Assembly: GCA_017506865.1 (NCBI GenBank)
Contig: JAFCMP010000523.1
Span: 620,001-684,000, forward strand
Direction: 5' to 3'
Length of the DNA stretch: 64,000 nt
From: Tribonema minus
Lineage: Eukaryota; Sar; Xanthophyceae; Tribonematales; Tribonemataceae
The translations under genes and the position numbers were made by a program. Positions 1 through 64,000 of the stretch are shown here, piece by piece. Below the pieces are notes generated by a model. It saw only the letters and a list, made by a program, of their open reading frames with translations. It was not told where the DNA came from and did not search any database. Position 1 is the first letter of the stretch; every line of letters begins with the position of its first letter.

Positions 1-1262
1 GACGAGTCGCTTGTGACGCTGATGCACTCTCAAAGATTGACAGAGGTGCACCTGCCGCACATAATGTCTACATCATGCAGCTGTCCAGGGTGGTGATTGC
101 AGCAATTGGCACAACACTCGGAGCAAATAGTTTAGAGGTGACTCAACAGCGACGGTTATAAGATAGTTTACAGCAGGCAGGAGATAGCACTGCCGGTGAC
201 CTAATGGCAATCTTTGCATCGCAGGCGGTGCATGGCACTCCGAGGTGTTTGTTATTGAGTGAGCATCCACTTTTCCAGTGGAGAGTCACAGCGCGCCACA
301 TTGAAACGTGACAGCTGAATGTGCATGCTGGCCGTAGCGCTGTGATCTCGCGCTGCTGCCCTTCGCATGCAAGTTGGACACGAGCACGTGTGAAGCGCAT
401 GTGTTTTATGCACCTGCTGCAGCATTCACATGTTTCGCAGGTGCTCAATGGTGACGCTGTCCAGCCATGTATATATTCCACTTGTGACATTCGAAATGCA
501 CCAACACCACAGGACAACAGCAGAGTCACGTGCATTCTTGGGAGCAGCAAAAAGTGACAGATTTCACAGCAGAAAGATGCAAGCCTGGGCACATGGCACA
601 ATGGCTGCATGGTGGTCGGTGAACATTCATTGGCTGCACTCTGGTCACAGCAACATGACTTGCTGGCCATATGTCGCTGCATCACACACATGGTGCCATG
701 GCGACTGAGCCATGCACGTCGGTTCTATTGCCAAGACCTCAGTACTAAGCGTCATCCGAACGCCAGCGCATCAGTGCCGCATCCGCTTCGAGCATTGACT
801 CCAGATAGAAGGGCGGCATCTAGAGTCCGGCAGCAGCTGAGGGGTGGCTGCACTGGACTGTGTGCTTTCGCAATACTCCCAGGCCTGGTGATTTGAAGGC
901 GCACGGGAGCCACTGTCTGGTCCCGTGCCCAGTTGAGTACAATATGGATCTTAATATTGCTCAATGAAGATGGCTTCTGTTGTGGTAGCCAGTCACTTTG
1001 ACACCTCGGAGCTGCACCAGCTGTGGATTGCCTTCGATGTCACAGGTGACCCTGGTGGGCTCACAGTGCCAAGAACCGCTCGCAGTGCTCTTGAACAGAC
1101 CTTGCGGAGGCCACCATGCCTGCGCGGCAGCGCTTCACATACAAGATTTTCGCTGCGCTTCACCATGCTCCTCCGCATCTGTGCACCGACCGCTGCAGCA
1201 GGGCCCCCCAGCCCTGACATCACCCACCTCAATTTGTCCACATATTTGCGCTTCAGCGCTGC
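1..1262. other. No gene recognised at left edge
   Basis: I see no convincing exon here. The open frames on both strands (for example 143..691 minus) are Cys/His/Met-rich and resemble no family, as expected of chance frames. The stretch is the 3' side of the RAD51D gene, whose stop codon is at 1263..1265, so part of it may be its 3' UTR. Confidence 0.4.
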
Positions 1263-3544
1263 TCAGCTGCCGGGCGTGAGCGCTGCCGCCGGCGTCGCGG
1301 GCGTCCCCCACTGCGCCCCCTCGTCCACCACCCCCGCCCCGCCCACGGCGAAGCGCGCCGCCGCGCCGCCGCACGCGCGCAGCGGGTGCTTGTCGAGCAC
1401 CGCCACCCTGCCGCTCTGCGCGCCGCCGTCCAGCAGCAGCCGCACCGCCGGCGCCGCCGCCCACCGCGCGCCCAGCGCCGCCCGCTTCCCTCCGCCATCG
1501 CCGCCGCCGCTGCTGCCGCTGCGGCCGAAGCCGCGACTGCCGCTGCCGCCGCCGCCGCTGCTGGGCGGCGGCGCGCGGTCGGCGACGGCGCCGTTGGTCA
1601 CAAGCACAGCGACGCTCAGCGAGAGCGCGGTGTGCGACAGCGCCGCGGCGAGCGTCGCGAGCGCTGCGGCGCCGGGCGCGTTGCCCTCGCCGCCCAGCAG
1701 CGGCGCCAGGACGGCGGCGGCGGAGTCGAGGATGACGAGGCGGATCGCGTGCGCGCTGCTGCTGCTGCCGGCAGCGGCGGCGGCGGTGGCGATGGGGGTG
1801 CGCACGAGGCGCGTCGCCAGGCCGTCCAGCGCGGCAAGCACGTTGGCGAGGCTGTAGCAGCGCTCGATGGTGATGTGAGACAGCGCTGCGGGCGCCTGAG
1901 GGGGGCAGGGGGGGCGGTTGCGGTGATGGGAAACCGACGTTAGAGCTGATGATGTATGTTGTGGAGCGGCAGGTTGCCTTCTGCCAAAGTGCATGAACGG
2001 CAGGGCACGCCGTCAGGGCAACAGTGCTCAGCGTCTGATATTCGCAGCGCCAGTGCCAGCAGGCACGCTCAGAGCACTGACATCTCCCCTCTACTTCGTT
2101 GCCAACGATTGCAGTAACTGCCACACAAAGGAGCGCTCACCGCAGCGCTGCCGCCGCGCGCCGCGGCAATCTCCTGCAGGCGCCGCGGGCTGCACCCGTT
2201 GGTGGTGTCAATGTACAGCACGCCGATGCCGCTGCTCGCTGCCACCGCGGCAGCGCTCATGCAAAGCTGCGTCTTGCCCGCGCCCGTCTGGCCCACCACC
2301 TCCGTCACCTGCTGCAGCGCGAGGCCGCCGCCCAGCAGGCCGTCTATGCTGCGCGCGCGTCATGATAAAGAGCGGTTGCAGAAGCGGTGAGAGAGGTCAG
2401 GGGGGCTGTAGTGGGAACAGCGGTTGGGGCAAGGAGGAACGATGCAGGTGCAGGCTATCGTCCGGCTGTGCATGGCAAGAGGAGAAGGAGAAACGATCTT
2501 GAATGGTGGAGCCGTTGACAGAGGCTGCATGTTGGCATCAACTGTTGTTCAATGTTGACTATGGCACTCCTTCATGACTGGAGGTCACACACGGATTGTT
2601 ATGTTGAAGCAGCAGGAAGTGGCAGAATCCATGGGGACAGGGCCTGTCCCGTCGAAAGCTTTTAGTGTGCAGGCTCTTTCTGTGAACTATCAACCACCCT
2701 CAAGTGCCCGGTGCATTGTATTGCACTACTGCAGCTGTGTTTGGATTAAATTGTTGCAGGTTATCATCGCCAGGTTGAAGCTGCAGGAGTGCATGACGTT
2801 GAGTTGTATGATTTATCTCATAGACATCGAAGAAATGTCTGGCTTGCCAATTCTTTCGTCTACCAGTGCTATGCCTGCAAAAGATGGTACGCATCCCGGC
2901 CGCCAAGCACACATGCTGCTGGCTAACACACGAGCCGTAATGCAGGTGAAAGCAGGGCCCTATTTGCACAGCAAGAGCATTTGCCAAGCGCCAACAAAGC
3001 ACGTCAAATACCAGTGTACCTGGAGCAGCCCATCTGTAGCAGCCCCCCCTGCCGCATGGCATATCTGTACCGCGCCGCTGCAGACTCGAATATAGCCAGG
3101 GGACCCGAGGTTTCCGGATCCTGGCAGTCAGCGTCTGCCATTCTAGCCGGCAAATTCTGCAGTGCGACGATGCGCTTGAGGCCATAAGCCTGCGCCTCAC
3201 TGACTCCAAGCTCCTGGCTCAGCTGACTCACATGTCGAACGACGAACCCCTCCACTGCAAAGCACAGCGCCACGCGAGCGAGCAGGGCGTAACACTTGCA
3301 TGATCATGTTGGACTGTACCGTGACCTGCGCACGGCATGCTAGTTCAGAAAGCGCAGAGTGTCGACAATGTACAGTAGACAGCGCGGATCCAACGGCAGG
3401 CACATGGTGAAAGAGAAACGAGGATGCCTTGAAGTTGTTGGAAGTTTTGAGCAGAGCTGCCTCACCTGATAGGATTGGTGGTGTAAGGCCGCGCAATTTC
3501 TCTATGATGGCAACATCGAGACTGGTGGACTTGAGTCTCGGCAT
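1263..3544 (-). CDS. RAD51D: DNA repair protein RAD51D (RecA-like RAD51 paralogue)
   Basis: RAD51 paralogue of homologous recombination; in animals and plants RAD51D is an ATPase of the BCDX2 complex acting in the nucleus. Four exons on the minus strand: 3466..3544, 3071..3254, 2141..2348 and 1263..1895, giving 367 residues; all phases agree and the sum divides by three. Residues 1-60 form the small N-terminal helical domain. SIDGLLGGG (about 88-96) matches the conserved SLDKLLDAG segment just before the Walker A motif GQTGAGKT (about 107-114). Walker B is RLVILD (Asp about 214), followed by a DSxxAVLAPLL stretch and an LVTN motif typical of RAD51D. The C-terminus has the ALGxxW and WGT signatures of the family. 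Poly-Gly/Ser inserts lie in the last exon. The start at 3544 is the first ATG of an exon that splices in phase. Family assignment is firm; the 5' exon is the least certain part. Confidence 0.88.
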
Positions 3545-3655
3545 CGCGCTGTGCAAAATGCGTTCACAGGATCGAACTTCAATAAGAGGCGCGTCAACTG
3601 AAGAAGCAAAGGGAAAACTGGTGCGTGCACGAATACCAATCTCCTGACTTACACG
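3545..3655. promoter_or_regulatory. Bidirectional promoter interval, RAD51D / TSTD2-like
   Basis: Only 111 bp separate the two divergent start codons (3544 minus, 3656 plus), so both 5' UTRs and core promoters must fit here or overlap the neighbouring first exons. No TATA box is obvious. The inference rests on the chosen start codons. Confidence 0.5.
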
Positions 3656-6822
<3,167 letters not shown>

Positions 6823-7221
6823 GGATCTTAGCACCCTGCAATGCTCATCTCAATATCCAATGTCAATATACATGCGGCTTCGATCCTTGTTTACAATCAG
6901 TGTCATGTAGCTGAGCTGTGTGTAAGCAATCTTTGAGAACCATGAAATGCTGTTCCGCACCCTCTGTACGCAAAGCATTGAGCTAATAGGGTAGGGACAG
7001 TAGTCTTGAGCGTACCATAGCGCAGATAATACGATAGTTTATGATGGAATACTGCCAAAAATGTACATACAGGCAAATGCTACAGGCCAGCAGCCGCTGT
7101 GCAAAAGTTTGCAGAAAGTCCAGCACTGCACACGCTCAATGCATCGATCACGTGTACGCAAAGCGGTGGGCACAAAAACACGATACAGCGCGCGGTCGGC
7201 GGCGTCGCATTCATCAGCGGC
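6823..7221. other. Convergent intergenic spacer
   Basis: Spacer between the stops of the plus-strand TSTD2-like gene and the minus-strand coiled-coil gene. AT-richer than its flanks, with no exon-like frame. It presumably holds both 3' UTRs. Confidence 0.5.
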
Positions 7222-10200
7222 TCAGCGCCGGTACACGCGCTTGTACAGCGACTGAAGCTTGTGGTATCTGTCGCTCAGCGCGGCGCTCGCTATGGAGTCC
7301 CCGCCATCACCAACAGCAGCCCCCTCCGAGACCGACGCATTGCTTGGATCTCTGTTGGCGACGTGGACAGCTGCTGGTTGTTGCGACGCCGGAGCGTCAC
7401 CCGGCGGTGCGTGTCGCAACTTGAACTTCGTACTTGCACCGCGTTTACTACTGCTGGAACTACTGCTGCTGCTACTAGGAGGAGGCGACGGCGGCTCAAG
7501 GTTTCGTTTGCGATTGCGATGCTGCCGTTGCTGCTGTCGCGGCTGTGGCAGCGGCGGCGGCGGTGATGGCGGCAGCGCACGAGGCGGCGGCGGCGGAGGG
7601 GCGGGGGTCGGTCTACGCGCGATGCGCGCCGCCGCGCTTTCGAGTTTCCAGCTCCGCAGCGCCCTGCTCGCAATATCGTCCTTTTGGGGGGCAGGGCATG
7701 CGTGGATCAAGGGGACATGAGTAATGTCAGGCTGTTGGCATTGTGGAATTTCAATGTCAATGATGTCAGTACGGTGCGGCAGCAATATGAAGGGCACCAA
7801 ACTTCCAGGAAGATGACTTGTGAGTCGCTCGTGATACTTTTCATGAAGCTGACATGCTGCCTGGCACAAGCAGCTTTGTGTGGAAGCACACTGGCTCTCC
7901 ACACAGGTCGAGGAGAATCTGCAGGCAGCGTGCGGGCAAGAACAGTAACCAGTGCATGTGTGCAGTTACGCAGTGCTCTCTTTGCGGCGTGCGTATGTTG
8001 CGAGCCCTTTCGCGGCGCTACACACATCAAGGTTTGCCCAAGTTGTGCAATGTGCAACTGCTGTTGTTGCCATCCACATGTTAGAATGTGACAGACTGCC
8101 ATCGTGAGCAGATCCAGGTTGACGTGATCTCAGACAATGCGTACAGTATGTACAATTATATACACGCATGCATGGCAGGCACTTCTAGTCATGCATGCAG
8201 TCGCGGTACCTGCATTTTGATACAATGGCAGTGTCATGCCTCGTGAATGACTAGACAGTTCATGTGGTGAGTCATATACACAGCACACGCACCCATGATA
8301 TGATTTCATCCCAGAAGCACGGACCATAAACATCCGGACCAAGCCAGTGAAGTGAGTGACTTGCGCAGTATACGACATGTGTTCAAGGCATTGCCATGCA
8401 GCTAATGGCACAGGCAAGTTGGTCAATGAACATCGCTCACCCCGCGCTTAGGCCTATGGTTGATAACTCAGGTATGTCACTATTATAGTGAGGTTATGAT
8501 ACAGCGCTCACCGCGCAGCGAGGGCTAGGTGAGGGTATAGGGTATGATACATAGGGTATAGTATAGTGCGGTGATGATGCAGCGCTCACCGCGCGTTGAG
8601 GGCTAGGGCTAGGGTTAGGGTATGTGGTAAAGGGTATATCCATAGGTTATGAGGCAGCAGCGCTCACCGCGTGGCGCAGGTGCGTGGCCGCCGCTGCGGA
8701 GGCCAGCTCACCCTCCAGCCGAGACACCTGCAGCGTAACAGGCGCTCGGGCTCATGTATCACTTGTGCGCACGCAGCCGTATCACTTGAGTATATCTACT
8801 GGTTTTTCTGCTCAGACAGACAGGGCAAGTGCAAAGACGCCGCCTGTGCGCGGATGCTGCACATTTTGAACACACGATCAGCGCATGGGCCTGTCGCTCC
8901 GCCCCTGAGCAGGTGTGGGCGCACTCAGCATGCATTGAACCCTAATGCATACAACTCGAGTAGAAGTATGATAAATCAGGTACCTGCCGCTGCAGCGCGG
9001 CAAGCCGCAGCATGCACGCGTCGCGCTCCGCTTCGGCGCCGCCGGCGCGCAGCGACGCGTCCGCCGCCGCCGCGCGCGCACCGCCTGCCTCCGCCTCCAG
9101 CTCCGCAGCTCGTGCCGCCCAGCGCCGCGCTAGCCGCGCTGCCGCGCGTGCCTCCTTGCGCTGCTCTGCTGCCGCGCGCTTGGCCTGCGGCAGCGCGGTG
9201 TCAGCAGCGGCGCAGCAGCAGCAGCAGCAGCAGCAGCAGCGCGTCAGCAGCGGCACGCGTTGTGCGTGTGACTGCGCGCAGCAGCGGCGGCAGAGGCGCT
9301 GCGGCGCTCGCGCCGCGGTGAGCGCGCTCGTGCGCGTCAAGTGCACAGAGTACGGCACCTGAAGACCGGCAGCAGCTGTGCTGCGCCAACGTCCAACAGT
9401 ATCCCTGGGCCAGCACACTACACTAGACCGCCAAGCACATCATGCTCGCGCGCCCCCTCTTTCGCTAAGCGCCGCCGCACGCACTGTGTGTCGGTGAACC
9501 GCTGAGCCCTGCTGCACCTGTACTGCAAGCGCACGAAGTCCGCGCGGGCATTCGCCGCGCCACATCATACTGCCCATACCAACGTCACATTTTGGAATAC
9601 ATGACCATGTGTATGTGGCTACATACCTGCGCGACAGCGGCCGCGAGGCCCGTGGCGTGCGCCTCCGCTGCCTCTGCGCGCTCCTGCGCCGCGCGCAGGC
9701 TGCGCTTGAGGACAGCGCTCGCCTCGCGCCGCCGCGCCTCTGTTGCGCGCGCCTCGGTAACCTGACGCTCCGCCTCCGCTGCTCGAGCCTGCGCAACAGA
9801 GCGGCAGGGGCGGGGCGGGGGGGGGGGATGGGGGGGTGGGGTGGGGCAGCAGCGGCGGGGGGGCAGAATTGAAGTCAGCGGTCATCGTGTGATGGGGTGC
9901 GAGCCAATTCTGCATGCCAGTGGCGGCAGCTGGTGACGCTACTGCTCTTGATGCCAGCTCATATTTTTGATCAACAAAGAGTTTCAGATCTGTAAGTGCT
10001 GTGTTGAAGGCAGAACGCACCGTGGCGGCCTGGCGCTCTGCTTCCGCCTGCGCCGGTGGGGCTCAGGTTCAGGGCACTGCTCAGTGGTGTGTGAGGCGTC
10101 TGACAGCTTTTGCAGCATGCCACTTCACCAGCTACTTTTGCGCGCACCTCTCAACTTCAACTCTGATGGCAACTCTGCAAACCTCACCTCTGCTGCGGCA

Positions 10201-13200
10201 GCGCTCTTCCGTAGCGCAGCAGTGATCGCCCTCTCCTCCGCGGCAGCAGCGGCCGGCGCCGCCGCCCGCTGCGCCGCGCCGCCGCGGCACAGTGCACACG
10301 GTGCGGCAGCAGGCCTGTGCAGCACAGTCATACAAGAAGCGCATGGGCAGCACGCGAGTCACAGAAAAATATCACGGAAGCTGAGCGAGCCACGCTATCG
10401 TGATTGTATCTGCACATTTGTTTACGGGACGAAACGCCACTGAGGGAGGAATGGTAATGAGATGTAGAGGCATGCTGGAAGGTGGTAGAAGTGCGCAGCA
10501 TATGCGCAGATAGCGTACATGCGCAAGATACCAGACTCAAACACCATGAAAAAGACTCTGTTTCTGACTGCGGCAAGGTACCTCATGCACTCACAACACC
10601 AGCAGAATATGATACAGCTCAAAGCATACGAACATACTGCATACCTTAGAAGTAATTACTTTCATTTATGATGTGACAATAAATTGCAGCTACCAAACAG
10701 GTCAGATAATCATGGAATTTCAAATGCGTTTAAGGCCTTGAAGTTGAAGTGCAACGGGACCACCGCCTTCCATCGAGTGCAGCCGCACAGCGCCGCAACC
10801 GGAAACACGCAATGGAGCCGCAAACGGCACAAGGCTTGATGCACCATTTCCAAATGCCAAGGAACGATGGGGCGCGCATGCGCCCTCATCGTGCCTCCTC
10901 CTGCCACCACGGCGCATCAGGCAAATGGTCGCACGGAGCGCTGCCACACCGCTGCACGGCGTGCGCAACGCTCAAGAATTCGACAAAGTCAACTTGATCG
11001 CAGGAGCAGTCGATGCGCCCACCTCTTGGCTGCCGCGGCGCCATCAGCTTTGGCTTCTGCGAGCTCTTGCCGTAGAGTGGCCACCACCTGCGTGTGCGCA
11101 ACCGCAGCGGCGCGCAGTCCGCTTTTGAGAACGCTGCTCTGTCGCACAGAGTGTGCTGCAGCATGACACCGCTGTCACCGCGTGGGGTTGTTTGAAAGGA
11201 CAACTTTGCAGATCATGTGGCCCATCAGTCCAGCAGCTGAGCATCTGGCAAGCGGGGAGAATGTCACTGCAGCAAACCAGCGTTTGATGTGAATCTGCTC
11301 TGGCGTATCAGAAAGAATGCTGCGCATGTGTCCTTGGCATGTCTGACGACTAGTTCAAGTACAGTACAGTGCTTCGTGCAGCAGTGTGCCCACCTTCTCG
11401 AGACTGACACACGAAACAAATGCCTCACTAGCACCATGTCGTGCTCTACCCACCGTGTCATAGCATAGGCCCAAGAGCAGGCTGCACAGTGCATCAGCTA
11501 ATTGTTGTATAGGCAACATCTCACATGCTCCAGTTCTCGTATAGTGCGCCGCTGCCCCTCGAGGCGCAGTTTCGCCTTCCGGTTCTCCTCGAGGCACACG
11601 CGTCGCTCCCTGTCGTGCTGGGGCGCACATGTGCAGGAGAGTCACCAGCATCAAAAGCAGTTACACCATGCATTGTGGGTGCAAGTGCCTCGGTACATGC
11701 AACCTCGGGCCTTCTGCTATCCACAGGATGCATCACTACACAGGTGCTTGCGGGCTTGTGGCGCGGTTATGCTTTTGCGTGCATGCCTGACGACAGCCAC
11801 GCAGTTGAAGATGAATGTATCCGGCATTGACGTTGGCACCTGTGAGTGGACTAGTGTACGGCATGCTTGGTTGCAGTACGCCGTGTTCTGTATGTACACG
11901 TCACAAGTAGCTGCTGCACAGTTGCAACACTTTCTCCGCATAAGTAGGGTTCCTCATCACAGCACCAGCAGCCAATGTGAAAACGCACGGCAACGCCCGT
12001 CGCAATGCGAGCGTGTCCACTGCCTCAACAGCAAATGCCCCGCAGTCCATGCAGACTCGCCGCAGTCGCAATCTCAACGCGCTCGCTAGGCGCCGCGCAC
12101 CGCAGCGAAAGTCTGTGCTGCCGCCTCTACGCGTTAATCAGCAGGTTGCCGCTCACGCATCGATGCGCTGCAGAGCAGTACTGCGGCATGCAATACAGCG
12201 TCATCGTCACCTGCTGATCATCATCGTTACCTGCTGCAAGCGCTCCAAATCCGCGCCCGCTGTCACGCTCCCCTCTCCCGCCCGCCACCCGCTGCCAGGG
12301 TCCCTGCCGACCTTCGACATGAAGTTCTTAGTTGGCATTGCGTATGAAGGCCCCGCCTCGCCCCTGCCACTGCCAGAGACACTGAGTTCCGCGCCAAAGG
12401 CAAGCCGCGGTGACGCCAAGTACGCGTCACTCTGCGCGTCATTGTCCGCTGCCCCATCATCAGCAGCTCCATCGTGTGCACGTAGCCACGGCTGCTCTTC
12501 ATACGGTGGCGGCTGTCTGCGGCGCGGCGACTGCTGCCGCCGCTGCTGCGCCTGCGCAGCATCTGCTGCTGATGCAGCTGCGCCAGGCCGCTTCCTGGCG
12601 CTCTGCGGCAGGGGCGTCGCCGCAGCAGCAGCTGCAGGACTGCCATACGATGCCGCTGCCGCAGCACCGCCGTGTGATGGTGCCGCTGCAGTTCTTGAAG
12701 AGCGCGTGCGCGGCGACAGCAGCGTCTGCGCAGCATGCTGGAACTGCTGCGGTGGCGGGTGCTGCGGCGAAACCGCTGAAGCGCTGACGGCACGCCTGTA
12801 CAGGTCCGCTGCTGGAGTCGGACGCTGTGCTGGCATTGACAAAGGCACTGCAGCGCTGCGCGCACGGCGCCCGTTGTGTGGAGTGGCAGGGGCTGCTGCG
12901 ACAGCTGCAACATGCTGCAGGTGCTGCTGCTCCTGTTGATAGGGTGCGGAGCCGGTTGCAGGCCCCAATCCTCCGCTGCCGTGTTGCAGCAGCGACGCGC
13001 TCTTCCGAACGACATCTTCTAGTTCCCGGAACCGTTCATCCGAGTTCGCCTCCTCATCAGTGTCGGTGCCGCTGGAGTCACCTTCATCAGCGTCACTTGC
13101 GCTGTCGCTGGCTCCGTAAGATGCTTGCCTTCGGTAAGAGGAGACGAAGCTGAGCAGCCGATGCGGGTCCAGTAGGCCAGACTGCAGGTCTGCGCGCAAG

Positions 13201-13519
13201 CCACTGGCCGTGCTGATGCTCCCAACACAGCTGGACGGTGCCCTACATACATCACACAAACAGGCGCGTTGCATCAGCACTACTCGAACTCGCAAGCGCT
13301 GGGGCCGCCGACTGGCGTTCAATGCATTTTTGATGATGATGAGTAACATAAACAGCTCAAAACAAGAAGTCAAATTCACCTGCTATCTGTGTTGGCATCC
13401 TTCTCAGCAGCGCCATGACGACTCCCGTGACGGCGAGCTTGACCAGTGTCCAGCCGGATCGTCCCAAACTCGTTCAAAAGCTCCACCAAATCATCCTCCG
13501 TATCAGTGCCATTGTGCAT
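7222..13519 (-). CDS. Large coiled-coil protein of unknown function
   Basis: Ten exons in phase: 13380..13519, 12231..13212, 11525..11617, 11023..11138, 10188..10314, 10021..10047, 9627..9788, 8984..9184, 8668..8727 and 7222..7680; 2367 nt, 788 residues. It begins MHNGTDTEDDLVELLNEFG. Residues about 50-365 are an acidic, Ser-rich then Pro/Gln/Ala-rich low-complexity region with GDSSGTDTDEEANSDE. Residues about 365-636 are an almost continuous Ala/Glu/Arg coiled coil, encoded by small exons of 27-201 nt mostly in phase 0. The tail is Pro-rich, then Ser-rich, and ends LQSLYKRVYRR. I recognise no catalytic domain; a centrosomal, basal-body or cytoskeletal scaffold is only a guess from composition. 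The long second exon and the stop are well supported; the tiny exon 10021..10047 rests on splice signals and phase. Its start lies 110 bp from a divergent gene. Confidence 0.7.
8435..8668 (-). repeat. Tandem copies of a 5' splice-site segment
   Basis: The donor of exon 8668..8727 reads GCG|gtgagcgctgc on the minus strand. The same context recurs three more times into the intron, with donor-like gtgagc ending at 8588, 8511 and 8440, so the spacing is about 71-79 bp. Between the copies lie short ggctaggg/ggtatagggt repeats resembling telomeric DNA. Confidence 0.7.
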
Positions 13520-13629
13520 GTGGCAAGCACCTCTTCAAGCAGCCAATACAGCTACCAAACCATGCGCTGACAGCACGGGCGCACCTACAGTAGTTTACGA
13601 GGCCAACCAACTGCCACATTGCTATTAAC
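13520..13629. promoter_or_regulatory. Bidirectional promoter interval, coiled-coil gene / plastid membrane protein
   Basis: The start codons at 13519 (minus) and 13630 (plus) lie 110 bp apart. The interval must serve both genes, or their transcripts begin inside each other. No TATA box or known motif is seen. Confidence 0.45.
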
Positions 13630-14439
13630 ATGGTTTTAGCACGCGTCATGCGCGATGTATTGCAGCTGCCTGCGCTGCCTGTTGCATCCATGAGAGCAAG
13701 GTGGTTGCCGTTGGCAGCATGTCTGTTCGCTGCTCCTCGGATGGCGTCAGCTTTTCACTGCTCGGCTTACCTACGTGCCGTCAGTTTGGCACGGGCTCCT
13801 GCAATGCAGTTCAGCTCTTCACCACGGCGAGGCGGCTACGTACCAAGCCAAGCCACTCTGTTTGCTCTGACCAAGTCCAAGGAAAGCGGTGCAGGACGCG
13901 ACACCAATGTCGAGATGGGAGACAGCGGTCAAGAAGCAATCGCTGCGGCAGGCCAGAAACCAAGCCTGCTGCAGTCGACGAAAAATGCACTACAATCAGC
14001 TTGGAAGGGGCTCCTGCTTTTGATCACCATCTCTAGCATCGTCCTTGCCATAGACGCCATCGTCAAGCTCAAGTCTCAGCCGCTGACGCTGGACACCCTG
14101 CTCCCGACCCTAGGCAACCTGCTGCCTCTGGCAGCTTTCGGGGTCACAGGCGTGGTGCGGCTTGTCGGTGTTTTCGTGCGCCTTGCACGGATCGCGGTGA
14201 CGATCCCAGTGGTTCTGGGTGGGGCCTACTTGGCGGCGCCGTCAATACCGGATCTGCTGAAGCACAGCCCAGATCTGGCGACCGGAGGGCTCGTGGCGTT
14301 GCTGGCGACGCCGGAGGTGCTAGAGGTGCTTGCGCTATGCGCAGTGGTGGGGGGGGCAGCGATATGGCTCACGCAGAAGTTGTTCACGCTGGTGGCAGGG
14401 GCCGCAGCAGCAGCGCGTGATTCAGAGGACGCTGACTGA
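13630..14439 (+). CDS. Plastid-targeted multi-pass membrane protein, unknown function
   Basis: Single-exon gene of 269 residues, unusual beside its intron-rich neighbours. The N-terminus has a hydrophobic signal sequence (WLPLAACLFAAP) followed by MASAFHCSAYLRA. An ASA-F motif at the signal-peptidase site, followed by a basic Ser/Arg-rich transit peptide, is the bipartite import signal of secondary plastids in diatoms, brown algae and cryptophytes. The mature part has hydrophobic segments near residues 127-148, 157-200 and 236-262, with a basic loop VRLARIA. I recognise no family. Met1 (13630) and Met21 (13690) are both possible starts; Met21 would give a more standard signal peptide. Location (plastid membrane) is inferred from the targeting signal and hydrophobicity. 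Confidence 0.72.
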   Translation: MVLARVMRDVLQLPALPVASMRARWLPLAACLFAAPRMASAFHCSAYLRAVSLARAPAMQFSSSPRRGGYVPSQATLFALTKSKESGAGRDTNVEMGDSGQEAIAAAGQKPSLLQSTKNALQSAWKGLLLLITISSIVLAIDAIVKLKSQPLTLDTLLPTLGNLLPLAAFGVTGVVRLVGVFVRLARIAVTIPVVLGGAYLAAPSIPDLLKHSPDLATGGLVALLATPEVLEVLALCAVVGGAAIWLTQKLFTLVAGAAAAARDSEDAD

Positions 14440-15060
14440 GGATAGCAGTGGCGTCTGGGGAGGCAAGCACATGCCACTGACCTTAATGCCTGTTGTTTAC
14501 CGTTGTAAGGTGTGCAAAGTGAGGCAGTTTTGATACAGATAAGCATGCAGCATCAGCAGCAGCAGCAGAACCCGCCTTTGGCAGGACTCATCAGTGTACG
14601 TGCACAGTGCGTTCAAAATCCTCGAGGTGCGCCACAGATGCATGGCATGCCACAACAGCTTGCGCATGTGAGCACAGGAAGCAATGCTTCGAATATACAA
14701 AATTCAATTGCTGTCCTCACTGTCTCCCTACTGTGCTCTTTGCCGTACCAACGACAGGTACTAGTAGAAACAATAACTCTGCAGCACTGCACTGCGCACC
14801 AAAACTGCGCCCACGTGCGTGCAAAAAACAACGCGCGGACACTTCAGCCTCGCGGACACTTCAGCCTCGTGACATGCAATGACCTCAAAGACAGCGTCAC
14901 TGATGCCGTAGGGAACAACAGCTGTAGGACGGCTAATGAGGCGCCAGAAGGGCCCTCACTGCACTCAACGTAGGGGAGCAGGACATTGTGCTGATCTTGA
15001 CGGTGCCGGTGGTGTTAGGCGACCCTTGTTGCGTGCTTGCCTTCCCGTATGCTCGTCGCC
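14440..15060. other. Convergent intergenic spacer
   Basis: Lies between the stops of the plastid membrane protein and the C2-WW gene. There is a near-exact direct repeat of an 18-nt unit around 14838..14870 (gcggacacttcagcctc twice). No exon is seen. Confidence 0.5.
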
Positions 15061-17927
15061 TCATTGCGGCCGATCCCAATGCGTGGTCTGCGTGTTGTGA
15101 TCAATATAGAACCTGTGAGCGAGCGGGGCGGCGCAGGCGCAGGAAATGGTCAACTGCATGCAAGTAGAACAGGGGCCGTAGCGACCAAGGCTTGACTCAA
15201 TTCGCCAGACACCAGCAGTGCGAGTTTGCTGCGTGGGCCTGTATACTTGACGCGCAAGTGACAATAGCCTTGTGACCATTAGTTGACGCACAGATCGCAG
15301 ATAGGCAACACTGCAGACGCAACAGCTGCGTTAGCGACAACAAGCGGCGGCACTGCACCAGCACTGCCGCGGCGGTCACATGCAGTGTGCGCCCCTCTTT
15401 CGCAGCTGTGCAACGCATGCACTGTGCAGTAAATTGCCTGCGCATGTCGCTGGTCCAGCAGGGCCCTGGACCACAACTGGCCAAGCCCCAGACAACGCTG
15501 TGCACACCATTCAAGAAAGCAGGACTTACTTTCTGCCTTTAGGATCCGTCTGCTCCTCCCATCCCGGTGGCAGCGGCGACGGCTGTGGCAGCGGCGACGG
15601 CTGTTCGCCGCCGTTTAAGTTGCCTGCTGACGTGTAGCGCGCCTCTGCAAGGCACGGCGGCGGGATGTAGTGTAAGAGCCGTGATGCAAGCACTGCCAAG
15701 TCACCAGCGGCTGACGTCGCATGCAGGGCGCAAGTGTTCGCGCCAAGTGCGTCGACAAGCACTGTTGGCGGACTGCCAGTGGCATTCACAGTGCACTGCG
15801 CGTTTCTGAAAGCAAACGCAAAACTACGCACTGTTTCGCCATAAACAAGTGACTTTGCCAGAGCCGTGACTGCGCGCACCTGCCCATGCGGTGCGTGACG
15901 CTGCTGATGGGTGCTGCTGCTGGAGCTGGTGCTGCGGCTCCTGTTGCTGCTGCTGCGGCAGCTGCTGCAGGAGCTGCTGCTGCAAGTGCTGCTGCAGCGG
16001 CTGCTGCTGCTGCTGCTGCTGGTGCTGCTGCTGCTGCTGCGGCTCCGGACCTGAGATCCACCGCCCCTGCAGGTCGTAGTACGGCTTGAACGGTGTGGCG
16101 CCGCCGTCTTGCTGAGGCGTTGCCAGATGACCATTCCCAGTCGCCAATTGATGCGGCTGATAAGCTGCTGATGCTGCTGCTGCCGCTGCTGCTTCGGCTG
16201 GTGATACCCGCGAGAAACCATACGTGCCAGTAGCTGATTGATGCGGCCGATCAGCTGCTAGTGCTGATGCAGCCTCTGCCGCTCTAGCTGGTGGCGCCCG
16301 TGCGAACCCATAGATCCCAGGAGCCGATTGATGCGGCTGATCAGCTGCTGGTGCTGCTTCAGCCGCTGCCGCTCTAACTGGTGGCGTCCGTGCGAACCCA
16401 TATGACTGCCGCGGTGCGGCGTCAACGTGCTGCTGCTGCGAGCGCTGCTGCGAGCGCTGCGCAGGCGTCGGCAGCGCCGCCGTCTGGCTCGAGGCGAAGC
16501 GCATTCCCGACCCTATGCCGTCAGTGCCAGCCGGTGCTGCTGCTGCGGTGGCAGCTGGTGACACATTGCCATCTAGCTTCATAACGAGGTGCACTGCGCC
16601 GGCCGAGCGCCCCTTGGCGTCGTAGATTTCGTGCCACTGATCTAGTGTCTGCAGTACACAGGCAGCAAGGCGTGTGGCGCGCCGTGAGACGCTGAATGAT
16701 GCCAGGATCAAATGGGCAAGTCTCCTGTAGACTCAGTCATGAAAAGTTCAGTAGGATGCCCGCTGCTGGCTCACAACACGAGGCCCATCTGTTGCCATTG
16801 GTCAGATTGAAGTACAGCTGCTTCTTCCTGCATGCACGCCAGTTCCATATGGAGCACGATAGTACAAAACCTTCAGCAATACATGAGGTGGGGCACGCAC
16901 TTTCAGTTGAGAGTGCAGCGCGTGCGCGCTAAAGCTCCTTGCAGCGCAGCTGTGCTCACCGCATTCGCCGGCACACTTGCGATGGGCCACTTGCCGCAGC
17001 CAATGCTCGCCGAGCTCATGATGTTCTTGTCCGCCACCTCAAAGTATATGAAGTCCCCCATGACTGCCCCCACGTCAAAGACGAAACGCTGATTCCACAC
17101 TGCGCTCGAGCCGCCATCAGTGTGCACCTGCAGTTAGGCAGCAGCGTCATAGATGCCGTACGTTTTGTGGGCTCAACGCAATTAGCATCGCTTCTGTGAG
17201 CGAAATGTCGAGTGAGATGCTAGTTTTGTGGATGCTTTTAGTGTGCGCAATTCCAATGTGGCAAGGGCACCAAGTGAGGCACAGTGCATACAGGTGTATG
17301 CAGGCACCATTTCTTGGCTTGAACAGCTTGAATGAAGCATGCTTTTGGTGTGCGCAATTCCAATGTGGCAAGGGCACCAAGTGAGGCACAGTGCATACAG
17401 GTGTATGCAGGCACCATTTCTTGGCTTGAACAGCTTGAATGAAGCGGGCCATGTGTCCAATGTGTTGAAAAGTGCCCCACCAGAGTGAAGCTACCAGTGC
17501 AGCCCGCTTCGCAGAGGCCCAGCTATGACGCATCCTGCATGCATACCAGCAGATCAGTTTTGCTGGTCAAACAGCTCCTTGCAACGTATCATCGCCGCTA
17601 CTTGCAGAGTGCTCCCTACAAAGTTCCAGCACAATGCATTGCTGATTGGCACACACCTTCGTTCTAAGCACATCGCCTCCGCTCCCAGCCCACAGCTTGA
17701 GATATGGGTCCTGCGTACCGATCTGAGAAAGGAGCACAAGCGAGCGTGATTAGAGAGACAATACGAGGGTGACCACGACCACGGAGAATTAGGAATTATG
17801 CGTGCCAAACACGCAGCTGACATGCATTAGTTTCAAGGCAACCTGACGCCGACTCCACGCTTACCAGCTGAACTTTCTTGAGCTGGCGGGCCCCTCTGGC
17901 CTCGACAACTAGATAGGTTGTGCTCAT
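15061..17927 (-). CDS. C2 domain plus C-terminal WW domain protein
   Basis: Six exons in phase: 17865..17927, 17657..17722, 16960..17127, 15880..16648, 15530..15830 and 15061..15112; 1419 nt, 472 residues. A C2 domain fills residues 1 to about 123: TTYLVVEARGARQLKK, GTQDPYLKLW with the Asp expected of a calcium-binding loop, VWNQRFVFDV, and VHLVMKLDG at its end. Next comes a low-complexity region with three degenerate repeats of about 30 residues (core YGFARxPPxRAA...PHQSA) and a poly-Gln/Ala stretch. The last 31 residues are a WW domain with both tryptophans (LPPGWEEQ and THWDRPQ), joined across an intron as AGAAA|G. Known C2 domains bind phospholipids or proteins and WW domains bind Pro-rich peptides, so it is probably an adaptor; no HECT ligase follows. 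The 49-nt intron 15831..15879 is unusually short. Its start is divergent from the PCIF1-like gene. Confidence 0.82.
17233..17445. repeat. Two-copy tandem repeat, 107-bp unit, in an intron
   Basis: Two almost identical copies sit head to tail in the second intron of the C2-WW gene. The start of gtgtgcgcaattcc recurs at 17241 and 17348. Few differences are visible, so the duplication looks recent. Confidence 0.9.
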
Positions 17928-18248
17928 GTGCTTTGCGCTCCGCTGCTGCTCTGTGTTACCCAAGCTGCCGCTGCTCTGTGTTCCCCGCCTAGCCCTCCTG
18001 TTTCTGTCTGTCGCTTGCTTGTGTGTCCCAGGTCGTGTGTAGCAGCGACGATGCAATGACAATCTAGCGCCGTTCACAGACCGCCGCTGTGCTACGAGAT
18101 GCACACAAAAAAATGTCAGATTTTTCTGAACGCGAGTCCATTCTTGAAGTTATACTTGAACTTTGTTTTTTGGAGGAAAAGCGGCACTTGCGCATGCTGC
18201 TCAGTGCGCAGTAGCTTCTACAACGCGCAGGAGGTGGAGGCAGTCGCG
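17928..18248. promoter_or_regulatory. Divergent promoter interval, C2-WW / PCIF1-like
   Basis: About 320 bp between the two start codons. It contains the direct repeat ctgctctgtgttccc/ctgctctgtgttacc near 17944..17984 and short dispersed acttgaa/ttgaagtt motifs near 18145. Start sites are inferred from the chosen ATGs. Confidence 0.45.
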
Positions 18249-19829
18249 ATGGAGAAGCGGCTGAGAGGAGACGATGAGCTGGACATGTTGTTGGCAAGCA
18301 TGGAGGGTGACGAGACACCAACAAACCAGAGCGATGACGGTGGTTCAGCAGCTCCAACGTTGGGGGTTGCGGGAGAGCAACACACGCAGCGCGCTGAGCC
18401 CGAGAGGGGATGGAACAAAGCGGTCTGGAATGCTGGCGTGTGCAAGCCAGAGGATGCCATTGCTGCTGCGATGCCCGATAGGGTGGCCATGCAGACCACA
18501 CCGCAGGTACGCTTTCAAACAGCTGTATACGGCCCCCAGTCTTCGCAGCATTGAGCAGCGCAACTTTATGTCTGGACAGTATGCCACGGGTGTTGAAGCC
18601 CTGACCAACTAAGCGCTTTTATACTTTTTACTGGAGAGATTGCCGTGTACAACCTGCAATGCCTGCTGCTGGTGTCATGTTAGCACAGCTTTCTAGTTTG
18701 TTGACCCATTAGTGATGCGCAACAATACCATGAACCGAGGATTGTCGACACATGCAGCCAGGATATATGTGGATGACCACCCGCGTTGGCATCAGGTTGA
18801 GAGGCTCTGAAGTGTTGGCACTGCAGCCAAAAATCATTTACACCTCGCACAGCTCAAATCAGCACTGTCCCAACCATGCAGTGCTATTCAACATTTCTGC
18901 GGCAAGTTTGCATAACTGCCCAGCCCCGTTATACTGTGCCGGTGAGAAGTTTTGGCAATAACTTGTTGTTCAGCCTGGGCATGCTGATGTTCGGCTCTTG
19001 CACTGCTGATAAACATGGTGTGCCTGGCATCGCAAATAGTATTGCATTGTGCTGCTCCATCGTTCTTGGCTCTTGACCCTGAAGCAGTACATGTATGGAT
19101 GCATGAAGTCATCCCATCACTGCTGCAAGTGGCATTTATGGTACTCAATCATTATGGAAGTCTAACTGTACCCCACATGAGCAGCAGCAAGTGTTATCCG
19201 TCAATCAGGGCCCAACAAGACGGGCTGCAGACTGAAGGCCCGCAGGACAGGCTGGAACTCCCCCCCACCCACCCCCTGCATTCCGCTGCCACACTCCACG
19301 ATAGCTCGAGCGCACGTCTTGTACACAGTGCCTGGCATGATAAGCCAAGTCCTGGCCACCAAGCTGCGCAGCATACAACAATGGTCCACAACCCACTTGC
19401 CAATCAGACAGCGCTGCTCCGCGTGTGCCCGCCCGGCAACGCACCCGCTCCCCCTAAAGCCCCCGCTCACACACCGCCCACGCCCGCGTTCATGTACATA
19501 CACATTTACTTCTATGCGCCTCGCAGGTGGAGTGTCTGCGGCAGCAGGCCCTCACCGTGCTGCGCGCGCGCTTCGCCGCACTCACCACGGAGCTCGGCGT
19601 GCGCGTCAAGAACGACGTCTTCGAGAAGTGGCAGTTCGGCCAGAAGGCGCGCGAGCGCGCGACGGATGGCGCGCTGCCCGGCGACGATCCGCTGCTGCCG
19701 CGCGGCGCGTTTCGCGACGGCACCCTCGTCGCAGCGCTGGAGGCCGCGGGGGCGGACGGCGCGCAGGCGCACGTGGCGGTGCGCGAGCTCGGGCGCGCGG
19801 CACGCGCCGCGCTGCAGGTGCGCGGGGCG

Positions 19830-19860
<31 letters not shown>

Positions 19861-22800
19861 AGCTGCAGCTGCTGCTGCTGCAGCTGCAGCTGCTGCTGCT
19901 GCCGCTGACGCGCTCTCGATGTTGTGGTGGATGATGGCACACGGCGGATGTAATCTTGTAGCGACGCTGTTGGTTATACGCCATGCGCTCGGAGTGCGTG
20001 GCAGGCATATGATGGTGGTAACCGCAGCGATGCCGAGTTGTGCTGCACCAGTGGCAATTCCTTTTGTGCTGATAAGGACTGTTGGTGGTGGTATGCAGAT
20101 CTACTGGTGTGCCTGGCGTACATACGCTCGTCCTGATTCGCACACAACAAAGGCTGATGCAGATACTGCAGGAGGCACGGGTCTGGCAGTTGCCTCAGCG
20201 CGCACTTTGACCGTTGACCGCGTGGTCAATGCTGCAGAATGAAGTTGAAGTTGAAGCTGAAGAGCTGAAGCCGAAGTGAAGTGGTTGGTCTGTGCACACC
20301 CGCAGCAGCTCGCTGCCATTGTGCGATGCAACAGTACGCGGTGAGCCTCTAGTCGGTGTTGCGTATCTTGCAGCGCTGAGGGCCTGTTTGACCCTCTCCT
20401 TGACCCTGTATCACCCTCTTTCCGCGGGACAACTTGTGCATGCCGCCGCTGCCCCGCACTGCGCCTCGATGCTGTCATCACAGTGCCCAATGCCAGCGCC
20501 GCCTGCGCACACACCGAAGTGACACGCGCTGCACGACTTGCACACGAACCGCTCCCTCTGCGACACATTGTCGCCGCAGCGACTTGACTGTACATTGAAC
20601 GGCCGCTGCTGCCGTACATGCTAAACCCTCGTGTCTCCGCGCGCGCTGGCGCCACCACCCCCTTCCGCACCGCCGGCCAGGTTTTCAACAAGCAGCTGCG
20701 CACGCTGCCGCCGTCGCGGCGGCACGCGACGGCGGCGCGCGTCGACGCCGACACGTACTGCGTGTCCTACGGCCGCCACCGCCTGCGCGTCAACTCGGCG
20801 CACTATGACAAGCTGCGCGCGCTGCACGCCGCGCACGGCAGCAGCAGCGCCCAGCGGCAGCGCAGCAGCGGCAGCAGCGGCGGCGGCGCGCGCGCCGCGG
20901 CGCCCTTCCACGACGCGCTCTTCGCGCTGCTGCTGCGCTACGAGTCGCTCGCCGGCGGCGGCTTCCAGGCGGCGGCGCCCGGCGACGTCTTCGACGTGCT
21001 GCTGCGGCGCTTCGGCGCGGACATGGAGTGCTTCGCGTCGCCGCTCAACGCGCGCTACGCGCGCCACTGCACAGCGTTCCCCGACACGGACGCGCCGTTC
21101 GGCGGCGCGTGCAGCTTCTTTGACTTCCGGCCCGCGTCGGGCAGCTACGAGGCGAACCCGCCCTTCGTCCCCGCGGTGAGCCCTTGAGTCCGCTTTGTGG
21201 TTACCACGCGGCACAGAATCTCACGAGGGCTGAGCGCAGCTGTCTCACTGAGCAATGCTGCCTACAGTGGTGGGTGTTACTTCAAGTATAGGAGAACACA
21301 TGCCGAGCGCTGCTGCCAGCAGCTGCTGCCCCCCCTTGCCTTCACAGCCACCACGCCCGTGCGCACATCACATGCGCCCGCGCCGCCGCCGACGCAGCAA
21401 TTCCTGAATTTTGAATTACGCAGCAGCGCACACGCGCAGCGCCTGCAGGCTCAGCACTATAGACTACCCTCATTCACAGCTTGATTCATTATTTAAATGT
21501 AAAAAAAATGAGCGCAAAGTGCCGAGCGCTGCTGCCCCCCCCCCCCCCCCCGGCGCCGCGCATGCAGGTCATGGACATGATGACGGAGCACATGAACGCG
21601 CTGCTGCGCGCCGCCGCCGCGGCCGGCGCCGCGCTCATGTTCACGGTCATCGTGCCGGCGTGGGAACACGAGGCCTCGTGGCGGCGCCTCGCGCGCAGCC
21701 CGCACGCGCAGCGCCGCCGCCTGCTGCTGGCGCAGCGCGACCACGGCTACTGCGAGGGGCGGCAGCAGCTGCGGCGCACGCGCTACAAGATTGCGTCGGC
21801 GCCTACGAGCGTGTTCTTTCTGCAGACGCCGGCGGCCGCCGCCAAGTGAGTGGCTCAGCGAGGTCGTGCATCATGCAGAGTGCGAGTGAGTGAGTGAGTA
21901 CAAGATTGTGTCAGCGCCGACGAGCGTGTTCTTTCTGCAGACGCCGGCGGCTGCTGCCAAGTGAGTGGCTCAGTGAGGTCGTGCATGATGCAGAGCGCGA
22001 GTGAGTGAGTCAGTGAGTGAGTGAGTGAATGAGTAGAGGCGGCTGCTCGTGCGCCACTGTGCGAAGGACGCCAGCGCCTGCGCGCAACGTCTGCAAGTTG
22101 GCGCCTGCTTCGATGTGCAGCGATGTGGGGGCATGCTTTGTGTGTGTTTTGGTCCTGGTGCAAGAGTGCTACTTCAGACTTTGAACAGCTTCATGCTACT
22201 TCAGACTTTGTGCTGCTGTTGTATGTCAGGTGGCCCGTCACCGAAGCGGCGTGCGACGAGCTGCGCGAGGCCTTCAGGCCGCGGCAGGCGGACGAAGCAG
22301 CTGGCGTCTTCGACTCCATGAGCTCAGCACCAACTTCAACTCTGCCTGCATCCGACAGTGAATCCGAACGTGCAACTGGCGCCCACGGCGCTGCTGCTAC
22401 TGTGGCTGAGCATTTTGACACCGCCAATGGCGCTGATGGTGACAGCAGTGACAGCGCTGGCAGCGGGGGGATGCGCAGCGACGTGCATGTTTTGCATAAT
22501 TCTACTGACGGCACTGCAGTGCCAGCAGCTCCGCAAGCGCAGGGTACCGGAGGCAGCGGCGGCAGTCGCAAGGGCAAGAAGCGGCAGCGCAGCGGCGCCG
22601 CAGACGCTTCTACTGCCGCCAGCGCAGCAGCGATCCGTGGTGATGCCGCCAGCGGCGGCGCCAGCAAGAAGGCAAATAAGAAACAGCGCAGAGCAGAGAC
22701 CGCCGCCGCCGCTGCAGATGGCATGCCGCATAGTGCATTGCAACCACCGTCACAGGCGGACGTGAACGTTCATCGCGGTAGCCATGCGTCAAAGAAAAGC

Positions 22801-22995
22801 AAACAACAACATACTGCTGCAGCTGCGCATGGCAGCGCCGGACATGCAGCACCATCATTAGGCGCTGGCAGCTCAACTGCTGCGGCTGAAACAACCAGGG
22901 CAGGAAAGAAACGTGCGCATGGTAAACCACACAAGCGCAACTTGAAATTGGGCAATGGCAAGGCCCAAAACGGCGCGCGTGCTCAACACAAATGA
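18249..22995 (+). CDS. PCIF1: PCIF1/CAPAM-type cap-adjacent m6Am methyltransferase
   Basis: In animals PCIF1 N6-methylates cap-adjacent 2'-O-methyladenosine in mRNA, using SAM, in the nucleus. Exons 18249..18506, 19527..19817, 20681..21175, 21568..21845 and 22230..22995 sum to 2088 nt (695 residues) in phase. The helical core begins VECLRQQALTVLRARF. The methyltransferase domain has CFASPLN, AFPDTDAPFG, then FFDFRPASGSYEANPPF; NPPF (about 342-345) is the catalytic signature of the family. MFTVIVPAWEHEASW and SVFFLQT follow as in animal PCIF1, and WPVTEAACDELREAF closes the domain. The last 230 residues are Ala/Ser-rich with several basic clusters (KGKKRQR, KKANKKQRR) that look like nuclear localisation signals. 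The N-terminal WW domain of metazoan PCIF1, which binds phosphorylated RNA polymerase II, is absent from these exons. A further small exon between 19817 and 20681 cannot be excluded. Confidence 0.87.
19832..19903. repeat. CTG/CAG trinucleotide repeat
   Basis: About 70 bp of ctg repeats, interrupted by cagctgcag units, starting 14 bp past the donor of the second PCIF1-like exon. Similar CTG/CAG runs lie inside coding exons elsewhere in the window (6590..6615, 15890..16045, 9213..9240). Confidence 0.85.
21784..22013 (+). repeat. Tandem duplication of an exon 3' end with its splice donor
   Basis: The last 62 nt of PCIF1-like exon 4, its donor (AA|gtgagt) and about 50 nt of intron are repeated once with a 115-bp offset (tacaagatt at 21784 and 21899). 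The second copy ends at an equally good donor after 21960. The intronic part is a gtga microsatellite. The coding frame is kept in both copies. Confidence 0.9.
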
Positions 22996-23904
22996 AAGCG
23001 CTGTCAGTCTAGCGGAGTCGCGGTGCTCGTTGCTTGTGCGTGGCTGTTGCAGCGTCGCTCACTGGCCAGTGCACGTTGTGTGCTGCAGGGTCTATGTCTT
23101 CAATCGTCACGAAGCACGCCTCATGTTTTAACTTAAAAGCTGTACTTGAATGTTTGAATGTATAAGCAATGAAGGACGCCATGCAGCGTTCACTACGGGT
23201 GACACTGTCATGTGTGACGCTTTCGCGCGCTCCCGAGCGCGTAGCTATCAAGTACTGCATGTATACTTGAAGGTACTACTTCGGAAGTATATCGGACTTC
23301 GGAAGTATATCGGAAGTATAGTGTTGTGGGAATGCCCAGCGCTCATACCTGTGCCATGTTCACGGACAGTGCTCAGCATCGATGGAGCTGGCCACAATGC
23401 TCAGCCCCACCCTGCTGTCATAGCATCACTACACCATCGAGCTGTACCAGGCAACCCATGTGCATGTGCCGGTTTGGATTGTCATCACGAGCCATGCAGA
23501 GCATCAAATGAAAAGCACACATGGCGTGAGCGTACTTGACGTCATTTGTTGACATGTGATCGCCACTCACATGCGGCATGGTTGCAGCGATCAATAGAAG
23601 TATTATTTACAGGTGTGTTGATTCGTACCACAGCCCGGCTCACACGCTTGGGCTGACCGCTTTGCCATCGCCGCTGAACGGCACACTGGTAACCAACAGT
23701 ATGAGATTGGACGCTCACGAAAGTGCTGTACAGCTGTCGGCGCTGCCGCAACGTCAGCACATGCGCCGTCTGCCTGGCACAAAGCGGTACACCACACTGC
23801 CACCAGTACGACATGATCATATGCCAGCACACACCCCCAAGCCAAGGCTCACCCCCCCCCCCCTTTACTCTCATGCCGTAAACTTCAACCCCGCCGCCCC
23901 CCCT
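22996..23904. other. Convergent intergenic spacer with palindromic short repeats
   Basis: No exon is seen. Around 23255..23320 there is a small array of cttcggaagtatat units. Each holds the palindrome ttccgaa or its variant acttcggaagt, next to acttgaaggtact. A C-rich run at 23850..23865 lies just downstream of the MDC1-like stop codon. Confidence 0.55.
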
Positions 23905-26900
23905 CTACTTCAACTCCACCTCCAGATCCGGCCACCACGCGCACTCCTGCAGCAGGCACGCGCGCGTCAGCAGCTCCGGCAGGTATGCCTTGCCGCCGCG
24001 CCCCGCGCCCGCCTCCTTACGCGCCTTGGCTGTCGTGCACACGTCCGGGTGCGCGAGCACTATGAGCGTGTCGGCGTCGCCGCCCTTGCCGCGCAGCGAA
24101 GGCGCCCACTCCGCGCCCGCGCTCTCCTGCGGCAGCAGCGGCGGCAGCGGCAGCAGCGGCGGCAGCGGCGGCGGCGCAGGCGCAGCGGGTGTTTGTCAGT
24201 ATGAGCCCGGCAGATGTAGGTGTTGTTGAAAAGGGAGGATCTGCAGTGTTTCAGTTGCGCACACTCAACGACCCCGAACAGCAATGCGCATGCAACCGCT
24301 ATACATGCGTTGCTACACATCCTCTCAGACCACCACGCACCACTTTCCGCTCCGCAACAGGTGTCGATTGCGTAGCAGACTTCACGCTTACCACTGGCAA
24401 ACACTCACAGACCTTTCAGGCCGCGTGCATGCATTCACGCCCCTCTTTTCGATCACCACGCACCACTATCTGCTTCAGCTCCGCGGCAGGGGGGCAGCGC
24501 AAGCCGCTGCGCCCCAGCATCGCCGGCAGCGCGTGCACGCGGTAGCCGGAGAGCACGCCGCCGCCTGCCGCGCGGAGCGTCGCCGCGCGCGCCAGCGCCT
24601 CCGCCAAGTTGAATTTCCACTTCTCCTCGGCATCCGCGTCCTTGACTGTGTAGGCGGCCTCCGGTGCCGGCGCCTGTGCCGGCGCAGACAGCGCGTAAGT
24701 GACGGCGATGGTGAACTGACGCCCTATGAGTTATGATTGAGCAAGTGTGCGTGGCGTGGCTATTTTTAACAACTACTCCTGAGCATTGATGGACGAGTGA
24801 GCGGCGGCGGTCGCCGCCAGCGCCGCAACCGTGTATCTGGGCCACAATCGACTTTGGCAAACGTCAGGGCGATCTGCAAGCACGTTGCCAAAGGACAGGG
24901 CGACCTGCAAGCACGACAGAGGGAGATGGGCGCTTGGCGCTGGCGAGCAATGCTGTGGCTTAAGAGCTGCTGGGTGCACAACTGGGCACATGTCGCAGCA
25001 GTGCCCAACACGAGCTTGTGCTGGTTGTTCCGCGTGCTGAACCGCCGCGAGGTGGAGCTATGGTGACATGACAATAGGGCCTTGCATTGAACGTGCGGTG
25101 CCTACACCGCAGCTACAGTCGCCCACTCGTCCAACAGCGCCACATGGCGGCTGCAGGAGCTCGCCAGCTTTTGCTTGCATCGTACACATCATCACCCGCG
25201 CCCCCGCAGCAAACACAACCCCCCCACCTCGAGTCACAGATATACAGCTCCTGACACGTTGCTGTCGACAGCAAACTCCAATGCACCGTCGCCGTTCTCC
25301 TCATGCCACATCCACCAACATGCGCGCCTCTCAATACACATGTGTACCTTGCGCTTGCCGCTGGCCAACAGCCACTCCGGCGTCACGACGTGCGCGCACG
25401 CGCACAGCCCCGCCAGCAGCTTCGCCGTGCGCTTGAGCGGCACGGACGCGATCAAGTGCGTCGCCTCCGTCACGCTGTCCACGATCGCCACGCCCGCTTT
25501 CTTCGCCGCCGCGAGCTCCGCCGCGCCCGGCACGATCCCCGTAAAGCACACCGCTACCGGCGCCGCCGCTGCTGCCGCCGCTGCAGCATCTGCCGCTGCC
25601 GCCTGCGAAGACGGCGGCGATGCCGCCGGCGCCCGCCGGCTGCCGCCGCGCGCTGCTGCCGCGCCGGCCGGACCATCCTCCTGCGATGCCGCCGGCGCCT
25701 TTGCGGCGCTGCGAGCGCGCGCGGAAGCTGCCGGCTTGCGCTCCGGCGTCGCCGCCGCTGCTGCTGCCGCTGACGACTTCCGCCCTCGCTTGCCCGTTGG
25801 CGCTGCCAACTCCTGCGATGCCGCCGGCGCGGTGTCACCATCTGGTTCCGCCGAAGCACTCTCCGGTGCCGCCGCCGCCGCTGCATCAGACGGCGCAGGC
25901 TCTGGCGCTGCCGCTGCTGCCGCGGAAGCTGCTCGCGCTGTCCGTGCGCGCTTGCCGCCGCCGCCGCCGCCATCCTCCTGCGAAGGCGGCGGCGCCTCGG
26001 ACGCCGGAGGCGCCGCGGCAGCGTTGGCCTCCATCGCGGCGCGCGAGCGCTTGCGCCGCCCGTCGCGCCTGTCGTCCTGCTGGCTCGCGACGTCCGCGCG
26101 CGCAGGTTCCGCCTCTTCCGCCTCTGCATCGCCAGCTGCCTCCACGTGCGGCTCCGGCTCAGGCGCGGGAGCGTCCGCGTCTGCGCGTGCGCGCTTCTTG
26201 CGCCTGCCGCCGCCGTGCGCCTCAGCAGTGCTCAGCTCATCCGCCACACGGCCCTCCGCCGCCTCTGCCGGCTGCTGCTGCAGCTGCTGCGCTGGCGCCG
26301 CGGCGCTCTCCATCGCGGCACGCGATCGCTTGCGCCTGCCGCCGCCCGCGGGCTCGGCCTTCCCTCCCTCAGCATCAGCTGCAGGCTCCACGGTAGCAGT
26401 TTCCGGGTGCTGCTGCTGCTCTGCTGGGCTGTGCACTGCGGCCGCGCCGGCGTGCTCCTCTGCTGCGGCGCCGCCGGCAGCTTCAGCGGGGGCTGAGGCC
26501 GCCTCCACCGCAGGCGCTGGTGATTCCTCCTTGGCCTTCCGCCCTCTGCGTTTGCTGTGTGCAGCACCACCGCCTTCAGGCGGTGCCGCGTCCTGCTCTG
26601 CTGCGCCTGCGGCAGGACCCCCAGCATCTGCTGCTGCGCTGTCCGCACCCCCCTCTGCTGCGGCCGCGGCACCATCCTCCTCTGCTGCAGCAGCTGCAGC
26701 CTTGCCCCTCTGCCTGCGGCCTCGCTTGTTGCTGCCGGCGCCGCCGTTGCCGTCCTCCGCCGCCGCAGCAGACGCTGCTGGCGCCTCCTCTTGACCTTCA
26801 CCAGCCGCATCAGTGGCGGCAGCAGCCGGTGCTGCGGCGTCATCAGTGCTCAGCACCTCTGCTGCAGCAGTGCTCCGTGGCTTGCGCCCCTTGCGTGCAG

Positions 26901-29900
26901 TCCCAGTGGCAGCCCTATCGGCCTGCACAGCATCAGCTGCAGCAGCCTCTGCTGTTTCAGCATCTGTCGCCGTTGCTGCCGCCACGTCGCCGCTGGCAGT
27001 GGCATCTTCGGTTGCGCCAGCTGCTGCTGCTGCTGCTGCTGCGCGCCGCGACTTGCGTCCTGTGCGTTTCGTCCCCGCCGCGCCGTCGGCAGTTTCACCA
27101 GCTTGTGCCTGCTGTGCTACTGACTGTGCCTGTGGCTCTGCATGCAGGACAGCAACTTCAGCAGCAACTGCTTCAAGTGGCTTGCGCCCCTTGAGTTTCG
27201 CCCCGCCACTGTCATCTTCAACAGGAGCCGGTGCCGCTGCCGCCGCCGCAGCAGCAGCGGCAGCAGTTTCTGCCAACCGTGCAACATAGGAAGCCCATTT
27301 GGAGCTACGGATACGCTTGGCGCGTCCATGCGGCGGCTCCACAGCGCGATCGCCTCGCGCTTCTTGCTGCGCATCAGCGGCAGCCGATGTGTGATCAATG
27401 AGGGCTGCAGCAGCGCCGTCATCTGCAGCTGCGGCCGCGCCCTGCTGCGCGCGTCGCTCGCCATCGCCGCCCTTGCTCTCCGCACCCGCCTGCGCATCGG
27501 CAACATCCGGCGCCGCTGCTACTGCCGCGCCGTCCGGCTCCCCTGCTGCGCCCGCAGCGCCACCGCGCGCGGCACGCCGCCGGCGTCCCGCCTCCGCACC
27601 GCCGCCATCAGCAGCACCAGCGTCGGCCTGCGACGCCGCACGACCGCGCTTGCCCCGTGCAGGGCGGGTTGACGCAGCACTCGTGTCTGCTGTCTCTGCT
27701 GCTGCAGGTGCCGCGTCCGCACCGCTGCCCTCCGCCGCGGCAGCAGCATCTGCCGCTGGCGGCAGCTCCGCGACAACTGCTGCGGCTCCGCCGCTGCTGC
27801 TGCTGCTGGGCTCAGCGCGTGCCTCCTCGTCGGCGGCAGCGGCGGCGGGCGCATCGCCGTGCTCCGTCGCAGAGGGCGCGGCCTGCTCCTCCTGCACAGG
27901 CGACAAAGTGCGCTGTTCTGCCGCGCGCGCCGCAGCAGTCGCGGCCTGAGCATCATCGTCATCTGCAGCGCCGGATGTCGCCGCCGCCGCCGCCGCCGTT
28001 GTTGGGGCTTGCTGAGAAACCTCCTCCGCCTCGGCATGAACAGGCGCTGCCTCCACGCCCGCCGCAGCTTCTGCGTCATCCGCGATTGCAGCGTCCGGCA
28101 CATCAGCGGCTGCTGACGGCTGCCGCTTTCTGCTACCCTCCGGCTCGCTCGTGTGTCCAGGCGCAAGAGCCGCTTCGGCAGCGGCCGCCTTCGCGCCGCG
28201 CGGCATTCGCCGGCCGCCCCTGCGCTTTCCGCCGCTGCCGCCATCATCGCCATCAGGCGGCGCCGCACTCGCAACTTCCTTGGCAGCGCGTGCGCGTTTG
28301 CCGCGTGCGGGCGCGCGCTTCGCGGGCGCATGATCGCTGGCGTCAGAGCCGGCGCCGGCGGCAGCGTGGCCGTCGCCGTTGCCGTCATCGTCAGACGGAG
28401 CGCCTCTTGGGGCACCGCGCGCACGCCTGCTGCGCGCCGGCGTGCGCTTGGGCTGTGCTAACTGAGCCGCACCAGCTTCATGTGCAGTGGTTTCGTCCTC
28501 CTTCCCCGGTGGCTGTGCTGACGACGGCTCCTCTCGCGCGACTCCAGCCGCAGCCGCAGTTTCTGCTGCATTGTCGGCTGGTGCCGCGTTGGCTGCCGCG
28601 CCTGGCTGCGCTGCACCAGCAGTCGGTTCTGCGTCTGCAGGGGCAGCTTTCTCGGCAGCCCCCTCCTGCTCATCTGCTGCCTCCGCCTCCACCGCTGGTG
28701 CCGCCGGTGCCGCACTTTCTGCTGCCTTCGCCTCAGCGCCAGACACCGCAGTCGCTATTTCCAGCGCCACCGGCTCCTGCTGCTCTGCGGCAGCGGCGGC
28801 AGCTAGCTTGTCCTGCAGCGACAGTGCACCCTCAGCAGCACTTGCAGCCGCTGGTGAAGTGGCGTCAGCGCCAGTGCCTGCCGTGCCACCTTCGGCAGGT
28901 TCGTCAGGCGCCAGCTGAGCTGGTGTTGGCGGCTCCGCAGCCAAGTCGGCGCCTGCACCTGCAGTGCCTTCCGCCGCTGCGCCTTCGCTGCCCGAAGCGC
29001 CGTTGTCTGCTGGCGGCGCGTGCTTCCCTTGCTCCGGCGTCGACGGCTGCAGCTGCGTCGCCTGATCGTCATCATCGCCGGTGGCAGGCGACGGCGCGCC
29101 GTCACCTGCACCGTCACCGACCGCGTGCGCTGCGTCCATGTCAATCGGCGCCGGTGGAGAGCGCTGCTCGCCCGCCTCCTGCTCCTCTTCGCCCTCCGTC
29201 TCAGCATCGTCAGTCGGAGCATCATCACCCTCCACGCTTGCCGCCGCTTCCGCCGCCGCCGCTGCTGCTGCTGCTGCCGCCACCGCCGCCGCTGCTTGTG
29301 CCGCCGCCACCTCGTCCGCCTCCACAGGCTGCTCTTGCGTCCGCGCCTCATCTTCGCTGTACATGTGCGCATCTTCCGCCCCGTCCAGCCCAACCGCCAG
29401 CACCACGGAATCGTCGCTGTCGCTGTCGGAGGCCTCCCCTTCCGTCGCCTCCGCTGCAGTGACCGCCAGTGCGGCAGCAGCGGCGCCGGCCGCAACAGCA
29501 GCAGGTGTTGCTGCAGTGGACGCCTGTGGTGAGGATGCGACAGCTGCACTGGTGCTGCCAGCATCGCGCGGCGGCGACGGCGGCGGGGACAGCGTCGCCA
29601 CGCTGTCGTCGTCGCCGTCGCCTGCAACAGGCGCTGCGGCGTGTGTGACGAGCTGCGGCTGCGTGGGCATGTCCTGCTTTGAAGCAGAGGCGGCGACGGC
29701 GTCGTTGTTGTCATCCAGCAAGTCATTGAGGTCCGCTGCACTGGGATAAACCTGAGTCTCGCGCTCCCCCTCGGCGGCATCCTCCTCGTGCAGGTAGTGC
29801 TGATCGAATATGGCGACTGAGAAAGTGATGGAGCCGAAGCTGATGGTGGCGGGATTCTGGCGCATGTACATAGGCTTTCGAGCCGGAAGCCGGGTGCCGT

Positions 29901-30159
29901 CGTGCACTGTGCCGCCTTCAGAACCCAGGTCTTTGACGACAATCCGCACCCCGAGCTCTGTCCTGACGACGTCGATGAAGGCGTGCGAGCTGGCCACTCC
30001 AGCGCCAGCGGAGAGTTTGATATCGTTGCCGGGGGCAGAGCCCACAGTGTTCTCTCTCTCGTACAGGTTATACTGACTGTCGGTGGAGTCTCCTCCATCG
30101 TCGAGAATCTGCATGACACCCACAATCATGTCGTCTGGTGCTGAATCAGCCACAGACAT
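23905..30159 (-). CDS. MDC1-like DNA-damage mediator: FHA, long repeat region, tandem BRCT
   Basis: Exons 25348..30159, 24464..24673 and 23905..24126; 5244 nt, 1747 residues, all phase 0. An FHA-like domain lies at about residues 20-115. The tandem BRCT is at the C-terminus: first repeat VCFTGIVPG...LKRTAKLLAGL...TPEWLLASG, a linker EEKWKFNLAEALARA closely resembling human MDC1, then LSGYRVHAL...ELKQIV and TLIVLAHPDV in the second. Thr of FTG, and Arg and Lys of KRTAK, match the residues with which MDC1 holds the phosphorylated H2AX tail. The roughly 1400-residue middle is Ala/Glu-rich, with about 16 to 20 basic patches of RGRK/KRSR type every 40-80 residues and many SQ/TQ sites. Inferred role: chromatin-bound checkpoint mediator. 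The start at 30159 is chosen because the FHA domain follows; the frame stays open up to an ATG at 30438. Confidence 0.83.
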
Positions 30160-30785
30160 GATCACGTGTGCCACCTCTCTGCACGATCTGATAGCTTTCG
30201 CGCCCACAAGTCGTTGTTGGCGCTGCTGTTGCGAGACGCTGTGCAGGTCCTGTCTTGCACAAAAGCCCCAACTGCCGATCTTTGCAGCTGTGATCACTGC
30301 AGCCCCACAACTGCGCAGCAGCTCAAAAGCCCGTCCGATTCTCTCCAGAATGAGCCTACGTACTGACGCGGCTAGCCACACGGCGCGGCGCACCTCATCC
30401 TTTCTCCGAACAACAAACTTCAACCCATCAAACTTCAAAGTTGAACAGAGTGAAGAGAGACATATGTAGAAAACAATAAACGCTCGTGTTTGACTTTTTC
30501 AAAATACTGGCTGATGGATTGTTTTCTTCAAGACACACATCAGGGTCTGAAAATTGCAAAAGCCACCCCAGGCTGGCGAAGATCAGCGGGGCGCACGAAG
30601 CATGACTTTGGCCCTCAACCCTGGCAGCACTTGCACCTTTGTTTCAGCAGGCACGACTCCATCAGCAACGAGAGCAACATGAGCAACAGTTCAAGGCGTT
30701 ACAGCGCGCGCAGCAGATCCCTCGCTTGAGTGGCAGGCTTGAATGTACATTTTGAGGAAACAATATCTTGATGACTCTGCACGAC
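30160..30785. other. Spacer upstream of the MDC1-like gene
   Basis: Between the MDC1-like start (30159) and the ALG14 stop (30786), both on the minus strand. The frame of the MDC1-like gene remains open to an ATG at 30438, so a 93-residue N-terminal extension is possible, but its sequence shows no domain. Several acttcaa/caacttcaa motifs lie at 30414..30445. Confidence 0.45.
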
Positions 30786-33060
30786 TCAGAAGAATCGTCC
30801 CACATACTCCGCTCTTGGGTACTTGGCCGCCAGCTCTGGCCAATGCACAAGAAACCTGTGGCAGGCACGAGTGAGCAGGCATTGGAGTTGGGTGAGCTAC
30901 TGACCAGGGACGAATGATCTGAAGACAGTGGCTGACGAAAAGTACATCCGAAAACTGATGGATGAACATGGTCCGTGCGCGCATAACTGTGCTCATCATG
31001 AAGGCCACAACAGCGTCTCGTGTTCGTGTTCAAGCACACAGCGACTTGACGACTGAGTGCACACAGTGACCATGCTCAGAGCGGCGTTGTTGCTGCCGAC
31101 ACTTCGCCTCCGGTATTGTAACTTTCTCACCAGTGCAATTGAGTGCACGTGCAGCACCACTTGCAATTCTCCTGTTTAAGTCATAGAGCCATGCAACCGT
31201 GCTGTCACTCTCGGTAGACACAGGTTGGCTGTTACAAGCTCATCAGATGCCTTTACTCAATCCGTCGAAGCGGACCGTGGTGTCTGGCAGCCTTGCGATG
31301 CAAACAGTTTGTGCAAAAGTCCAGCTCCTGACTGCACATTACAGCGGCAGCTAAGCGCTACCCACCAATATGTCTGCAAGAAAGTGTGAACCCTATGACA
31401 GCAACTGTTTGCAATGACCAGGCACCCACCGGCAACTGCTACAGTACATCGACAGTACACTGCTGACCTGTCGGCCAGGGGGTACAGCAGCCAGCCTGTC
31501 AGGCTCAGCGTCTCCACGCGGCAGAAGCTCTCCACAAACACCAGCTTGGCGCGCGGCCGTATTGCAACCACCTTGAGCGCAAACACGCACGCGCAGATCG
31601 GCACGCACGTTCCTGCAAGGAGGCGTGAGTTGAACTCTGAGTCAGCAGGCAGAGGGTGACAGCATTCAGCGGAGAGCACCGACCACAGGGTGCAATTGAA
31701 AACAAGCTAAAGCTTGAGCTTTCCAGCGCGCAACAATGGTGTTATGGCGCACTATTTAAAGAAGGAGATGCTTGTCCATACCAGCTTAGACACGTGTATA
31801 GAGTGAGCAGAAGCGGGTACGTTGGGTGCACCACATGTTGCACATGGCAAGCAGCGCCAGAGTAGCGCGGTTCCACGCCCAAAATCACCCTTGCCACATG
31901 CACAGAGACTTCTGCTTGTAGGTAGGGCATGCACCATCACCATTTGTCGCACAGCAAATACACACATGCGTCCGCAGAGACTCGGATACACGCGACAGCT
32001 GCCTGTACCTGGGCCGTTGACGATGAGCACGTCCGGCCGCACGCAAGCCACGAGCCATGCGCAGCGGAGCATCGCCACCGCCGTCGTCGCACACGTAGAC
32101 GCCCACCCTTGCCCCACCTCCCTGCTGCGCGGGACCGTGTGCACCACTGTTGCTGCGGAGCCAGGGGCGGCATCTGCGTGGGGTATGCGGTCCGCGCTGG
32201 TGTGGTCGGTGGCGGCGATGACGTAGTGCAGCGGGGCGTACACATCGGTGGGAGCGCCCTGCGGTGGTTGAGACGATGAATGTGTGGGAGTGCGGTTGAC
32301 GAGGGATGAGGGATCGCTGTTGAGAGTATGAGCGCTGCTGGTGGTCAGAGCAACAGCGGTGGCGGTGGCGACAGGAGCATCTATGATGGCAGTTCATTGC
32401 GCAAGGCTCGTTTCTGCCAGGCTACAGGGTCGCTGGAAAACCTGGCCGCATCAAACACAGCGCACAGGCGGCAGCAGGACCTGATCAGCGCTGTGTTCCA
32501 AGTAGCATCCCTTGTGAGCTATGACATGTTGTGCAGCTCTACGCTCTCCAATTCTTTCGCACGGGCTCAAACCTGAATCATGACGACTGCACCTGTGCCT
32601 TGAAAACAGCTCTGACACGAGCATATTTTGATGGCACAATGAGATCACGAAAGTGGCTGATTGCCTCCCACTGCACACGTTAGGGGTACTTCACCTCGGC
32701 AGCCATGATACCGAAGCTGTCAAGGCACTAGAATCCCCTATCTTCCGCCACTTGCCTGCAACAGTTTGAGCATCTCTGTGGTGTGCCCGCCAGATCCCAG
32801 GACCACCATGGTCACCAGCGTGCCTGTGGGACCGTGACCATGTGTCCTAGCCGCCACTTTGGCAGCTCTGCGAAGTTCGGCAGAATGTACAGCAGCGTAC
32901 GCCTGCTCCCTAGCCCCTCGAGGTCGACTACGGTACGGAAGGCATCGACGAAGGCGTACACCCAGCAGAAGAGCTATGAGGAGCCAAGTTGTCAGATCTG
33001 AATCAAGCAGTGCATCAGCAGAGACTTTGATGGGCGGAATGATGATGCTGCTGCTGCTGC
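30786..33060 (-). CDS. ALG14: UDP-GlcNAc transferase subunit ALG14
   Basis: Membrane anchor subunit that recruits ALG13 to the ER and adds the second GlcNAc to dolichol-PP-GlcNAc in N-glycan assembly. Exons 32756..about 33060, 32009..32258, 31468..31612 and 30786..30855; the last three junctions are in phase. An N-terminal membrane segment WLLIALLLGVRLRRC is followed by VVLGSGGHTTEML, the family's GSGGHT motif. Then come YVIAATDHTSA, IPRSREVxQxW-like VPRSREVGQGW, NGPGTCVPIC (rebuilt across an intron), VFVESFCRVETLSLTG and a C-terminal HWPELAAKYPRAEYVG. The intron between the first two listed exons uses a GC donor (CAG|gcaagt). The first coding exon is not settled: the frame is open to a stop just beyond 33060 and has an acceptor-like tttgctgctgcag, so a short ATG exon probably lies upstream (one candidate ATG is at 33169). 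Ends on the 5' side are therefore approximate. Confidence 0.88.
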
Positions 33061-34394
33061 AGCAGCAAAGTCACTGGCTACTCAGCACCCCACCTGTGGG
33101 GCCACCAACCTAAGAAAATCAAGTTCAAGTTGACGTTGAAGTTCTCCACTTCAATGTAGCGTCGTCCATGTTAGTAGTGAGGCGGCTCATGCATGTCCTG
33201 TTCTGGCCTTTCGCTCGGCATGGAGTGTGGCAGTGCTTGATGGCATAAAACATGTCTCGGAGTCAACCCAAATGAACACGCTTCGACAGCTGGACACTAC
33301 TTTTCGTTGAGGCGAACCGCGCTACACTGCACGCTTGTCGCACAGACCGATGTTGAACGCAAAACCCACGACAAATTGTGCACGACAGCGGCACCGGGCC
33401 ACGCAGCCGCTTCCATGATAACAAAAAAGCGGCGGTTCGGCAAGCTCCAGTAAGCGAGGCTCTCATGCACATCCTGGTTCTGGCCTTTCGCACGGAATCT
33501 GTGGCAGCGCTTGATGGCATAACATACGTCGCCGCTTCCATGACCACAAAAGCGGCGGTTCGGTTCGTGCAGCGCAATCTGGTTGTGGCAAGCCATCATC
33601 ACGACCTGCCAGCTCTTTGTTCATGTTACCTGTGTGCTCTGCTGTTCTGAACGCAACTGCTATTGACAGTAGCAGCTATATTTGACGTGGACATGGTTGA
33701 TTGAGATGAAGCAGATTAAACGCCGGTTCAAGCCTGTACAGTAGCATGGCAATAATGCAAATTGCACATGACAGGTCATAGTGTGCTTGAGGAAATGGAT
33801 CAGGCATTGTTCGCAAAAAAAACAAGTGTCGGAAAAGCAGTGCAAGAGCGGTAGTGACTGAAGGGCGTATGCATGTATTGTCGGAGAACAATAGGATGAC
33901 GGGGGGCAACAGCTAGTGTACAGAACTCGATGAATAAAACAGTGGACAACTAGGATCTCCTGGGAGCGTAACCAGCAGGGCCTCGGTCTCTAGCATTCGT
34001 GACATAAGACCCTGCGACAGTGCATCTGTACGTGCCATGCAATCCTTCATGCGCATCGCACGCAGGCACAGCCTCTATGCGATTCCAGCGGGGACTGGCC
34101 TCCTACCAGCAGCAACGTTTTGCTTGCAGGCCCATCTACACCGGTAGGGCATTCATGCCCCCCCCAAACTTGATGTGCGTTCCTGGGGGGACGGCATCAC
34201 GACGTGTGTCTCAGTGCGCCGCAACGCGTGGAGCAATCCAAGAAATGTATTCGGGAAGAAAAATCCATACCACCCGACTTGAGAAGCCCCGTCGTAACAG
34301 AGGGCGTAAGGTACTAACAGGCCCCAGTGGAACGCCGGGTGCTGCTGCCGTCGTAAGCGCAAGCCGTGACGTGCCTCGGCAAAAATGGCAGCGC
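33061..34394. other. Intergenic region with diverged direct repeats
   Basis: Lies between ALG14 and the GDPD stop. Diverged copies of a 75-bp segment sit at about 33181..33255 and 33461..33535 (both with ctggcctttcgc...gcttgatggcata). A 35-bp segment is repeated at 33408 and 33530 (gccgcttccatga...agcggcggttcgg). No convincing exon is seen, though a small 5' exon of ALG14 may be here. Confidence 0.5.
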
Positions 34395-37300
34395 TCAACG
34401 CCCGCCGCGCAGCCTCCTGTGGCCGCTGCCGTTGCTGTTGGCGCTGCACAGGACGCAATTCCAGTAGTAGGTTACAGTTGCGGGCCAGTCGGAGAAGATG
34501 CTGATGACCCCCACCTGGCGGGCCAGCACATCCAGCACCTGCGCATGCAAACATACGTACGGGGGGCATACGTTATTGCAGTCCGTGGTGAGCACTGTTA
34601 TTCCAGGAAAGCTGGCAGCAATGTTTGCTGCAGTCTACCCTGGGCGAGGTGCGCCATGTATCACCCGCTCATAGCTGCGCCGCTCGTCTGCAGCAGAGTG
34701 TGCATGCTTATATATCCTTAGTGTATACCTTCAAGTGTGTGTATGCAAACACTTACACAACTCGCATTGCAGCGCTAGGACATCTCAAACAGCGCCCACC
34801 CATATGTCTGTACATTTTGAGGCACAAATGCGTTCATGTGCGCATGGGCATGCACAAAGCGTCGTGAGCAGCGCTCATTCGCAGTCTGCGATCGTCATTT
34901 GTCGTGTGCGGCGTGACCCTCGCGTTGCACTAGCGGTACATACCTTACCGTACTTCAAGAAGTATTTGTGTGGGCGTGTACTTCAAGTACACACTATGCA
35001 CCCACGAATTGTATTGCGGCGCCGAGGCATCATGAGGCGCTCACCTCTAGCGTGCGCCCGTCATTCGTCATGTACGGCGTGACGCTCGCATAGTAATAGT
35101 CGGCCGCGCCGCCCTTCTGCATAGGCGGCGAGCGCTCAAAGCTCCAGGTAATAATGTCCAGGCCCGCGGCGCGCGCCGCAGTGGCATAGGCGGAGGGGAC
35201 CACGGTGCCACTGCTGCCGATCGTGATGAGTGCGTACATGGCGGGGGCGACGATGTTGATGCCGTCAGCAACGATATCGTTGAAGTACTTGTTGAGGTCG
35301 CCGTTGCCCAGCGTAGCAATGCCGTTGTCGACCTATAGGGGGGGGGGGAGGGGGTTAATGTGGAGGTCAAGGAGGATTATGGGGGGCGGGGGGGGGGGGG
35401 GGGGGGTAATAAGAGACATTGCTTGCAAGAGCAATGGGCAAATGGTACAGTGAGGGTCGCTCCAGATATGGATTGGTATGCATAGGGTTCCATACACCAA
35501 ACAGCGAAGATGGGATGGCAGCAGCACTGAAGGCGACGTGATCGTCGCTGAGCATCCGCGTGCAACCTGCCAATATGGCCTGCTAGCTTGGTGCACAGAC
35601 AACGGCAGAATCATGCGTGTACACATCCAAAGCAGACTCAACATATGCACTTCAGACTCTGTTGAATTGTCAGAACTTGCAACTCACATTCTGATCCAGG
35701 TACACGGCCTGCTTGGCGAACTCCGGCTCGTTGGCGACGAGGTACAGCATGTCACCGCGCTCGAAAGACTGCAGCCAAACGCTGCTGGGCGGGATGTTGG
35801 CAGCCTTGTACTCGTTGACAATCTGCTGCACGAACTGCTCCTGCGTGTAGGTGCCCTGGTAGGGCATGGGGACCTGCATGCGGCAGTTGAAGATGATGCA
35901 AGTTCAACGTCAACCTTGACACACTGCTGTGGATGTGCCACAGCATCAGGTGCACAGCATCAGGTGCAAGACATTCAACTTAAAGGTGTACCTTGGATCA
36001 AGCCAGCCGTGCAGTGAGGATAAAAGTGCAAGGGGGGAGCTCACCATACGAGTCAAGAAGCGTGCTTGGCAAAAGGCATGTACAACATCGGTCATATCCA
36101 GCGTCACGGTGACAGTGCTCTGCGCGCATTCTTGGCGCGAGCAGCTGTCGAGAGGCGGCAAAATCGCCATGTGGCATACATGCAGGGGCCAGAAACATGC
36201 TGACGCATATGTCTGAAGTGCCATAACGTGAGCAGCTGTGCCAATTTCTGCTGAGCACATGTGCAACCGGCAGCTTTGCTGGACTGTTGTGTACACTTTG
36301 GCGTCTGGTTGAGCCCCTTGGCAGACCGATGCCTGCTAATGCTAGCGCACTAGTAGAGCTAAACATCACACGAGTGCACTGGAGTCATGCGCGCGTATGT
36401 GTGGGTGCACCCGTCACGCGTTTACAGGCGCTCATGCACACACGTCGCCAGGTCATTATGAGTCTGGCGGCGTCGCGCCGCTACTTGAAGTTCATGCAAA
36501 CAGCAGTGCTCAAACAGGCCAGCAGAGGGGCCATGCCATGTCGTACCCCTACATGAATGTAAGTCACATCTGCTAAGTCGTTGAGCCTCAAGCGAGTGCC
36601 ATGTGAACTTCGACTCTGCGATGGCAGTTGAACCGTGAAGCAACACCATACTTCGAAGCACATGATTGCGACACGCTACAAATAGGGGTTAGGGCGCGCC
36701 TACCCCCAAACCCTAACTTGCCCTACCCGCCACCCACCTCGGGGAGCTTGGCCTCGGGCGTGAACTTCTTCCCGAGCGACGACACCAGCCCAATGTAGTC
36801 GGCGTGGCTCATGAGCGTGCCGCACGTCGCATACAGATCCGTCCTGTAGAAGGGCGTTCCCTCGCCCACGTACGCCGCCGCCGTCGTCGCCGTCTTGTAC
36901 GCCGCGTCCATCTTGGCACACAGCGAGCGGAACTCGGCGAGCGTGATGTCGCTGGTGCAGCACTTGGCGCTGGCGGGCGTCGCGCCGTTGGCGGGGACGA
37001 ACGGCTGCGTGCACTTGGCCGCCAGCGGCGTCAGCAGGATGTTGGTGGTCTGGGGAGGAGAGTGAAGTGGTAGCGACGCGAGGGAGAATGCTGGTGAGCT
37101 TTAGGAGGGCCAGCGGTGGGGTCAAGGTTGGTTAGGTTAGGGGTAGGGTTGGGAGCAACACAGCTGCAACAGTGAGAGACGTAGATGGTCTGATTCCGTG
37201 AATTTGTCAGTGCAGTCGGACGCATTTGTAGTGCATGTGCCAGCGGGAGGTTACTGCTGGGGGAGCAGGACACATGTCATACAAATACCAGCGGTATTCT

Positions 37301-38712
37301 GGCTCAGCTGGGTGATGATGTGACACTCTACAAGCACACATGAAGAAGCTCACACCTGACCATGTGGTTTGTATTCATGGCGAATTCATTATGATGTGTG
37401 CAGCTCATGCGCTGAGCTACTCGGCATGCCGCAAAGGTCACTTAGGTGAACTGCAATGAACAACATGTACGCGAGCCATGTCATTGGATGACTCTGAATA
37501 ATGTCATGCCATGGACGAAGCTGCCACAATCCTCGGTGATCATCATGCACGTGAGGTACGTGGCTGCAGCGAACTGTGAGGGTATATGTTCAAAGAGCTG
37601 CAGCTTTAAGCGCAAGTCTTAAACACGTCCATCACAACTGACTCTTGTCTATACACGATCAGTCCAAAATACTGCACATCAACTTTGAAACGCAGGCGGC
37701 CCAGGTGACTGGGTCAACACGGACGGAATATGCCCTGCATTTGTTGAGCACGACTGCGCTACGGACATACAGTGTGCGTCAAGATAAAGTCTGCTTTGTG
37801 ACAGCTCTAGAGTAAAGTTGCCAGTAAATTTGAACTTTGTGAGTGAACTGTCACGTACCGTGTGAAGATCACATTGGCTGTGCCTGCAACACAGGGCACA
37901 ACAGAAGAGGGGCTTGCGTAAGACACAAACGGATTACATCTGGCATGATATTGTGCAGCCTCTTGCACACATGAGGTCGTGGGCACGCGGCACGCACATA
38001 CTCTTGTGATAATTTGGTCTTGACACAGGCAAGCATGATGCAGCAGTGCGTTTGATTGGAGACTTTCAACCTCAAATGTCAGCGTCCGCGGTTTGTGAGT
38101 CACACATATCAGGCTCAACTGCATTCATGCATTTAATTGGTGTACATGAACGCAGGTGACTCAGAGGTTGAAGAGACTATGTAGGCACGAGGTCCCCAGA
38201 CCGTTGGCAACAAAAATGCGGATCACACCTATCATGCCCACTGACTTGCCCTCAGTTGAATGGCTCGTGGAATTTCTGCTCATGATACCGTTGCCACCTT
38301 CACTGCTGGCGCTTACATAGTATGTGAACGGCGAGATTTAGTGCGACCAACGACAACAACTGTAACATCAACAGAATGACCCAGTTTACCTGCACACCAG
38401 CTGCTTGTCCTTGGTAAATGTCACATCACATTCAATCACGCCTGCGCCTTGTCTAGCAGCAGCTCGGACTCCCTCTGCGGTGTGCTCCGGGAACTGCAGT
38501 GGCGCGCCTCTGTGTGAAATGATAAAGTCATTGGTCTTGAAATCCTTCACAGAGCACGTTTCGAGCTGTTGCTTGAGCGGTGAGCCAGCGTCCATTTTGC
38601 TAACAAGATAGTACGGCCTCGGCCCGAGCTGTATCTGGTTGTCGGCGGGCTGAGTGGCGAAGGCCCTGGCATCTAGCAACGCGCAAGCGACGGCGATTTG
38701 CTGAAACCTCAT
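34395..38712 (-). CDS. Secreted glycerophosphodiester phosphodiesterase (GDPD family)
   Basis: Hydrolyses glycerophosphodiesters to sn-glycerol 3-phosphate and an alcohol. Exons 38390..38712, 37859..37883, 36738..37049, 35688..35873, 35045..35332 and 34395..34538 sum to 1278 nt (425 residues) with every phase matching. The first 20 residues resemble a cleaved signal peptide. Catalytic motifs of the TIM-barrel family are present: [13 protein letters not shown] (His about 67), [11 protein letters not shown] (Glu and Asp metal ligands) and [10 protein letters not shown], split over two introns, with the second His. Later segments [41 protein letters not shown] and [20 protein letters not shown] match the long plant/protist type of GDPD. 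Paired cysteines suggest an extracellular or vacuolar enzyme. The 25-nt exon is the smallest in the gene but reads perfectly in frame. Substrate is not predictable. Confidence 0.9.
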
Positions 38713-40138
38713 GGTGGAGGATATTCTGGTGGCAGGTGTAGCTGTGCTGCTGCGATAGCCAGCATTGCACGCAAGATCCCATAGATACGCTCGGCCCCAA
38801 GACTGCTGCCAGGAAGACGTAAGAGGAGGTTCGTGCGGAGTGAATCTCTGGACAGTTGGATAGCTGGATGCAACAGATTTTGGAATTCCTACGAGAGACC
38901 GGAACGAGATTATTCGTCATTAGAGAACAGATATTGAGGCAGAGCTGCTGATTGCTGAGCTGCTGATTGCTGTCGCTGCTGCCCTTTCCCTCTCAACTAG
39001 GCCGTGCAGAATAAATACCCTGCAAAGTAAGTCAGAACACGAGCCCTAACCCTATTTATTTACCAAGTTTATGGAAAATGGACGTTCCCACAGATAGCAC
39101 AAAGGTTTATGTGTGAAACCAGAGCAGATGTATGCTACATAGCAATACAGCACACCATCGTGAGAGCCAATAACGTACGCAGAAGTACAGGCACTCTTGA
39201 CACATTCACGCGCTCTTCACACATCTACACACGATGACTGCCGTTTGCCGGAACACACACACAAGCCCCCCCCCCCCCCCCCGCCCCCCCCCCCCCCTCC
39301 CAGCATGTAGACGGCGATCGGACAACAGGTACAGAATGTGACATAGGTCCACCGGTCCCAGGGCACGGCTACAAACGCCCTTGCCGCGCTGCGGTGCCCC
39401 TTTGTGAAGCAAGACGCGGAAAGGTCGTGCCCGCAGCGGATGAGATACAGTGCGGCGCCAGCCGTGTGTGGGGGCTGTACGCTCGCGGCTATGTGCACGA
39501 TTGTTGAACTTGAAGTTTCTCCCTCGAGGCGGTGAGCGCTGTTTCTAGTGGCGCGATCATCTGGCGACTGCGTGTGGAAGGAACGACAACGACAAGCGCG
39601 GCATGCGAAGGATTGTGCCGTTGGGTTAACGCCCTGCTTGCAGGTGCAGTGAAGTCAGGAGTGCAATGCAGCCATGGTCATGGTCGAGCAAGGCTGCTTT
39701 GTCGGTACAGTGTGTACACACCAACAGCATGCTCCACATTCATATAAGCTGCTGGAGAGCATTTTGAGCGTATGTGTGAGTGAATGTACATGGGGGGAAA
39801 ACCAGTTCAGGTGTCCCTGTTTCCATTCTGGTATTGCTGCACAGATGCAGCATCAAAGCATCTGTTGGTTTGCAGTCAGAACAATATGCGCAAGTTATCG
39901 TCACAACATACTTTATCTATAGACATAGAACTGCTGTGAGTGGGCGCTTGGTGCAAGCGGGACGGTGTTTGAGGTACTGTTGAAGCATGTGGTTGGCAGG
40001 AGAGCATGCTCCTGAACAGTGTGTACTTGAAAATCTGCACATGCATTCATGAATCTGCCAGCACCAGCGCAAGGAGTATGCCAGTGCGGCCCCGTGCTAG
40101 GGCAGCTGACAAGACCCATGCGTTTGTAGCAATGGTGT
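38713..40138. other. Spacer between GDPD and HDAC genes
   Basis: No gene is accepted here. A run of about 32 C, interrupted once by G, lies at 39267..39298. A minus-strand frame at 39217..39498 runs through it (see rejected items). The motif ccctaacccta occurs at 39042..39052. Probably holds the GDPD 5' UTR and the HDAC 3' UTR. Confidence 0.4.
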
Positions 40139-43100
40139 TCACCAAAGCCAGCTTCTTGAGACTGAGCTGGAGATATGTGCAGTCGCTGAACGAGTCCGAG
40201 CTGACGATATACGACCATGCACGCGCCTGGAGCTAGCAAACCCCTGCAATGCGCGCGCACCTGTTGGTTTGTAGGGCTTCTTTGCCGGCACGGGCGACAC
40301 CGAACGTGAACACGAGGATCGCTTGCCGTCGCCGCCATTGCCATTGCCTTCGTCAATTGCATCAGCGCCATCGCCTTCCGCTTCGTTGCCGTGCTGTTTG
40401 GCGTCAGTGCTCCACTGTCTGCACCCCACGGAGTCGGTTGCGGCGGCGGCATTCATGCAACAGCGAAGTGAGCAGGGCTTGTTGATGCACCTGCTTGCTA
40501 TCCTCAAGGTACGAAGCAGCAGATGATTAATGCAATATGCGAGGGACCCGGTGCAAACTCGGTTCTCTTGCTGTAGAATGACAGCGTACACAGGGCTTAC
40601 TTGCAGTGTTGTCGTTACTCATGATTTTGGCATTGAGATGAGCTTACCAAAGCTGTATTGGGCTATGGACCAGCTCCAGAGCTGGGTCCAGCACTTGCCG
40701 TGACAAACTGGACACCGCACGGAGCAATTAAGCACTTCAAGATAGCAAATACATATAGATAGATGTCGCTACTGTGCCGCTCACTCAACGTGTGGACAAA
40801 CGCCGCCACTCAAGCACCATTACATCTGACACCTCGACCTTGCAAGCGCATTGGGTCCAAGACCCATACAGTATACATAAATACTGTAGTACCTGTACGG
40901 ATCCACGAGCGCCAGCACGTGCGCAGCAGCGGCATCCGCCAATCCGCTCCTGTCCAGTGTCTGCACATCCCTGCCCGCTGCCATCTCCCCCTGAAACTGG
41001 TACCCCCTGGGCACCTTGTCCCCCTCGCGGTCCTGGAGTGTGCGGTAAGACAGGCATGAATGCGTAGCAGCGCGTTTCGGTGACATCACTGCAGCTGTAG
41101 CTGACGGGTTTGCCAGCACATGCCATATGAATGTAGCTAGGGTAAGGAGTGTAGACAGAGGGATGTAAGCCGCAAGCACGGTGCCGTAACACTGCTACCG
41201 TCGAACACCTTTTCCTCTTTTTTGTGCCCATGTGTATACATCTAGACTATAGCGCAGGTGATGTGTATGCCATGTGACTCCCCCTTGTCACCCATGCTAG
41301 CCCTTAAGCCCTTCATCCACAGCTCCTAGAAACGCCGCCGCCACTGCCGAGCACTGCTGCCATTGGCGACGAGGACGATATCACTGCAGGCACACCCCCA
41401 ACGTCTGCGCAAAGCACATAAACCTCATGTGCCTCTGTACGACAACCCCAAACCTCAACATGAACATCAACCTCATACAAAACATAAACATACCTCCATC
41501 GGCTTGTCACCCCCCTCATCATCCGTGGTAGTGGGAGAGTCCGTGCTCTGCAGCTCCCGCAGCGCCGCCGTCGCCGACGACGAAAAGGAGGCCGCCACCG
41601 CTGGCGCCGTTGCGGATGCCGTTGCAACGCGCGAGTGGCGGCGGTCGTCAGGGGGGTCCAGATGGGGCCTGCCGTAGCCTCCCTCAAGAACGGAGACTAG
41701 CCTGCGTGTGCATCAAAATAGCAAGCATTGAGCAACGCAGCTAATGTCCACGGGCAATGCAGTGCTTTACGTGCGTGCTGAATGCGTGAACCTGGTGCAC
41801 TGAGGGCGTGAGAGAGCACGATACCCGAGCGCATGCCGACAGTGATTGGCCGCGCACAATCACATCATCTCCTGTGTAGTTCAATGAAGTACTTAAAGTA
41901 TAACATGGGGAAGTTGCAGTAGGCACGTCACCCACCTCCCATCGCAGCACATGTCCGCCACCTCCTGAATACGCTCCGTGATCCAGGCATAGTCTGCGGG
42001 CGTGAGGTCCGTGCCCGCGCACTTGCCGCGTGCGTGCCGAGCGTTGCCAACGTCTCCCTCCACCGCGTCAAAGCCGCTGCTCATGAGGATGAGCTGCGGG
42101 TTAAAGGCGCGCAGCGTGGGCAGCAGGCGTGCCATGATGGCCTCGCGCCAGCTGCCGCGCCCGGCCGCCGCCGCCGCCGATGCTGCTGCCGCCTGGAAAG
42201 CGGGCAAAATTGGGGTTGTGGCTCAAAATACCCTTGCGCATGCACCTTAGGGTGGGCCGCCCCCACTGGAGGACATGCTCACGCTAGGTCCACATTTGCT
42301 GCACCGATAACATATGCTTCTAAGCAAGACAACAGTAACAAAGCAGGACAGTATGCCCCCCCCCCACTGCAGCTGAGCTGACCGTGGGGTGAGTGCTGTG
42401 TCATCATGTCACTCACTGCTAAAACGTTGTACAAATGCACCCTGCTACACAGTACAAATGCGTCGCCACACCACAGGAGCGGTATGACGGCAAATCACAT
42501 CGATACACGGTCATCCCATACAGCATGCCAGAAACACATTAATAAGGGCTTTACCTGAGCGCTGCGCGTCTTGGTCGAGCGCCCCCCCCTGGAGCGCCAG
42601 AGCGGCTGAACGGGCGCGTTGATGATGTTGAGCGCTGTATCATCAACAGAGCCGCTGCCGGGGAAGAACTGGTACGAGTACGACTCTGACTCGTCCGACT
42701 TGCCGTCCCCCCCCTCCTTGTCGAAGAGGTGGATGGAGTAGAAGAGCAGCTTGGAGGGCTGGCAGTACGCGCGCACGATCTCTGCGGTGGCAAACACACG
42801 GTATACATATAGACAGTCGTTGTCAGCAGTAGGCGCACACAATCTCTGCGGTGGCACGCGGGATACCTACATACCATTGTTGTCAGCGTTCGCGCGCACG
42901 ATCTCTGCGACGGCATGCGGTATACATATATACAATCGTTGTCAGCAGTACACGTGCACGATCTCTGCAATGGCGCAATGTATACGTACATACCATCAGT
43001 GTCAGCGCAGGAGAAGGCGAGTGTGACATGGCACCTGGGCTGTCGCTGTAGAAATTCAAAAGTTGACGATCAAGGGATGTTTTACCGCCATAAGCCGTAA

Positions 43101-46100
43101 CCAAGAGAATGCATACAACAAGCAAGACACCGCGCGCAGCGCACAATTATCCCACACACTTTTAGTCTCCGGCACACCGCCGCCGCCGCCTCGAGCACTC
43201 AAACCACGCACTATCTTCCACAACAATGCTATTAGCAGGCGAGCGACGACCCCTCCCCCTCCACGACGCAGCCCTCCTCCCCCCCCCCCCTCCCGGCACC
43301 TTGACAAGGTACCATGATAGACACGCAGTCCGCTGTGCGGAGAGTCAAGTACTCCTGCTGCTCGTTCTGCTGCCACCGCTGCTGCTACTGCAAGGAGAGC
43401 GCTGTTGAGGTTTGAGCATGCAGTTCGAAGACGAGGTGCAAGCTCTCTTTGAGACGTACATGCTGTAGGTGAGAGCTTTGAAGTGTGCTAAACGCCGTGA
43501 AGCTACCCCCTCCCCTACCTTCGGTGCCGTTGCCGTGATGCACGTCCGTGTCCACAATTGCCACGCGCGCCAGACCGTGCGCCTCCAGCGCGTGCAACGC
43601 AGCGCTCAAATCATGCACTATCTTCCACAACAATGCTATTAGCAGGCGACCAACAACCCTTCCCCCTGAGCAACGTACGTACCTTCGGTGCCGTTGCCGT
43701 GGTGCACGTCCGTGTCCACGATCGCCACGCGCGCCAGCCCATGCGCCTCCAGCGCGTGCAGCGCCCCCACCGCGACATTGTTGAAGATACAGAAGCCGCA
43801 GCTCGCCGCGGCCTCCAGCAGGCCGTCGGGGCCCGCGTGGTGCCCGGGCGGGCGCACTGCGCAGAAGGCGTTGCGGTGGCGCCCCGCTAGCACGCTGTCG
43901 ACGGCGGCGACGACGGCGCCGGCGGCGCGGCGCGCGGCGCCGAGGGAGCCCGCGGAGAAGCTCGTGTCGCAGAACTGCACCGGAGGGTGTTGGCGTGTGC
44001 AACGAATAGGGCCTGAGCCTCAACATTTGATGAAATTACGTACAGAGGGGTCACAACACAAAAGTACTTTAAGGGGAATTCATTTCACTTGGAAGTGTGT
44101 ATTCAATGATCAGATATTAGTGCTTCTATTAATTGGTGCTATTCCTGCGGCACGCGGCGCCGAGGGAGCCCGCGGAAGCTCGTGTCGCAGAACTGGAAGT
44201 GCATGTCAGCGTGGGGAGTAGAGCGCAAGTCTATCAAAAATATTGGATAGAGGCTCATACGTTGTGATCATCGACGGAAACTTCACTTTGAAGTATGTGC
44301 TCGAGGCATCAGACACTTGTGCTAATGGTATTGGTGTTGTTACCGCGCATACGGCGCCAGTTCGCAAGCAAAGTCACAGAACCGCGCAAGTGTTCAGCGC
44401 AGGGACTACTCAGAGCCAGAGTCCGTATACAACTGGCCAACCGAACACGTGAGACCCTTTCATACTGAACACCCATGCCTCGAACGCTACAAGCTTGCAC
44501 ACAGAAGGCTTTTTTGACTACTGTGGATAAGGTGGCAATGTTTGACATGTGGCCAATGACTGCAGCTGCAGCAACCACGGTCATTGGTGGAAGGCACTTG
44601 CGGCTTACCACTCTTTGTCACTCCTAGCAGAGCTCTATGATCTTATGAACCTTTTTCACAGTACCCCAAAGGATATCTCAGTGATGGCATACGTGAGCTG
44701 ATAACTTTGATGTTGCTACAGCACGGCGCCAGCGGCGCGACGCGCAGCGCCGAAGTGGCCTGCTAAGGTGCTCGTAAGCGCATACGGCGCAGCGTAAACT
44801 GGCACGCTCTGTGGTTTTCGCACAGCGTCAGTGCTGCCCGTGCCGCGACAGCGTTGAAAAACGCTCCTCACCATCACCACTATCATGGGAGTGGCTGACA
44901 TCATCAGACGTCAGCGGTACCCAGTGAGCGGAGCGGGCCAGTGCTGTGTGCCCGTACAAAGAGGTGCGAGACTGGGCAGCGGCGATGAAGCTTAACAGGG
45001 TTCGACGTCACCAACCCTGCCCAGGACGGCAACTGCTTCTACGGTGAGCTGGCGCACGCTGTATCGTGGCGTACCCGTTATCATGGCCATACATACAGTA
45101 TGTATGGCAGCTGCGTGCGCTCGCTCGCCGTAGAGCAGTTGCCGTCCTGGGCAGATTTGGTGACGTCAAACCCTATTCAGCTGCATCGCCGCTGCCCGGT
45201 CTCACACCGCTTTGTACGGGCTCGCATCACTGGCCCGCTCCGCTTGCCGGGTGCCACGGACGTCTAATGTTTTTTTAGCCACTCCCGTAATAGTGGCGAG
45301 GAGCGTTTTTCAATGCTCTCGCGGCGCGGGCAGCACTGACGCTGCGTCGCAGCAGCGTGCGCACAGCCGCAGGTTGCAGGACTGCGGGAAGGGGCCAACA
45401 CTGCCCTCGGGTGCAGCTTGTGACTTGTTGAAGTGCTCAACAGCAAGCGCAGCGCGCTTGCCCTCGCAAATTAGCTACCATACGTCATGTGGTTGCGTCT
45501 CTGCTGCTTGCAGCGAGCTCGCCGCACCACACACGGTGCGGCCGGTCCGCTGCTTCAAGCACGCAAAACTTCAACTATGATGCCGCCTACGATTGCAATC
45601 ACGCGCGGCCGCGCCTTGCACGCACCCCTACACCGCAGTCACGCACCGCGATCAACTATATACTTCGAAGTACGAAATGTAAAGTAGACATAGTTCTGTA
45701 TATGTGTATGTATATAGCCTGGATCCAATTTTCACCCTAACCTCAAGCCCTTATCCTAGGGCTCACCCACCTCGTGCGGCTTCACCTCCGCCTTGCGCAT
45801 CAGGTCGCGCTGCACCATGGGCGTGAACGGCACCGCCGCCGGCGCCCCCGCCGCGCCCAGCTCCCTGCTGAGGCCGTCCACGAACTTCAAGTAGTCCGCC
45901 GTGTGCACGCGGCGCAGCGCGGCGGCGGGCGCGCGCTTGAAGTTGGTGGTGACGTCGAGCTCGTACGCGCGGAAGAGCGCGCCGCCGGTGAGGCGCTCCA
46001 TGATGGCGTCGATGCGCGCGGGGCACTCCCAGTCCGTCGCGTTGCGCGGCTGCGGTGCGCGCGCAAAGGGCAACTTCAAGTTACAACTGCAACTGTATCT

Positions 46101-49100
46101 CCACCAACAGGAACACACGGCAGATGATGGTCTGGAGGCGTATGCATTCAGGGCATCCCGTTGCGCGGCTGCGGAGCAGCAGTATGCATGCAAGGACGAG
46201 TTCGGTGGCAGACTTCACTGTGGCTAGCACATACAGGAGCACACGTCAAGCAATAGTTGGTATGCACGCAGGGCACTCCCAGTCCGTCGCGTTGCGCGGG
46301 GCTGCGGTGTGCGCGCAGGGGCAAGTTTAAAAGAGACAACTGCTATATCACCACAAACAGGAGCACATGCCAATCAATAGTTTGGCTTTGTATGCGCGCA
46401 GAGCACTCGCAGTAGGTCGCGTTGCGCGGCGGCGGGCAGCAGTGTGCGCGCAAGGACAAGTTTGGTGGCAATTTTCACTGGATTACCACATACAGGAGCA
46501 CAAGTCAACTAAAATGCTGTGTATGCGCGCAGGGCACTCCCAACCCGCGGTGTTGCGCGGCAGCGGAGCAGCAATGCGCGTACGCAGATACAAGTCCACA
46601 ATTTCTTTCTAACATCTACAGGCGGATGCGTTGGACAATCGAGCACCTAGAGCTCTATGATCTTTTGATTCGTTTTCATGTGTACATACATACCTGGTGC
46701 TCCTGGCACTCCGGGTGGTGCGCTACCAGCGTGCGCAGGCGCGGCTCGCTGGTGTAGAACGCCGCGCGCACGGCCTCGCGCGCGGCGTGCACCTCCTCTG
46801 GCGCGCTCCCCGCTAGCGCTGCCGCCGCAACTTCCAGCGGCGCGCGGCTGCGGCGGTTGCGCGCGCCGTACGCCGCGCCGCACTCCAGCAGGGCCTGGGG
46901 TACGTAGGTATGCGTGTGTGTGTTGCGGCGTGTGGTTTGGCGCTGGTACCGGGGCGCGATGCGAGGCACGGATGAGGAGTCATTGTGGTGGAGCCTGGTG
47001 CTTTCAAGTGATGAGGGGAGAATGGCGGCTGCGCGGCTGGTCTGGTGTCGTGGTGTCGGTCTGAGCCGACCAACGAATGATGTGCTCCACTGCTGCTGCC
47101 TCATTTGAGCATTAAAGTCAACGCTTCACACTTTTACCTGCTTGTTGCATGTCCCCATTCTTTCAAATATGTGTGCATCAATTGCGCACGCAGCGGCCTA
47201 CATGTGCCATGTACACATCAGAGTACACGTAAAATTGTGTACTGCACCTGTACTGCCTGCGGCCGCGCCCACATGGACGCGAAGTGCAGCGGCGTGTCCC
47301 CATCATTGTTGGGCGCGCTCAGCGCTGCCCCGTGCTGCATCAACGTGTACACATTAAGTACACTTAAGATCGTGTGTACCGCACCTGCACTGCCTGCGGC
47401 CGCGCCCACATGGACGCAAAGTGCAGCGGCGTGTCCCCGTCATTGTTGGGCGCGCTGAGCGCTGCCCCGTACTGCATCAGCAGCCGGATCACGCCGGGGT
47501 TGCCGGCGAACGCCGCCCAGTGCACGGCGGAGTTGCGCGTCTGGTCCAGCAGCGCGACGGACGCGCTGGCGCGCAGCAGCGCTCTGCGATAATTGATTCA
47601 TGAAAGTGAAAGCGTGTGAGGGTCAGCGCTCTGCGATCATTCATTCACGAATGCTGCGCGTCCGGTCCAGCAGCGCGACGGACGCGCAGCGCTCTGCGAT
47701 CATTCATTCATGAAAGTGCAAGTCAGCGCTCTGCGATCATTCATTGATGAGAGTTGCGCATCTGGTCCAGCAGCGCGACGGACGCGCCGGCGCGCAGCAG
47801 CGCTCTGCGATCATTCGTTCATGAACGTGAAAGCCTTGGAGAGTCAGCGCTCTGCGATCATTCATTCATGAACGTGAAAGCCTATGAGAGTCAGTGCGTC
47901 AGCGCGCAGCAGCGCTCTTCAATGAAAGTGAAAGCGCGTGAGAGGCAGCGCTCTGCGATCATTCATGCGTGAAAGTGAAAACCTCGGAGAGTCAGTAAGC
48001 CAGCGTGCAGCAGCGCTCTGCGATCATTCATTCATGAAATTGAAAGCGTGTGAGAGTCACCGCCCTACGATCATTAATGCACGAAAGTAAAAGCCTTAGT
48101 TAGTCAGTAAGCTGGCGCAAAGCAGCGCTCTGCAATCATTCATTCCCGAAAGTGAACGCCTTGGAGAATCAGCGCTCTGCGATCTTCCATTCGTGAGAGT
48201 GAAAGCCTAGGAGAGTGAAAGCAGTGCGGGGGGCAGGTACTCCGCAAGCAAATGGGGAGGTTGCAGATTAAGAGCGGGCGTTTTGGCGCAACTGAAGCTC
48301 TCTCCACACCTCAGACTCTTTGCAATCGACAGTGCCGGTGGTTATTAAGCCTGGCGCAGCATGCTTTCGCTGGCATGTGGTATTTATGAACTGACCAGGA
48401 TTATTTATGAACTGACCAGGGTACTGCAACTCGGCACACAGGCTTAAGTATGTTACTTCTATGAAGAATGCCGGCATGCCTGTGTTACCAGAGAACAGCT
48501 CGAACAGTGTGTTGCCATCTCTTACTGAATGTGAGCATATAGGTATGCACTGTTCTAGCAGCACTGACCACACTCCAACAAATGATTGCCAATAGGGCGT
48601 GCCATGACACACAATGTGGCCACAGCTGCAGCAGCATGTACTCACGTGCAGATGGCGGCAGGCATGTCGCCGTGGCGCATGACGTCGAGGCTTGCCGCGC
48701 ACATGAGGGGCGAGAAGCCGTAACTGCAAAGGGCACGGCGCGCGTGACAAACGATCAGCAAAGCGCAGTACGCTGAAGCACTGCGTGATGTATTGTCTGA
48801 AAGGCATGGCACGCATGAGAAATGAAGAGCAAAGTGCTTTTCGCGGAAGCATTGTACGCCGTTCATTGTCCAACGGCGGCCGCTTTCATGTCTGCTCCGC
48901 CCAATGGTCGTGATGGGGTCATGCGATGGCGCTTGGGCAATGCAGACAGCGGCGAACGGTGCGCGTGAACGAGATGGTCAAGTGACACTTCAACGGGGAG
49001 GCGCACAAGGTCGCAGTTCAACTTCATGATACTGCGCCGCTTCGTGTGCATGTCATGTCATTGTGGTGTGCATCGCCTGATTCAACTTCAAGATACAACT

Positions 49101-49749
49101 TCATGACGTCGCAGGTCATAATGCCATTGTCAGCAGGCCACGTATGCGTCCTCATCCAGGATGGCAGACACAACACGGGCCGCAAAGCAACGCCCCAGCC
49201 ACTTGATCCTCTGCCGATGACAGGCCGCTGTTGACAGAGCGCTACTGTGTTGGCCTCCTCACTCGCAAAGTGTCATACCCTTACATCTGCAGTTCGGTAT
49301 GACCCGACCTACCCTCCGCCTCACAATATCACTCACTTGTCCACACTATCGATGAGCTCTGCATGCGCCGCTGCGACTTCCACCTTCACTGCCACCGCCG
49401 CCGCCGCAGCAGCAGCGCTGCGGCCACCATCCTCCGCCTTGCCGCCCGCGGCTGCCGCCGCCGTGCCCGCCGCCGCCGCTGCCGCCGCCCATGCCGCCGC
49501 CGCCGCTGCCCTGCAGCCGCCATCCAGCATCTGCAGCACCTGCTCCACTTTGCCCTGCATGATGAGCTGGTGCAGCGGGTAGGGGCGCGCACTCTGCGGC
49601 GGAGGCGCGGGCATGGGCTCCGTGTCCAACACAAGAACGCCGCTGCTGCCGCCGCCGCTGCCGCCATCACCGCCGCTGCCGCCGCCGCCGTTGCTGCCGC
49701 CGACTTCCGCCTGTGACGCAGCGGACACAGCGCGTCGAAGCGTGCCCAT
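40139..49749 (-). CDS. Ankyrin-repeat class II histone deacetylase
   Basis: Zn-dependent lysine deacetylase fused to N-terminal ankyrin repeats. Exons: 49337..49749, 48646..48723, 47385..47583, 46694..46894, 45771..46049, 43683..43974, 42555..42781, 41936..42192, 41494..41701, 40893..41032, 40261..40418 and 40139..40200; 2514 nt, 837 residues, all in phase. Ankyrin units run through residues about 90-250 (YPLHQLIMQGKVEQV, YGFSPLMCAA, NSAVHWAAFAGN, GDTPLHFAS). The deacetylase starts at WECPARIDAIMERL (about 300). Catalytic residues are present: RPPGHHAGP (His pair about 435), DTDVHHGNGTE (Asp and His Zn ligands about 477-482), SGFDAVEGD (Asp about 604) and EGGYG (Tyr about 657). The Ser/Gly-rich tail ends SVSRSWLW; its last three exons are less certain, and a short alternative end at 41381 is possible. 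Nearly all introns contain copies of adjoining exon borders. The start is 47 bp from the stop of the upstream MYB gene. Confidence 0.88.
42769..43009 (-). repeat. Four-copy tandem array of a 3' splice-site segment
   Basis: The acceptor and first 13 nt of HDAC exon 42555..42781 are repeated three more times into the upstream intron with a period of about 60 bp. The minus-strand copies read gcag|agat(c/t)gtgc near 42781, 42844, 42906 and 42966. All four keep the AG and the start of the exon. Confidence 0.9.
43190..43775 (-). repeat. Duplicated catalytic exon end of the HDAC gene
   Basis: The last 90 nt of exon 43683..43974, which encode HALEAHGLARVAIVDTDVHHGNGTE, recur 164 bp downstream on the minus strand (43518..43608 on the plus strand) with few changes and an intact reading frame. 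The copy also ends in a donor (GAAG|gtaggg). Downstream intron sequence (actatcttccacaacaatgc) occurs three times, at about 43207, 43617 and within the repeat unit, so a third copy has lost its coding part. Confidence 0.88.
43926..44780 (-). repeat. Copies of the 5' edge of HDAC exon 43683..43974
   Basis: The acceptor-proximal 50 bp (plus strand ggcgccgagggagcccgcgg...gtcgcagaactg, ending near 43980) recurs at about 44150..44200 with one 3-nt loss and again, much diverged, at about 44722..44775. On the minus strand the second copy keeps an AG before TTCTGCGACACGAG. Confidence 0.75.
44824..45352. repeat. Near-palindrome (inverted repeat) of about 530 bp in an HDAC intron
   Basis: Two arms of about 240 bp, 44824..45060 and 45110..45352, are inverted copies with roughly 80 percent identity by eye, around a spacer of about 50 bp. 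Landmarks are gcgtcagtgctgcccg, gaaaaacgctcctc, ggagcgggccagtg and gcccaggacggcaactgc in one arm and their complements in the other. The plus reading of the left arm includes FDVTNPAQDGNCFYGEL, which resembles the catalytic Cys motif of OTU-type proteases. It could be a foldback or MITE-like element, or a head-to-head insertion of a gene fragment. Confidence 0.85.
46021..46600 (-). repeat. Five-copy tandem array of a 3' splice-site segment
   Basis: The 5' end of HDAC exon 45771..46049 with its acceptor is repeated four more times upstream with a period of about 127 bp (starts near 46021, 46150, 46271, 46403 and 46530). Copies 2 and 3 keep the acceptor AG; copies 4 and 5 have lost it. Each unit also carries the intronic acatacaggagcac segment. 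Confidence 0.9.
47222..47481 (-). repeat. Duplicated 3' half of an ankyrin-coding exon
   Basis: The last 90 nt of HDAC exon 47385..47583, plus donor and about 20 nt of intron, recur with an offset of about 137 bp on the downstream side. The second copy still encodes HGAALSAPNNDGDTPLHFAS and ends in a donor (CAG|gtgcag). An in-frame AG lies just before its CAC codon, so an 87-nt phase-0 cassette exon is possible. Confidence 0.88.
47527..48215. repeat. Minisatellite built from an exon border and intron
   Basis: About a dozen degenerate units of 35-60 bp with the core gcgctctgcgatcattcattcatgaaagtgaaagc fill most of this HDAC intron. The core includes the acceptor of exon 47385..47583. Larger units at about 47527, 47658 and 47757 also carry the exon's first 50 nt (ctggtccagcagcgcgacggacgcg). 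Later units lack the exonic part. Confidence 0.9.
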
Positions 49750-49795
49750 GTTGAGCGCTGCGTGGTGTGGGTGCCATACCACACTACATGCTCCC

Positions 49796-52700
49796 CTAAT
49801 CATACAGGGGCATAGACTGCATGCACGCCATACACTCGAATGCGCGCTGCCGTGTCAGCGGACCAGCAGAACAGCACCAGAAAATTGTGCGACTCACGCT
49901 CGGCGTCGTCTGCCCCGGCAGCCGCCCAGGACCGTTCTTGGCACCCTTTCGCGACTCCGCCGTTGACTGCAGCTGGCTGATCTCCGAATCCCACGGCGTA
50001 GAGGGCTCATTGCGTGCGCCCTGCCGCCGGCCCGCAGCGCCCAGCAGCTCGGGGTTGGTGATGCGCAGAGCGCTGCCGCCCGGTGCCGCGGCAGCAGCGG
50101 CGGCGCCTGCTGCGTTGCACGACGCGCACACAAGCGGACGGCGGGCAGACTCTCAGGCGATGAATGTGTAGTCGTGCGGTTCACAGCAGACGTGCGTTGG
50201 CGCGTGGGTGCGCATGGACGGTCACGGTGTTGGCAATTGCTGAGGTGCTCAGCAGCTCTGTGCTGCTGGTCATGGCATGCTGCGCACGCTGAAGCGCGCT
50301 GGTTCTTCACCGTCGTGCCCGCTCGCCATGACCCCGACGCGGCCGTCTATTGCATGCACTGCGAGCGCATGCACGTCGTGAAAGGCGGCGCAAGGCCCTT
50401 GCAGCAGCGCGTTGAGGTGCGAAGCGGGCAAACGGTCCAAATTGCTTGCGAGTGCATTGCAGCTGTACATCATTCCAAAGTGTCGCAGCAGCGGCGCTGG
50501 GGCGTCGGCGATGGCGCGCTCTCCACCCAACTGTGCATACATTCAGCAACTGATGATGCTCTCGCCTATGTCACGCCTCCGCTACCACCACGTTGACATA
50601 CATTAGAACACCTCGATGATGCCTCAACATATCTGTCGCATGAGAGTTGAAGTACAAATGAAGTACCTGCTTCTAGCGGCGACCGCGTTGCGGCGGCAGC
50701 AGCAAGCAGGTTGGCGACGGCCAGCTCCTCCTTCTGCCTCGAGCCGCACGCCGCAGGTGACGGCGCCGGGCGATGGCGCCGCTGCCCTTCCTGTGGTGGT
50801 TTTGAATGTGCAGTGTGAAGCTCAATGTTGAAGTCTCTGTGTCATGAAAGGAGAAAGTGTGCCGCGAACCGCGCGCTGCGGGGCACGGCATTGCGCAACG
50901 ATGCCGCCATGCGCTGATGCTTTACAGGGGGGTTGCTGGCTGCGTGGAGCGTGCGCAATGCCGCGACTGGCGGTGCAGCAGCAGGATCCATGCTGGGCCG
51001 CAATTTCTCTAAGGCCTGTGCTGTGCTGCGCTGCAGTTCCTAGCAGCTGCAGCGCAGATGTGGACACAAATGGCCATGGTGTGTGCTGCAAGGGGGCCTG
51101 CGATGAAGTCAACTTCAACTTCAACCTCAACCCATGCATTTGGGGCAAGCAGGCAGTGCCCGCTGTGGCCGAGAGCCAGAAGAGTGGGCTGCGAGCACAG
51201 CCGAATTACACTACATGGAGTGTTGCATTCCATGGAGACATGATGGTGCAACACGTAGTAATGATGAACGCTCCGCACAATGATATTTGCACGAGCTGAA
51301 GAGTCGAGCAAGCATCATCAAACTCGAACCCAGACACAGGTGCCATCACGCAATCTCCAACTACGATCACGACGCCGGGCTGAGCCCTGTGACAGCAAAG
51401 CCACGCACCGCATTTTGACATGACGCTCGCCCCTGTAGACAACGCGTGCATCCCCCACCCCTCAACACTCATGCCGCATGTTCACAGCCTTTCAGCATTG
51501 CACGCACGGACCACACGACGTACCCAGCTAGCGCCCCCTCCTGTGTCCACGCCCAGGTGCTGCAGGGGGGCCCCCCACTCCCCCCCGCGCGGCGGCGGAG
51601 GCTCAGCTCGCCACAGCGCTCGCGTCTCCGCATCCAGCGCCATGCGCCGCACCCACTCCTCCTGTTTGGCGGCGGCGCCGCGGCCAGTGTAGCCGCCGCC
51701 GCCGCTGCGCACGGCGCCGCCGTTGCGCACCTTGACGCGTCCGCCGCCGCCGACGACTTTTGAGGTGGCGCGCTGCTGGTATGGGTAGGTAGCGGGGTAC
51801 ACGGCGCGGGTACAGCGGTGTTAGCGCATGTTGCAGGTGCAGCTCATGCATGCCTGAAGTTTGGTCAATCTCAAGGCGTTTGTGGTGCAAGTGCACCGGC
51901 ACAAGCTCGTGCAGTCTGCGCTGCTGCTGGCTCACACACAATCTGCGGTCGCTGTCACACTTGTAGGCTGGGGCCTGCTGCTGCTGCGCAACGGCTGTTG
52001 CCGTCATTGGGTGCCAAAATGCCCGCCAATGGCAGCACACGCGCGCCGCTGCCGTGTTCATGTGACAGTACGCAATCAATACGCCGCGCTTCCTGCTGCG
52101 TGACAAAGGCCTCACTGGCAGCGCTCATGTCGTGTTGACCGCGCTAAAAAGAGCTTGCCATGGCAGTGATCTGAAATGTGTTGTCGCAGACGCACCTGCG
52201 CAGCGCTGTCATCGCTATCATACGCCTCCCCGCCGCCGCCGCCGCCGCCACCGCCGGCCGGCACAAACACGCGGCGATACGGATTGTCATCATCCTCCGT
52301 TGCAGTTACACGCCGCTTCTTGCCAGGGTCGGGAACCGCAGGTGCGCCAGCAACGGGCGCGACAGCGGCGGTGGCGGCAGCGGCTGCGGCTGCGTCCTGC
52401 GTGCGGCGCCGCACGCGGATCGGAGACCGTTCCTCTGGCGCAGTCTGCGCGTCAGCAAACAGGAGGGTCGGGATTGAGTCAGGGTTAGGGGTATGCATGT
52501 GTGGGTATGCAGGGGATGCGTGAGTGGCGTAGGCGCCGCAGGGTCCGCAGGCGGCGCATGTGGCCATCGCTGCTGCGTGCGCCACTTGCGGTTTGTGTCG
52601 GCGGGGTGTCCGAGAGCGGACAATGCGGGGCAAGTGACAGCACTCGCACGCATGCAGGTACTCCTCCTCTACTGCAGCCACATCCAAGAAGCACGCCGAC

Positions 52701-55051
52701 AGCACACTGATGAACTGGTACGCATGTATAAGCAGAATTGCTGAAGCCGTCACACTGCTGTGAAACTGCCATTGTGTGCGCACGCGCTCACCGGGTCCAG
52801 GCACTCCAGGTCGCCGCCGTTGGTCCTCTGCAGCTTCTGGAAGTACTTCTGCGCGTGCGTGCGCGTCTGCACCACCGTGCGCGTCCCCACCATCGCCGCA
52901 ATGGTGCGCCACTCGCGCCCGTACAGGTTGAGCGCCTGGCAGGGGCGCGCGCGCGACGGGGGCGGTGGCGAACAGTGACACTCGTGAGCAGCAGCGCTCA
53001 GCGGCAGGAGTGGAGCGTCACCAATACAAAAGCGGTGTGCCTGCGCCACGCCTCACGCGTGCGCACGCAAAGCGATGGTGCACGATGCAGCGCTTGGATG
53101 CATCAAGTTGAAGTGGCACGTCACATGCACAATGGGGCATACTGTGTCATGCCGTGTTTGGGGCGCCAGCGACCAGATGATTCATGCAGAGTTGCTCAGT
53201 TGCATGGTGCTGAAGGGGCGGGGCGTTTGCATGGCCGCGGCATGCTAGTGCCTTGGTGTTGCTCACAGCCATCTGGAGGCTAGGGCTAGCAGGCATGGGC
53301 CCTTGCAGACACGCCGAGCGCTGCTGCACTTATTTAGGAGCCCTGATGCACGAGAAAGGTTCAAGTGTGCAGCGCTGCTGCCCGATGTAGACGTGATGAT
53401 TTCACAACATAACGTAGGTGAGTATTGATCTGTACACCACAACCTTGCTGATTGAACTAAGCGCACGCTTCATATTGCCACTCGGTGGGCCGACAGGGCT
53501 CGCCACTGTCCACCCCTCCCCTCATCCCCTTCTCTGCCGTGAATTCATGAATGAACCATTTGAATGATGACACCACCCCATGCAAACTTCTAGCTGACCT
53601 TGACAAACAGATCGTGCTCAGCCTTGGTCCAGCGCCCTGTATGCTCCTTGCCCGCCTGACACACGCGCCCCGCCGGCGTTGGGCTCCTGCCGCCGCCGTC
53701 GTCGTCGCTGGCGTCATCAGCCGGGTTTGGCTGCTGTACATACATGAGACAGAGCACGTGTGGATTGCAAACTGTCAGCCCCTTCACGGCTTCATGCTTG
53801 TGCTCATCAGAGCGGTTCAGTGTCCGTATCGTGCAGTGGGCGGACGTACAGCAGAACCCAAGCCCACACGCTCACCCTGGAAGGCTGCCTGCTGCGCCGC
53901 CCCGTGCTCTCCGCCTGCTCGCCGTAGTACTCCGCGCCAGCATTGTGCTGAGCACTGCTTCCCCCATAGTCACCGCCCCCGTACGCTCCGCCCGGTGCCC
54001 CCCTATCCTCAACATCCTCGTCATCATCATCTTCGTATGGCTCGTCGCCACGGCGCTCATTGTGCGTGCCCCCAACGTCCGCGCTGTCGTCGCTTGCAGC
54101 GTAGCTGTCGCCGCCACCGCCGCCGCCGCCGTTGCCGCCTCTGGTGCGCCGCTGCTGCTGCTGCTGCTGCTGCTGCGGGCTTGGCCACTGATTGCCGTCG
54201 CTGTTGAACTGTGCCGCCGTACGCGCATCGCGCAGGCCGTTGATCTCGCGCACTGCCTGCATTGCGCTCGGCGTGATCAAGTCCTCCACTCTCAGGCGCC
54301 CGCCACCGCTGCTGCCGCCGCCGCCGCCGCCACCGGTGCTGTTGGTGTGCGCTGCCGCCGCCGCTGATGCTCCGTAGGGCGACGTCGTAACGACTGAAAG
54401 CTGCGGTGCCTGTCGAGCCGTGCTGCGCGGAGGTGCGTCGGGTGCTCTGACATTTGGGGCGGGGAGCATGGGCTGCTGCTGCGCAGATGCCGCTGCTGCC
54501 GCTGCCGCTGCCGGCGCTGACTTGCTTGAAGGGGCACTGAAGGGGAAGGCTGCGGTGCTGCTGTTGCCGCGGCTGTCAGGGGTGGGGGGGAGGGAGGCGC
54601 GCGCGTTGGAGGCGCTGTCAAAACCTCTGGCGTTTGCATGCACATTCAAAGCACGCCCAAATACGCTTTGACGCGCCCCAGTCAGGTAATGCGTGTGAGC
54701 AGGCAAGGAGGACTTGATGGCATACAAGTGCACCTCACGAGAAGCTGTGGTGAATGCTCTTGTGCATGAAACTGTACAGTACGGCCCCCAGGGAAGCCAT
54801 ATGTGGGTGCCGGATTCATGTTGAACATGCGCAATGAACATTTTGCACAGCCACAGCCACAGCGACTGTGACAGCACTCACCCATCAAAGTAATCATCAT
54901 GTCCAGCCCCCATCTCGAACTGCACAGCATCAGCGTAAGCCTGCCCCCTCGGCCGCTTCGGAGACTCGCTCTCGGCGCTGTTGACATCGAATGATCGGTC
55001 AGCAGCCTTGGTGACTGACGACCTATGTGTCATCACGACGCCAGGATCCAT
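49796..55051 (-). CDS. MYB-like SHAQKYF-type DNA-binding protein
   Basis: Nuclear single-repeat MYB protein of the SHAQKYF class, probably a transcription regulator. Exons: 54882..55051, 53876..54626, 53599..53733, 52792..52935, 52196..52444, 51551..51772, 50667..50733, 49898..50109 and 49796..49846; 2001 nt, 666 residues, all phases consistent. The MYB repeat (about 338-388) is assembled from two exons: GRWTKAEHDLFVK, then ALNLYGREWRTIAAMVGTR and VVQTRTHAQKYFQKLQ, so THAQKYF replaces the usual SHAQKYF. The N-terminal 330 residues are Ser/Ala/Gly/Gln-rich, with an acidic DEPYEDDDDEDVED patch and a possible nuclear signal SPKRPRG. The C-terminal part has GKKRRV and acidic-Ser DSDDSAAQ. The donor of 51551..51772 and the last 51-nt exon are the weakest calls; the final 51-nt intron has no stop and could be retained. 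Its stop is only 47 bp from the HDAC start. Confidence 0.83.
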
Positions 55052-55855
55052 TTTTTATCGGAGCAATAGTAGAACTGTGCTGCTCGCCTCAGAGAATCCT
55101 TTTGCACACGGTGTTGCTGTTGGTTGCTAGTTCGCAGGGTTCGTTATTTTCACAACTGACGCTTTTCCGCACACACACGCCAGCCAGCGTGGCTTTCAGC
55201 TTGACAGAGCTCGGGACCTGATCCGTCGGATTCCAGCACGAGCTTGAAGCAAGGAACTGCTAGAACGTGGTGGTGGCGGGCGAGAGGCTGTTCTCTCACT
55301 AGTAGTTCTCAACTTCCTGTGAGATCTTTTCCTGAACGAGCAGCGCGCCGGGATAAGGCAGGCGTCGACTAGCTTCCCCTCGCCAATAAACCTCCGATCT
55401 GTACTCACAGATGCTCCAATGCCTGGAGCCTGCTCGCTACGTGTGTCGCAGGAAGAATTGCCCGGCAAAGATCGCACAAAAAAAAAGTCGTTTCCTTTGA
55501 AAGTTTAGGTTTTTGCTGTTTTTTGTTTGTTTTTAAAACGGTCCACAAATTCCTTACCATTGATTTGGGAGAGGCAGTATTTCAGCCGCGTGGGTGATGG
55601 GGCAGATGATGGGACACGAAATTGGAGCAAAATTTGGGTGAAGTTGGCACTGACTTGCAGTTTGAGTAGCAGAAGCTGAAGGAGGCTTCCTCCTCTAGAA
55701 CGATGATTGAAAGGGGGTTGAGCAAGTGCTGACGCTCCTTGTTGCATCGCATGGCAGCCCTGGCGGCGGATATACCACTTCAAGAACGCCAATTTTGAGC
55801 CGCGCTGCGGCAGCTGGGGGCTAGCGTTCTTGCTGGCGCCTCAAACAGGCAGCAG
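55052..55855. other. Upstream region of the MYB gene, no gene seen
   Basis: Probably the MYB 5' UTR and promoter. AT-rich tracts (poly-A at 55478..55486 and ttttgttttttgtttgttttt at 55511..55535) but no exon-like frame. Confidence 0.45.
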
Positions 55856-56200
55856 ATGTTGGCAATGCTTCAGTTTGCTGCAGTTGAAGATGCACCAGCC
55901 TTGCAGATGCTTCAGTTTGCTGCAGTTGAAGATGCACCAGCCTTGCAGAAGACGGCGTGCGCAGCAGCTTTCAACTGGTTGTTGCCGGGCGGCGCGGCGT
56001 CGCTCAAGGAGCGCAGCTGCGGCTTTGATGCCAGGGAGGATATCAAGTGCTGGCAATCATGGAAGAGGATCAAAATGGCACATGAGCATGCGATTGCGCT
56101 GTGGAAGCTGCTGCGCAGTGAGGTGCTCCTGCTGGAGGCGCAGCCAACGAAGGAGGTGCTGTCACAGGAGCTGGACTGGAAGATTGTGGGCCTGCATTGA
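55856..56200 (+). CDS. Small ORF of unknown function with internal 42-bp duplication
   Basis: Open frame of 114 residues; I recognise no family. Its first 42-bp unit (MLQFAAVEDAPALQ) is repeated exactly, at 55865..55906 and 55907..55948. The rest (FNWLLPGGAASLKERSCGFDAREDIKCWQSWKR...LWKLLRSEVLLLEAQPTKEVLSQELDWKI) has a plausible amino-acid mix for a helical protein. Near its end AAGATT|gtgggc could be a donor for a 53-bp intron ending ttttccacag at about 56239, which would change the C-terminus. It may be one exon of a larger or decayed gene. Confidence 0.35.
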   Translation: MLAMLQFAAVEDAPALQMLQFAAVEDAPALQKTACAAAFNWLLPGGAASLKERSCGFDAREDIKCWQSWKRIKMAHEHAIALWKLLRSEVLLLEAQPTKEVLSQELDWKIVGLH

Positions 56201-59066
56201 CGTCTCAGAGGCGAGCTGTTGCATACTGATTTTCCACAGGCGAGCAAGCGCGATTGCAGCATAGTTGGCATGCTCTTCTGGCGCCTGTCATGATGCCTGC
56301 GCACCTTTCCAGTCACTTGACAGCTCGCATGTGCTGCTCGTGACATGCCTGCGTGTCGCCAATTAGTACTGGCGCGTAGCTGGCAATTGATGGTGAACCT
56401 GTGCCGCTCATCAAGCTCAGTGGCGGCGCAAAACCTATGCTGCGCCATTTACGCTGGCGTCAACGCAAACACACATGACGATGCAGCTGGCGGCGCGCAC
56501 GCGTGCTGCCGCCAATTGAAGCCGGCGGCGGCGCCATGTGCGTGGCTATTCACGGAGCCGGTGGTGCGCACTCAATCTGCCACCTTAAGCAGCCAGCGAG
56601 AGTGGCATATTCTTCACTGCTGATGCAGCATTGCCGCTGCCCATGGATGCAGGCGGCAATTGAATGTCATACGTTGCGGCTCATGCATTCTCAGGCTCAG
56701 CTAGCCGCGGTGATCACAAGCGTTGCTGCACATGCAGTACAGCTTGGTGTTGTGCGCATTAGTGATATGCCCATTCAACGTGAAGCCAGCGACGCCGCAT
56801 CATGCGGCGGCGCGCGCGTTCGCAGCGCCGCCCATTGCATCTGGATGCAATGCGCACATGCATCGCTTGCAGGCAGCTGGCAGCGGCGGTGGTACACAAA
56901 CACTTCGCAGCACTTGGATTTGTCACATCCTACCATGCCCGGTGGCTTGAGTGGGCGCTGCACGGCGCGCAAGTTTGTTTGTCGGGGCGACGGCACACTG
57001 ACCTTGGCTTTCTCTTGGGGTGCATGTTGGCTTGCAAGGTGCTCTTGCTACTGTGTAGCTAGTGAGTTTGCATAGCATGTTTTGTTTATCAGAACCCATA
57101 ACATGTGGACACCTATCTCTGAGCAATGGCGCAGATGTGCTACTGGCAGGGACCATGCCTGAGGGTTGAAACTTCAAAGTTGCCTGTCAAATGCCCTAGA
57201 AGTGAGCAGGATTCTGATTCTGCAAATACGTTGATCACTTTTATTGCATTGGTGATGTGCATTGTGCAGTGTGCATTGAACATGCACATAGCAGATTTTG
57301 TGCATAAATGCTTCATACAGCCATGGACTCTCACCATTGTGGGCACGTGTGGCACCATCAATATGGCAGATTGGTGCTGCTTTTGCACGATTCTGCAGCT
57401 GTGCCCCTGCAGCGGCTGCCACATGTGCTGTGCCGCATGTCTTCATGACTCTGCACACCAGACGCTGACAAATCTTAGGCCTGAAGCCGCGCTGCGCGCG
57501 GCGAGTACGCCCGCGGCGGCGGCAGCGAATTTTAGCCGAAATCTCCTCTTTTTCCCTCTTTTCTTCCCCCTTTTTTTTCCTTTTTTTCCCCTCAAACCCA
57601 CACAGCTAAAAATTTGCCGATTTGTCTCCACACGAAGCCCAGATTTCCAAGTTGACTGAGAGATCAAATACAGCCTCTTGCCTTCTTTTTTTGAATGAAT
57701 TAAATCAGTAGCAAGCTGAAACTCAAATGTAGCTGACATTCGTCCCCATTTTGCCAACCAACCTCAACTACAGCATTAGTCGCCAAGTCGTGTTTGTCGT
57801 ACGCGTACTGTACATGCACACTTGCGAATCGTTGGCTACTCGTCAGTGCATGGCCAGATAGGGTCAAACATGTGTGTGCTCATGCTTGCCCATTTTGAAA
57901 CAAAAGCGTCTGGGCCAGATGCTGGTTAAGCTTCCCCCCTTCACCCCGCGGAGGTCATCCTCAGTACAGGACAACGTCGACAGTACACCAACGCACCCTC
58001 TGAAAACCCCCCGCGGCTGCCTTCGACACCTTCCAGGAATTTTCTAGCTGGGAAAATGCTCAAAATGCTGCTCTTCATACCACTAGGAAGGTAAAGCGAA
58101 GCAAGCGGCTGACAGCGATGATGAAGTCTAGGTTTCGCGCAACCTCTGCACCGGTGGCCATGCCTGACAGCGATATCCCAGCACACCTGCGGCTCGAAAC
58201 AAAACCCAACAGCCCTCGCGCATAATCATCCAGTGATTATAGTGATAGTGATCATGCTTCCTCTCCGTATATGGCGTCTTGCAAAGGCACTAGAGGTCTT
58301 GCCTGCCTCTGGACAGCGCTTCGAACAATTAAAAAATGGAGTGTCACATGGTGCAGTTTTATGTTGATTTTCTCCCGATCCAAGGAGACTTCGACAGATA
58401 TCCAGATCCAGGCGTAAGCAGATGCCTATGCCTTAAAGTTTCTCAGATACTATGCTATGCACGCCTGCAACTGTAGCTGCTGCATGCACCCCCTGGACCC
58501 CCCCCCCCCCCCCCCCCCCTCAGGGCAGGTCGGCTTCGCGTCACGGGTTGATGATGTGTGTTACATGGTAGGCAGGAGAGCATTTGGAGGGAGTGTGTGC
58601 TCATGATGACCGGCGCACACACCACCCTCCTCGCGGAAATTGCGGGAATGCACATGAGAATACGGGCATGCACGTCTGCAACATGAACAAAGTTCGAAGT
58701 TCGCCCAAACAAACACTTGGCATCACCCGCCCTGCGACTTTGTGGAACACCAAGCGCGGTGTGATGTGCCACTCTGTCTCAGGCTGTCTCAGGTGTAAGG
58801 CCGTCTCAGTATGCTGCACTAGCGACGACCAGTGCTGTGCGGCACCAGCGATCGCCACACCACCGTATGACCATTGCAACCTCTAAGGCCTGCACCAGAC
58901 ACCGTAAAGTTCACTTTTTTTTGCGGAAGTTCGAAAAACTTCATCACTTTTTTGTGCTGGCGGTGGATCGATCAGACAGATCTGAGACGCTAACGGTGAC
59001 AGCACTCTCAAGTGCGGTTGGTCACGGCATTCAAAGCACAAAGACAAGTAAAACAAACATCGCCGC
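56201..59066. other. Region without a recognised gene
   Basis: Frames at 56345..56623 and 56503..57075 are open but resemble nothing and lack supporting splice structure. A pyrimidine tract of about 60 nt lies at 57541..57600 and a C run at 58495..58519. The stretch is AT-richer than the gene-dense part. It may hold decayed coding sequence around 56200..57070. Confidence 0.4.
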
Positions 59067-59381
59067 ATGTCCAGTCCAAGCAGCAACCGCGCAGCTCTGA
59101 AGCTGTACAGGTCCATCTTACATCTGCACAGGACAGTGCTGCCCGCATCGCACCGCGCTGTCGGCGACAAGTACATCAAGGCAGAGTTTAAGGCCCACAA
59201 GGACGCCAAGCCAGAACATGTGCCGCCGTTCATGAGGGGGTGGGAGACCTATAAGGAGAGATTGCGAATGCAGCAGAGCCAGTTTGGCAGGGACTTGAGG
59301 ACAGATGAGCAGCAGTCGCTGACAGCAGAGCAGCAGCAGAAGCTGGAGGAACTTAGAAGCCGAACCAGTGAGACAGACTGA
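59067..59381 (+). CDS. SDHAF3: Succinate dehydrogenase assembly factor 3 (LYR family)
   Basis: Small mitochondrial-matrix LYR protein; SDHAF3/ACN9 helps mature the iron-sulfur subunit of complex II. Single exon, 104 residues. The LYR motif is at residues 13-16 (KLYRSILHLHR), followed by GDKYIKAEFKAHKDA and FMRGWETYKERL, the spacing and wording of ACN9/SDHAF3 rather than other LYRM proteins. The C-terminal 35 residues are a charged, Gln-rich helix. No separate presequence is visible, common in this family. The start is the first ATG in frame, just ahead of the conserved region. Confidence 0.85.
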   Translation: MSSPSSNRAALKLYRSILHLHRTVLPASHRAVGDKYIKAEFKAHKDAKPEHVPPFMRGWETYKERLRMQQSQFGRDLRTDEQQSLTAEQQQKLEELRSRTSETD

Positions 59382-62012
59382 GCCTGCAAGCTGGAGCACA
59401 TCTGAGCCAAAGGTACAACAATTAATTTCAGACAACTTTATTGTGCTCCCTTGTGGCAAAGTTTTCAGCCCGTTGATGAGCTTGCCATTGCATTCAGTGC
59501 AGCATGCAGCACAGGATCTTGCGCCGCTGCATTGCACACCATCGTCTGATCGTGCTGATAGCACTTCTTGTCGGCGGATGACTGTGGTGCTGGCAGAGTG
59601 GCTTATAGTGGGGCACACACAGTGGTGCAATGCAACTGTCGTGGCGACACATTACGCTCTCCAAGTTGTGTCAAGTCTTTGCTGTGCCGTTGCGGTGCAT
59701 GCTCTTGGTAGGCTCGCCGTGAGCGGAACACTTGAGTTTGCTGTGCTGAGTGATCGCTTCTCACGATGCAGCGCTGATCCTCTGTAACGGCAAAGGGTTC
59801 GGTATCTGCTTACATCCACCAGTTGTGGCATGGCATTACGTTGATGCTAAGAACAGACTGAAAGTACATGACAGGTCCATTTGGCCTCGCAACGTCTTTC
59901 TCTAGTGGACTTGTTTTGTAGGGTGCATCAAAGCCCATGCCAGTCAGCAGCGCCTTACCAGTTGCAGAACAGCGCCGAACATGCAGCACCCCTGGCAACA
60001 CACAATGGCAATAACTGAGCGGCATGACCTCGCTTGCGACAGCATGTGCACCACACCTGCAGCAGATGTGACTTGAAATAGCATTAAACTGCCGCCTATT
60101 ATTGTTCATGTCGTAATTTCTTTCTTTTTAAGTTGTGACAGAGGTAGCGATACAATTGCGCTGGGTAGACGGTCTCTGATGAATCAGCTCGCCCTGTTGT
60201 GTTGTTAAAGCCATCGAAGCGGCTCCCAAGTTCACAGCCAACTTCAACTGGCCATGGGTCACTTGCGCACTTTAAACAATCAGTGCTATAGAAAGAGTTC
60301 AACACTCCCTGCCTGTTGCTGCAGCTGCTGGTGGTGCAGATCATTGAGTTGTCACTGACAACTCGTCAGTCAACGCAGCGGCAGACACGCTAGTGCATGC
60401 CCTCGCAGAGTCCACTGGGTCATTATATTCATGATAGCAGTATATGAGCTGGCTCTCGTCGTTGCAAACGTCAAGGACGCTCCACCAGTGAAGCCCGCCG
60501 TTGCTATTACACCAGCTGACCACAACATGTATGCTGTTAGGGTCAGGGTCTAAGGGCCAAAAGTTAAAAAGAACAGCTCCGTTCCTCAACTTGAAGTAGC
60601 TAGAGGTTGGGTGCTTTTATTGCTAAACGTATAATGTCATTGCACAATTTTTCTCCACAGGTTACCCGGGATCACTGGCGGCATCAGCGGTGCTCAAGCA
60701 ACAAACAGGCACATCAGCCGTAGCTGCAGGTGAACGCAAAGTGTGCATCAACGTGAACTCGTCTGTTGGTGTTGATTATCATTTGGTCCTTTTGATGCGC
60801 TATTCAGCGGCTGCTGCGTCACATCAGTGCGCCTGACCTCAGCACACCCTTTTGACATGTCAATGGGGTCTTCCTCTTGACAAAAATAACAATAATTCGC
60901 CTGCGTGCGTGCGCAATCATCGCCGCCAAGTGTTTACTGCATGGCAAGATTGCCTTCTCAGCAACCAATGTTACACCCACGCAAAACAGGTGGACCCAGC
61001 TGATGTGCGTGATGCATGCATGCGTGCCGTTGCGCAGGTACACGAAGTCGTGGGGAGAGTGCTGCAAAGCACAGACTTTCAATCAAGTTCACAAGGTTAC
61101 CTGGCGTGCTCAAGGTTACCTGGCGTGCTTGAGGGGCGTCCACCAGACGATGACAGTACCTAGTCGAGCACCGCATATTGCAGCAGAAGCTGGCAGAGCG
61201 CCGCCAACTCAACTCCTGCAGGCGGCAGGGTATGTGGAAGAAGGGGAAGGGAGGGATGGGGGAATGGGGACAGTATGATCGTAGGACGTTGCTGGAGTGA
61301 CCACAGTGCGCGGACACCGCCTGACAAAAATCATTGCAAAAACAGGGAACTCCGTTGCGTTGTTGGCAACTTGTTGCACGCGCGACCGCTTGCTTCTAGC
61401 AGTCTAGCAGCAAGCAGTGAAACTCCCTGCTGCACCGTCAGGCATCTCATCTTGGTACAACAGGCGTATTGCTTTATAATATAATGTGCTCACGGCCAAC
61501 TAATTGCGTTGTCGATTACAATTTCATTTGTGTTCGTGTTTTTGAGCAGGGCATGTGCTGCTTTTGTACTTGATGCAAGTGAGGAAGAACCTGGGTTGAT
61601 GGTAGGCTCCTGAACAAGTTGATCAGGCAGGCGAGATGAACGCCCCCCTCCCTCTGCTATTGGTTGGCGCTGTAAAATACGCCTTCATGGATGTTCATAC
61701 ACTATTCGTATGTAGACAAACAAAAGGTGCTGCTTGGGTACTGTACAAGTGCAGCTCCTTGATGGTTGCATTTTTGCATCTTCAAGTGCTTTTTCTCATT
61801 TCAGTCTCCACTGGCCGGCATGACATTGGCATTGGCCATGCACTGTGAATCTTGCATCATTTCATTTGAGGAAAGAAAAACAAGAGCTCACGTGCGTACG
61901 TACCGCGAACAGCCACTTTGGCAGGGTCACGAAACCGTTTTCGTTTTACTTGTTTTTTTTTCTTGGGGTTGTGTGCAACGAGTGCTGCAGCAGCAGGACT
62001 CTGCGATCGATC
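59382..62012. other. Region with only candidate exons
   Basis: No gene can be assembled. Plus-strand segments bounded by splice signals occur at 60992..61039 (VDPADVRDACMRAVAQ) and 61187..61231 (QKLAERRQLNSCRRQ), and a minus-strand candidate at 60341..60602 is listed separately. The direct repeat caaggttacctggcgtgct occurs twice at 61092..61130. Confidence 0.35.
60341..60602 (-). CDS. Candidate exon, unidentified protein
   Basis: Frame preceded by an acceptor-like cctctag and reading YFKLRNGAVLFNFWPL, then HVVVSWCNSNGGLHWW, ending at a stop at 60341. The composition, with aromatic resid­ues and few Cys/Ala runs, looks like real protein. The LRNGAVLFNF stretch faintly recalls the C-terminal part of prolyl 4-hydroxylases, but the expected metal and oxoglutarate ligands cannot be aligned. 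I could not find upstream exons. It could equally be a decayed fragment. Confidence 0.3.
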
Positions 62013-64000
62013 ATGGAGATGGATAACCCGGAATACTACTCTGTTCTCGGTCTGCAACGGGGAGCGACAGATGCGGACATCAAGCAGGCGTTCCGGAAAC
62101 TGGCCATGCGATGGCACCCCGACAAGAACAGGGACAACGCGGTGAGTATTACAGCTTTGCTCGGGATCCGCCTGCTGGCATCCGCTTCTTACGTGACGTG
62201 GTTTGCCGATACATTTCAATAAAGACACCGCTCTGGTGATGTGCGTCGCCTTCTCGAATTGTCGGGCAAGGAATCAAGCAGTGGTACCACATGCTTATGG
62301 CTCTGTGTCCTCGTCTAGTTGCCAACACCAGCCGTGCTGTGGAGCTCCACTGCTGAGCACAGTTTCGTTTATTGCCAAACGCGCAACACGAGCTTCAGCA
62401 GACAGCTGTGATGACGACATTGCTGCCATCATCAGATGCATGCAAATAAATGCCTACGACAAGTTCCATTGATGTTGTGTTGTTGTGTTATTGGCTGATT
62501 TCAAGTCCACCTTTTTAATTGTGTCTGTCATAAGTCTATTACCTTAAGCTGAGGGGTCAGCGACCCAAGTCTGCAGTTGGCGTCAGACGTACAAGGCAAT
62601 TTCGACGCCTGCGATGACTGAATAATGTCGCTTCGCCCGGGTCTTCAGGCACACCTCTGCGATCCTCTGCACGCACCGCTGTCGCTGATGCAAACACCGC
62701 CGCGGGGGCGCCCTCCGCCTCTGCAGGAGGAAGCCTCCAGAACCTTCCAGGAAATTGGCGAGGCCTACGACGTCCTCAGCGACAAGGCCAAGCGCGCCGT
62801 GTACGACCGCTACGGGTACGAAGGCCTTCGCGACGGCGTCCCGGGTCCCGATGGAGCTCCCGGCACAGGCTACAACTACAAGCAGAACGCCGCGGAGATC
62901 TTCGAGAGCTTTTTTGGCACGCGCAACCCGTTTGCGGACTTTGGGTTCGGGGACTCGACGCCCTTTGCGGCACGGCTCAGGAAGCCGGGGCCGCGCAAGG
63001 CGGAGCCCGTCGTGAGGGACCTGGTGTGCACGCTGGAGGAGCTGTTCAACGGCTGCACAAAGAGGCTCAAGATCACGCGCAAGGTGAGGCGGCGGGCAAC
63101 GAGGCGCGACCAGTGCAGGGAGCGGTGTTGAGCGGGCTGGAGCAGTTTTGCATGGCCTCGCATTCAAGGCGATACGACCACACCTCCGGCACCACAACCG
63201 ATGATCTTATGCGCTTTCCTGCATCCCTCATCGGCGCTTATTGAGGAACGTGCACAGAGCGCAGTCGCAGCACTTTTTGCCCTGTGCCCTGCTGCAAGAG
63301 CCGGAATGTAGCGTGCACGCCCGCTGAATGCACGCGCGAAATGAACTCGATGCCAAGAGCAAGAAATGCTGCCACGCGTGCCGCGCCACACACTCTGGTG
63401 GGTTGCGGCGTGCAATTGTTGTTATTCGGAGGTGCCACGGGCACAATGACCAGGTTTTCAATATTGTGCCTCAAAGACTGCATGCGAGGAGAGCTAACAA
63501 CCGATAGCAAAACGGGCGAGTCACACAGCCGCCTCTCTGCTAGGCCGATAAGCTGGACCACTTGCATGTCGTCATACTACGTAGGACGGCTGAACGCAAG
63601 CAGTGATGCCGCGGTGCAGGCATCCACGGATAGAGCATCACAGAGAGCGTATTGTTAACACGCTCAGATGCTGTTCGAAACGATTTCTATGTTGCAGGCC
63701 ACATGTAGCCAACACGGCTGTTCTAGATTGAAGTCAAGCCATTCGCCACCACTGCTGACAACTCATCTGCTCGCAGCAGCTCAAGTAGGCGAAGAAAACT
63801 TTGCCAGTGGTAACTGCAGCACCGTTGTGGCACATAACATTACCTGCCAGAAGGCAGGTGACTACGCACTGCAACAGCTACATAGCACGGGCCACCCCCT
63901 TCACCCCCATACCCAGCACTGCATCAGCGCACGCCGACTACCTCCCATCGAAAACCACAACCCTTACGCCAACACCCCCCCCCGCCCCCCCCCCAAAAAG
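62013..64000 (+). CDS. DnaJ subfamily B (type II Hsp40) co-chaperone, partial
   Basis: Co-chaperone that stimulates Hsp70 ATPase. Exon 1 (62013..62141) encodes [21 protein letters not shown] and the HPD motif in [10 protein letters not shown]. Exon 2 (62727..63083) continues [29 protein letters not shown], a short Gly/Phe-rich linker with [17 protein letters not shown], and the first substrate-binding segment [22 protein letters not shown]. This is the DNAJB1/4/5/13 layout with no Cys-rich zinc domain. Phases agree (0/0). The exon ends in a good donor (AAG|gtgagg) and the remaining C-terminal domain is not found before 64000, so the gene continues beyond the window. The ATG at 62013 is followed immediately by the J-domain. 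Confidence 0.88.
63084..64000. other. Intron of the DNAJB gene to window end
   Basis: No further Hsp40 exon is recognised. The end of the window (63977..63998) is a C-rich homopolymer-like run ending in a short A run, possibly where assembly is hard. Confidence 0.4.

Follow-up and report, generated by a model that had tools for sequence, protein, structure and literature searches.

Tandem duplication of an intron-exon border has been described as a route to intron gain in the potato RdRp gene, a single case that yields a new intron together with a new exon (PMC4974935). The Rogers model also invokes tandem duplication, of exonic DNA with AGGT proto-splice sites, from which a new intron arises (PMC2891723, PMC4974935). 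For human paralogs, internal tandem repeats were found at exon-intron boundaries, with 27 intron modifications; these are recently duplicated genes, and the accessible portion of the account describes no border excess over chance (PMC2812944). In rice, tandem or partly tandem duplications arising by patch-mediated break-repair have been explained by asymmetric nicking together with end joining (Vaughn and Bennetzen 2014, via PMC7407515), with no splice-border preference described in the excerpted part of that source.

The window studied here, a 64,000-nucleotide stretch of Tribonema minus DNA, carries arrays that can be compared with these systems. In the blocks examined, such arrays resemble the potato case, in which the duplication takes in the acceptor, the branch site and part of the exon, but the copies here appear hidden within an old intron, occur at many borders, are often multi-copy, and involve donors as often as acceptors. 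As in the Rogers model, splice sites are supplied by internal gene duplication, but here an existing border is duplicated; intron gain of the Rogers type was considered and rejected, since the units straddle an existing border and the PCIF1-like protein aligns straight through the intron position, with no additional exon. Repeats at exon borders that affect introns are shared with the human paralogs, and tandem or partly tandem duplications, of a proposed nick and end-joining type, with rice. Border-centred arrays were not found described in the literature searched, most subscription journals lying outside its reach, and two papers on algal genomes (PMC8226300, PMC7617258) do not mention them in the parts available. 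Events that reveal intron lengthening or the birth of new splice sites are seldom observable, and the question stays open; a region with border duplications this frequent, preserved at various stages of decay, would expose the mutation step directly and would test splice borders as mutational hotspots.

An earlier note on this DNA had claimed repeated tandem copying of exon-intron borders with units differing from case to case, and both points were borne out. Border-straddling probes, their length chosen by hand for each border, recovered all eight cases, comprising 17 intronic copies at 8 exon borders, each counted only if it outscored all of 100 base-shuffled versions of its own region. The splice dinucleotide (GT or AG) is kept in 15 of the 17, both misses lying in the array at acceptor 46049, and TRF independently reports arrays of 78, 115, 59/60, 131 and 47/101/112 bp.

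Two of the three host genes have the identities first proposed for them. The PCIF1-like gene (18249..22995, plus strand; hand-joined exons 18249-18506, 19527-19817, 20681-21175, 21568-21845 and 22230-22995) matches Pfam PF12237 with an E value of 1.4e-49, and its alignment to PDB chain 6irv_A is gap-free over the junction 21845|22230. The histone deacetylase (HDAC) gene (40893..49710, minus strand, ten predicted exons, ends putative) matches PF00850 (E 3.6e-63) and carries ankyrin repeats (PF12796); an ankyrin PDB chain, the alignment inspected for this gene, runs gap-free across junction 47384, and the HDAC matches in the PDB are taken from the match table. The coiled-coil gene is a predicted call, and its array adjoins the border instead of spanning it: a tandem array of ~78 bp units at donor 8667 (8477..8671, minus strand; TRF, self-blast and probe), next to exon 8668-8727, has two copies (8477-8522 and 8550-8600), both with GT.

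In the PCIF1-like gene, a 115-bp tandem duplication (21784..22014, plus strand; TRF, self-blast and probe) spans the donor of exon 21568-21845, its unit consisting of 62 bp of exon and 53 bp of intron; the one intronic copy (21916-22000) is 93% identical and keeps its GT. The remaining cases lie on the minus strand in the HDAC gene. An array of about four ~60-bp units (42762..43006; TRF, self-blast and probe) crosses acceptor 42781 of exon 42555-42781, with AG in all three intronic copies. Exon 43683-43974 has a border copy at donor 43682 (43494..43764; self-blast and probe), offset by 164 bp and not strictly tandem, which includes 82 bp of exon and keeps GT, and a single dispersed copy of acceptor 43974 (44150..44205; probe), 83% identical and with AG. 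Across acceptor 46049 of exon 45771-46049 lies an array with a ~124-131-bp unit (46012..46595; TRF, self-blast and probe), where AG is present in one of three intronic copies. The ankyrin exon 47385-47583 has arrays at both ends: a tandem duplication of 136-137 bp at donor 47384 (47210..47479; self-blast and probe), whose one copy has a 95 bp exon part and GT, and a higher-order array of 47/101/112 bp at acceptor 47583 (47530..48216; TRF, self-blast and probe), with AG in five of five intronic copies.

The sequences of these arrays bear on two explanations. Assembly or haplotype artefact is scarcely credible: across the data, counted copies are 62-94% identical rather than 100% (those below 62% were not counted) and many have indels, so that simple assembly error, which the earlier note saw as fatal to its claim, is disfavoured. 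Introners occur in some green algae, and insertion of an introner, transposon or reverse-spliced intron might be considered. However, the tandem units combine exon with intron sequence, and when three arrays were searched against the genome, 46012..46595 and 47530..48216 were each found in a single place, by a search that skips very common words, and the third matched elsewhere mainly through a GAGT-rich stretch. With two of three searched arrays unique to their locus, one mobile family common to many introns was rejected, and an insertional origin is hardly tenable.

To ask whether borders are preferred beyond what repeat density predicts, as had been claimed, we compared array positions with random placement in the window and two 100-kb blocks, C1 and C112, in which introns were called by a home-made, self-trained gene model rather than from RNA; the window had been chosen at first reading, and the two blocks were picked blind. 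Local tandem arrays covered a splice border in 41 of 59 cases, against a circular-shift mean of 19.9 and a maximum of 34 in 2000 shifts (59 of 62 arrays, those more than 60% exonic being dropped). An array edge 8-110 bp inside an exon was seen for 41 arrays, against a shift mean of 7.4 and a maximum of 27. The excess was found in the window (6/9 against a mean of 2.3, P 0.0155), in C1 (29/38 against 14.4, P 0.001) and in C112 (6/12 against 3.1, P 0.0325), and also with the window left out and a held-out 40 kb added (37/61, shift mean 19.0). The claim of preference thus holds in the blocks examined, where border copying exceeds random placement and splice borders may be sites of DNA breakage patched by duplication. 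We put at roughly 45% the probability that short (~60-200 bp) tandem duplications by end joining recur at splice borders in parts of this genome.

A strong rival is neutral placement, together with the greater ease of detecting copies when the exon is conserved. Here duplication would be uniform, exonic duplications would be purged, and those at borders would last and stay recognisable since selection holds the exon copy constant; we regard this survivor effect as quite possible. Because introns are short in comparison with the unit, some 19-21 of 57 border matches are expected anyway: uniform placement within the pre-expansion intron gives 21.5 or 18.9 by two computations, against 41 of 57 intron arrays observed on a border (57 of 62 arrays, those dropped being mostly exonic or with several borders). 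For introns with both flanks well scored the count was 23 of 33 (15.6 expected, P 0.0026). A position-based test gave an excess of just 1.5-1.8-fold overall, and in C1 at the strictest exon cut-off, with 7 introns, the interval includes 1. Young arrays (identity at least 85%), for which detection bias is small, argue against survivorship in the main blocks, where 7 of 7 in introns lie on a border (2.5 expected); two further young arrays sit outside introns. In the held-out 40 kb, in which exon calls are mostly weak, none of four young arrays covers a called border, as survivorship would have it, and one of these adjoins an exon end; together, main blocks and held-out sequence give 7 of 13. Of the 16 intron arrays that do not cover a border, six come within 9 bp of one.

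The geometry of the units is restricted, although these counts and those at copy level rest on borders from a model permitting GC donors, at least one of which (a donor near C1 position 4066) looks ~13 bp off by eye. For 38 single-border arrays, 19 at donors and 19 at acceptors, the period has a median of 134.5 bp (range 64-199), and the exon part a median of 58 bp, with a standard deviation of 21.7 against 37.4 under uniform placement (KS P 2e-4). Exon parts above 80 bp are depleted (4/38 against 36% expected), which speaks against the survivor effect, though selection could be the cause. In all 18 two-copy arrays, 4 of them non-border arrays, the junction overlap is at most 2 bp, the junction being readable (tandem within 6 bp) in 9; in half of the arrays, 9-79 bp are taken up by spacers or missing from the ends.

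These traits, adjacent direct copies of tens to hundreds of base pairs with little microhomology at readable junctions, fit duplication by staggered breaks or paired nicks, and of the processes proposed at the outset staggered-break repair fits best. Replication slippage is disfavoured by the absence of junction overlap beyond 2 bp in the 18 two-copy arrays, 9 of them readable, and reverse splicing by the joining of exon and intron DNA in tandem and by the locus-uniqueness of two of three arrays searched. Slippage or unequal exchange would make these ordinary minisatellites whose extent reaches borders by chance, and medium-length tandem units are indeed present (TRF, self-blast), as are multi-copy higher-order arrays such as 47530-48216; yet their placement is not independent of borders in the main blocks, as the excess over circular shift indicates, and is indistinguishable from independence in the held-out 40 kb (2/11). 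Taken with the junctions, this leaves such an origin improbable. Under end-joining duplication at borders, a staggered break or paired nicks on either side of the exon-intron edge would be filled in and joined without homology, placing a copy of the final ~60 bp of exon, the splice site and ~75 bp of intron beside the original. The original site would remain usable for splicing of the transcript, and extra copies would be tolerated because they are hidden in the intron. Repeated strikes at a border would then push older, decaying copies deeper into the intron. A bolder version, which we consider unlikely, is that the active splice border itself makes DNA break, through mutation coupled to transcription, splicing or exon-edge chromatin, giving nucleosome-sized duplications anchored on a functional splice site and a one-way belt of decaying copies that grows introns outward, intensely in some regions.

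The copies themselves appear to decay. Splice dinucleotides are kept in 40 of 49 acceptor copies; of the 38 donor copies, 24 keep theirs and another 9 read GC (these and the identity counts omit 3 of 42 border arrays). An intact exon-derived part is also common: 58 of 87 copies have an undeleted, stop-free exon-derived 40 bp. Such retention could suggest arrays favoured by selection because they allow alternative splicing or make splicing robust, but it is about what neutral decay would leave at the mismatch rate of the exon half (~0.16 per base); single-base losses make up 27 of the 39 deletion runs in the exon-derived half, and periods are multiples of 3 in 13 of 38 arrays (hand count), as by chance. 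Copy-copy mismatch at codon positions 1, 2 and 3 is.206,.188 and.247, and neither this nor the deletion runs revealed clear coding constraint. Arrays selected for splicing are very improbable. Divergence in the exon-derived half is about half that of the intron-derived half (0.136 against 0.277), and deletion runs are half as many there (39 against 76 per 3045 columns), as the survivor effect predicts if only the intronic copy drifts.

Outward growth from the border, as recurrent end-joining duplication would produce, is suggested by the nearest copy, which resembles the exon more than the farthest one does in 17 of 23 untied arrays (P 0.035) and is the most exon-like of all in 15 of 25. The star ratio at codon positions 1+2 is 0.85 (0.79-0.93), against simulated values of 1.0 for border-only duplication and 0.70-0.82 for duplication of any unit; being below 1, it indicates that some copies were duplicated from copies, as slippage or unequal exchange would also allow. 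Copy-copy divergence in the intron-derived half (0.376) lies above both simulations, perhaps from misalignment.

Border copying is patchy, and the suggestion of a genome-wide process was not supported in the parts examined. With low-complexity exon ends excluded, exon-end copies were found at 30 of 55 tested borders in C1, a hot block, and at 4 of 59 in C112, which is nearly cold; alone, the held-out 40 kb, where 2 of 11 arrays cover a border, was not significant (P 0.15-0.48 by four tests). A hidden old layer, seen as exon-end copies at borders lacking arrays, is present in C1 (11/33, 1.1 expected), absent from C112 (1/53, 1.7 expected) and found at 3 of 30 borders in the window.

Gene prediction was itself affected by the copies. 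The first gene model called too many tiny exons and was discarded; the second, with GC donors allowed, called pseudo-exons, and a GT-only model gave the same array-level result. In one 100-kb block, 37 pseudo-exons were removed that were intronic border copies called as exons, a warning to annotators that such copies can pass for exons.

The earlier note had described pieces straddling exon-intron borders as copied into introns of three genes, and this is borne out in the window (C520:620001–684000; G+C 0.589; the genome comprises 158 Mb in 554 contigs): 17 straddling copies lie in the introns adjacent to eight borders of the coiled-coil, PCIF1-like and HDAC genes. All 17 outscore 100 base-shuffles of their own region, and 15 retain GT or AG. 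The PCIF1-like and HDAC gene identities come from Pfam and PDB matches. In the PCIF1 PDB alignment no gap falls at the border 21845|22230, which makes the copy at 21916–22000 extra; in the HDAC gene, an ankyrin alignment is gap-free over the junction at 47384, with the HDAC matches known from the match table alone. Arrays flank both sides of exon 47385–47583, and both borders of exon 43683–43974 are copied. Within a long HDAC intron, we also spotted by eye an inverted repeat (~45003–45170), perhaps a mobile-element remnant; a stretch there resembles an OTU-protease motif. Elsewhere, the gene model predicts a single exon of 4.6 kb on the minus strand (25348–29989), G+C-rich and skewed.

To compare borders with chance, we self-trained a gene model on unannotated DNA, namely the window and two 100-kb blocks picked unseen (C1 and C112), and later made a GT-only version. 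Gapped self-blast with a complexity filter yielded 62 local tandem arrays, 59 of which were kept under the GT-only model; 41 of these span a border with 8 bp or more on either side, where 2000 circular shifts gave 19.9 on average and 34 at most. By block, the counts are 6/9 in the window, 29/38 in C1 and 6/12 in C112. With the window left out, having been chosen for this very feature, and a held-out 40 kb added, 37 of 61 arrays lie on a border (shift mean 19.0, maximum 31). Under the fairest null, which allows for short introns by placing one unit uniformly per intron at its pre-expansion length, 41 of 57 intron arrays touch a border where 21.5 are expected, and 6 of the 16 scored as non-border sit within 9 bp of one. 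A position-based test gave repeat coverage 1.5–1.8-fold higher at borders than in intron interiors; under the most stringent exon threshold (7 introns), the C1 interval included 1. The proposed preference for borders over random positions thus stands for the main blocks; the held-out 40 kb, with few confident exons, does not by itself replicate it, since 2 of its 11 arrays are on a border against a shift mean of 1.5 (P = 0.473).

The intensity of border copying is regional. When exon ends, stripped of splice consensus, were compared with their own introns, significant copies were found at 30/55 borders in C1, 5/32 in the window and 4/59 in C112 (reverse-complement control, 5/146). Predicted C1 proteins include, by Pfam, a myosin head, an AMP-binding enzyme and a patatin-like domain. 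The C1 block (1000001–1100000) holds 38 kept arrays per 100 kb versus 12 in C112, and at block positions 79483–80396 a 258-bp unit is duplicated together with whole called exons (~94–96% identical). Another stretch, C544:500001–510000, contains six tandem arrays in its 10 kb, one of them on a called border, among mostly weak exon calls.

The 38 single-border arrays divide into 19 donor and 19 acceptor cases, with periods of 64–199 bp (median 134.5), divisible by three at chance level (13/38, counted by hand). The exon part of the unit measures 13–107 bp (median 58) and is less spread than uniform placement predicts (sd 21.7 versus 37.4; KS P = 2e-4), parts above 80 bp being rare (4/38 versus 36% expected). 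Eighteen arrays have two copies, and 14 of these are border arrays; junction overlap never exceeds 2 bp in the 18. Nine are tandem within 6 bp, and the junctions of the other nine are unreadable because of spacers or lost ends of 9–79 bp. Two window arrays each have one genomic place, and the PCIF1 array matches elsewhere mainly within a GAGT-rich stretch; genome-wide searches with three arrays, using a tool that ignores very common words, found no mobile family.

We tentatively favour recurrent end-joining tandem duplication at exon borders, with extra copies tolerated in introns (probability about 0.45). Staggered breaks or paired nicks would be filled in and end-joined to give a short duplication, an origin that fits because the duplications are short, the readable junctions blunt and the units locus-specific; selection would account for the location of the copies in introns. 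An excerpt of a review describes such a proposal of staggered breaks or nicks, filled in and end-joined, for rice insertions (PMC7407515). Excerpted reports record a single border duplication in potato (PMC4974935) and border duplications in human paralogs (PMC2812944). Single border duplications are already known; our literature search found no report of a genome with border duplications this frequent.

Array growth was assessed from copy similarity. Of 23 untied arrays, 17 have a nearest copy that is closer in sequence to the exon than their farthest copy (P = 0.035), and in 15/25 the nearest copy outranks all others in exon similarity. A star ratio, for which simulations give 1.0 under border-only growth and 0.70–0.82 under growth from any unit, is 0.85 (0.79–0.93) at codon positions 1+2, 0.77 (0.72–0.82) at all exon-half sites and 0.66 at third positions. 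Similarity order and star ratio lean towards repeated duplication at the border itself, short of proof. In the intron-derived half, copy-copy divergence exceeds both simulations, likely through misalignment. Together with the border excess, the leaning towards the border as template suggests that borders are preferred duplication sites.

The 87 intronic copies of 39 arrays retain AG in 40/49 acceptor cases and GT in 24/38 donor cases, with GC in nine more donor copies. Mismatch steps at the border from ~0.16 in the exon half to 0.27–0.30 in the intron half, which resembles constraint but need not be; on a simple account, selection holds the exon constant and intronic copies drift. Between intronic copies, mismatch differs only slightly among codon positions 1/2/3 (.206/.188/.247). 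Deletion runs number 39 in the exon-derived half, 27 of them of 1 bp, versus 76 in the intron half, and in 58 of the 87 copies the exon-derived 40 bp is free of stops and deletions.

Young arrays (identity ≥85%) bear on a strong alternative, only slightly less likely, in which duplication is uniform and the border excess arises from selective survival and easier recognition. In the main blocks, all seven young intron arrays are on a border (2.5 expected), and two further young arrays lie outside introns. In the held-out 40 kb, all four young arrays fall short of 8-bp coverage of a called border, in keeping with survival, and one abuts an exon end; in all DNA examined, 7/13 are on a border. Recounting the held-out young arrays moved weight towards survival and recognition, slightly lowering both end-joining duplication (previously about 0.50) and an unlikely stronger reading, in which the active splice border itself causes breakage and introns grow outward from exon edges by decaying border copies. 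Outside called exons, the window also carries a 107-bp tandem duplication (17231–17445), 99% identical with a blunt junction, which is a very young duplication of broadly similar type, off called borders.
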